Positions 1-38,684 of a DNA stretch of 38,684 nt are shown one piece after another. This stretch comes from Bacteroidaceae bacterium (GTDB lineage Bacteria > Bacteroidota > Bacteroidia > Bacteroidales > Bacteroidaceae). The notes below the pieces were generated by a model that was not told where the DNA came from, did no database searches, and saw only the letters and a program-made list of their open reading frames with translations. A program made the translations under genes and the position numbers. The stretch is from the NCBI GenBank assembly GCA_016280855.1, contig JAEEHP010000140.1, positions 1 through 38,684 on the forward strand, given 5' to 3'. Each line of letters starts with the position of its first letter. Positions within the stretch are counted from its first letter, which is position 1.

Positions 1-257
1 ATGACTTTAGCTTTGTCATTAATCTCCATGAAGTGTTTTAGCCCTCCTGCATGGTCGCTGTGTCCGTGGGAGATGAACACATAATCCACCGTACTGAGGT
101 CGAGGCTCAATCGCTCTGCATTACGGATAAACACATCGCTTGCTCCTGTATCAAGCAAGATGCGATGCTTCTTTGTCTCTAACAGGATGGACAGGCCATG
201 CTCTGTCTGGAGTTGGTCGTTGCAAGTGCGATTATCTGATAATACCGTCCACTTCAT
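1..257 (-). CDS. Metallo-beta-lactamase-fold hydrolase, partial (C-terminus outside the window)
   Basis: The reading frame runs from an ATG at 257 off the left edge, so only about 85 residues are visible. They begin MKWTVLSDNRT and contain the metal-binding motif HGHSDH at about residues 70-75 in the context FISHGHSDHAGGL, the usual HxHxDH signature of metallo-beta-lactamase-fold hydrolases. The stretch LLETKKHRILLDTGAS before it is typical of the subgroup related to the methanopterin-precursor synthase-like MBL proteins. The substrate cannot be told. Its ATG overlaps the stop of the upstream gene (ATGA), so the two are translationally coupled and probably act together. Confidence 0.85.
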   Translation of the reverse strand, partial: MKWTVLSDNRTCNDQLQTEHGLSILLETKKHRILLDTGASDVFIRNAERLSLDLSTVDYVFISHGHSDHAGGLKHFMEINDKAKV

Positions 258-655
258 TTGCCAAACGACGGAACGTAGTACACAGGCTTTTCTTCATGAT
301 GGTTGCAATCGTGATGTTCGCAGGATTCAAGCGAATCTTTCAGCTCGCCATTCTGATATGCCTTCAGCACATCATCTACAGAACCGTGACAGCCTCTGAT
401 GACTGAGATGCCATGAGCAGAAAGTTTGTTGTAGGCTCCCATACCCATGTTACCTGCCAGCATGAGGGTGATACCCATCTCCTGCATGACAGATGCAATG
501 TTCGACTTGCATCCGCATCCTTCAGGGGTATCCAGACGCTCTTGCTTGACTACCTGGTTCTGTTCATCGAGTGTTACTACGGTATAATAGGCACAATGGC
601 CGAAGTGGTCATCCACCATACCATCACGTGCTGGAATTGCTATTAACTTTATCAT
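254..655 (-). CDS. NifX/NifB-type dinitrogenase iron-molybdenum cofactor family protein
   Basis: A 133-residue protein starting MIKLIAIPARDGMVDDHFGHC. The opening strand, the DDHFGHC motif and the later GVSVIRG-like segment (here HGISVIRGCHGSVDDVL) match the small RNase H-like fold family that includes NifX, NafY and the C-terminal part of NifB, which bind or carry iron-sulfur or FeMo cofactors. In non-diazotrophic Bacteroidetes such proteins occur without nitrogenase, so a role in nitrogen fixation is not implied. The Cys- and His-rich tail (ESCEHHDCNHHEEK, about residues 110-123) could bind metal. It starts 18 bases after the ygbA-like stop and overlaps the MBL gene by 4 bases. Confidence 0.85.
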   Translation of the reverse strand: MIKLIAIPARDGMVDDHFGHCAYYTVVTLDEQNQVVKQERLDTPEGCGCKSNIASVMQEMGITLMLAGNMGMGAYNKLSAHGISVIRGCHGSVDDVLKAYQNGELKDSLESCEHHDCNHHEEKPVYYVPSFGK

Positions 656-673
656 ATTTTACTAATACTTATT

Positions 674-967
674 TTATTTATACAAGAAATGCTTTATGGC
701 TTCAACTGGCGAATAGAATAACATTCTTGGCCCTGCCCAGCGAATGATTTCACGAATCTGTTCACGCTCTTTTGGCGCATAACAGTGAGTTGGGCAGTTC
801 TTACAAGCGGTCTTTTGCTCACCATACTTACAATGGTCGAGACGGCGACAAGCAAACTCTGCCAGATGCTGATATTCATCCGGCATTCTGTTCTGCTTGA
901 GATGATGACGACAGTACAGCTCTATCATCTTGCAGACGGTCTGCTTCTCTCGCTCAATCCTGGTCAT
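674..967 (-). CDS. ygbA: YgbA-like protein (nitrous oxide-stimulated promoter family)
   Basis: A 97-residue protein starting MTRIEREKQTVCKMIELYC. It carries the family pattern HCKYGEQKTACKNCPTHCY at about residues 45-63, followed by KEREQIREIIRWAGPRMLFY and a terminal IKHFLY. This cysteine-rich arrangement is that of the YgbA family, named for a promoter stimulated by nitrous oxide and linked in enterobacteria to nitrosative stress. The frame stays open much further upstream (to 1351), but that extension runs through a hairpin and repeat sequence and has no family similarity, so the ATG at 967 is preferred. It is the first gene of a three-gene operon with the NifX-like and MBL genes. Confidence 0.85.
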   Translation of the reverse strand: MTRIEREKQTVCKMIELYCRHHLKQNRMPDEYQHLAEFACRRLDHCKYGEQKTACKNCPTHCYAPKEREQIREIIRWAGPRMLFYSPVEAIKHFLYK

Positions 968-986
968 ACAGGCTGCGAAGATACGA

Positions 987-1017
987 AAAAATCCCCGTAC
1001 TCGTGCGAATACGGGGA
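987..1017 (-). terminator. Intrinsic terminator-like hairpin upstream of ygbA
   Basis: Read on the minus strand, a CCCCGTA/TACGGGG stem (arms 1011-1017 and 994-1000, 10-base loop) is followed by a run of T (987-992). The hairpin ends about 20 bases before the YgbA-like start. It can be the end of a transcript from the GH gene upstream or an attenuator in the ygbA leader. Confidence 0.6.
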
Positions 1018-1080
1018 AAGATTTGGGATTTATTAGCGAAAGAGGTGCTCCTTTAGTATTCCTTAGGTAGTCATTGTATC

Positions 1081-1200
1081 TATATCGTAGAGATATCCAA
1101 GCGATATCGTAGCGTAGGCCGAGCGTAGGCGTAGAACCCTCGGAGATGGCTTGTAGATGACTCGACGATGGAAGGGAGATGGAAGGGAGTAACAAGGGAG
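1081..1200. repeat. Dispersed intergenic repeat, copy 1
   Basis: The intergenic sequence contains GCGTAGGC-type words repeated in tandem and a segment ending CTCGGAGATGGCT. Its reverse complement resembles 25640-25712, the shared core being GCCATCTCCGA followed after a short gap by GGCCTACGCTACG-like sequence. This points to a degenerate dispersed repeat family, not a gene. Confidence 0.45.
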
Positions 1201-1215
1201 TGGCAAGAAGAAAGA

Positions 1216-1246
1216 TCTGACCGTTCCCTCTAAGGAAAGAGTCAGA
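1216..1246 (-). terminator. Possible terminator of the GH128-like gene
   Basis: An inverted repeat, TCTGAC (1216-1221) with GTCAGA (1241-1246), has inner TTCC/GGAA pairing. It lies about 26 bases past the stop codon, and on the minus strand it is followed by TCTTTCTTCTT. The T tract is interrupted, so this is a moderate call. Confidence 0.4.
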
Positions 1247-1271
1247 CCTTAATAAATTGTCAGCAACTCTT

Positions 1272-4200
1272 TTATCGCAGATATTTCTTGCCGTTAATGA
1301 TGTAGATTCCTCGCTGTGGGATGTTTGTGAGCCGACGACCCTGCAGGTCATAGCATTGACTATTGGACGATTGACTATTTACGACTTGGCCGCTGATGCC
1401 GTTGGGAACACCACTACCAATGTATGTCAGTTGGAAGTGGTCCACGCTCCACCATGCCGTCTGGCTGGCCGAGGTCGAGGCTCCCACGATAAGTTGGTCA
1501 CCCTGAGCAATGTCGATGATGTCGGTCTCTACCTTCAGCCAGCCACGCTGGTAGTCGCTGCCGGCGATGGTGTTGCCGTCCTGACCCTTGATGGTCTTGT
1601 TGTAGCTCTTGGTCTTGCCGTCCACATCTTTGTGGGTGGCGCGGAGTGTGAGGTTGATGCCCGGTGTGCCACGCATGAGGGCACTGAGGCGATACTGTCC
1701 GGCGGGCAGGCCCACGATGGTCTGCTGCATCGACGAGTTGAGCGAGCCACTGTTCCACTTGTCGAAGTACTTATTATCGCTGTTGCCGTCCCAAGCCTGT
1801 CCGCTGGTAATGCCGAGGTTATTGACCGTCCAGAAGGTTGTGGTGCTGCGGACGCAGTCGGCATTCATGATGAAACCGGAGGCATCGCGCTCGCCGTTTT
1901 CCTTTTCAGGGAATACGGCTATCAGGGCTTCGCCTGCAGCTCGGATAACCTCGTCGGCAGAACCGGCGAGCACCTCGTCCTCTGTACCCAGATACGTCAG
2001 GCGGAAGTTGTCAGCACCTGCCCAGCGGGCACTCATTCGGCCAATGTTGCGGATGCCTACACGCATTTTTCCGTCGCGAACGATGATACGCTCCACGATT
2101 GTCATTTGGCTGTAGTTGATCTGTCCGTTACGAGTGACGGGCGAGAAATAGAGTACCCCGTCGGCCTCGGCATAAAGACCCATGTGCCCGTTGACGGTTG
2201 CCCCGCTCACACCGTCGGTGGAGTCGAAACAGGCAGCCTCCAACTGATAGACGCCTGCGGGCAGACCCGTCACGTCCTGATAGTAGTTGAAGTCGATGTC
2301 GGCAGCGTTGGTGTCCCACACCTCGAAATAGGTGTCGCCGCCGTCGGCCTTGGTGTTGCCGTTCTTGGCATTGCGCTCGCACGTCCAGCCCTTGATGCTG
2401 GTCTTGCTCTCAGCATTGATGCTACCGTTGATGAGGTAGCGCGACATCGAGACGGCTCCCGACGTGAGGGTCTTGTTCTTCCAGGTCTTTTCCACCACGC
2501 GGTATGAGTAGTCCTTGTCGCCATTGACATCGGTGTCCTCATAGTTGAAATCCACGAAGTCGGGTCGTTCCCATGTCTTCACATCCTGCCAAGCCCCCGT
2601 TCCCTCGCGTCGTTGCAAGGTGATGCTCTCGGCCAGGTCACAGTCCATTGACTGCCACTCCACTACGCAAGCGGCCTTCTCGGCATCGTAGGTGGCCAGC
2701 AGACTCTTGGCAGCCTGACAGCGCCACTCACGCGGAGCATAGTCGTAGTTGGGGTTATAGCCCGTGCCGGTCTTCATCTTTGCATAGTATTCGCCTGCAG
2801 GTGTCAGGTTGCCGTTCCACAGAATCTTCGAGCAGGGCCACTCGTCGTTCCAGTAGGCATAGCGCTCCACGCAGTCCTGACCGTTCAGGTTCTCCCAGAT
2901 GCGGGCACACACCTCTTTATTCTTCTCCAATGTAGCAGCCGAGGGATTGCCGCGCTCCTCGTTGGTGGTAGCCACATCGAAGATGCCGAAGCCGCCGCTC
3001 CACGATGCGCCCCAGATGAACTCGGTAATCCACACGGGGCGATGGTACTTGTCGGCCCAGCTCGAGCGGATGTTATTGAAGTTGCCCTCGTTCCAGTAGC
3101 AGTGGATATCCACCACGTCGCAACGCCAGCCACGGGCATCGATAGAGTCGAAGAACTGCTGATGGAACCACTCGCCGCTGTCGAACGATGAGGGCGAGAG
3201 CAGACGTCGGCCTGTGCGCATCAGCTGCGGCCAGCGTTCCAGTTCCTGTGCCACGGTGGCGGGATAGGGATCGGCGCTGTTGGCCGGCTCGTTGTCGGTC
3301 TTCAGGTTGGGCGACTGGTTGTTCTGACCCAGCTGCTGGTCGGTGGTGCTCCAGAGGTTGTTCATGTGGGGCACGCACTCATAATCCGAGCCGAGGCTCT
3401 GACCCATCCCCCAGGCGTAAGTCCACGTGCAGTTGAGCTTCTTCAGGTTGTTCGTGTCGAGGATGTTGGCCACGCCGTTCTTGCCCACGTTGTCCCAGCG
3501 GAACACGCGGTAGGAGGAGATGCGCTGGTCGAGGATGGCGGGCAGCGTATTGACAATGAGATCCTCGCTGTCGGCAATGAAGCAACGCTGATAGCCCCAG
3601 CCGGCCTCTCCGATGGCGAAGGTCACCATGTAGCCGCGCTTCAGTCGGAACGAGCGGATGCGGTTGTTCAGCGTCTCGTCGGTGAGCGTGTTCATGAAAC
3701 CCTTGGTGTTCTCGATGCCGAAAGTTTCGCACGCCTCGCCCTGGCAGTACTGCTCCGTATAGACCGTCAGCGGATGGAAGCCCGTCGCGTTCTTGTTCTC
3801 CTTGCCGTAGGGGTAGAGCACGGTGCCGTGGTCGTAGAGACGCAGTTGGCAGTTCTTCTCCGCTGTTGCCTTCTCTCCGTTAATCTTCACGTATGCGAGA
3901 TACTTCTTGGCCTCTGACGGGCGCAGGTTGTCGAAGAACAGCACAGAATGCTCCGTGCCAGTGATGTCTATGCTGCCCGTCGTGGTGAAAGGCTTAGTGC
4001 CGGTGATGTGCAGCTCCGATGCCCCTGTGAGCGTCATCGCCTGCGTCACCTGCTCCAGCGTCATCGCAATGTCGCCCTCCACCTCGCGGTCGCCATAGAG
4101 TCGGAAGTCATCGATGCAGAACCACCCCTTCTCGTTCGTGCCGTTGCCCGTGGAAGCGGCACCGATGGTCACCGTTCCTTCTGCCTCAAGCGTGAAGCTG

Positions 4201-4634
4201 ACCGTGAGCGTCTCCCACGTGTAGTCATTCTTGCTGAGGTTAGAAGAATTAATAGTACCCGCACCTGTGCGGACATACACGTGCTGGTCGGAGAGTCCCT
4301 GCGTGTTCGTCTTCATCTGGGCCGACAGCTTGTAATGGCCTGCGGGCAGTGTCAGTTCCTGATACAGGTTGAGGCTTGTCACCTTCTGTGCCCATAGGTT
4401 GTAGTGCTTGTCGCCGTCGGTGGCATCTCCTGAAGTGATTTTCATATCCTCCCACCCCGAGACACTCTTTTGCAGCGTCCACTTTGCCGTGCCGCTTTCG
4501 AAGCTCGGATTCTTGATCTTTGCCGTCCAGTCGAAGTCTTGTGCAGCGACCGGGCTGAGCGAAAAAATAAACGTGAAAAGTGAAAAATGGCCTGTGCAGA
4601 TGAGCAAGGCGAGGATGAGTGCAGTTCGTTTCAT
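1272..4634 (-). CDS. Secreted multidomain GH128/Asl1-like glycoside hydrolase with T9SS tail
   Basis: A 1120-residue protein from the ATG at 4634. The frame is open 28 codons further, but that part crosses the promoter box at 4684-4691, so the start at MKRTALILALLIC is chosen; it gives a signal peptide of about 31 residues. Order: jelly-roll module (about 38-180), beta-rich linker, TIM-barrel region of clan GH-A type (about 370-625), fibronectin-like segment (about 635-730), two more jelly-roll modules (about 735-890 and 930-1075), and a C-terminal tail YDLQGRR...GIYIINGKKYLR of T9SS type. Putative catalytic acids are E449 in DNEPAN and E538 in VWITEFIWG, with DIHCYW between them, resembling the Glyco_hydro_cc (Asl1, GH128) family. 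The substrate is probably a beta-glycan; the family is a best match by eye. It forms its own transcription unit. Confidence 0.7.
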   Translation of the reverse strand: MKRTALILALLICTGHFSLFTFIFSLSPVAAQDFDWTAKIKNPSFESGTAKWTLQKSVSGWEDMKITSGDATDGDKHYNLWAQKVTSLNLYQELTLPAGHYKLSAQMKTNTQGLSDQHVYVRTGAGTINSSNLSKNDYTWETLTVSFTLEAEGTVTIGAASTGNGTNEKGWFCIDDFRLYGDREVEGDIAMTLEQVTQAMTLTGASELHITGTKPFTTTGSIDITGTEHSVLFFDNLRPSEAKKYLAYVKINGEKATAEKNCQLRLYDHGTVLYPYGKENKNATGFHPLTVYTEQYCQGEACETFGIENTKGFMNTLTDETLNNRIRSFRLKRGYMVTFAIGEAGWGYQRCFIADSEDLIVNTLPAILDQRISSYRVFRWDNVGKNGVANILDTNNLKKLNCTWTYAWGMGQSLGSDYECVPHMNNLWSTTDQQLGQNNQSPNLKTDNEPANSADPYPATVAQELERWPQLMRTGRRLLSPSSFDSGEWFHQQFFDSIDARGWRCDVVDIHCYWNEGNFNNIRSSWADKYHRPVWITEFIWGASWSGGFGIFDVATTNEERGNPSAATLEKNKEVCARIWENLNGQDCVERYAYWNDEWPCSKILWNGNLTPAGEYYAKMKTGTGYNPNYDYAPREWRCQAAKSLLATYDAEKAACVVEWQSMDCDLAESITLQRREGTGAWQDVKTWERPDFVDFNYEDTDVNGDKDYSYRVVEKTWKNKTLTSGAVSMSRYLINGSINAESKTSIKGWTCERNAKNGNTKADGGDTYFEVWDTNAADIDFNYYQDVTGLPAGVYQLEAACFDSTDGVSGATVNGHMGLYAEADGVLYFSPVTRNGQINYSQMTIVERIIVRDGKMRVGIRNIGRMSARWAGADNFRLTYLGTEDEVLAGSADEVIRAAGEALIAVFPEKENGERDASGFIMNADCVRSTTTFWTVNNLGITSGQAWDGNSDNKYFDKWNSGSLNSSMQQTIVGLPAGQYRLSALMRGTPGINLTLRATHKDVDGKTKSYNKTIKGQDGNTIAGSDYQRGWLKVETDIIDIAQGDQLIVGASTSASQTAWWSVDHFQLTYIGSGVPNGISGQVVNSQSSNSQCYDLQGRRLTNIPQRGIYIINGKKYLR

Positions 4635-4683
4635 TGCGTTGAAAAGTTTATTTAGGTTTTCGTTATCGTTTTCGTTTCCGCTG

Positions 4684-4771
4684 CAAAAGTACTTCCTCTC
4701 TGATGCACCGAGGTTCACTATTCAACAAAAGAGGTCAAAAATCGATGAATTGTACGATTCTTGACCTCTTT
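4684..4771 (-). promoter_or_regulatory. Operator-promoter A, upstream of the GH128-like gene
   Basis: The -7 box TACTTTTG lies on the minus strand at 4684-4691. Half-sites, in plus-strand coordinates of their six-base core, are 4710-4715 (GAGGTT), 4731-4736 (GAGGTC) and, inverted, 4763-4768 (GACCTC). The last two form a 17-bp inverted repeat with one mismatch (4728-4744 and 4755-4771, 10-base loop). Spacings are 19, 21 and 32 bp, identical to sites B, C and D. The proximal half-site covers the -33 position, which lacks a TTTG, as expected for an activator-dependent promoter. The palindrome may also terminate transcription of the double-GH43 gene, whose stop codon lies just upstream of it in the direction of transcription. 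Confidence 0.75.
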
Positions 4772-4796
4772 GTATTTATAAATGCAGAGCTTTGTG

Positions 4797-7076
4797 TTAA
4801 TCAAAGGCTTCTTTCAGTAGGCAATACTCTTTTTCAGTGATGCGCAACACGGAACCGTGGCGCGGGGTGAAAGCCCCCGTTGTCTTGGTCTCGCGCTGCA
4901 ATTGGAACGTTCGCCAGTCATCGGTGCGGCATATCTGGTAGAAGCCTGCCTGGAAGCAGTCGTAGCCCAGGAGCCAGGTGCCGTCGGCGAGCAGGTAGGC
5001 TGTGGAACCCTCGGAAGCGATGTTGTTAGGTTGCATGCGACCGGGTACGAGCGTCCATGTGCTTTGGTCGTGAAGGTCAGTGAAGATGTACTGACGGCGC
5101 TGAAGGCCCTCTGCTCCCCAGGTATTGAAGAAAAGGTGATACATACCCTCGTCGTCCTGCACAATATCGGTGTCTATCGTTGGGTCTGGATAGTTGAAGA
5201 GGGACTGCGGTTCATCCTCTAAATCGCTGAAGTCGCTGTTAGCGTAGGCGTAGTAAACAGCATCGCGGGGGAAAGGACCGTCTTTCGGAGAATGTAGCGA
5301 AAAGTACACCATGTATTTCCCTTTCGTGGGGTCGTAGAGTGTCTGTGGTGCCCAAACAGCATCGGCTTGGGCGAAGATGGTATTGGCATACCGCTCTGGA
5401 AAATGAACCGTTTGGTGTTGCCAATGAATTAGGTCGCGTGAACGCATCATGACGATGCCACGGCACGACCATTTGCCCTGCTGCCAGTCCATGTCGGTGA
5501 GCACCATGAGGAACCAGCCGTCAGGGGTGCGCAGCAAGTGTGGGTCTCGCACACCTCCGCTGCGGCTGATGGTGTCGCTGGCGATGACTGGCCGCCCTTC
5601 GTTGAGCGGCTCAAAGTCCAGGCCGTTGCGGCTCAGGGCATAGCACACCTGTTGTCCCTCTGTCGTGTTGTTGATGAAGTAGGCGAAGAGGTAGCCGCCA
5701 TATGTATCCTCAACCTCCTGTGCTCCAATAGGATGAACTATAACCAGCAAATCCGAGGTTTCGACGTAACAGTCGTCTGTGCCGAACAAGTTCTTTCGTT
5801 TGTCGGTCCAGTTACTGCGCTCGCCCGTAACCTCCACTTTAATGCTATATTCACCGAGGGGCAGTCGTGGTGAAACGAAACGATAGCCTGTATCGGGCAC
5901 TTTACTATAGAAGTCGATTAAAGAGGAGTGAACATTGATGCCATCCTTGTCTGTGATGGTGACTTTGGCATAGCCACCATGTGGACTTGAAGTGCCAACG
6001 AGCACGACTTGTCTGCCCCTGAATGATTGGCTGACGCTTTCGCCAAGATGATTGGAACTTAAAAGCATGGGCTGCCGTAGGTGGCTGCTCGGGAAATCAT
6101 ACGGGCGACAACTGGTTGGCAACCACGTCTGCCAATACTCTGGTATTGATAGTTCTGTGCCTTCTGCCTTCAATGGGAGCCAGACGTAGGTGGCAGCAGA
6201 TGCCTGATAGGGATAGCTCCAGCGGTCACCCATATACATTGGTGTGCCGTTGGGCAGCATCAGCACGCTGGTGGTCTGAGAGTTCCATGTCAACGTTCCT
6301 TGGGGACAGAATAATCCCTGACGTGTCCATGGCCCGGCAATGTCGGTGGCCGTGAAGTAATAGTTGTCGTTTCGCTCCCAACTGGTAAGATTAGAGGTCA
6401 GCAGATAGTAGATGCCGTCTTTCTTGAACATCGCAGGCGACTCACCCATTCCCTCGACGTTGGCAACCAGCGTATCGACAGAAAGATAGTTGTCCTTCAA
6501 CCTGTAGATAGGACCGTGATGAACCAGCAGATAGCCCTTCCCGTCGTCATCTTGGAACACACCGATATCCCACTTATGGATGGGCTTGCCATTGTACTCC
6601 AGCGTACCTTTCAGCTCATAGTCGCCATTGATAGTCATGCTTGTTGCAACCACCGTATTCGGATCCATGTAACGCAAGTCATCGGCATGAGCGAACATGA
6701 CATAGTCACCTGTCTTCGGACAACGCATCACCTTGGGTCGCTCACCTACGCGGTTCGGTCCCAGCACGCCATCCTTCTGAACGGGCAGCACCACCCTTTC
6801 GAAACGCCAGTTGACCAGGTCATCGGACGAATAACAGCCAAAGCCGGGGAACGCGTTGGATGTGTCGGACTTATACTCCCCGAAGAGCCAGTAGCGCCCG
6901 CCGTCCGTCACGATACCCGCTCCGTGGGCATTGACGATATTGCCGTTCTGGTCAAACCAAGGTACACCATTGACGATTACCCCCTGATTCTCCTGAGAGA
7001 CTATTGTGTTGTTGTCGGCACGGCATTGGGAGGCGGCCATGCCGAAGGTTATCAGGCATACGAATATCTTTTTCAT
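4797..7076 (-). CDS. Secreted protein with two GH43-type beta-propeller domains
   Basis: A 759-residue protein with a signal peptide of about 20 residues (MKKIFVCLITFGMAASQCRA). The first propeller (about 30-320) carries NAHGAGIV, GERPKV, WDIGVFQDDDG and EGMGESPAMF, resembling GH43 subfamily 24/34 enzymes, some of which are exo-beta-1,3-galactanases; E212 is a candidate acid. A beta-sandwich linker (about 340-450) follows. The second propeller (about 455-750) has a more classical GH43 layout: VRDPHLL (D511), VWAPQTLYD, DTDIVQDDEG (D637) and IASEGSTAY (E689), ending TPRHGSVL. Two different GH43 domains in one chain suggest sequential trimming of one substrate. No T9SS tail is present, unlike its neighbours. 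It starts 15 bases after the upstream GH43-F5/8 stop, so the two are co-transcribed. Confidence 0.8.
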   Translation of the reverse strand: MKKIFVCLITFGMAASQCRADNNTIVSQENQGVIVNGVPWFDQNGNIVNAHGAGIVTDGGRYWLFGEYKSDTSNAFPGFGCYSSDDLVNWRFERVVLPVQKDGVLGPNRVGERPKVMRCPKTGDYVMFAHADDLRYMDPNTVVATSMTINGDYELKGTLEYNGKPIHKWDIGVFQDDDGKGYLLVHHGPIYRLKDNYLSVDTLVANVEGMGESPAMFKKDGIYYLLTSNLTSWERNDNYYFTATDIAGPWTRQGLFCPQGTLTWNSQTTSVLMLPNGTPMYMGDRWSYPYQASAATYVWLPLKAEGTELSIPEYWQTWLPTSCRPYDFPSSHLRQPMLLSSNHLGESVSQSFRGRQVVLVGTSSPHGGYAKVTITDKDGINVHSSLIDFYSKVPDTGYRFVSPRLPLGEYSIKVEVTGERSNWTDKRKNLFGTDDCYVETSDLLVIVHPIGAQEVEDTYGGYLFAYFINNTTEGQQVCYALSRNGLDFEPLNEGRPVIASDTISRSGGVRDPHLLRTPDGWFLMVLTDMDWQQGKWSCRGIVMMRSRDLIHWQHQTVHFPERYANTIFAQADAVWAPQTLYDPTKGKYMVYFSLHSPKDGPFPRDAVYYAYANSDFSDLEDEPQSLFNYPDPTIDTDIVQDDEGMYHLFFNTWGAEGLQRRQYIFTDLHDQSTWTLVPGRMQPNNIASEGSTAYLLADGTWLLGYDCFQAGFYQICRTDDWRTFQLQRETKTTGAFTPRHGSVLRITEKEYCLLKEAFD

Positions 7077-7091
7077 CTTTCCGGGTTGTGT

Positions 7092-9278
7092 TTATCGATT
7101 CATGCGTTTTGTGCTACTCATACGCCCGTCGGCATAGCACAGTTGCTCGATGTACAAGCCACAGTTGGGCGGATCCGACAGTTGCTGTCCGCTCAACGTG
7201 AAGTAACGTTTTGCCACGATGGTACCGTTTGTTGCGGGTTCTGCGCGGACAGCTTGGACGGGCGTCTCTGCGGCCTTGTCGATGAGGATGTCTATCTCGG
7301 CGAGCGAGGCGTATGTGCCTTCGATGGCGGTGAGGCGGAAGAAGCGGGCTGTGCGACGGCTGAAAGTCACTTCAGTACAATAAGGCAGCCAATCGCCCTT
7401 GGATGCCGTCTGCCACGTCTCGCCGTCTGCACTCACCTCGAAGGTGTACTTGCGGATGAGTCCGTTGGTGCTTCCGTCCATGCGCGGTGTGGCAAGGAAG
7501 CCTTTGATGGTGCGGTCACGCCCCATGTCGATGGTGATGTGGTGAGGGGCCGAGGCACCGCTGTTGCTGTACTTTGTGTGCCATTTGGTGCCGACGTTGC
7601 CGTCAATGGCGTTGGCAGCACGACCGTTCTCGCTGCTGGTCTCCTGGCTGGAGCAATCTACGAGCGTCCACCAAGTCTTGTCGGCAAAGAGGTCATCGGT
7701 GGGTGTCTCACGCCACTCGCCTGTGACGAAGTTGATGTCGAAGCGCTCGTGGTACTTAAACTCGCACGTGGTGCCGTTGAACTCAATGGGGAAAATGATG
7801 GTCTTAGATTCTGTGAGGCCCGGGTCTTGCCATCGGTCGCCCACATAGAGATAGGTCGTCTTCTTAGTTCCCTTGATCGCGAGGATGGCAGCGGCTTGAG
7901 TGTCGAAAGCTATTGAGTTGCCCACGTTCTTTAGGTCGCTCCATCCACTGCGCAGATTCGTGCTGTAGGACAGTTTGCACTGGTTGGGGTCCCAGCCTGA
8001 GCAGGCCGAGGAGAACATGAAGTAGCGCTGCCCTATCTTCACAACGGCAGGTGCTTCGCGCCCTTGCCAGGCAAAGAGTTGTGTGTGCTGCACGGCTCCG
8101 TGATAGTCGTCGCTGAGGCGGAAGAGCCCTAAGTGATGGTTCTCGTCGGTGGTGGAGATGAAATAGGCCGTGCCGTCGGTGTCCTGAAAGACGTTGCAGT
8201 CGCGGCTCTTGATGTCGAGAGGCCGCCCGCTCCACAAGAATTCGTAGGCACCGTTCACTGAGTCGCACTCGAAGCAGGCCGCTTCCGAAGCGCTGTAGTC
8301 GCCCTTCTCGTAGTGGCACCATACGACGAATTTGTCCGTCCGCGCGTTGTACATCAGCTTCGGGCGCTCTATCATGCGGCTGCTGCCCAGTTCCTTGGTG
8401 GTGACACCGTTCTGAATGATTTTCCGCTCAAACTTCCACCGCACGAGGTCGGTACTGCTATAGAGGTTCACGTCGGGGTTCCACTGCTTCGTGCGGTCCT
8501 CGCCCACCATGTACCAGATGTCGCCCACGCGGACGAAGCCTGGTGCATGCGCCTGCACCGCAGCTCCCGTGGTTGTTTTCCAGAGCTTGCCGTTCTGTAT
8601 GGTCACCCATTCCGAAGGGCGTGTGGCGAGGTACTCTCTCTCTGCCTTTTTCACGGAAGCGATGCCCTGCTCAAACGCCTCCTGCGTCGTGGCCGTGATT
8701 TGCATCTGCCAAGCCTCAGAGAGCGCAGCACGGAATGAAGCCTTCCCTTCGTAGTCGGTAGCTCTCAGCTGGTTGCGCGCCACGCTCGTCACCTTCGACA
8801 TCCGCTTGTACCACCCGAATAGGTCGGCCAAAGTCCGCATTGAGGGCAGTGCCTCGCATACCCATGCGTAGTGATCCTCGTTCTTGCTGTAGTAAGATAT
8901 AATGTTCGTACGTATCTGCTTCACCGAGTCGCGCAGGGCGAACTTCGACTTGTATGTATCTGTGTAGAGTGCGATAGCCTCGGCACGGAGCGATGTGTAA
9001 GCAGTGGTGATGGCCTCGAACTGCTTGTGCGCCGCCGTGAGCAGGCTGATGGCTTCCTGTGCCTTTGCCTCGTTGTCGGCATCGGCTACGGCTGCATCGT
9101 AAGCCGCAAAAGCAGTCAGCATCTCGTCGCGGTTGTACCATTTCTGGCGTTCTTTAGAGAGGGTGTCGGCCACACACTGCTCGTGTGCCGTCGCAAGCTG
9201 TTCTGTGACTGTATATGCGTTTGCCGTAAGACAAATAGCAACGCATAGGATGGCAAGGAGTCTTTTCGTTGAGTTCAT
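7092..9278 (-). CDS. Secreted GH43-family enzyme with F5/8-type (CBM32-like) domain
   Basis: A 728-residue protein from the ATG at 9278. The longer frame would start upstream of the promoter box at 9304-9311. A signal peptide (MNSTKRLLAILCVAICLTANA) is followed by a helical FIVAR-like region (about 25-205), a GH43 propeller (about 220-520) with AHAPGF, ERPKLMYN, SRDCNVFQDTDG (D360 region) and GREAPAVV (E408), and an F5/8 type C discoidin domain (about 535-668; DGNVGTKWHT, ITIDMG, RFFRLTAIEG). The propeller resembles GH43 subfamilies 24 and 34 (galactan or arabinan side chains). The C-terminus (YFTLSGQQLS...GLYIEQ) looks like a degenerate T9SS tail. It is first in an operon with the double-GH43 gene. 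Confidence 0.8.
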   Translation of the reverse strand: MNSTKRLLAILCVAICLTANAYTVTEQLATAHEQCVADTLSKERQKWYNRDEMLTAFAAYDAAVADADNEAKAQEAISLLTAAHKQFEAITTAYTSLRAEAIALYTDTYKSKFALRDSVKQIRTNIISYYSKNEDHYAWVCEALPSMRTLADLFGWYKRMSKVTSVARNQLRATDYEGKASFRAALSEAWQMQITATTQEAFEQGIASVKKAEREYLATRPSEWVTIQNGKLWKTTTGAAVQAHAPGFVRVGDIWYMVGEDRTKQWNPDVNLYSSTDLVRWKFERKIIQNGVTTKELGSSRMIERPKLMYNARTDKFVVWCHYEKGDYSASEAACFECDSVNGAYEFLWSGRPLDIKSRDCNVFQDTDGTAYFISTTDENHHLGLFRLSDDYHGAVQHTQLFAWQGREAPAVVKIGQRYFMFSSACSGWDPNQCKLSYSTNLRSGWSDLKNVGNSIAFDTQAAAILAIKGTKKTTYLYVGDRWQDPGLTESKTIIFPIEFNGTTCEFKYHERFDINFVTGEWRETPTDDLFADKTWWTLVDCSSQETSSENGRAANAIDGNVGTKWHTKYSNSGASAPHHITIDMGRDRTIKGFLATPRMDGSTNGLIRKYTFEVSADGETWQTASKGDWLPYCTEVTFSRRTARFFRLTAIEGTYASLAEIDILIDKAAETPVQAVRAEPATNGTIVAKRYFTLSGQQLSDPPNCGLYIEQLCYADGRMSSTKRMNR

Positions 9279-9303
9279 AAGGTCTGGTTTATGATTTGCG
9301 GTG

Positions 9304-9391
9304 CAAAGGTACCTTCTTTTTCGCGTTGCGAGGTGCAATATCCGACAAAAGAGGTCGAGAATCGTCCATTTCATCGATTCCCGACCTCTTT
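9304..9391 (-). promoter_or_regulatory. Operator-promoter B, upstream of the GH43-F5/8 gene
   Basis: The minus-strand -7 box TACCTTTG is at 9304-9311. Half-site cores, in plus-strand coordinates, are 9330-9335 (GAGGTG), 9351-9356 (GAGGTC) and, inverted, 9383-9388 (GACCTC). The 17-bp arms 9348-9364 and 9375-9391 pair with one mismatch around a 10-base loop. Spacing equals sites A, C and D exactly. The palindrome follows the small peptide gene by about 20 bases, so it could also act as its terminator. Confidence 0.75.
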
Positions 9392-9410
9392 TTCTTTCTA
9401 TGGGTACGGC

Positions 9411-9596
9411 TTACCAGGCCTCATCCCACACGTTGTAGTTGTTGACTTTCACGGCAGCATCGTCACCATTGCCTTCCTCCATCGTGCTACTATTGAGGCT
9501 GGCGGAGGTGCCGTTGAATTCGTTGGAGGCTGCCAGCATGGCTGTTGCTTGGACTCGCACAATTAACAATTGAGGTTGTATATAGAGCTTTTTCAT
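9411..9596 (-). CDS. Small peptide, MKKxY..P / WDExW family (unrecognised)
   Basis: A 61-residue peptide starting MKKLYIQPQLLIVRVQ and ending NYNVWDEAW. It has no hydrophobic signal peptide and no membrane segment. The middle is rich in Ser, Asn, Gly and acidic residues. The frame also opens at a TTG at 9605, but the ATG at 9596 matches the start of the second copy at 16359-16550, which begins MKKIYQRP and ends DWDEIW. It begins 16 bases after the stop of the secreted beta-sandwich gene, so it shares promoter C. Similar short proteins are common hypothetical proteins in Prevotella and Bacteroides, from memory and without known function. Conservation of only the two ends suggests a precursor or a docking peptide; that is inference. 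Confidence 0.7.
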   Translation of the reverse strand: MKKLYIQPQLLIVRVQATAMLAASNEFNGTSASLNSSTMEEGNGDDAAVKVNNYNVWDEAW

Positions 9597-9612
9597 AATA
9601 ATCAAGAATTTC

Positions 9613-11268
9613 TTATTTTACAAGCACCTTCTTTCCATTAACGATGTTGATACCTCTGTTCGGATTGGAGATGCGACGACCACTGAGATCAAAGCATTCA
9701 TTATTTGCGGATTTACTATTTGCGATTTCATTCACACTTGTTTCCATACCATCAATGAAGAGCTTCACTTCTGCGCCACTACTTGGTGGTATCTGGAAGT
9801 AAGCACGCATACCCTTGATGCCGCCGGAAGTGAGTTTCTTAACGATTCCGTCGGCGGTGAGGTAGGCTATGGTACCGTCGGTATCAAGTTCTTTGTTGTA
9901 GAGCTGGCCTACGAACTTGTAGTCGCCACCGCCCTGTGCGGTGCCTTCGGTAGCGGTGATATTGACATTGTCGAAGACGGGGTTCACTGCGTCAGAGTTC
10001 GGTTTTACGATGTAGGGTTGTCCGGCAACGATGGTAGAAGCATCGGTGAAGGAGTAGACATTGTCGGCGGCAGAGGAGAATTCCTTCACAGTCCAGCCTT
10101 CAGGAATGGCGGCATTGAAAGGCACACAGAACGTGTTCCACTTGTCGGCAACGAGGGTGCGGGTGAGGGTGACGTTGACGTTGTCAATAGCGGTTTGCGC
10201 GGCGGCATCCAATTCGTTGAGGTTTACCTCGCCGTTGTATGAGCCGAGTGCCTCCTTATAGGTCAGGGTGAAATCGTCTATCTCCAAATCTGGGTTTCCA
10301 GAGGTTACGGTGAAGTCAAGGCCAAGTTCCAAAGTACCAGCTGTCACAGCAGCATCGACGCTGTAGGTCCCATAACTGCCAGAAGTGACGGCCTTAGAGT
10401 TGTTGCCAGCGTAGAGTTTTACGCGGCCATTGAAATCACAGACCAGCGTGGTACTGACGGTGTAGATGCCATTGGGTAGGTTAGTGATGGTCTGATAGGC
10501 CTTGCCCGTCATCGCTTTGTCGTTCCATATTTGCCAGTGGTTATTGGGATTGCCGGCAATGGTTCCGCCACCTTTCTCACCATTGCTAGTCTTGGTCGTA
10601 TAAACGCTCGTTGTGAGCGTCCAGCCGGTAGGTGTGCCGCTGCTTCCTCCTGAATTGGCCTGGAAGTCGGCATTGGTCATCAGTGTCGTAGGATTCACAC
10701 TGACGCTTTTCAGTGTATAACGGTAACCGGTGAGCTGGTTGGGATAAGCCAGCTGGAAAAAGTAATAGGTCTTGCCTGCTTCCACAAAATAGGTACACAC
10801 GCTGGCACGTGCCTTAACCGAGGCAGCAGTGACGGTGGAGCCGTCGGATGTGGTGACGAGCACCATCTTCTGGTCGTCCATGGCCGACTCCTTGGCGGAG
10901 AAGGCGATGTAGGCGTTCTTCGAAGGAACAATCTTGAAGAAGTTGCCTCGGGTGGGAAGCGTGCCGAAGGGTGATGTCTCGGTGAAGGTGGTGACGAGCG
11001 TCGATGTGGTGCCGTCGGTTGATGGCATCTGTGTGGGGATAAGGCCACCGTTGCCCTCGTGCCACGACCAACTGGTTTGCGTGTCCTCGCTGTTGCCCAT
11101 GGTGACCTCCACACCGTCGAGGGTGATGGTGGAGCCGCTGCTGCAGCCGTCGCTGCTGGTGGCTGTCCACGTCTTGGTGGTGGAACTGCCGAAGTTCTTC
11201 ACCTCAGCCATCGTCTGCGCTGTCGTGACTACGAGTAGCGTGGCGATGAGAAGTAGTTTTTGTTTCAT
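9613..11268 (-). CDS. Secreted beta-sandwich protein with T9SS tail, possible glycan-binding
   Basis: A 551-residue protein with signal peptide MKQKLLLIATLLVVTTAQTMA. No catalytic domain is recognised. An N-terminal beta-rich domain (about 22-195) is followed by a jelly-roll module (about 198-338; NADFQ, HWQIWNDKAMTGKAYQTI, LPNGIYTV, LELGLDF, DDFTLTY). That module is also seen in the DUF4978/GH-A and GH115 proteins. Next comes a module starting LTRTLVADKWNTFCVPF (about 370-500), a diverged relative of the C-terminal module of those two enzymes. The tail FDLSGRR...GINIVNGKKVLVK is of T9SS type. It is probably a surface glycan-binding or scaffolding protein; that is inference from the shared modules. 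It heads a two-gene unit with the 61-residue peptide and has a leader of roughly 125 bases. Confidence 0.65.
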   Translation of the reverse strand: MKQKLLLIATLLVVTTAQTMAEVKNFGSSTTKTWTATSSDGCSSGSTITLDGVEVTMGNSEDTQTSWSWHEGNGGLIPTQMPSTDGTTSTLVTTFTETSPFGTLPTRGNFFKIVPSKNAYIAFSAKESAMDDQKMVLVTTSDGSTVTAASVKARASVCTYFVEAGKTYYFFQLAYPNQLTGYRYTLKSVSVNPTTLMTNADFQANSGGSSGTPTGWTLTTSVYTTKTSNGEKGGGTIAGNPNNHWQIWNDKAMTGKAYQTITNLPNGIYTVSTTLVCDFNGRVKLYAGNNSKAVTSGSYGTYSVDAAVTAGTLELGLDFTVTSGNPDLEIDDFTLTYKEALGSYNGEVNLNELDAAAQTAIDNVNVTLTRTLVADKWNTFCVPFNAAIPEGWTVKEFSSAADNVYSFTDASTIVAGQPYIVKPNSDAVNPVFDNVNITATEGTAQGGGDYKFVGQLYNKELDTDGTIAYLTADGIVKKLTSGGIKGMRAYFQIPPSSGAEVKLFIDGMETSVNEIANSKSANNECFDLSGRRISNPNRGINIVNGKKVLVK

Positions 11269-11396
11269 GTTATTGGTTTATTTGAGTATCTGAATGTGTT
11301 ACCTGAAAAACAATCTCTTTACCTTGCACGAATACATTGACCTAGAAACTAACAACTAACTAACAAAACTTTTGAGAATAATTACTTTTGACGCTG

Positions 11397-11502
11397 CAAA
11401 GGTCGTGCTTTCCAGCCTCAGAAGGGTTCACGATTGTAGCATAGAGGTCAAGGATTCGACGTTTTGTACGATTTTGCACCTATTTGTTGAATCTTTGACC
11501 TT
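11397..11502 (-). promoter_or_regulatory. Operator-promoter C, upstream of the secreted beta-sandwich gene
   Basis: A -7-like box GACCTTTG lies on the minus strand at 11397-11404, the same octamer as site D. Half-site cores, in plus-strand coordinates, are 11423-11428 (AGGGTT), 11444-11449 (GAGGTC), and inverted 11476-11481 (GCACCT) and 11497-11502 (GACCTT). Spacings are 19, 21, 32 and 21 bp. The inverted pair has no gene to activate on its own side, because it faces the 3' end of the GH115 gene, so here it should serve this promoter. Transcription would start well upstream of the ATG at 11268. Confidence 0.7.
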
Positions 11503-11506
11503 ATGC

Positions 11507-14500
11507 TTACTTCACTGCAACTTTCCTATTGCCGATGAGATATACTCCTTTTGGGAGAGCGGAATATGCAGAGGAAACAGATACGCGGCGACCATCCAAG
11601 GTGTATATACTCCCCTCGCCTTTCGGAGAGGGGATGGGGGTGAGGCTGATTTCTTCCACGCCCGTCTCTATGCCATCAAAATTCGCTGCCAACTTCACCT
11701 CGGATGCTGTTTCGAGCGTGAACCAGGCACTGAAAGGCTGGGCGGTAACGGCGGCCTTGCCGTCGGCATGGTGGTAGAGTGTCGTACCGCTGAGGAAATG
11801 GAAGTCGGAGGTGATGGATGCGCCGTCGTAGGTGCCTTGTAGGGTGACGGAGGTCGTTCCGCTGGAAGCGACAGCCGTAGAGGGTGCATCAGCACGGACG
11901 TTGACATTCTCCACATAGTAGCCGCTGCCAGCCGCAGGAAGCTTCAGTACGAAGGGGACGCCGGCTTCGGTGGAAGTGGCTTCTTCGAAGGTAATGGAGG
12001 CAGTGTTGCCGATAAGTGTGAGGGCAGTGTTCAAAGTGCGTACTTCAGCAGCTTGGCCGAAGGCAGCATGGAGCTGTTCGGCATTCATATCAAAAGGGAG
12101 CACCAAGGCGTTCCATCCAGCCGCCAGTGTGCGTGGCAGGCGGATGATGGCGTTATCCATGTCAGAGGCCGGTGCGGCAGTGAGGTCTTGGCTGAGGCGT
12201 GTGAGGCGGAAGTGGGTGAGAGTGGCCCAGCTGCCACTGATGTTGAGTGTCAGTGTGCGGTCTGCTGTTTCTGCTTGCGTGAAGACAAAGGCAGCATCAT
12301 CCCATCCCGCCTCGCAGCCGAAGAGGTTGCGACGCAGATAGGTGACGTCGGCACCATTGAGGTCGATGCTGCTCACGTCGCCGCGCACGCCCACCGTGAG
12401 CAGGTAACGGCCTGCGGGTAGGGCGGTAACGGTCTGTGAGAGACTTCCTGCGGTATTGCTGCTCCATGCTTTGTGGAATCGTGTGGCGATGGCTGTTCCG
12501 TCGGCTGTATGGTAGGCCATGTCTTCGTTGCTGCTCACAGCAAAGCCGCCGCTTAGGGTCCAGCCGTCGGCTGCCTGTCCGTCGGGATTGCTCAGGAGTG
12601 ATGTCTGCTCTGATGCTGTGCCGATGCCCTCGGCCTTGGCGTTGCTCTCAACGAATGAGCGGATGGCAGCGAGGAGTGTGACAGAGGCTTCGACCTTATC
12701 GGCCAATGAAGAGGACGCAGCGGCGACAGCGGTGCTCATAGCTTCATAACGCGATGTGCTGGCGTATGGATAGAGCGAGCCGTCGGTCTGTACGGCAATG
12801 GCCTGCATGTCTTGGAATCGTGGAGCGAGGTAGGTGAGTGTGACGTGATCCATCTCAATGTCAGTAGTTCCTGTGGTGGCAATCAGGAGTCCCAACTCCA
12901 TCGTGCCGTCAACGACCTCTGTCAGTACGTCGTAGTAGGCGTTCTGGCGGTTCACAGTTGATGTCTTGTCGGCATTGGCATAGAGGCTGACGGAGCCGCT
13001 GAACTCGTTGTACATAGCGGCACGGAGACGGTAGTAGCCGTTGGGCAGGCCTGAGAGACTCTGATATACGCGACCGTTGACGCTGCTGCCGTTCCACACC
13101 TGCAGGTGTCCCTCGCCGCTCTTGATAACGCTGCCGTCGCCCTTCTGAGCGGTGGAGACCTTGTAGGTGCCGCCGCTGAAGGTGCGTGTCCAACCGTCAG
13201 TATTGCTGCTGAACTCAGCATTGGAGACGGAGGCATTCATGTCGGTGTCGGGCTCGCGGTAGGTGATGCTGCCAAGGTTCACAGCGGGCGTGTAGGGACG
13301 GATGCGGAAGTAGTCGCACTTGAACCATCCCGTGGCATCGGTGGCACGTGTGCCGTCGCTCTTCTGGTTGCTGGTCTTGATGCCTATCTCCAGCGTTTCG
13401 CCCTCAGCGATGGTAACATCGACGTACATATCTTTCAGGGACTGTGTTGTGGTTCCTTCGTATCCGGCAAAGGTAGCCGTCTCGCCCTCGGTGCGGTTGG
13501 CGACATAGTCGCTGGCTTTGCCGAAGTACTGGACGTTGTCGTTGGCGAAGAGGCGCACGCTGCCCAGCAGGTCTTTCTCTGCCCAAAGGCGGCACTCCAC
13601 GCGGTAGGTTCCTGCCGGCAGTCCTTCCACCCGCTGATAGAGCTTGAATTCTTCGGGCATGGGCGTGCCGCGGAACCAGCACACGTTGTCGCCGTGGCGG
13701 TTCTGGCAGTCGTTGTTGATGCCGTAGCTGTTGCCTGTCGGAACAGTGTTTGTCTGCCAGCCGTAAGGCACGCCGCGCACGGTTGCGCCGCCACTGTTGA
13801 TGGTGTTCTCGGCACTGTACTCGAAGTCGGGATTCACGAGATGCTCGGCGGTGAACGTGTCAGCAGGACGCTCGCACACCAGCTCGGAGAGCACCAGCGC
13901 GGGGTCGAGGAAATAAACGCGCACGCGTACCTCTTTAGTATTGTCGCTGACGTAGCAGTGTGCTCCGCCTGCCCAGCCGCGCAGGACATTGGGTTCCCAT
14001 GCCGAAGTCATGGCTGTAGTCTTGATGCTCTGAACGACGGGTACTGCGCCATCAATGCTGACGGCATAGCGCAGGTCGTAGCTGCTGTTGAGCGGGAAGG
14101 TTGGCAGACAGCGCACGCGGACGATGTTGACACCCTTCACCACGGCCACGCTGTATTCGGCGTAGGGAGCCGTGGTGACGTCTGAGGCGTCGTAGGCTGT
14201 CAGGTTCACAGGCCACACGCCGACAGCCTGCTCCTGCATTCCGAGGCCGTCAATGGTGCTGATGCCGCTGGCCGTGGTGAAGTCGGCGGCAGGGATGGTA
14301 ATATTGTTCTCGGCCTCCAGTTCCGACTCTGTGGAAGCCACATCGGTAGCGGTAGCCACGCTGGGCATATTGAAGGTGGACAGGCCGCGCGGTCTCCAAC
14401 TCATCATACCGTTCCACTTGCCGTCGGCAATGTCGGTGTTGTACTTGGTCGTGAGTGTCTGAATCTCATTGTAGGCTGCGCTGGCTTCGCTCGACGCAGA

Positions 14501-16315
14501 CAAGGCTTCGGCGCGTTTGCCGGCACGGGCATAGAGGAAGCTCTGCTGTGCACGCAGGTGTTTCACGTTCATCAGCCAGGCAGCGCGCACGGGGTACTCC
14601 ACCATCTCGAAGAAAGCGTCCTGCAGGCGGGCGGGAATCTGTGGTTTAAGTGCCTCCACGCGGTCGGCAATGGCCTTGTAGGCGGCCAGACGGCTGTCCA
14701 TCTCGGCCTGCGAATAGCTTACGAGGCTGATATGCTCGGGCTTACCACCGGCTGCCAGCCGGTAGTACTCACGTTTGATGGCTCCAATCTCGTCGGCCAC
14801 GTCCTCACCGAAGGTGCGTGCAGCCCAGGCGCGACTGTAACCGGCAGCATCGGCGGGTTGCCAGGCATTGATATCCCAAGCCATGTCCATACAGAACTCC
14901 AGCTCCTCCTCGGCAGGCTTAATGTCGCCCACGTTGATGACCCACAGACGCTGGACGCCCTGCTGGTATGCCCGCGAGAGCTCGTAGCTGATGAGCGAGG
15001 GTGAGATGGTGGAGAGCCAGAGGTAGTCCATCGGCGACCCCCAGTAGCTGAGGTGGTAGTAGATGCCGTTGGAGCCGCTGCGCTGCTGCTCGGCGGCGGT
15101 GGGCATTTGGCGGATGTAGCCGTGGTTGTCATCGACCCAGCAGAGAGTGACATCCTCGGGTACCTCCAGCCCGGCATTGTAGGCCTCCAGCACCTCCTTG
15201 TAGGGACAGAACATCTGCGGCACGGTTGTCGGGTCGCCAATTTTCTCGTTGATGAGGCTGCGCTGGTAGGTGATGATTTCCTTCAGCGCGGCGGCGATGT
15301 TCTCGGCACCGCTGTAGCCTTGGATGGGGCCGTCGTGCACGCCGCGCATACCAAGGGTATATATCACGTCCTGGTTCTTCGACTCTTCTACCCTTTGTGC
15401 CCAGTACTCTTGCACACGGGTCATGTTGGTTTTGTAGTTCCAACTGCTGTACGTTCCGCCCTCGTTGTACCACTCGAAGACATTGTTCCTGAGCATGGGC
15501 TCACAGTGGCTGCTGCCCAGCACGATGTCATAGCGACGAGCCACCTCGGGATTCCCGGCGTAGTACCAGAAAGCCTTGGTACACTCGTGCATGGCAGGCC
15601 AGAGGATGTTGGCACGCAGGCGCAGCAGCAGTTCGCAGATGCGGGCGTAGGTGTTAGGACCTATATCCTGGATGTCGGTGTCCATGTTCTTGGCCGCCCA
15701 GGGCTGTATGCCCCAGTCCTCGTCGTTGATGAAGATGCCGCGGAACTTGACGCTCGGCTCGCCGACGGAGAGCGTGCCATCGGTGGCATAGAGCGCCGTG
15801 CGCGGCTCGGGGGTGACATCTGCCCACCACACCCAAGGCGAGACGCCCATCAGGCGAGATAGCTCAAAGAGGCCGTAGGCCGTGCCACGCGGTGTGCTGC
15901 CTGCAATGACAAGAGCCGTCTGGATGCCGTCTTGGGGTTTGATGATAACCTGCAACGAATATGCTTCCCACTTGCCTGAGATGGCAGAGACATCCAGCTT
16001 GCCGGCAGAAATGAGGGCGTCAATGATGGTGGAACGCCCAATCGTACCAGCAATCACTGGTGTGCTACCTGCATCGCCAAGTGAAGTGACGACGTTTGGC
16101 CGCTGTCCAGTGATGATGTCGATGTCGCCGGCCACGGCATTGGCGGCGATGCCTACAACCTCGTGGTCGTTTGTGGCATCATAGACAAAAGTGGTCGTGC
16201 CGCCAGGGGTGGCGATGGGGAATGTGGCGGGTGAGCTGACGACCCGCAGCTCGTCGGCGCGGACGAGCGAAGTGGCGAGGAGTGCCACGGCGAGAAGGAG
16301 ATTTCTGAAGTTCAT
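11507..16315 (-). CDS. GH115 alpha-glucuronidase, secreted, multimodular
   Basis: A 1602-residue protein from the ATG at 16315, which gives the signal peptide MNFRNLLLAVALLATSLVRA. The frame stays open 35 codons upstream across the small peptide gene, which is rejected as start. The GH115 core (about 55-860) shows VWWADVTPEP, FINDEDWG, LWPAMHECTKAFWY, GSSHCEPML (E272 region), YTLGMRGVHDGP and WVDDNHGYIRQMP, all characteristic of this family. GH115 enzymes remove alpha-1,2-linked (4-O-methyl)glucuronic acid from xylan; some act on arabinogalactan. Three jelly-roll modules, the C-terminal module shared with the DUF4978/GH-A protein and a T9SS-type tail follow. An in-frame palindromic repeat lies just before the tail. 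It is the third gene of its unit. Confidence 0.93.
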   Translation of the reverse strand: MNFRNLLLAVALLATSLVRADELRVVSSPATFPIATPGGTTTFVYDATNDHEVVGIAANAVAGDIDIITGQRPNVVTSLGDAGSTPVIAGTIGRSTIIDALISAGKLDVSAISGKWEAYSLQVIIKPQDGIQTALVIAGSTPRGTAYGLFELSRLMGVSPWVWWADVTPEPRTALYATDGTLSVGEPSVKFRGIFINDEDWGIQPWAAKNMDTDIQDIGPNTYARICELLLRLRANILWPAMHECTKAFWYYAGNPEVARRYDIVLGSSHCEPMLRNNVFEWYNEGGTYSSWNYKTNMTRVQEYWAQRVEESKNQDVIYTLGMRGVHDGPIQGYSGAENIAAALKEIITYQRSLINEKIGDPTTVPQMFCPYKEVLEAYNAGLEVPEDVTLCWVDDNHGYIRQMPTAAEQQRSGSNGIYYHLSYWGSPMDYLWLSTISPSLISYELSRAYQQGVQRLWVINVGDIKPAEEELEFCMDMAWDINAWQPADAAGYSRAWAARTFGEDVADEIGAIKREYYRLAAGGKPEHISLVSYSQAEMDSRLAAYKAIADRVEALKPQIPARLQDAFFEMVEYPVRAAWLMNVKHLRAQQSFLYARAGKRAEALSASSEASAAYNEIQTLTTKYNTDIADGKWNGMMSWRPRGLSTFNMPSVATATDVASTESELEAENNITIPAADFTTASGISTIDGLGMQEQAVGVWPVNLTAYDASDVTTAPYAEYSVAVVKGVNIVRVRCLPTFPLNSSYDLRYAVSIDGAVPVVQSIKTTAMTSAWEPNVLRGWAGGAHCYVSDNTKEVRVRVYFLDPALVLSELVCERPADTFTAEHLVNPDFEYSAENTINSGGATVRGVPYGWQTNTVPTGNSYGINNDCQNRHGDNVCWFRGTPMPEEFKLYQRVEGLPAGTYRVECRLWAEKDLLGSVRLFANDNVQYFGKASDYVANRTEGETATFAGYEGTTTQSLKDMYVDVTIAEGETLEIGIKTSNQKSDGTRATDATGWFKCDYFRIRPYTPAVNLGSITYREPDTDMNASVSNAEFSSNTDGWTRTFSGGTYKVSTAQKGDGSVIKSGEGHLQVWNGSSVNGRVYQSLSGLPNGYYRLRAAMYNEFSGSVSLYANADKTSTVNRQNAYYDVLTEVVDGTMELGLLIATTGTTDIEMDHVTLTYLAPRFQDMQAIAVQTDGSLYPYASTSRYEAMSTAVAAASSSLADKVEASVTLLAAIRSFVESNAKAEGIGTASEQTSLLSNPDGQAADGWTLSGGFAVSSNEDMAYHTADGTAIATRFHKAWSSNTAGSLSQTVTALPAGRYLLTVGVRGDVSSIDLNGADVTYLRRNLFGCEAGWDDAAFVFTQAETADRTLTLNISGSWATLTHFRLTRLSQDLTAAPASDMDNAIIRLPRTLAAGWNALVLPFDMNAEQLHAAFGQAAEVRTLNTALTLIGNTASITFEEATSTEAGVPFVLKLPAAGSGYYVENVNVRADAPSTAVASSGTTSVTLQGTYDGASITSDFHFLSGTTLYHHADGKAAVTAQPFSAWFTLETASEVKLAANFDGIETGVEEISLTPIPSPKGEGSIYTLDGRRVSVSSAYSALPKGVYLIGNRKVAVK
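11611..11646. repeat. Palindromic repeat inserted in the GH115 coding sequence
   Basis: The element reads TCCCCTC (11611-11617), a 10-base loop, GAGGGGA (11628-11634), then TGGGGGTGAG. On the coding strand it gives the in-frame peptide LTPIPSPKGEG between the shared beta module and the T9SS tail. This peptide is a familiar translation of dispersed REP-like elements and is absent from the homologous position in the DUF4978/GH-A protein, which goes straight from DTGVEKMVNSKS to the tail. Confidence 0.7.
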
Positions 16316-16358
16316 TGTTGCATGATGTTTTGTTTGTACTTGTTGCTGCGATGTGAGA

Positions 16359-16550
16359 TCACCAAATCTCGTCCCAATCCCCTTGCCCCGTTCCCTTGAC
16401 GAACGAGGAAGGGCTGTCATCTTTGTCCCATTCCTGAGAGGTTACTCCGTCGAGACCGTTCGTATTGAGGCCTGTAGAACTGCTGAGCAATGTGGACATC
16501 GTATCCACGCTGAATACTTGAATCGCAGGTCGCTGATAGATTTTTTTCAT
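16359..16550 (-). CDS. Small peptide, second member of the MKKxY..P / WDExW family
   Basis: A 63-residue peptide starting MKKIYQRPAIQVFSVDTM and ending GQGDWDEIW. It shares with the 61-residue peptide at 9411-9596 the start (MKK, aromatic Y, P at position 8), a LxxSS-like segment near residue 21-25 and the end WDExW; the middle is not alignable. There is no signal peptide or transmembrane segment. It lies 40 bases after the DUF4978/GH-A stop and 43 bases before the GH115 start, so it is the middle gene of the unit read from promoter D. As in the other copy, the gene before it encodes a protein with a T9SS-type tail. The function is unknown. Confidence 0.7.
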   Translation of the reverse strand: MKKIYQRPAIQVFSVDTMSTLLSSSTGLNTNGLDGVTSQEWDKDDSPSSFVKGTGQGDWDEIW

Positions 16551-16590
16551 AACGCTATTGAATGATTTATGATTGTATATTTAAGGTCTG

Positions 16591-19500
16591 CTATTTGACA
16601 ATGACTTTTTTGCCTTTGAGGATATATATTCCACGGCTCGGATTTGTGACGCTGCGACCACTTAGGTCGAACCATTTTCTATTTACGGATTTACTATTTA
16701 CCATTTTCTCCACGCCGGTATCCGTGTCACTGAGATTCACAGTCAGTTTCACCTCGGCTGTTGTTTCGAGAGTGAACCATGCGCTGAAGGGCTGTGCTGT
16801 AACAGCTCCCGCACAATCGGTATGATGATAGAGGGTGGTGCCGTTGAGGAAGTGGAAGTCTGAGCTGAGGTCTTCACCGTCGTAGGTACCTTGTAGGGTG
16901 ACAGAGGTCGAGCCGTTGGAAGCAACAACCGTGGAGGGTGCATCTGTGCTGATGTTGACACCCTCTATGTAGTAATTGCTTCCTGTCGTGGGTAGTCTCA
17001 GAACGAAAGGCACACCAGCTTCGGTAGCAGTGGCCTCGTCAAAGGCGATGGTGGCTGAGCTGCCGTTCAGCGTGAGGGCAGTGTTCAGGGTGCGTACTTC
17101 TGCCTCATCGCCAAAGGCTGCCGAAATCTGTTCGGTAGTCATGTTAAACGGAAACACGATGGCGTTCCAACCAGCTGATAGTGAGCGTGGTAGGCGTACA
17201 ATGGCGTTCTCGATGTCAGCCGTGGGTGTCGCTGTGAGATCGGCACTGAGGCGCGTGAGGCGGAAGTTGGTGAGGGAGAACCATGTGCCGTTGACAGCGG
17301 CCGAGATATCGGCGGGGCCATCCTCCTCCTGTGTGAACACGACGAAGGCATCGTCCCAGGCAGGTGCTGTTCCGAAGGTAGAGAGGTTATGATAGGTGGC
17401 TGCTGCGCCGTTGAGTTGCAAGCTACGGATGTCGCCACGGGCAGCGACGGAAAGCAGGTAGCGTCCGGCTGACAGGGCTGGAAGGGTCTGTGTGACGCTG
17501 CTGGTGGAGGGACTGGATGTCCATGCTTTGTTGAAACGGGTGGGTATGGTTGTGCCGTCGGCCATGACGTATGCCATGGCATCATTGCTGTTCACATCGA
17601 AGCCCGCAATAGTCCATCCTGAAGTGGCTTCTGCATTAGGGTTGAGGAGGGTAGTCTCCGTCGGGGAAACCGACGGACACAGGGCCTTGGCGGTTCCGAC
17701 GTGTTCTGCTTGGGCATTGCTGGTTACGTAGTCGCGGATGGCCGCCCAGAGGGCAGCAGTAGCATCGGCTGCTGAGGCCGCTGTCGTAGGCCGTGATGCG
17801 GCTGCCAGAGTCTGCATGTATGCATATCTTTTGCCGGAGGCGTAGGGATAGTTGGCTTCTTCGTAGCGCGCTGCCTGACTCACTGCGGCATCGTAGGCGG
17901 CAAGGGCTTCGGTGAGAGCCGACTCGTTGCTCAACGAGAGGCGAACGCAGGTAGCTTCGCCAAGAGTAATGGACGTTGACGTATAGTTGACTGCACCCTC
18001 GCTGACCCATTGGTTGGAGGCATCGAAGTAGCCCTGTTCGACCGCTTCCACTCCGAGCGATGCGGGATAGTCGAAGGTGCCGCCACCCGTGCTCAAGAGC
18101 ACGACCTCATAGCTGCTGCGATTGATGACGATGGCCTGACTGGTGGCGTTGGCGGGCGTGTAGGCGATGCTGAGAATGCCCGTCTCGGTGGCGGTGCTGT
18201 TGCCGGCGTAGTTATAGACGTAGAGACCACTGCCCTGCTTCTTCAGGGCGATGTCCTGCGCATCGGCGTTGATGATCTTGTTGCGCTGGCGCACGAGGTT
18301 GATGTGGCTGCGCTCGGTGAGGACGTGGCCGGTATTGGCATAGAGACCATTGCCATCGACGGGGCCCATGTTGTAGTAGTCGAAAGCCTTGTCGCCCGCA
18401 AGTGCTGCCATCTGGTAGAGGGGAGCGTTGGAGTCCTTGGCATCGATTTCCATGATCATGCGATAGTTCTTGCCGTTGGTGCCGAGGTACCCGTCCATGT
18501 TGCCCTTGACCTTGGGGGCGTTGGTGCCATAGATGTCGATGCCCACGAAGTCAATGTTGGTGCCACCATTGTTGCGGCGGCTTTCGTTGGCATTGGTGCG
18601 TCCGCTGGTCATCCAGGAGATGCAGTTAAGGCGCGTCCAAGTGACGTACTTCGACTGTTTGACGGCAGCACCGACGTGGTGATACCAGTCAATAATCTCA
18701 GCATCGGTTGCGGTGTTGCCGCCATGAGTGCAGGCCTCGTTGCCTAACTGCACGCCGACCACAGTGTGTGGCGCGCCGTTGTTGGCATCCCAGAGTGCTA
18801 CGTGCTCCATCACACGTCCGAGGACGTAGGTCTCGCGATCACGCAGGTTTGTATCGCGCCAGTCGAGGGAGTATTCCCATTCGGTGCGCAGCATGTTATA
18901 TTCCGATGTACCTTCCATCGAGCAGACATAGTCGGGAGTGCGCAGCTGGCGCTGGCCATTGTAGTTCCAGAGGTATTGCACACGGCCGCCGGAGCTCCAT
19001 GAGAACCAGAGCAGCTCCATCTTCATGCCATACTTCTTGCACCAACCCAAGTATTCATCGAGGATGCGCCAGTCGAAATGATTCTTCTCAGGTTCCACCT
19101 CACTCCAGAACAAAGGCACGCTGACTGTGGAGAAGCCGTCGTCGGCAGCACGCTTGAACACGGCCTCTATCTCCGGCTCGCTCCAGCCCTCATAGCCGCG
19201 CAGCTTGTCGGGGCGTAGCTGAATTTCAGTGGCATAGTAGGGACGGCCATCCACACGTAGGACAAACTTCTCTGAACCGTTGAGTGTGAGGTCAACGTAG
19301 GAGATGGTCTGCTGGCGGGGAGTAATGGTGAACTGCGAGTTGTAGTAAGCTTCGCGGGCGGCGTTGAGGGCATCCTTCTCTGATTCATATTTCACAATTG
19401 CCAATTCATAATTGGTTTGCAGCTGGGCGAGGTATTCGGCTGCTGTGGTGATGGCTTCGTCAAAGGCCACGGCATCGGGGTATTCGTCGGCAGCTCGCTC

Positions 19501-21138
19501 TGCGCGGGCTGCTTCGACGGCTGCTGCGAAGGCGGCGATGCGGGCGCGTTCGGCTTCGCGCTCGGCCACGTAGGCAGCGTAGTCGTTCATGGCTGCATTG
19601 AGTTCTGCAATGGCTGCAATGAGCTCCTCGGCTGTAGCTTCTGTGCCGAGGACTTCTGCGTTGGCCACGGCGGTGTTGAGGGGCGCGGCGTCATAGCCCG
19701 CTTCGAGGTGGTCGAGAATGGCTTTTGCCTCGGCGATGCGCTGGTTGAGTACTTCGCGATAGCCATCGGCATCCATGCCGAGGTAGTGAAGCGTGAAGGT
19801 GTCGAAATCGACGGTCACGCCACCCGTGGTAGCGAGGTCGAGGCCCAGTTCCAGCGTGCCGTCGGTGACGATACCAGTGGTGACATAGCGCTGGGCGGTG
19901 TTAGAGGCGATAGCTGTTTTTCCGTCATTCGCATAGAGGCTGATGACACCACCGAAGCTGGTGGTGACGACCGTAGCCTCCACGTGGTACTTGCCGTTGG
20001 GCAGGCCCGTGACCGTCTGATAGGCCTTACCCGTGAGTGCACCGCTTGCCTGCCACAGCTGCCAGTGGTTCTGGTTGTCCGCGATGATGCCGCCGCCTTT
20101 CTCAACGGTCGATATTTTCGACTGTGTGCTGGCCGTGAGCGTCCAACCCGTCAGGTTGTCGTCGAAATTGGGATTTGCGAGGCGCGAGGTCTGATCGATA
20201 TAGACGTCGCCCGGGAGCATCATACAGGCAGGAGCGTAGGCACCGGTTGCATAGACAGCACTCGCAGCACCCGTGATGCCTGCTGCCACGGGGCTGATGG
20301 CCGTGAGGCTCATATTGTCGAGCCAATCGACCTTGGATTCCGGACGATAGAGCGAGAGGTATAGATCGTCGGGCAGCGTGGCGGGTGTCTGGAATACGGT
20401 GGCGAAGCTGTGCTTGGCGTGGTTGGCATTGGTGGGCGTGTGACCTTCGAGGTCAAGCAGGTCGTTGTTGGCCAGGCTTGAGCCGAGCTGTATGTGGTAG
20501 GTGATGCCGCCGTTGCCTGTGCCGCTGGATGTCCAGTAGTCGTAGGTGAGGAGGTAGGTGGTGGCGTGAGCGAGTGCATCAGCGGTTAGTTGCTGACTGA
20601 GCCATCGGCTGCCCGTGTGCAGGATGATGCTCTTGGTGCCGTCGGAACGGTAGCTGGCGTTCTCGCGCACGTTGACGTAACCCACGTCGCCGCCCCACGT
20701 AGGCGTGCCGCCGTTCCATGTTTCCCATTCAGTGGCTTTCCAGCGTCCCGAGGTCAGCTCTTCGCCTACGGTCTCAAAACTGGGGTTGCGCAGCAGTTGC
20801 TCGCCCACCTTATTATATATATAGTCTGGTGTAAGTGTTGTGGCGTAGGTGTTGTTTTCGAAGACATAGACCTTGCCGTCCTGCTGCACGAAACGAACTG
20901 AACTGTCGGCTGTCGGCGTGTAGCTGATGCTGCCGAAAGCGATAGTGACGGGCGTTGCCGCCGTGGCTTGCACTTCAAGGGTGAAGTTGTTGGTGGTCGG
21001 CACGAAGGAGGTGAGGTCGCCTATCGTCTGGCCACCGAAGTCGTTGGCGGTGGCAAACGATGGCAACACGGTCTGCGCCTTTAGCGAAGTAGTCGAGAGG
21101 AACAGACAGAGAAGCGTGAGAAATGTGTTAGCTTTCAT
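16591..21138 (-). CDS. Secreted multidomain clan GH-A hydrolase (beta-galactosidase-like, DUF4978 type)
   Basis: A 1515-residue protein from the ATG at 21138 with signal peptide MKANTFLTLLCLFLSTTSLKA. Earlier codons in frame lie across the operator and are rejected. Order: two jelly-roll modules (about 112-280 and 318-452), an alanine- and glutamate-rich helical stretch (about 460-600), a TIM-barrel domain (about 615-960), a beta domain (about 965-1080), a shorter helical repeat, a third jelly-roll module, the shared C-terminal module and a T9SS tail. The barrel has GWSEPEIEAVFKRAADDGF, VPLFWSEVEPE, VGVQLGNEA (E801, putative acid/base) and MIMEIDAKDS (E897, putative nucleophile), as in GH35/GH42-like enzymes followed by DUF4978. 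Galactose-containing glycan is the likely substrate, not proven. It is the first gene after promoter D. Confidence 0.75.
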   Translation of the reverse strand: MKANTFLTLLCLFLSTTSLKAQTVLPSFATANDFGGQTIGDLTSFVPTTNNFTLEVQATAATPVTIAFGSISYTPTADSSVRFVQQDGKVYVFENNTYATTLTPDYIYNKVGEQLLRNPSFETVGEELTSGRWKATEWETWNGGTPTWGGDVGYVNVRENASYRSDGTKSIILHTGSRWLSQQLTADALAHATTYLLTYDYWTSSGTGNGGITYHIQLGSSLANNDLLDLEGHTPTNANHAKHSFATVFQTPATLPDDLYLSLYRPESKVDWLDNMSLTAISPVAAGITGAASAVYATGAYAPACMMLPGDVYIDQTSRLANPNFDDNLTGWTLTASTQSKISTVEKGGGIIADNQNHWQLWQASGALTGKAYQTVTGLPNGKYHVEATVVTTSFGGVISLYANDGKTAIASNTAQRYVTTGIVTDGTLELGLDLATTGGVTVDFDTFTLHYLGMDADGYREVLNQRIAEAKAILDHLEAGYDAAPLNTAVANAEVLGTEATAEELIAAIAELNAAMNDYAAYVAEREAERARIAAFAAAVEAARAERAADEYPDAVAFDEAITTAAEYLAQLQTNYELAIVKYESEKDALNAAREAYYNSQFTITPRQQTISYVDLTLNGSEKFVLRVDGRPYYATEIQLRPDKLRGYEGWSEPEIEAVFKRAADDGFSTVSVPLFWSEVEPEKNHFDWRILDEYLGWCKKYGMKMELLWFSWSSGGRVQYLWNYNGQRQLRTPDYVCSMEGTSEYNMLRTEWEYSLDWRDTNLRDRETYVLGRVMEHVALWDANNGAPHTVVGVQLGNEACTHGGNTATDAEIIDWYHHVGAAVKQSKYVTWTRLNCISWMTSGRTNANESRRNNGGTNIDFVGIDIYGTNAPKVKGNMDGYLGTNGKNYRMIMEIDAKDSNAPLYQMAALAGDKAFDYYNMGPVDGNGLYANTGHVLTERSHINLVRQRNKIINADAQDIALKKQGSGLYVYNYAGNSTATETGILSIAYTPANATSQAIVINRSSYEVVLLSTGGGTFDYPASLGVEAVEQGYFDASNQWVSEGAVNYTSTSITLGEATCVRLSLSNESALTEALAAYDAAVSQAARYEEANYPYASGKRYAYMQTLAAASRPTTAASAADATAALWAAIRDYVTSNAQAEHVGTAKALCPSVSPTETTLLNPNAEATSGWTIAGFDVNSNDAMAYVMADGTTIPTRFNKAWTSSPSTSSVTQTLPALSAGRYLLSVAARGDIRSLQLNGAAATYHNLSTFGTAPAWDDAFVVFTQEEDGPADISAAVNGTWFSLTNFRLTRLSADLTATPTADIENAIVRLPRSLSAGWNAIVFPFNMTTEQISAAFGDEAEVRTLNTALTLNGSSATIAFDEATATEAGVPFVLRLPTTGSNYYIEGVNISTDAPSTVVASNGSTSVTLQGTYDGEDLSSDFHFLNGTTLYHHTDCAGAVTAQPFSAWFTLETTAEVKLTVNLSDTDTGVEKMVNSKSVNRKWFDLSGRSVTNPSRGIYILKGKKVIVK

Positions 21139-21179
21139 TGTGTGAGTAAATGAGTTTTGTTTTGTCGTTTTTCGTGTTG

Positions 21180-21285
21180 CAAAGGTCGTTATTGCGCGTA
21201 TGGATGTGGAGCAGGATTGTAAAAACAGGGTCAAAAGGTGTCCAAATGCACATTTTTTCACCTCTTTTGTCGGATTCTTTACCTT
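21180..21285. promoter_or_regulatory. Operator D, shared by the enzyme unit and its divergent regulator
   Basis: For the minus-strand enzyme unit, a -7-like box GACCTTTG is at 21180-21187 and half-sites are at 21206-21211 (weak, GTGGAG) and 21227-21232 (AGGGTC). In the plus direction, half-sites are at 21259-21264 (CACCTC) and 21280-21285 (TACCTT). Spacings of 19, 21, 32 and 21 bp equal site C exactly, and the first three equal A and B. The outer plus-facing half-site lies just upstream of the regulator -7 box. Confidence 0.7.
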
Positions 21286-21291
21286 TTTTAC

Positions 21292-21299
21292 TACCTTTG
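21292..21299 (+). promoter_or_regulatory. Promoter -7 box of the regulator gene
   Basis: TACCTTTG fits the Bacteroidetes TAnnTTTG box and lies 20 bases before the chosen ATG. A TTTG 26 bases further upstream may be the -33 element. An operator half-site (21280-21285) falls inside the spacer, which suggests autorepression. Confidence 0.6.
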
Positions 21300-21319
21300 T
21301 ACCCAAAACAAGCCATAAA

Positions 21320-24070
21320 ATGGGAAAGAAACATCTATTAGCACTCCTGACGGCATCCGTTTGCCTCACCCTCTTTGCGGCAGGGGGAGGATGGAAGGTG
21401 AACATGGCCACACAGACGCGGACGGCCGACGAATTGAGATGTATGATAATAGACAGCCGTGGGCTCTTGTGGGTAGGAACCAGCTCAGGACTTTGTACAT
21501 TCGACGGCTACACGATGCGTGCGTGGCAGGGTCGAGGCAGCACAGTGGCGGCCGACGTGCGATGTCTCACAGAGGACTCCGTGGGTCATCTCTGGATGGG
21601 CACCAACGACGGACTGCTGCGCCTGAACCTAACGGATGGGAGCGAACGTGCTTACCGTCTCCCCAAGGCCAGCCAGCGCATCGTCTATGCCCTCTTCACA
21701 GCTACGGACGGCACGCTGTATGTGGGTACCGACGACGGATTCTCCATCTACGACGACAAGAAGGATACTTTTCGTAACTTCAACTGCGATAATACACTTG
21801 CCATCTTCCCGGACGGACGGCGAGACACCGTATGGGGGTATTCAGTGAAGACTTTTGAAGAGCTGACAAACGGGGACATCGTCATGGGCACATGGAGCAA
21901 CGGTCTGTTGCGCTACTCTCCACAGACGGGCGTGTTCCATACCTACGCAGCATTTAATGACATGAATTCAGCCTACACGCTTAGCCTCGACCGACGCGAA
22001 CGCCTGTGGATAGGTACTTGGGCTGACGGACTCTTCTGCCTCGACCATGCCGATGATTACAAACTCTCTACACTGCGCCATGTGTGGCATTCAAGCACAC
22101 CCGTACATGATGTCTGCGAGAACCCCGCAGACGGTGACATCTGGATGGCTACTGATGAAGGGGTCGTTGGGGTGTCATCCTTGGTTCACACCATGCGGAC
22201 GGCACGACGCCTGCAGGTGACGACGGACGGACGTGTGTGGGCACTTGCCCAGACGGGGAGGATTGAATGTCTGACGCGTGACGAGGCCACATTCCGCTTC
22301 ACGCCGACTGCAGGGCGCGTCTATAGCCTGTACAAAGATGAACAAGGGAATCTCATCAGTCATAGACCGCAGGACCATGCGCCAGCCCACTGCATCATAC
22401 AACGCTCCAACGGCGACCTGTTTATGGCCCTTGGTGATCAGGGACTTCAAGTCATGCACCCCGACGGGACAGAGGAGACATGGCACTGGAATAACCGCAC
22501 TTGGTTGCGCGACAACGTGGAAGCACTATGCGAGAGTCGCGATGGTACGCTGTGGATAGGACAGCGCATGGGAATATCCATAGTCACCCCCGACGGGAAA
22601 GGCGAGCATCTGGAAATCTGCACCGACAGCGTAGATCTGACAGGCTATTTCATCGTCAGAAACATTACGGAAGACCACGAAGGGAACGTATGGGTGAGCT
22701 CGGATAACGACGGCATCGTGCGGATAATGAATAGGACATGTCGCCACTATCTTCCCCGAATGCCCGTTACAGCGTGCTTTGAGGATAGCCGTTACCGTCT
22801 GTGGGCTGTCTCGCCAACACAAGGGCTGCTGCGCTATGATGCCCAAAGCGACCGCTTCCATAGCGTAGCACAAAGCTACCACCTGCCTACACGCAACATT
22901 TGCTCTATCAACGAGGATGCAGAAGGCGGCCTGTGGCTGGCATCGAACGGCACGTTGATGCGCCTTGTTGTAGGGTCTGACGGAGAAACTGTCGTTAGGA
23001 CGTTCACCGTCGAAGACGGGCTGCCAGACTGCACTTTCATGCCTCGATCTACGTTCCGCACCACCGACAGCCTCTATTTCGGTATGACCGAAGGATACGT
23101 GAGCGTGGCAAACCGGAAGGTAGCTAATAAGAAAGAAGAAAGGATAGCAACCGCCCGCGCGACGCTCATCGTGACAGACCTGTTAATCGACGGCACACCC
23201 ATCGCCGATATGGATTCCAGCAGTGCTGCGCGCATCTGTTCTGCGATACCCCTGGCGGTACGCGACATCACACTTCCCGCATCCGTGCATCGCCTCACCT
23301 TGGAACTCGCCCTGCTCACCTACAACCATACCGCACAGATTTCATATTCCTACCGTCTCAATGATTATGACCGCGACTGGCAGTATGTGGAACCCGGCAC
23401 ACGACGTGTATCTCTGGCCAACCTGCCCGCTGGAACCTACCAGCTGCATCTCCGTGCTACCGACAGCCACGGTCAGACCTTCGAACTTCCATATGCCATC
23501 GCCATACGCGTACTTCCTCCGTGGTATCGCACATGGTGGGCATACCTTATTTATATATGTGTACTCGCGTGCATCGCATGGTTCGTATGGCGATATCTGC
23601 AAATGCGACACGAAGTGAAAGCCAGCCGACGGTTCACTGCAGTGATGCGATGCGTAGGAACCACATTTGAACCGCAGAAGGAAGAACAAAGCGCCAATGA
23701 ACTCGAAGCCACACCTGTACAACAAGACACCGAGTCGGCTTTCTTGAAGAAAGCACGTGAATTGGTTATGCAGAACCTTGATGATACCGACTACAATCGC
23801 GACCGCATGGCCGCTGACCTGGGCATGAGCGTCAGCTCCCTCTACACACGCCTGCACGATGTCAGCGGTCTGAGCATCCAGAACTTCATCAAGAATATCC
23901 GCTTGAATGCCGCCGCCGACATTCTTTGCCGCGACTCTGACTTCCGCATCTCCGAACTAGCATATTCCGTTGGCTTCAACACACCGAAATATTTCTCTCA
24001 ATGCTTCAAGAAAGAGTTCGGCGTTTTACCAGGGGAATACGCTAAAAAGAATCCTACAGGACACTTGTAA
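21320..24070 (+). CDS. Transmembrane sensor-AraC regulator without kinase (Reg_prop, Y_Y_Y, HTH)
   Basis: A 916-residue protein from the ATG at 21320 (MGKKHLLALLTASVCLTLFAA, a signal or anchor sequence); earlier in-frame codons lie in the operator. A periplasmic propeller of Reg_prop repeats (about 30-595; LLWVGTSSGL, HLWMGTNDGL, RLWIGTWADGL, TLWIGQRMG) is followed by a Y_Y_Y domain (about 665-732), one membrane helix (about 737-760) and a cytoplasmic AraC domain (about 807-912; MAADLGMSVSSLYTRL and FRISELAYSVGFNTPKYFSQCFKKEFG). Hybrid two-component sensors of this family have HisKA, HATPase and receiver domains between membrane and HTH; here only about 45 residues lie there. It should therefore work as a one-component membrane transcription factor. 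It faces away from the enzyme genes and shares operator D with them. Confidence 0.9.
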   Translation: MGKKHLLALLTASVCLTLFAAGGGWKVNMATQTRTADELRCMIIDSRGLLWVGTSSGLCTFDGYTMRAWQGRGSTVAADVRCLTEDSVGHLWMGTNDGLLRLNLTDGSERAYRLPKASQRIVYALFTATDGTLYVGTDDGFSIYDDKKDTFRNFNCDNTLAIFPDGRRDTVWGYSVKTFEELTNGDIVMGTWSNGLLRYSPQTGVFHTYAAFNDMNSAYTLSLDRRERLWIGTWADGLFCLDHADDYKLSTLRHVWHSSTPVHDVCENPADGDIWMATDEGVVGVSSLVHTMRTARRLQVTTDGRVWALAQTGRIECLTRDEATFRFTPTAGRVYSLYKDEQGNLISHRPQDHAPAHCIIQRSNGDLFMALGDQGLQVMHPDGTEETWHWNNRTWLRDNVEALCESRDGTLWIGQRMGISIVTPDGKGEHLEICTDSVDLTGYFIVRNITEDHEGNVWVSSDNDGIVRIMNRTCRHYLPRMPVTACFEDSRYRLWAVSPTQGLLRYDAQSDRFHSVAQSYHLPTRNICSINEDAEGGLWLASNGTLMRLVVGSDGETVVRTFTVEDGLPDCTFMPRSTFRTTDSLYFGMTEGYVSVANRKVANKKEERIATARATLIVTDLLIDGTPIADMDSSSAARICSAIPLAVRDITLPASVHRLTLELALLTYNHTAQISYSYRLNDYDRDWQYVEPGTRRVSLANLPAGTYQLHLRATDSHGQTFELPYAIAIRVLPPWYRTWWAYLIYICVLACIAWFVWRYLQMRHEVKASRRFTAVMRCVGTTFEPQKEEQSANELEATPVQQDTESAFLKKARELVMQNLDDTDYNRDRMAADLGMSVSSLYTRLHDVSGLSIQNFIKNIRLNAAADILCRDSDFRISELAYSVGFNTPKYFSQCFKKEFGVLPGEYAKKNPTGHL

Positions 24071-24074
24071 AAAT

Positions 24075-24108
24075 ATGATGAGGTAGTACGTTAAGACTAC
24101 CTCATCAT
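24075..24108. terminator. Hairpin after the regulator gene
   Basis: A perfect 13-bp stem (24075-24087 with 24096-24108, 8-base loop) follows the regulator stop by four bases. The plus side lacks a T run. The minus side is followed by ATATTTTT, so it can terminate from both directions but better for minus-strand transcripts. Confidence 0.6.
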
Positions 24109-24113
24109 TATGA

Positions 24114-24203
24114 TTACTCAAAGTTCCCCAAGCCCACCGTGCCTTCAACCGCTACTTCAAGCGACAGGTGGGTTTCAGCCCGCTGGAGTATCGGGAGGGG
24201 TAA
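24114..24203 (+). pseudogene. Relic of the C-terminus of a second AraC-family regulator
   Basis: One frame reads AFNRYFKRQVGFSPLEYREG followed by a stop at 24201-24203, which matches the last helix and end of AraC-type DNA-binding domains (FNRYFK, then GxSPLEYR). Just before it, the neighbouring frame reads QSSPS, the expected preceding residues, so a frameshift separates them. No start or upstream domain remains. It is not a copy of the intact regulator tail, which reads YFSQCFKKEFGVLPGEYAKKN. Confidence 0.65.
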
Positions 24204-24215
24204 AAACAAATCATC

Positions 24216-24446
24216 TCACTCATGGACAATTTGTTTCCACCTCTTGGTGACGTGCCCGAGGGAAAGGATAGTCAGCAGTTGTCCAAATATATAATGTAAG
24301 TGGCCCATAGTGGAATTGGGGCCGTCGATGGCAACGATGAGTACGATGCCTGTAACGAAGAGGAACAGAAAGGCGATAGTGAGCAGAAAGGTGACTCGAC
24401 TCTTTTTGCCGAGGCCTTTGCCGAACAGACTCTTATAAGAGTACAT
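24216..24446 (-). CDS. Small membrane protein, DUF4405-like
   Basis: A 76-residue protein with two hydrophobic segments: about residues 18-41 (VTFLLTIAFLFLFVTGIVLI) and a second, His-containing one at about 48-66 (GHLHYIFGQLLTILSLGH), followed by a basic end THKRWK-like (TKRWKQI). The spacing of the histidines and the GHLHYIFG/HVTKRWK pattern resemble DUF4405-type membrane proteins, where a heme-binding role has been suggested by similarity to cytochrome subunits. It overlaps the end of the upstream small ORF by 14 bases in another frame. It is short for the family, so it could be a fragment. Confidence 0.5.
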   Translation of the reverse strand: MYSYKSLFGKGLGKKSRVTFLLTIAFLFLFVTGIVLIVAIDGPNSTMGHLHYIFGQLLTILSLGHVTKRWKQIVHE

Positions 24447-24732
24447 AATAGTTCTTTTCAGTAATTGCCTGGTATGCTATTTGATTGATTTTCTTTTGTA
24501 AATCGCTTAAATTTCTATTACCTTCCTGGTTAAGCCAGAATTTCCTTGAAAAATCGTTTCTAATAAACGAATCTTCAAAAGTTGAAGCGTATTTGCCATT
24601 AGCAATTTCCACATTTTCATCTTTCGCAAAATCGATCAGATCCTGCATGGAAATGTGAAGATTGACTTTTTCGCTGAGGCTCCTCTCGAAATAGTACTTA
24701 TAGATTAGATTGCTCCAGGCTTTTATATCCAT
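24433..24732 (-). CDS. Hypothetical protein, possibly a truncated N-terminal domain
   Basis: A 99-residue soluble protein starting MDIKAWSNLIYKYYFERSL, with VNLHISMQDLIDFAKDENVEI and a helical end. I do not recognise the family. The composition (Lys, Asn, Tyr-rich, low GC) is like the HNH gene before it, from which it is separated by 27 bases, and unlike the GC-rich locus to the left. The abrupt end (EKNYYVLL) at the start of the DUF4405-like ORF, with overlap, suggests that a longer gene was cut there. Confidence 0.5.
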   Translation of the reverse strand: MDIKAWSNLIYKYYFERSLSEKVNLHISMQDLIDFAKDENVEIANGKYASTFEDSFIRNDFSRKFWLNQEGNRNLSDLQKKINQIAYQAITEKNYYVLL

Positions 24733-24759
24733 ATTGTTAGTAAAAATGATAGTTCGTTT

Positions 24760-25602
24760 TCAAAATCCTATAAACACATGTTCTCTATGATAAGCCAAGA
24801 AATCGCGGTCAGGTTGAAACTCTCGGGGAAGAACCATCTTCTGACCATTGATACTTCCAAAATACTGATTGTAATATTCTTGCGATTCATATTCACGTAA
24901 TGCAGAGGATATACAGACTGTATAGTCATCAGGCGATATTGTAATAAGTCCCTTGTCAAAAGCATTATCGTAGAGGGCTGAAAGGCAAATGCCGTTGCAA
25001 GGATTGAGACGGTCTTTTTTATGAGACGTATCTGCCCAAGGTATTATGTGACTGGCAAGCAACAGCTGCGGTATGCCTATTCCCGTCAGAGCGCAGCGTC
25101 CACCATAATTGGCAAGTATCATGTGGCGGAAATAGTCCTGGCCTTTTCTGCGTTTTGTAATTGAGACAACGTCTTCACCTTCCTTTGTCAGGTCAAAGAG
25201 GGCTATTAGCTTTGTGGAGATGCTTCGCGGATCAGACTCCTGTGCAACGATTCTGTCAGCTTCATTAACATCCTGAACATATTGGGCATATTTCATCAGG
25301 CTTTTCAGAGCTGCTGAACAGAAACTTTTCAGGGGATAACTTTTCTGATTAGGCTTGCCATAATCGAAAATGTTAGGCTGCTGCTTCTTCATCTTCTTCA
25401 CCTCGTCATTGACTAAACGCAGAATGGATTCTATGATGGAAGAGTCTGTAATATCATAGAGCGACTGGCCGTGAAGATCTATCACGTCCTGATAGGGCAA
25501 CACCTCGTCCAGGATCTTTATGGCACGGGCATAACTGTCAGCCTTGCCCGAATTCTCTGGCGAAAGCCTAGTGTTGAAATCTATAAAGCCATGTCTGTCC
25601 AT
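24760..25602 (-). CDS. HNH endonuclease (HNH_2 type)
   Basis: A 280-residue protein. The C-terminal half holds the HNH_2-type nuclease core at about residues 166-222: GGRCALTGIGIPQLLLASHI (H185), then RLNPCNGICLSALYDNAFDK with N200 and D212, and GLITISPD. The N-terminal 130 residues are helical and unassigned. Proteins with this arrangement are often annotated as putative restriction endonucleases and occur in defence and mobile regions. No methyltransferase is visible, so a classical restriction pair is not supported here. It is followed by the 99-residue ORF and preceded by an AlbA-type ATPase gene about 125 bases away, all on the minus strand. Confidence 0.8.
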   Translation of the reverse strand: MDRHGFIDFNTRLSPENSGKADSYARAIKILDEVLPYQDVIDLHGQSLYDITDSSIIESILRLVNDEVKKMKKQQPNIFDYGKPNQKSYPLKSFCSAALKSLMKYAQYVQDVNEADRIVAQESDPRSISTKLIALFDLTKEGEDVVSITKRRKGQDYFRHMILANYGGRCALTGIGIPQLLLASHIIPWADTSHKKDRLNPCNGICLSALYDNAFDKGLITISPDDYTVCISSALREYESQEYYNQYFGSINGQKMVLPREFQPDRDFLAYHREHVFIGF

Positions 25603-25639
25603 GTTGTTGCTGTTTTATTATTGTTCTATTGCATTAAAC

Positions 25640-25720
25640 ATCTTCTATCTTCGAGCCATCTCCGAAGGTATAAGCTTGGCCTATGCTTCGTCTATGCTAC
25701 GCCCTCCTTCGACATGCTCA
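25640..25720. repeat. Dispersed intergenic repeat, copy 2, with a CTTCGACATGCTCAGG end
   Basis: The stretch between the HNH and AlbA-type genes contains GAGCCATCTCCGAAGGT, resembling the complement of the repeat at 1081-1200. It is followed by CCTTCGACATGCTCAGG, a word familiar from dispersed bacterial intergenic repeats. No gene is seen in this gap. Confidence 0.45.
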
Positions 25721-25727
25721 GGATAAA

Positions 25728-27125
25728 TTAGCTTTCTGGTTTCTTAAGTAGGACTATCCAATGGCCGGCGCTCGTGTTGCCCTCTCGAATCAGGACGCCT
25801 TTCTTCTGCATGTCTGCAAGGTCACGTTGGATGGTTCTATGAACTACCGACAAAACTACCGACATTTTCTGTGCTGAAATAAAGGAATCCTTATTTATCA
25901 GTTCGCATATTTTTTTCTGTCTTTCAGATAGTTGAACTTGCGACAAACTTACGACATCACTTACGACATTGCTTGCGACATTACTGCCATTTATCATCTT
26001 TATAAACTGGGTTCGTTCTATCGTCACCTGTACGCCGCCACAGAAGTTCTCCACCTTGGGCATGGGAATACCGGCTGGCTCAAAGCCCTCACGAATTTTC
26101 TTGTAGCCACGTCCCCAGGTGTCGATGAAGCCAGCCTTGAAGAAGGCATTGGCAATGTTCAAGTTTCGAGGTTTGGAAGAATGACGCCCATATAGTGTCT
26201 CCTGCGTATAACCCGTGGGTAACTCTCCTTCATTCCAAATCTCCAAATGATCATCATATACGTGCATCTGAATATCTGGCCCTGTATAATCCTTGTGGGC
26301 TATGGCGTTGTAGAGTATTTCTCGCATGGCTTCTTTGGGTATCTCCAATTTCTCATAGCGCTGCATACCTTCAAAACGCACTGGTGATACAAGATACTTG
26401 GCTTGAAGAATTTCCATCACACGGTCGGCCATCTGAATGATATTGCCTTCTATTACGTCTTGAAACATCAAGTCTGCCTCGCTACGACCAAAGCGACCGA
26501 TTTTGAACATGGCACTGGGGAAGAACTTCTGAGGCTTCTTGCCAAATAAGAGGATGGCAGCATTCTTCAGACCGCCATTGTCATCCAACAATCCAAGGCT
26601 CGCCAACACATCTACTGTATGTGCATTACGCTGATCCTCGGGGATACGCTGTGCATCGATGCCCTTGCGGAGGAAATAGTCAATAGCATCACGGTCTATA
26701 TCATCTATCTTGGCTCGTTCGTTGGTAATATCATCCCACGAGCGTCCCATCTTCTTCAGTACGAACTGCTGGAGGGCAGGGCCTCGAAGTTCCTGCATAG
26801 TGCTGCCAGAACGATAGTAGTATTTGCCCTTATAGTTGATGGGGATATTGCTGGGTTCCACATAAACCTCGATGTATTCCAAGCCATCTTGTTCATGAAG
26901 GTTCACGTCAACAACGATACCCATGGTGGTGACAATCTTATTGGGGATGTCCTCCATCAAGCAGTCAACATTCTCTAACCCGACAACCTCGTGGTCGTTG
27001 TCCACACCGAAGTACATGACGGCACCCTGTGCATTTGCGAAGCCGCAAATCCACTTCAGGTATTCGTCATGCCAGCTGCTCTTGTATTCAACATTCTGGC
27101 TCTCGCGTGCTTTGATCTTAGACAT
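25728..27125 (-). CDS. AlbA_2/Schlafen-type putative DNA-binding ATPase with C-terminal winged helix
   Basis: A 465-residue protein. The N-terminal AlbA_2 (divergent AAA_4, Schlafen-like) domain covers about 5-125, with ESQNVEYKSSW, GFANAQGAVMYFGVDND and YYYRSGSTMQEL. A HATPase_c_4-type region (about 250-375) shows MREILYNAIAHKDYTGPDIQ, LEIWNEGELP and FIDTWGRGYKKI. The C-terminal 60 residues form a winged helix (QKKICELINKDSFISAQKM, HRTIQRDLADMQKKGVL). This architecture is widespread in Bacteroidetes accessory regions and usually called an ATP-binding or transcriptional regulator protein; the target is unknown. A related but distinct protein lies in the phage segment at 35675-37228. Confidence 0.85.
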   Translation of the reverse strand: MSKIKARESQNVEYKSSWHDEYLKWICGFANAQGAVMYFGVDNDHEVVGLENVDCLMEDIPNKIVTTMGIVVDVNLHEQDGLEYIEVYVEPSNIPINYKGKYYYRSGSTMQELRGPALQQFVLKKMGRSWDDITNERAKIDDIDRDAIDYFLRKGIDAQRIPEDQRNAHTVDVLASLGLLDDNGGLKNAAILLFGKKPQKFFPSAMFKIGRFGRSEADLMFQDVIEGNIIQMADRVMEILQAKYLVSPVRFEGMQRYEKLEIPKEAMREILYNAIAHKDYTGPDIQMHVYDDHLEIWNEGELPTGYTQETLYGRHSSKPRNLNIANAFFKAGFIDTWGRGYKKIREGFEPAGIPMPKVENFCGGVQVTIERTQFIKMINGSNVASNVVSDVVSLSQVQLSERQKKICELINKDSFISAQKMSVVLSVVHRTIQRDLADMQKKGVLIREGNTSAGHWIVLLKKPES

Positions 27126-27199
27126 ATATCTTTTTCGTTTATCCGTTTATTAGGGGCGTAAATCAGGCTGAATTTGCCATTTTATGCCCATTTTGAGGA

Positions 27200-27207
27200 C
27201 AAATATA
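27200..27207 (-). promoter_or_regulatory. Likely promoter -7 box of the AlbA-type gene
   Basis: TATATTTG on the minus strand fits TAnnTTTG and lies 75 bases before the ATG at 27125. No convincing -33 TTTG is seen. Confidence 0.4.
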
Positions 27208-27357
27208 AAGAAAAATCTCCCTTATATTAGGAACGTGCGCGAGAAAAAAGGTTAAATGAGGGTGATTTTGTTCATTTTTGCTCATGAAACGGCACAAATC
27301 GGCATATAAAAGCTCTCAAAACCGCTCAAACAGTAGCTAAAGGAACGGCAAGAACAC
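27208..27357. other. Intergenic stretch at the edge of the phage segment
   Basis: Between the AlbA-type promoter and the terminator at 27358 there is AT-rich sequence without an ORF of note. It is the likely boundary between the mobile segment and the neighbouring accessory genes. I see no tRNA, integrase or obvious attachment repeat. Confidence 0.4.
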
Positions 27358-27399
27358 AAAAAAACCGCGTTTCCATCATTTTGTCTGAAGGAAACGCGG
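27358..27399 (-). terminator. Intrinsic terminator after the 74-residue phage ORF
   Basis: A perfect 10-bp stem, CCGCGTTTCC (27365-27374) and GGAAACGCGG (27390-27399), is followed on the minus strand by seven T (27358-27364). It closes the minus-strand phage segment. Confidence 0.85.
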
Positions 27400-27472
27400 G
27401 AAAGGGTCTCTGTATATTTCTGAGATGAACGACATGAGGTAGCAAGAGGGAGCAGTGGGCGTTATCGTCTTA

Positions 27473-27697
27473 TCACTTTGTTCCATCGCTTTTTTTCAGG
27501 AGTAACTCTATCATTCGTGAGTTAGACTCAACGTAATCGAGAATGACCTCACACAATGCTGTCAGAAGGTTAATTTTCTCCTCTACCCCAATGTCTGAAT
27601 TGGAGAGCATTCTGACTTGCTCACGGAGTTCACTGACTCCGCTTTTCTGCGGCTCCCTATCGGGAGCACAGAAGCCTGGTGCTTTGTTCTTTTTCAT
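27473..27697 (-). CDS. Small hypothetical protein at the phage segment edge
   Basis: A 74-residue protein starting MKKNKAPGFCAPDREPQKSG, then mostly helical (VRMLSNSDIGVEEKINLLTALCEVILDYVES). No family is recognised. It is the last ORF before a strong terminator and is separated from the terminase gene by about 460 bases. A short polar N-terminus followed by one long amphipathic helix pair would suit a DNA-binding or accessory role, but this is a guess. Confidence 0.5.
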   Translation of the reverse strand: MKKNKAPGFCAPDREPQKSGVSELREQVRMLSNSDIGVEEKINLLTALCEVILDYVESNSRMIELLLKKSDGTK

Positions 27698-27797
27698 AGT
27701 GGTAAATAATTAAGTTGCGAACTCAGGTGATATTGATTTGATTAAGTAATCGTGATTACTTTTCAAGCGTTCGAGTTACTGTCTGTTTCGTTCCAAA

Positions 27798-27878
27798 CTA
27801 ATCTGTAACCCGCCTTCGCTTCTTCAATCTTTTAGCATTGTTCTTTGCCATTTCAATTGCGATTTTTGGGTTAAACAT
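27798..27878 (-). CDS. Possible very small basic peptide
   Basis: An ATG at 27878 opens a 26-codon frame giving MFNPKIAIEMAKNNAKRLKK followed by RRRVTD and a stop. It is strongly basic and helical. The rest of the gap 27698-28156 shows no other ORF that I can support. There is no independent evidence of translation. Confidence 0.3.
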   Translation of the reverse strand: MFNPKIAIEMAKNNAKRLKKRRRVTD

Positions 27879-28156
27879 GTTGAATAGTTAAAGGTTAGAC
27901 ATTAAGTTAATTAACTCATTTTACTTCACAACATAATCTTCTTACCACATGCAAGAGGCACCATTTCAAAGACCGCTTTATCGATTTTGCCGCTTTTGTG
28001 GAGAGGCTGAAATCTGGGTGCAAATATAGGCAAAAATCACGATATAACAGCAAAGATTTTTCGATAAAGTGTGTCTTTAACACAAACTTTTATCATTTTG
28101 TTTTGAAACCATGCTTTTTGGCATAAACCGAGGCCTCTTGATGAGCCAGTTTTGCA

Positions 28157-29794
28157 CTAAATGACTCCTCCTGTTGTGACAGCGTAGATGTCATGCTGCG
28201 GGAACTTTTCACACCCGATATAGAGGGTGTCAAAAGCATCCGTTCCATCGGTGCGGTGCTCCAGCAAATCCTCTTCCGTTTCGGGGTCCTTTTCATCTGA
28301 CTTGTTCTTACGGAAACCAAGCCGGCCACGATACACTTGTGCCGTCTGAATAGCGAGAATCAGGTCATCGTTATTCTGCCTGTTGAACATCGGCATCAGG
28401 CGTTGTTTCCCGGCAAAAGCCCGATTGATGAGCAGGTATTTCTCATCATGCTTCATCGGATTGCCGAGATACACCTCCACCACCTCCCATCCCCTACACT
28501 CGAACTCATGCACAATGACCCAGCGGAAGTCCTGATCATTGACGGCATAGTTGGAGCCAAGGGCTGTGGCATCATAATAGAAGATGACCGTCTTATTCTC
28601 ATGGTAGGCGTAATAGTTGCAGAAGTCATCGACAAGAGCAGACAATTTCCGCTCAAACTTGACGAAGAAGGACTTCAGCACCTTCAGCCTACGTCCAGAG
28701 GGCTGTCCGGCTACAAGCCAGTTGATATTAGCATTGTAGTCCATACCGATGCAAATAGGAGCCTGTCTATTCAGGTCCTTGTCTGCCCTGCAATCCATCG
28801 CCGAATCATCGAACTCATACCCGAGGCTGTCCAGGTATTCAAAATCCGAAGCGTTGTACTTGTGACCCTCCCGCATGGATGAGTAGAAACCATCCTTGCG
28901 TATGCCTATCCGCTGACAGAGAATTGATGTCTGGAATGTCAGCGGAGTCAAGTCACGCTTCATCTGGCGGATATAGTTCTCTCCAAGCAGTTCGATGTTC
29001 TCGATGCTGGAGTATTCCTTGTAATAGACAGCCACCGAGCGCATCTTATTGAGCTGAGTGTCAAGCCTACGTAGATAACTTCGCAAATGCTTCGGCACCT
29101 CCTTTCCCTCCTTGCGCATTTCGCGTATGCGCTCCTTCGTGTGCCATATCTCATAGAGCGTAGCCTTGATGCCCTCAATGAGATCCTTGTCCATCTTCTC
29201 GCGGTAATGAAGAAACCAAGACCCTCGCTGTGTCTGTGGCATATCAGAGAGAATCATCAAGGCATGGTTATAGCTGTGCTTCCCGAAGAACGTCTTGATA
29301 CCACCATTAGCAGGCAACGTCTCATCCTTCAGCTTCTGGTAGTCTATGAACTTCGCTTCATCGACCAGCACCCAGGAAAGCGTCAAAGAGTTGGACGTAC
29401 CCGGGCGGTCCTGACTGATAATGATAGCAACAGACCCATTGTAGAACGTAATGACATGCTCATAGTCAGAAGGTTCTATCAATGGCCTCTTGAATGCCTT
29501 GGGTGGCTTGCGCCCCACCACATAGTGAACACCCTTCTCATATCCCCATCTGCGCCAAGCAGTGAACAGTCCCGGCAGCGTATTGGTGAGACCGTGCTTG
29601 AATGTCGGAACCACGATGCCGCCCGTGCTGCCTTCCATGCGCTGCATATTACGAAGCACGAAAGGCGCGGCTATGGAGTCCGTCTTACCTGTGCGGCGCC
29701 CGGCAACAATGACAGTCGTATTGGCACCGATGAGCTGTGTCAATCGCTGCGGGTCATTGAAGTATATCTGTTTGGTAGGCTTTAGAGAGTTCAA
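28157..29794 (-). CDS. Phage terminase large subunit
   Basis: A 545-residue packaging motor. The ATPase has Walker A AGRRTGKT at residues 31-38, the WVLVDEA Walker B at about 141-147 and a SDMPQ segment beyond it; the C-terminal nuclease domain shows ICIGMDYNANINWLV (about 345-360) and a terminal EHRTDGTDAFD acidic motif. These are the parts of TerL that translocate and cut DNA. No ATG precedes Walker A in this frame, so translation probably starts at the TTG at 29794, inside a tandem octamer repeat. It is the last large gene of the segment; a portal gene, usually next, is absent. Confidence 0.9.
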   Translation of the reverse strand: MNSLKPTKQIYFNDPQRLTQLIGANTTVIVAGRRTGKTDSIAAPFVLRNMQRMEGSTGGIVVPTFKHGLTNTLPGLFTAWRRWGYEKGVHYVVGRKPPKAFKRPLIEPSDYEHVITFYNGSVAIIISQDRPGTSNSLTLSWVLVDEAKFIDYQKLKDETLPANGGIKTFFGKHSYNHALMILSDMPQTQRGSWFLHYREKMDKDLIEGIKATLYEIWHTKERIREMRKEGKEVPKHLRSYLRRLDTQLNKMRSVAVYYKEYSSIENIELLGENYIRQMKRDLTPLTFQTSILCQRIGIRKDGFYSSMREGHKYNASDFEYLDSLGYEFDDSAMDCRADKDLNRQAPICIGMDYNANINWLVAGQPSGRRLKVLKSFFVKFERKLSALVDDFCNYYAYHENKTVIFYYDATALGSNYAVNDQDFRWVIVHEFECRGWEVVEVYLGNPMKHDEKYLLINRAFAGKQRLMPMFNRQNNDDLILAIQTAQVYRGRLGFRKNKSDEKDPETEEDLLEHRTDGTDAFDTLYIGCEKFPQHDIYAVTTGGVI

Positions 29795-29845
29795 GGGTTT
29801 AAGAGTTTAAGGGTTCAAGAGTTCAAGAGTTCAAGGGTTCAAGTC
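29790..29845. repeat. Seven-copy octanucleotide tandem repeat between TerS-like and TerL genes
   Basis: Seven consecutive 8-base units, TTCAAGGG, TTTAAGAG, TTTAAGGG, TTCAAGAG (twice), TTCAAGGG and TTCAAGTC, fill the space between the stop of the 211-residue gene and the start of TerL. The probable TTG start codon of TerL lies in the last unit. Confidence 0.85.
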
Positions 29846-30481
29846 TTATTCGTCCTCATTGATTTCCTCGAAGTCGGCATAAGAACCAAACAGCTCCTCC
29901 TCTTCGAGGTCAGCTTCCTCATACTCAATATCATCAATATCAGCTGATTCAGCCCTGTACTTGGCCAGCAAGTCTTCCACGAACTTCTGCCTGTTCGGGA
30001 TGGGCTTGATGCCCAGCACCGTCGGGTCTGAAGTCGCCGTAAAGGGCTGTATGACGATGAGATGATAAGGCAGAGCCGTTTCATCCTCTACATCGACGCG
30101 GTTGTATTTGGCGTAGGAAGTAGCCGCCCTTTCCATCGTCTTGGTGTCCTTGCGCTTTTTGGCCATCTGGTACGTCTCAATGATCATCTCATTGTAGCGC
30201 CACCGATGGAACTCACGTGAAGCCTCTGTCAGCAGCGGCACCAAAGCCTTGATGACGGCAAGGTCAGAGTATGCCTGTGACTTATGCACCGCAAAGCCAC
30301 GGGCCAGTTCCTCCTCGATAAACTGTCTGTCCTTGGCATCCGGGTTGGCCAGCACCCAGTTATACATATCGCGCAACCTGAGTACACGGGCCACCTGAGC
30401 CTCCGTGTACTCCTTCTGCAATTCCTCAACGGGTGTGAAGAGATCCTTGCGGCAGATGTCTATGGTTGCGATGTTTGCCAT
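29846..30481 (-). CDS. Terminase small subunit-like protein
   Basis: A 211-residue, mostly helical protein starting MANIATIDICRKDLFTPVEE. The central region (about 50-145; RQFIEEELARGFAVHKSQAY, then TMERAATSYAKYNRVDVEDE) suits a DNA-binding small terminase or adaptor. It ends in a very acidic tail (DIDDIEYEEADLEEEELFGS and on), which is common in packaging proteins. Its place directly before TerL supports the call. Its start shares one base with the stop of the 91-residue gene, so both are coupled. Assignment rests on position and composition rather than on a clear motif. Confidence 0.6.
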   Translation of the reverse strand: MANIATIDICRKDLFTPVEELQKEYTEAQVARVLRLRDMYNWVLANPDAKDRQFIEEELARGFAVHKSQAYSDLAVIKALVPLLTEASREFHRWRYNEMIIETYQMAKKRKDTKTMERAATSYAKYNRVDVEDETALPYHLIVIQPFTATSDPTVLGIKPIPNRQKFVEDLLAKYRAESADIDDIEYEEADLEEEELFGSYADFEEINEDE

Positions 30482-30756
30482 TATTCGTCATCCTCCATAT
30501 CGAGCAGGTTCTTGGCAGCATTCTCCAATGCCAACGGTGAGCCGACCTGTGCCAGCATCATCTCCTGTGTATGCAGCTTCACCTTCGAGGACGCTTTTCC
30601 CCGAAGGTAAGCCTTGGCCACATCACAGGAACGGTTCTTGATGTCCTCGCGTAGCTGTTCTGCGGGAATACCAAGGATGATGGCCATATCAGAAATAGGC
30701 AGGAAGATGGAGGCAAACTTCTCAATCTGCTCCAATTCGTTGGCTGAATAGGTCAT
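30481..30756 (-). CDS. Small helix-turn-helix-like phage protein
   Basis: A 91-residue protein with a helix-turn-helix-like N-terminal part (ANELEQIEKFASIFLPISDM then AIILGIPAEQLREDI, about residues 5-40) and a helical C-terminal part. Similar short proteins precede small terminases in Bacteroidetes phages and may recognise the packaging site. It overlaps the upstream PLD-like gene by 35 bases and touches the TerS-like gene, which marks it as part of one packed operon. Either this or the 211-residue protein could be the true small terminase. Confidence 0.55.
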   Translation of the reverse strand: MTYSANELEQIEKFASIFLPISDMAIILGIPAEQLREDIKNRSCDVAKAYLRGKASSKVKLHTQEMMLAQVGSPLALENAAKNLLDMEDDE

Positions 30757-31243
30757 GTAGCGGAACTGATTTATTGTGAATGAGGGAAGTCATGGACTCA
30801 TGAAGCGTAGCAAAGATGCCAGGATCAGTAGTGACAAGAGCCGATTCCATGCGGTTGCCTCGTGTCAGGTTCTGCGAGGTGAGTACTGTCACCACCTCCC
30901 CACTATCTGCCTGAACAAGCAGCACCTTTGAATGGTTGTCTGCCAGATACACATGCTGCATCGTCTGGCAGATGAAGGGCCACAGATTCAGCGTCTTATT
31001 GGTAGCCTTGTAATCCAGTATGAGGTTGAACTGCTTCACCTGTCCCTGCTTCTCGATGAAGAACAGGCGGCGAAGGAACTCCTCGGAGATGGAGAACGAA
31101 GTCTGCCATACCTCGGACTTTCCGACCTGTGAAAGAATCCATTCGAGCACGTCGGCCACCTGCAGCTCATTGGTGAGATAGACCTGGTGCGTCTTCTCTG
31201 CCAATGGCCGCAAGTATTTCGATATGGATGTGCCGCGCTTCAT
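30722..31243 (-). CDS. PLD-like (HKD-type) phage protein
   Basis: A 173-residue protein. The C-terminal half shows NHSKVLLVQADSGEVVTVLT followed by SQNLTRGNRMESALV, which matches the HxK...GSxN pattern of the phospholipase D-like superfamily, with S/T and N in the expected places (about residues 111-140). Only one such motif is present, so an active enzyme would need to dimerise. Members cut phosphodiester bonds in DNA or lipid. Its job in a packaging operon is not known; processing of DNA ends is one possibility. Its ATG overlaps the stop of the 227-residue gene (ATGA). Confidence 0.6.
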   Translation of the reverse strand: MKRGTSISKYLRPLAEKTHQVYLTNELQVADVLEWILSQVGKSEVWQTSFSISEEFLRRLFFIEKQGQVKQFNLILDYKATNKTLNLWPFICQTMQHVYLADNHSKVLLVQADSGEVVTVLTSQNLTRGNRMESALVTTDPGIFATLHESMTSLIHNKSVPLHDLFSQRIGAD

Positions 31244-31923
31244 TTCTTAGCCTTGGATGTAGTCGTTTTCTTGGGCTTGGTAGCCTTGGCAGTTTTGGCA
31301 GGTGCAACAGGTTCTGTGGTAGTTTCTGCCTCCGAACCAGTTTCAGCCTCAGCTTGTGTAGTAGGTGCAGTAACAGTCTCATCAACCACATAGTGGTCAT
31401 ACACGTTCCAGTTCTCATGCAGCTGCTTGTCAAGCGCGATGAGTTCTTTGAGGAACGGGTAACGTTCCGAATCCGGACACGACACCTGTTCCGTGGAGAG
31501 ACTGCGCAGTTTCAGATGCACTTCCCGCATCCTACGAAGCAGGTCCAGGTTCTCCACATAACGTGCCTGAATCTCCTCTGGGAGCTGGTCATGGTCGGCA
31601 CGTTTGCCCTTACGGAATTCCTCATTTGAGGTACCTCCCGTTTTCGCTTCCTGATAGCTGAAATGCTCCTTCACGATGACCTTTACCTGCTCATCCATCT
31701 CAGCCACCTCCTTGTGTGTGATGTTGGCCAGCCGGACAGTCAAGCGCTTCTGAAGTTCCGATATGAGATACTTCATCACAGCCACCTTATTCGGGTGGCG
31801 AAGAAGGTTCTGATAATGTATCTGATTGTTCTCCATCTGGAGCAAAAGAAGGCATCCGTCCTCGATGGTTCGGCTGTCATCATTGAGCCATTTTTGAAGC
31901 TTATAGTTGAATTGATTATCCAT
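31240..31923 (-). CDS. Hypothetical phage protein with Lys/Thr/Ala-rich tail
   Basis: A 227-residue protein, helical through about residue 175, then a low-complexity tail of Thr, Glu and Ala ending TKPKKTTTSKAKK. The tail resembles disordered, basic nucleic-acid-binding ends. I do not recognise the family. It sits between the phosphoribosyltransferase and PLD-like genes and is translationally coupled to the latter, so it belongs to the same operon. Confidence 0.55.
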   Translation of the reverse strand: MDNQFNYKLQKWLNDDSRTIEDGCLLLLQMENNQIHYQNLLRHPNKVAVMKYLISELQKRLTVRLANITHKEVAEMDEQVKVIVKEHFSYQEAKTGGTSNEEFRKGKRADHDQLPEEIQARYVENLDLLRRMREVHLKLRSLSTEQVSCPDSERYPFLKELIALDKQLHENWNVYDHYVVDETVTAPTTQAEAETGSEAETTTEPVAPAKTAKATKPKKTTTSKAKK

Positions 31924-31963
31924 AATATATTATTTTGTTAGCGAGAGTTTTATATAATACAAA

Positions 31964-32617
31964 TTAAAGTTTATTGTTAATACCTGTGAACATCATCAGA
32001 TTCTTCCCTTTTTCCTCCAAAAGCACCTTCATGGAATGCAGTGTTGAACCCGTTGTAACGAAGTCGTCAAATACGATAATGTTAGGCTCTGGAGGCAAAA
32101 ACTGAAGCTCAAATTCTGCGTTCACACGGTGCTTGGATTTGCAGGTTGCGACGTCCTCATAGAACGGGATTTTGAGCAATTTGCCTATCTCATCTCCAAT
32201 GAGTGTGGCAAAATTCCGGGTCAGATGGCGTCGCTTTGGAGTGGTGACGATACACCAGTTTCCGATGTCCAGATGATGCCCGATGACCTCCCGGATGAGG
32301 GTGGCCGTTTCCGTTGCGAAGTGGCTCACCTCTGAAGCATCACTCTTGATGTCCGTGAGCGTCCTTCCCATGATGGACTTTTGCCACAAAGCGAAGAACC
32401 AGAACCCTGCCCTGTGGACGAGTTTCGTCTTCGGGTAGAAGTCGCAACGTGCCTCCGTTGACTTGTCCCAGGCGTTTCGTTTCTTCTCTCCGAACAGATC
32501 CTTCTCCGCTTTGTTCTTCCCTTTCACCTCTGTCAGAGAATTGAGCGTACCGTCCATGTCCGGCACTTGCACCTCGGCAAGGAGGTCACTCATGTCTATG
32601 GCGGTACGCTCTTCCAA
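31964..32617 (-). CDS. Phage-encoded phosphoribosyltransferase-fold protein
   Basis: A 217-residue protein. Residues about 181-193 (IVFDDFVTTGSTL) are the classic PRPP-binding loop of type I phosphoribosyltransferases, and the segment WCIVTTPKRRHLTRNFATLI at 121-140 corresponds to the upstream substrate region. It is closest in layout to ComF/amidophosphoribosyl-type PRTases. The first 60 residues are an extension rich in charged residues. Such a gene between capsid and terminase genes is unusual. Possible roles are nucleotide salvage, or modification of DNA or of a host nucleotide; the sequence does not say. Confidence 0.75.
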   Translation of the reverse strand: MEERTAIDMSDLLAEVQVPDMDGTLNSLTEVKGKNKAEKDLFGEKKRNAWDKSTEARCDFYPKTKLVHRAGFWFFALWQKSIMGRTLTDIKSDASEVSHFATETATLIREVIGHHLDIGNWCIVTTPKRRHLTRNFATLIGDEIGKLLKIPFYEDVATCKSKHRVNAEFELQFLPPEPNIIVFDDFVTTGSTLHSMKVLLEEKGKNLMMFTGINNKL

Positions 32618-32650
32618 CTTTTCAAGTATTCAAGAATGAACAAAAGTCCG

Positions 32651-33256
32651 TTACGTAGTCACAGCCGTAGGTGTGTCGCCACCTGCAAGGCTCAGTTCCC
32701 CGTCTTCGGTGACGATCGTTCCCTGATAGAACGGGGACGGGCAGATGTCAGTTGCCTCCACGTTGATGGTAGTGCTGGCTGTGCCTGTGGCACCCTGTCC
32801 GTTGTCCTGTGCCACCGTTGTCTTCGTCTCATAGAAACGGGAACCCACGATGCGCCAGAGGCCGGACATATCCTGTACGAGGAATACATTATCGGAGTTG
32901 TTGAGGTAGCAGGCTACAGCAGAAGCCTCCTGACCTACGCCCGGATGGACGGCAGTGAGCTTGTTGAGCTGCGTCTGGGAAGGAGCCTCGCCCTGTGCAT
33001 CGGAAGTCAACGTGGACTTCTCCGCGAGGATGTCAATGAAGTGCCAATAGGTATCAGCCTTCAGCGTGAAGTTTCCCGTGGTGGTTGCGAAGGCATAGCG
33101 TCCGCCAGAATCCGCGCTGTATGCGGGCCACTGCACGACGTTCTGTTTGCTCGTGTAGTAGAGACGGCGGCGTATGCCCGGCATTACAGGCTGTCCCTGG
33201 CACCATGCAAGGGAGCGCTGCAAGGGAGTGAAGCAAGAGTTGTTGTTTGTAGGCAT
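32651..33256 (-). CDS. Predicted phage structural protein
   Basis: A 201-residue beta-rich protein starting MPTNNNSCFTPLQRSLAWCQ. Its features (PGIRRRLYYTS, FTLKADTYWHFIDILAEKST, GQEASAVACYLNNSDNVFLV, LWRIVGSRFYETKT, CPSPFYQGTIVTEDGEL) suit a tail-tube-like or head-decoration protein, and it follows the capsid gene directly. I know similar hypothetical proteins only from Bacteroidetes prophages; the exact role is not assigned. Confidence 0.55.
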   Translation of the reverse strand: MPTNNNSCFTPLQRSLAWCQGQPVMPGIRRRLYYTSKQNVVQWPAYSADSGGRYAFATTTGNFTLKADTYWHFIDILAEKSTLTSDAQGEAPSQTQLNKLTAVHPGVGQEASAVACYLNNSDNVFLVQDMSGLWRIVGSRFYETKTTVAQDNGQGATGTASTTINVEATDICPSPFYQGTIVTEDGELSLAGGDTPTAVTT

Positions 33257-33338
33257 AATGGTAAGTGTTTAGCGTGTTGTGTTTGTGTTTCAATCAGTTG
33301 CCAACCAAACGGCAAGGAAAGGAACTAAGGCAAACACC

Positions 33339-34325
33339 TTAGCCCTGTCCCTGCTGTGCCGAAGTAGCCAGTTCGATGACTTTAAGGCGGCGGCGGTCGA
33401 TGCTCTCGAACTGTACACCGAAGAACATGGTGGCAATGTAGGTGAGTACGAAGGGTGCGAACTCACGTACATCCACGCTCTCCATGTCACCCATCTGGTC
33501 GAAGCCAACGAGCATGTTGCTCTTGGGAGCGATGTGGATGAACTTGGAGCCCAGCTTGTTCGTGAGCGGAATCATGTGCAGCTTGTTGTTGCTGCCCTCC
33601 ACGGTGTTCTTCTCATAGCCGAGGTTATAGGGAAGAGCGCCATGCAGCGACTGGTAGGATTCATTGTACATGTCAATGAACTCCTGTGTGCAGTACATGT
33701 TCAGGTCCTGAGCGCGGAGAATAGGATCCAGGCCGAAGAGAATCTTCTTGGCGACGGTGCAGGCATTCAGCTCGGTAATCTCCTCCGTCAGCTTCAGGTA
33801 GTTGCCATGAGCTGCGGCGATGTTACCAGCGGTGATTTCCGTGGAGGTAATCGTATCGAATCCGTTGAACAGATCCTGCGTAGTGTCGCCGTTGTCGTTG
33901 CGGACGGCAGACCAGATGGCGTTGTTCAGCTTCTCGGACAGTCCACGTGCAATAAGAGCCAGGACGTGACGGGCCTGCAGCGTCTGCTTCTGTCCGTCGC
34001 CCTTGGTAGAGCCGGACATCATGCCGAGCAAGGTACTTGCGGCACTGTTAGGCTCGAACTCAGCACATACGGAACCGAAGAACGTTTCCAGAGTGCGGAA
34101 GTTGAGGTTCAACTCGGCGTTGGTGCGACGGCTTGCCTTGTAGGGAGCAAACTGCGCAGAGCCGGACAGTTCGCCCACGGACTCCTTATAGCGGATGCCA
34201 GGGCGCTTGGTCATGTGCTGGAGAGTTTCCTCACAGCCGATGATGGGGAGCATCAGTAGGTCAGAACGCCACTTGTGCGCTGCCTCCTGATACTCCTGCG
34301 GGGTAAAGTGAAATGTTCCTGCCAT
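33339..34325 (-). CDS. Predicted phage major capsid protein
   Basis: A 328-residue protein starting MAGTFHFTPQEYQEAAHKWR. It has the size and composition of an HK97-type major capsid protein and lies directly after the ClpP-like maturation protease with its scaffold-like tail, the usual order protease then capsid. Recognisable pieces include ETFFGSVCAEFEPNSAASTL, ARGLSEKLNNAIWSAV, a coat-like ALPYNLGYEKNTVEGSNNKL and IHIAPKSNMLVGFDQMGDME near the C-terminus. No secretion signal or enzyme motif is present. Confidence 0.75.
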   Translation of the reverse strand: MAGTFHFTPQEYQEAAHKWRSDLLMLPIIGCEETLQHMTKRPGIRYKESVGELSGSAQFAPYKASRRTNAELNLNFRTLETFFGSVCAEFEPNSAASTLLGMMSGSTKGDGQKQTLQARHVLALIARGLSEKLNNAIWSAVRNDNGDTTQDLFNGFDTITSTEITAGNIAAAHGNYLKLTEEITELNACTVAKKILFGLDPILRAQDLNMYCTQEFIDMYNESYQSLHGALPYNLGYEKNTVEGSNNKLHMIPLTNKLGSKFIHIAPKSNMLVGFDQMGDMESVDVREFAPFVLTYIATMFFGVQFESIDRRRLKVIELATSAQQGQG

Positions 34326-34411
34326 AGCGGTAAAATTTTGTGTTTGTGTTGTGAGTAGTTACGTGCGTGTGTATGCGTGTGTGCGTGTAATAAATAACAA
34401 TGAGTAGGGGC

Positions 34412-35545
34412 TTAGCCGCCTACGAGGTCATACAGTTCCTTGGCGCTGCTGACATGGCTGAGGTAGTCATCTGCCGGAGTAGGCTGCTGGCTTCCCTCGA
34501 CATGAGCACTGACCACGGCGGGCGACTGTGCAGCGGGCGTGCCCTTCAAGGCGTTCACCTGCTCAGTCAGTTCCGTGTTCTTGGTGGTGAGGTTGGTCAC
34601 CTTTCCTTGCAGATCCGTCACCTGGTTCTGCATGGAGGCGGCATTGGACTCATGTGCCTGAAGGGCATCCTCGATGGCCTGAAGCTGTGCCTCAGTCAGC
34701 GTGACATGACCCTCAGCGTTTGGAGTGAAGCCCTCCGAGACTTTCAAGGCGGCTTCAATGCGGGTGTAGTGTTTCATTTGTGCTGTTGGTTTTGGTGTTG
34801 TGTTTGAAGTAGATGTTTGAGGTGTAGTAGGAGAGGTGGTGGTATTGCTTTCGACAGAAGGCTTGAACAGAGAAGCCATAGCAGCCATGAAGCGCGAGAA
34901 CAGCGGTTCGCTGTGCTGCGGATGACGACCCTTGTCGGAGTACGGGATGGAAGGAATAGGCATCTGAGCCTCTGCCATCGCATGAACGAGGGCTTCCGTC
35001 AGCTCCGGCTTCTCGTCACATTCCAGTTCTGTCAGCTCATCCACGAAGCCCCATTCCAGAGCTTCCTTGGCGGTGAGCCATCCGCCCGTCTTCATCAATG
35101 CCAGCAGATCCTCCTGAGGCTTGCGGCATCGGGCTGCATACATGGCGGAAACATCGCAGTCCATCTTGTCGAGGTTCGTCTTCTGTTTCAGCAGGGCTGT
35201 GATATAGTCCTGCAGCTGGTCAGCGTTCATGCTGGCCCACTCGAAGACCGCCATGCTGCACTTGTGTACTAGGTACAACGCAGAAGCATCCATCGTAATG
35301 CGCTTGGCACCGAGGGATGCAATCGTCGCGGCAGAAGCGTTCATACCCACGAAATGAGCATGAACGTTGCCGTGACTGCGAAAAGCAGAATATATAGTGA
35401 GAGCGGTGGAGAGCTGGCCACCCGTGCTGTCAATGAGCACGGCCACTTCTGTGTCGGGGTTGCTACGCAGGGTAGCAGTGACATCGTCGGCGTTGAAGTC
35501 ACTGCCCCCTACATAGCCTTTCAGATGAAGATGATATTGAGTCAT
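34412..35545 (-). CDS. ClpP-like (S14) prohead protease with scaffold-like tail
   Basis: A 377-residue protein from the ATG at 35545 (MTQYHLHLKGYVGGSDFNAD). The frame opens at a GTG at 35572, but this codon overlaps the -7 box TACTTTTG (35572-35579), so translation from there is unlikely. The protease part (about 1-185) shows VAVLIDSTGGQL, GMNASAATIASLGAKR with the putative nucleophile S71, and YLVHKCS with H94. The C-terminal part (about 270-350) contains a coiled coil (NQVTDLQGKVTNLTTKNTEL), as in phage proteases that carry their own scaffold. It is followed by the capsid gene and seems to start the structural operon. Confidence 0.85.
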   Translation of the reverse strand: MTQYHLHLKGYVGGSDFNADDVTATLRSNPDTEVAVLIDSTGGQLSTALTIYSAFRSHGNVHAHFVGMNASAATIASLGAKRITMDASALYLVHKCSMAVFEWASMNADQLQDYITALLKQKTNLDKMDCDVSAMYAARCRKPQEDLLALMKTGGWLTAKEALEWGFVDELTELECDEKPELTEALVHAMAEAQMPIPSIPYSDKGRHPQHSEPLFSRFMAAMASLFKPSVESNTTTSPTTPQTSTSNTTPKPTAQMKHYTRIEAALKVSEGFTPNAEGHVTLTEAQLQAIEDALQAHESNAASMQNQVTDLQGKVTNLTTKNTELTEQVNALKGTPAAQSPAVVSAHVEGSQQPTPADDYLSHVSSAKELYDLVGG

Positions 35546-35571
35546 TGGGCAGATGTGTTTGTTTTCTGCCA

Positions 35572-35579
35572 CAAAAGTA
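35572..35579 (-). promoter_or_regulatory. Promoter -7 box of the protease-capsid operon
   Basis: TACTTTTG on the minus strand lies 26 bases before the ATG at 35545 and just after the terminator of the AlbA-type gene. It fits TAnnTTTG. A TTTTC about 25 bases upstream may serve as the -33 element. Confidence 0.55.
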
Positions 35580-35619
35580 CTCTATTACATGTACGCGCGA
35601 AAAGACAGTAAGACGAACA

Positions 35620-35654
35620 AAACAAAGCCCGCTCTCATTGTTTTGAGAACGGGC
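35620..35654 (-). terminator. Intrinsic terminator of the phage AlbA-type gene
   Basis: A 10-bp stem with one G-T pair (35645-35654 with 35627-35636, 8-base loop) is followed on the minus strand by TTTGTTTTG. It lies about 20 bases past the stop codon and separates this gene from the structural operon. Confidence 0.8.
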
Positions 35655-35674
35655 GGAAATACAAATAGTGAATC

Positions 35675-37228
35675 TTACTTCTTTTTAATGACTTCCCAAT
35701 GTCCACCGAAATCTGGACCTACGTGACGAATAATCCCTATGTCTGTTAGGAACTTTAGATCACGTTTTATTGTACGGAGTCCAGCACTCAATTCTTCAGC
35801 TAAATCGTTCGCAGATATAGAAGGATTCCGACTGATGAGACTGATAATTCCAGCACGGCGTTTGTTCTGCTTGTTGTCAATATTCAAACCGGAGAACAAA
35901 ATACCAGAATGGGAAGTACTGTCAGTGCCATTTTTTATCTTGTCAGTGCCATTATGGGTATTGTCAGTGCCATTTTTTATCTTGTCAGTGCCAATATGGG
36001 TGCTGTCAGTGCCATTTTTCACCTCCGCATACGTAATGGCAAATAAGAATTGCTGGCCGCTCTGAATGGAAATCTGATAGTCGGGGTAGTAGAGGGGAGC
36101 ATATTTCAGGATGTTCCTTGTGCCGCTTCCAAGCTCCTCAACCCATTCCAATTCACGGAACACCTTTACGAGAAGCGGGTTCTTCGTGTAGTTGCCTAAC
36201 TGTTGGATGGTGATATTGCCTTCTGGAACCTGTGGAATGAGGCGGGATGAGTTGCGCGTTATCACACAGTCCTTATAGATTTCCAGGAAACAGGCATAGC
36301 CAGTACTATAGTCGGTATGGACACACATGTTCCCCAAGATCTCACGGAACAAGTCAATACGCAAATCCTGACGCTGCACAGATCCAGCAGGCAGGTAGAA
36401 CTTATCAGGCAAGTGCCGGATGATGAACTCCAGCAACCTGTCATAGACACGGATCAGGTTGCTTCTCACCGTCACCCTGTCATCATATCGGTTGCTCACA
36501 TCCTCCATCCGCTCATACTGTCCGTAGGTACACATCCTGAAGATGCCCTCATAACGATAGCGGGGCATGAAGTTGGCAAGCGCTTCGTCCGTGCCGAACA
36601 AAAGCAATGCCGCATATTTCATGTAGCGGCTGTCCTTGTCAACCAATCCGCACGAGACGAGGATATCCCAGTCACTCATGTTCAGCCACGGATGTTTGGG
36701 ATTGATGACCTTTACGATGTTGCGGCAATACGTGAACGTATCCGGGTCAAGGTGCTTTTCTGTCATATCCTTGACAAAGCGCTCCTCGAACAAGTGCGGG
36801 TTCTTTCTCTCGAACAGAGCCAGCAGAAGCTCTGGTGAATCCGTCACATCGATGTCCGCATCCCCGTTCCTGTCCCAATAACGGCCGTTATAGCGATACA
36901 CATACTGGCCGACAGGGACATCCAAGGCTATCACAATCTTGTCATCAAGCCAGATCTTTTCAGGCGTAAAGAACGGGGTGGGAAGGAACAGCTCAGAGTT
37001 CTGAATGGCGTTGATGATATCCTTTATCAAGGCATCAGCCTTCTCAGGATTAACACCAATGACTGTGCCATCATCCTGTACGCCCATGAGTATGCGTCCT
37101 CCCGAACGATTCAGGAAGGCACATACAGACTCATACACCGAATGGCTGACCTTCTCCGTAGAAGTCTTGAATTCGATGGCTGCGTTCTCGCCAGTTGATA
37201 ACAGTTCTTTTATTGTGTCAATAGTCAT
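35675..37228 (-). CDS. AlbA_2/Schlafen-type putative ATP-binding regulator carried in the phage segment
   Basis: A 517-residue protein from the ATG at 37228 (MTIDTIKELLSTGENAAIEF). The earlier ATG at 37261 lies upstream of the -7 box TATTTTTG at 37249-37256. It has an AlbA_2 domain (about 5-120; IEFKTSTEKVSHSVYESVCA, GGRILMGVQDDGTVIGV), a middle region, a HATPase_c_4-like region (about 290-400; LFREILGNMCVHTDYSTGYA, WVEELGSGTRNIL), a low-complexity repeat (about 404-436) and a C-terminal winged helix (SISANDLAEELSAGLRTIKR). It has its own promoter and terminator, and so is an independent cargo-like gene within the phage genes. It is related in architecture to 25728-27125, not a duplicate. Confidence 0.85.
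   Translation of the reverse strand: MTIDTIKELLSTGENAAIEFKTSTEKVSHSVYESVCAFLNRSGGRILMGVQDDGTVIGVNPEKADALIKDIINAIQNSELFLPTPFFTPEKIWLDDKIVIALDVPVGQYVYRYNGRYWDRNGDADIDVTDSPELLLALFERKNPHLFEERFVKDMTEKHLDPDTFTYCRNIVKVINPKHPWLNMSDWDILVSCGLVDKDSRYMKYAALLLFGTDEALANFMPRYRYEGIFRMCTYGQYERMEDVSNRYDDRVTVRSNLIRVYDRLLEFIIRHLPDKFYLPAGSVQRQDLRIDLFREILGNMCVHTDYSTGYACFLEIYKDCVITRNSSRLIPQVPEGNITIQQLGNYTKNPLLVKVFRELEWVEELGSGTRNILKYAPLYYPDYQISIQSGQQFLFAITYAEVKNGTDSTHIGTDKIKNGTDNTHNGTDKIKNGTDSTSHSGILFSGLNIDNKQNKRRAGIISLISRNPSISANDLAEELSAGLRTIKRDLKFLTDIGIIRHVGPDFGGHWEVIKKK
35921..36018. repeat. 21-base tandem repeat in the AlbA-type gene
   Basis: Five copies of a 21-base unit beginning GTCAGTGCC start at 35921, 35942, 35963, 35984 and 36005. 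They encode alternating KNGTDST-like and HNGTDKI-like heptapeptides. The length is a multiple of three, so copy number changes would keep the frame. Confidence 0.9.
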
Positions 37229-37248
37229 TGGCTTCTTGTTTGCGGGTG

Positions 37249-37256
37249 CAAAAATA
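37249..37256 (-). promoter_or_regulatory. Promoter -7 box of the phage AlbA-type gene
   Basis: TATTTTTG on the minus strand lies 20 bases before the ATG at 37228 and fits TAnnTTTG. No clear -33 TTTG is seen in the AT-rich sequence upstream. Confidence 0.5.
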
Positions 37257-37349
37257 CTCATTTATTCGGATATTTTGTTTTTGTTACGTATAAAATCCAT
37301 TTTCCAGGCTTGAAATCTCTATTTTCGAGGGATTGAGCTTTCATTTGTG

Positions 37350-37781
37350 TCATAGTTCCATGCTTTGAGACAGTTTAATCAGTGTTTTCCTGCCTATCAA
37401 CTTCACTTCATAGGTATATCCCGCCTTTTCCTCTGCGGGTGTTCCGTGGCTATGAGTAACCTTGACCGTAGGGAAAGGAGCTTCAGCATGTCCGATAACG
37501 AAGCTATTACCTTGTGCATCTGTAATCACAAATGCCAGTTGGCGACGTATGGGTACCTCCTGCACCGAATGAAATGTAAGCATGGTTTTCTCTGTCTGGG
37601 CATGATTGTCGTACTCCGACTCCGTGATACAGGTCGGCGTACCCGTAAAGCATACCTCAGTCATTGTATCATAGATGCCGATTGGTTGCCCCACAAGAGC
37701 CTTCAGCTCAATATTGAGGGGCAGAGACACACAAGGGATGTATCTGATGGCAGTTATGCCTGGTAATGAAGACTTTTTCAT
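37350..37781 (-). CDS. Hypothetical phage-segment protein
   Basis: A 143-residue beta-rich protein starting MKKSSLPGITAIRYIPCVSL, with FTGTPTCITESEYDNHAQTE, RRQLAFVITDAQGNSFVIGH and a terminal KLIGRKTLIKLS. It has no signal peptide or membrane segment. It resembles small beta-barrel virion or tail-associated proteins in composition only; no family can be named. It follows the 156-residue gene by about 120 bases and is read in the same direction as the capsid and terminase genes. Confidence 0.5.
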   Translation of the reverse strand: MKKSSLPGITAIRYIPCVSLPLNIELKALVGQPIGIYDTMTEVCFTGTPTCITESEYDNHAQTEKTMLTFHSVQEVPIRRQLAFVITDAQGNSFVIGHAEAPFPTVKVTHSHGTPAEEKAGYTYEVKLIGRKTLIKLSQSMEL

Positions 37782-37901
37782 GATGAGTGTTTTTGAGTTG
37801 TAAGATTCTTAAGATTATTGCTTGGATTATGAGCGGACAAAACGGACATATCGGACACGGCGGACATAAAAGACAAGAAGCCTTTGAAGTAAAGGTGGAA
37901 T

Positions 37902-38372
37902 TTAACTTTTCTTAAGCCTTCTCCGCACATTCCTAAGGTAATTCTCCCGTTTCCTCATGAAAATCTTGGCAAGGGCATTCCAGTTCGTCTCTGTGTCCTC
38001 TATACCGTGTTTCTCCATATAGGAGTCTATGATGTCACGCAGAAGTACACGACGTTCCATAACACCATTCAGTTCTTTGAATAGCTGCACATCGAAGCTC
38101 GACTTGATGCAGTTGTACAGCGTTTGTTTAGCTCTGGGTGGGAGATAGCACCAGTATTCAGGATCGAGACCTTTATATTGTGGCACAATGATAGACACAC
38201 AGCCCTCTTCGGGGACGGATGACCAATCCTCAGGCTTCTTGCTGATGAAAGCCTGGAAGATATTGCTCTCGGGTGTACCACGGCGAAGACGCACAGGTTC
38301 AACACCACCATTTTCATGAATGAACCACTGACGAAGGTAGGGTTCCATTTTGAGATAGATTACTTTTAACAT
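37902..38372 (-). CDS. Conserved hypothetical protein of Bacteroidales phages
   Basis: A 156-residue protein starting MLKVIYLKMEPYLRQWFIHE. It carries EPVRLRRGTPESNIFQAFIS, KKPEDW, YWCYLPPRAKQTLYNCIKSS, DVQLFKELNG and a basic helical end (ALAKIFMRKRENYLRNVRRR). I recall similar short proteins from Bacteroidales prophages, without a known function. The basic C-terminal helix and the ETNWNALAKIF segment suggest DNA binding. An alternative ATG lies at 38348. A repeat-rich gap of about 280 bases precedes it. Confidence 0.6.
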   Translation of the reverse strand: MLKVIYLKMEPYLRQWFIHENGGVEPVRLRRGTPESNIFQAFISKKPEDWSSVPEEGCVSIIVPQYKGLDPEYWCYLPPRAKQTLYNCIKSSFDVQLFKELNGVMERRVLLRDIIDSYMEKHGIEDTETNWNALAKIFMRKRENYLRNVRRRLKKS

Positions 38373-38487
38373 AAAGGTGAGTTTTTATAATTGTATGAAG
38401 AAAATCTCGCACGCACGCGCGATACACATTCTGACGCGCCACATCGGCTACATGGCTACAGAAAATGCAACATGCTGATAATGAGAC

Positions 38488-38645
38488 TATATATAGAATC
38501 ATATATATAGAATCATGTAGAATATGTAGGCCAATCACCTTTCTTGTAGGCAATTTGTAGGCGCTTGTAGGCAATTTGTAGGCAAATTCCGCAAGGCTAA
38601 GGTGTTGGCACTGAGTATGTAGCATTTGTAGCACTTGTAGCAAGG
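38488..38645. repeat. Iteron-like TGTAGGC/TGTAGCA repeats and a 14-base AT-rich repeat
   Basis: Two overlapping copies of TATATATAGAATCAT start at 38488 and 38502. After them come five copies of TGTAGGC spaced about 9-20 bases apart (from about 38525 to 38582), then three TGTAGCA words about 9 bases apart (38617-38642). No convincing gene covers them. Such arrays can be iterons or operator clusters. Confidence 0.65.
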
Positions 38646-38684
38646 AAAATCGGGGTCTATTCCATTCTATCGAACAAATCAGGG

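Follow-up and report, generated by a model that had tools for sequence, protein, structure and literature searches.

Mirror-image arrays of AraC-type half-sites as probable operators of a kinase-less propeller/AraC regulator in a Bacteroidaceae contig

HTCS are a major class of regulators for polysaccharide use in Bacteroides. AraC itself is a soluble protein that loops DNA over long distances; at araBAD/araC it occupies 21-bp direct half-sites beside the activated promoter, and its other sites, between the two divergent genes, act on the promoter of araC itself. In several studied HTCS, the receiver domain restrains the AraC domain until it is phosphorylated, according to the portions of PMC11253607 on which we draw. 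The corresponding portions of a survey of Bacteroides regulons (Ravcheev et al. 2013, PMC3878776) describe HTCS motifs as direct repeats only, whose sites are on average 21 bp apart. In the same portions, a spacing of 67 or 77 bp is predicted for the motifs of SusR, whose DNA-binding domain is said to resemble no other.

The locus considered here lies in a 38,684-nt stretch of a Bacteroidaceae genome (GCA_016280855.1, contig JAEEHP010000140.1), called the window below, and it encodes a propeller/AraC regulator. The sensor carries the Reg_prop and Y_Y_Y domains of HTCS, and its structure model matches the HTCS sensors BT4663, BT4673 and BT3049. The C terminus is an AraC-type HTH (HTH_18, E 3e-18) of the AraC family, and this domain matches an HTCS chain in the Protein Data Bank (PDB; 12aw). 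Neither the Pfam scan nor the structure model contains a histidine kinase (HisKA, HATPase_c) or a CheY-like receiver domain. Instead, one long helix leads straight to the HTH in the model; from sequence and model together, it is predicted to be a membrane anchor. A kinase was likewise missing from the best 41 of the 120 homologs listed. The propeller and Y_Y_Y sensor, the C-terminal AraC domain, the 21-bp direct repeat and the neighboring polysaccharide-enzyme targets are all features of HTCS as far as the consulted parts of PMC3878776 describe them. What sets the locus apart from that published design is the absence of kinase and receiver, together with the inverted half-sites next to the direct pair, which form a second, mirrored pair or stand singly.

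The predicted topology, read from sequence and model, resembles that of SusR-like regulators (SusR, BT3705), which are membrane proteins with the sensor in the periplasm, the DNA-binding domain in the cytoplasm and no kinase. Unlike SusR, however, the regulator has an AraC-type domain and a spacing of 21 bp, rather than a SusR-type domain and sites 67 or 77 bp apart. BT4673 has a propeller sensor of the same fold, and the PDB entries 3ott and 3va6 contain this sensor domain alone. The title of 3ott speaks of a "putative one component system" and that of 3va6 of a hybrid two-component system; one-component forms of such regulators had therefore been thought of earlier, as the 3ott title indicates. 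Among the titles and opening lines of abstracts of open-licence PMC articles, we found none on kinase-less propeller/AraC regulators or on mirrored AraC half-sites, and the portions of PMC10766802, PMC3404733 and PMC12125979 considered have no bearing on either subject.

Four arrays of half-sites precede genes or gene pairs of the window (units 1 to 4; Table 1). The -7 box reads TAnnTTTG in units 1 and 2 and GACCTTTG in units 3 and 4 (minus strand). On the enzyme side of all four units, the proximal half-site ends 19 bp from the -7 box, or 27 bp from its last G, and site 2 lies 21 bp upstream of site 1. Site 3 is inverted and has the same offset in units 1, 2 and 4, leaving a 10-bp spacer to site 2; in unit 3 it is 1 bp further away, with an 11-bp spacer. 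Only units 3 and 4 have a site 4, which is again inverted and in both cases 44 bp away from site 2. Since site 3 of unit 3 is shifted, its site 4 is only 20 bp from site 3. In unit 4, the enzyme-facing pair is weak (CAATCCTGCTCCA, CACCTTTTGACCC), and the strong pair is the one oriented toward the regulator gene. The array as a whole has mirror symmetry, which the initial annotation did not mention: it consists of two 21-bp direct pairs standing back to back, with the full quad in units 3 and 4. The initial annotation had described a base-exact geometry in front of four enzyme units. The 19- and 21-bp steps are as it stated, its offset of site 3 applies to three of the four units, and its fourth half-site occurs in two units, as stated, but in unit 3 at a step of 20 bp and not 21. 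Its likening of the 21-bp pairs to those of AraC is sound and amounts to more than an analogy, because the consulted parts of PMC3878776 give this as the HTCS motif design. Unlike in AraC, the second pair is here only 10-12 bp away and mirrored, and a membrane protein is predicted for the regulator.

Table 1. Positions of half-sites, -7 boxes and genes in the window
Feature	Sequence	Position	Strand	Remark
Unit 1 -7 box	TACTTTTG	4684..4691	-	
Unit 1 site 1	GAATAGTGAACCT	4711..4723	-	end 19 bp upstream of -7 box
Unit 1 site 2	CGATTTTTGACCT	4732..4744	-	21 bp from site 1
Unit 1 site 3, inverted	CGATTCTTGACCT	4755..4767	+	strong hairpin with site 2
Unit 2 -7 box	TACCTTTG	9304..9311	-	
Unit 2 site 1	GGATATTGCACCT	9331..9343	-	
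Unit 2 site 2	CGATTCTCGACCT	9352..9364	-	
Unit 2 site 3, inverted	CGATTCCCGACCT	9375..9387	+	strong hairpin with site 2
Unit 3 -7 box	GACCTTTG	11397..11404	-	
Unit 3 site 1	CAATCGTGAACCC	11424..11436	-	
Unit 3 site 2	GAATCCTTGACCT	11445..11457	-	
Unit 3 site 3, inverted	CGATTTTGCACCT	11469..11481	+	1 bp further than in other units
Unit 3 site 4, inverted	GAATCTTTGACCT	11489..11501	+	
Unit 4 enzyme-side -7 box	GACCTTTG	21180..21187	-	
Unit 4 enzyme-side site 1	CAATCCTGCTCCA	21207..21219	-	weak
Unit 4 enzyme-side site 2	CACCTTTTGACCC	21228..21240	-	weak
Unit 4 site 3	CATTTTTTCACCT	21251..21263	+	upstream half of strong regulator-facing pair
Unit 4 site 4	GGATTCTTTACCT	21272..21284	+	downstream half of regulator-facing pair, just before regulator's -7 box
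Regulator-side -7 box	TACCTTTG	21292..21299	+	box G 15 bp after site 4
Gene behind unit 1		1272..4634	-	glycosyl hydrolase catalytic core (PF11790)
First gene behind unit 2		7092..9278	-	GH43 + F5/8 type C
Second gene behind unit 2		4797..7076	-	GH43; 15-bp gap
Gene behind unit 3		9613..11268	-	551 aa
First gene behind unit 4		16591..21138	-	DUF4978 protein
GH115 gene, next after DUF4978 gene		11507..16420	-	170-bp gap
Regulator		21320..24070	+	916 aa; beta-propeller (Reg_prop), Y_Y_Y, one long helix, AraC-type HTH
Regulator AraC domain		about residues 803-916		

Predicted enzymes of carbohydrate digestion stand behind three of the four units; the unit 3 gene had no family match in Pfam or NCBIfam, and in this the earlier count of four enzyme units does not stand. 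Relatives of the first unit 2 gene with solved structures include exo-beta-1,3-galactanases, and the DUF4978 protein of unit 4 shows weak similarity to solved GH35 beta-galactosidases. The closeness of the unit 2 GH43 to exo-beta-1,3-galactanases suggests that the substrate of the regulon is perhaps type II arabinogalactan.

The arrays exceed chance. When a matrix built without one unit was scanned over the 77,120 window positions (both strands), the omitted unit scored 49.6 (unit 1), 39.1 (unit 2), 41.2 and 44.9 (unit 3, two orientations) or 34.8 (regulator side of unit 4), where the 99.99th percentile was 27.5-29.1; the enzyme side of unit 4 was not among the seven best matches listed. Across the whole draft genome (3.43 Mb, 84.9% complete), the direct-pair pattern with at most one mismatch occurs in three places, all within the window. 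With two mismatches it occurs at unit 3 and one place elsewhere, and with three at 17 places, all outside the window. The 18 weaker matches outside the window (2-3 mismatches) compare with four matches in total for a control pattern, so the genome may contain further, weaker targets or sites that belong to sister regulators. A near-identical genome (G081) differs at 1 of 292 operator positions and 1 of 793 other intergenic positions, counts that are uninformative on selection.

The array also recurs with the regulator. A matrix from the window alone was applied to both strands of 80 loci that hold relatives of the regulator (3.25 million positions), and the four best matches per locus were pooled. 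The ten best (scores 26.9-51.8) all fell in the loci of close orthologs, L024, L070, L026 and L025 (98, 52, 44 and 44% identity, respectively); the next was L041 at 23.9. The best matches of L070, L026 and L025 lie just upstream of the ortholog, and those of L024 lie at copies of units 3 and 4, two of them being the unit 3 copy. Enzymes beside the kept arrays are a DUF4978 protein and a GH43 (L025), a GH127 and a GH43 (L026) and a GH28 (L070). Because the array is kept beside different target genes, it goes with the regulator and not with one enzyme. In whole-genome searches of two distant genomes, the best pair match was at the ortholog in both. The distance from the enzyme-side half-site end to the G of TTTG is 27, 28 and 27 bp in L025, L026 and L070.

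These comparisons, with recurrence beside orthologs in three other genomes and close matches in the own genome only in the window, support much of the initial annotation: pairs of AraC type, a local regulon, a proximal half-site that covers position -33 and the regulator as the likely binder. The arrays could in principle belong to another AraC-type regulator or HTCS, with the neighboring regulator gene a bystander; further propeller/AraC proteins are encoded in the genome, and the half-sites of related regulators are alike, with ATTnTTnnCCC-like pairs in L040, L041, L046 and L066. We consider this highly improbable, however, as the array stands out among the 80 loci only with close orthologs, in three further genomes and beside different enzymes, and close matches in the own genome are confined to the contig that carries the regulator gene.

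The mirrored half of the array was assessed separately in seven operators, with matrices derived only from the enzyme-side direct sites of the other operators. Inverted site 3 was found in all seven (P <=0.0035) and site 4 in five (P <=0.00925). In this analysis, enzyme-side site 1 of L025 lies 1 bp off, its score at the exact position being -13.5. When the window matrix was used instead, L025 had only modest mirrored sites (P 0.0085 and 0.0315), and those of L026 gave P 0.00675 and none of 4000. An alternative to which we give appreciable, if minor, weight is that only the direct pair is bound by the regulator; sites 3 and 4 would then simply be the pair of the second promoter in a divergent region, and would have been copied into unit 3 together with that region. 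Four of the five operators with site 4 do lie between divergent genes (unit 4, L025, L026 and L070), and divergent AraC-family promoters with one pair each are known, for example E. coli xylA/xylF. Yet the mirror spacing is constant within 2 bp in 7/7 operators, although the distance to the regulator-side -7 box G is 15 bp in unit 4, 20 in L025, 51 in L026 and 37 in L070. Moreover, unit 3 has the full quad and no divergent gene, while units 1 and 2 keep site 3 alone.

Units 1 and 2 raise a further question, as sites 2 and 3 pair there into near-perfect, strong hairpins of the transcribed strand (-23.6 and -27.9 kcal/mol; z -6.8 and -6.2), each located past the 3' end of a gene with the same orientation. 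Site 3 might there be an arm of the upstream gene's intrinsic terminator, which would reduce the operator to the direct pair. The single mismatch between the half-site arms of each unit becomes G-U in the RNA of that strand, an A-T pair of the unit 1 hairpin is G-C in unit 2, and the lack of site 4 in these units also fits a terminator. Against this, inverted sites stand at the corresponding place in unit 3 and also in unit 4, L025 and L026, whose divergent regions contain no gene end, and none of these four, all of which were folded, gives a strong hairpin there; inverted sites are present between the divergent genes of L070 as well. We therefore think a terminator in place of an operator site unlikely, if not strongly so, and a double role of the hairpins as operator and terminator possible. 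As to the T-tract that an intrinsic terminator has directly after its stem, the Ts of CTCTTTTGT are mostly within the stem itself. A simple terminator scan listed neither hairpin, but it is uninformative here because its loop limit of 8 excludes their 10-base loops.

Taken together, the four arrays are probably operators of the kinase-less membrane regulator, which would activate the genes from the 21-bp pair, and they likely form a local activator regulon. A plant-glycan fragment, perhaps of type II arabinogalactan, may bind the propeller outside the cell, and the membrane helix would relay the ligand-induced change inward. Two AraC domains could then dock on sites 1 and 2 and touch RNA polymerase, the proximal half-site replacing the -33 element at the activated promoter. 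A second dimer, placed back to back with the first, would sit on mirrored sites 3 and 4. Next to the regulator gene, where the flanking genes diverge, this second dimer may couple enzyme induction to control of the regulator's own promoter, and in units 1 to 3 the mirrored site or sites may steady the activating dimer.

We also entertain a bolder reading that is doubtful as it stands. A kinase-free HTCS descendant, as a membrane-anchored dimer of dimers, would read a mirror-symmetric operator and fire the enzyme promoter from a locked 27 bp, with the mirrored pair setting the regulator's dose, so that operator symmetry would do part of the work of kinase and receiver. The regulon would grow by operator copies, whole or three-quarters.

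A sensor, an AraC domain and a 21-bp pair without kinase and receiver make phosphorylation-free sensor function testable, and a mirrored array at a locked promoter distance offers a precise motif for regulon prediction in unannotated genomes.

Outside the close clade, a looser scan with the window matrix found the array in none of 20 kinase-less loci of other clades; it is thus not a general property of kinase-less regulators. An agnostic search for mirror quads upstream of 20 regulators proved too insensitive, giving 14 for the window and 9-14 for shuffles over all rows. The 76 loci that do not belong to the close clade yielded six distinct -7 boxes with a 21-bp direct pair, and the inverted match of these at -23 was 3-8 of 13. 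The mean of 4.83 lies within the range of other offsets (2.83-5.5), so there is no general mirror signal among ordinary relatives. One of the six is that of L040, a locus classed by frame length as kinase-less, where an inverted copy stands elsewhere, at -13 (10/13). Of three kinase-bearing relatives picked by hand, L041 and L066 have a single inverted site exactly at -23 (P 0.00075 and 0.0095), and L046 has none there (P 1.0); for site 4, P was 0.86, 0.049 and 1.0 in L041, L066 and L046. A three-site form may or may not extend to such relatives.

A tree of AraC domains was built from 75 rows, after four rows of other lengths were dropped and L070 and L097 yielded no such domain; kinase labels were set by frame length, giving 25 "nokinase" rows. 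We reject kinase loss as a single event, since the tree needs six label changes, three of them forced by well-supported branches. One "nokinase" row, L064, is probably a split HTCS, its match spanning 3,954 bp, and the forced changes may accordingly be two. Pfam found no kinase in the four tree rows checked and a kinase in L041.

Measured on the minus strand, the arrays upstream of four gene units in the window (units 1-4, with arrays at 4684-4771, 9304-9391, 11397-11502 and 21180-21285) largely bear out the geometry proposed in the initial annotation. The proximal half-site (site 1) ends 19 bp upstream of the -7 box and site 2 lies 21 bp upstream of site 1 in all four. The inverted site 3, described as base-exact, occupies an identical place in units 1, 2 and 4 but is 1 bp off in unit 3. 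As proposed, a fourth half-site is present in two units (3 and 4), each time at a distance of 44 bp from site 2. Counted from the G of TTTG, site 1 spans -39 to -27 and site 4 -104 to -92; because site 1 mirrors site 4 and site 2 mirrors site 3 about one common centre, the array amounts to two back-to-back 21-bp direct pairs. The strong pair of unit 4 is the one facing the neighbouring regulator gene, whose -7 box ends 15 bp beyond it.

The array exceeds chance expectation. Using matrices that each left one unit out, we found that the omitted unit scores 34.8-49.6 against a 99.99th percentile of 27.5-29.1, with unit 4 standing clear on the regulator side only. A whole-genome search with the direct-pair pattern, which was drawn from the window sites so that their own matches carry no evidential weight, confined close matches (≤1 mismatch) to three places, all within the window. 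At two mismatches the search added unit 3 and a single place elsewhere, and at three mismatches 17 places, none in the window; a control pattern gave 4 matches in all. What counts as evidence in this search is that the genome holds no equally close pair matches outside the window. A three-site pattern (≤3 mismatches) matched twice, in units 1 and 2, and its control not at all. The excess of weak pair matches outside the window (18 versus 4 for the control) leaves room for weaker targets or sister-regulator sites. The sole two-mismatch match outside the window in its own genome is G000:C221:46601-46632.

Among 139 genomes from the genus, the regulator was found at E ≤ 1e-100 in 2, G081 and the one that contains the window; among 399 from the family, it was found at E ≤ 1e-150 in 3. 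Its close orthologs lie at loci L024 (98% identity; same contig as in G081), L070 (52%; cut by a contig end), L025 and L026 (44% each). With a matrix built from the window alone, we scanned 80 loci of regulator relatives (3.25 million positions, pooling the four best hits per locus). The ten top hits (scores of at least 26.9) all fell within these four loci, and the next-ranked locus, L041, reached 23.9. Hits in L070, L025 and L026 stand directly upstream of the regulator ortholog, and those in L024 are copies of units 3 and 4. Whole-genome searches of two distant genomes (≤2 mismatches) placed the best pair match at the ortholog each time: it was the sole match in G148 (control 0), and in G188 it had one mismatch where three other places had two (control 2). 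The target enzymes differ among L025 (DUF4978 and GH43), L026 (GH127 and GH43) and L070 (GH28), so the array goes with the regulator. The L070 enzyme gene (8143-9704; GH28 and F5/8 pieces), divergent from the ortholog, is split over two overlapping reading frames, reflecting either a sequencing error or a broken gene.

The mirrored sites also recur. Using matrices trained solely on enzyme-side direct sites taken from the other operators (P values based on 4000 shuffles of the letters, with the best of five positions scored), we recovered site 3 in 7/7 operators (P ≤ 0.0035; offsets 0, 0, -1, 0, 0, -2, -1) and site 4 in 5/7, always at offset 0 (P ≤ 0.00925), the two operators where it was not found being units 1 and 2. 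The window-derived matrix gave a weaker result for the mirrored sites of L025 (P 0.0085 and 0.0315) and a similar one for those of L026 (P 0.00675 and none of 4000).

Promoter elements of B. fragilis at -7 and -33 are spaced 19-21 bp apart. As described in PMC7366714, they read TAnnTTTG at -7 and TTTG near -33. The proximal half-site, which had been placed over -33, does occupy the position of that TTTG. On the enzyme side, the half-site end lies 27 bp from the G of the -7 box in all four window units, 27 bp in L025 (with site 1 displaced 1 bp), 28 in L026 and 27 in L070, a relaxed -7 box being permitted for units 3 and 4, L026 and L070. Regulator-side distances are 15 (unit 4), 20 (L025), 51 (L026) and 37 bp (L070). 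Such locking of the enzyme promoter alone is expected of an activator touching RNA polymerase there.

Sites 2 and 3 of units 1 and 2 may also act as terminators: they fold on the transcribed strand (-23.6 and -27.9 kcal/mol; z -6.8 and -6.2), and both hairpins stand behind a gene end. Termination alone does not explain the sites, since they occur without a strong hairpin in unit 3 and in the regions between divergent genes at unit 4, L025 and L026. Judged from sequence, the array is genuine and conserved, resembles an operator and belongs to a local regulon. The neighbouring regulator, earlier named as the probable reader, is its likely, predicted binder, since the array accompanies its orthologs despite differing enzymes.

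Pfam detects propeller repeats, Y_Y_Y and an AraC-type HTH in the regulator, and a Pfam scan found no kinase or receiver domain. Its model (P0001 numbering; 941 residues, mean pLDDT 84) contains propellers, a long helix (764-804), a low-confidence linker and the HTH domain from 825, and its best structural matches are the hybrid two-component system (HTCS) sensors BT4663, BT4673 and BT3049. No kinase or receiver domain is seen in the 41 best of 120 listed homologs; from P0042 onward, the majority have one or the other. A tree built on the AraC domains of 75 relatives groups the window with L024, L025 and L026 in one clade (support 100/99). Kinase-less propeller/AraC regulators occur at several places in the tree, among them isolates, for example Xylanibacter ruminicola D31d (L037); because they also fall outside the window clade, the kinase seems to have been lost more than once in this sample.

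The published HTCS motif, as outlined in one survey, consists of direct repeats averaging 21 bp between sites, and the systems described there all have kinase and receiver (PMC3878776). The window arrays are built on this known pair but add a mirrored extension, and their regulator lacks a kinase. It also has no receiver domain; in several studied HTCS that domain represses the AraC domain (PMC11253607). A direct pair 26-29 bp from the -7 box is also present in L040, L046 and L049 and, by eye, in L041 and L066, which makes a general activation geometry probable among relatives; no such generality was seen for the mirrored second pair in the other relative loci tested. The kinase-bearing HTCS relatives L041 (about 9770-9850) and L066 (upstream of 7214) have one inverted half-site at the exact site-3 offset (P 0.00075 and 0.0095), making a wider three-site HTCS operator conceivable.

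Contig C184, which makes up the window, comes from a draft genome (3.43 Mb, 287 contigs, 84.9% complete) whose nearest named record is uncultured Prevotellaceae bacterium isolate RUG192 (regulators 98% identical). Six genes of the array region lie on the minus strand, opposite the regulator. The closest solved proteins to the F5/8-bearing GH43 include an exo-beta-1,3-galactanase and a galactan 1,3-beta-galactosidase, and the DUF4978 protein is weakly similar to GH35 beta-galactosidases; together with GH115, these similarities suggest type II arabinogalactan as a possible substrate.

Features of the window
Feature	Coordinates	Strand	Region
Glycosyl hydrolase core	1272-4634	-	
GH43	4797-7076	-	
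GH43 + F5/8 domain	7092-9278	-	
551-aa protein, no family assigned	9613-11268	-	
GH115	11507-16420	-	
DUF4978	16591-21138	-	
Regulator	21320-24070	+	
Terminase large subunit, weak match	28157-29794		phage-like block
Head maturation protease	34412-35572		phage-like block

Against the near-identical G081 contig C63, 363 of 430 substitutions fall within the GH115 gene (7.4% divergence, versus 0.06-1.4% in the six other genes), most densely at 14-16 kb, in what looks like a recombined tract. In a phage-like block (25728-37261), the terminase and protease matches and several family-less proteins lie between two Schlafen/AlbA_2 proteins; the block also holds, at 29786-29843, 7.2 tandem copies of the 8-bp unit AGAGTTCA. 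A 42-bp tandem repeat at 35916-36019 lies within the second Schlafen-type gene.
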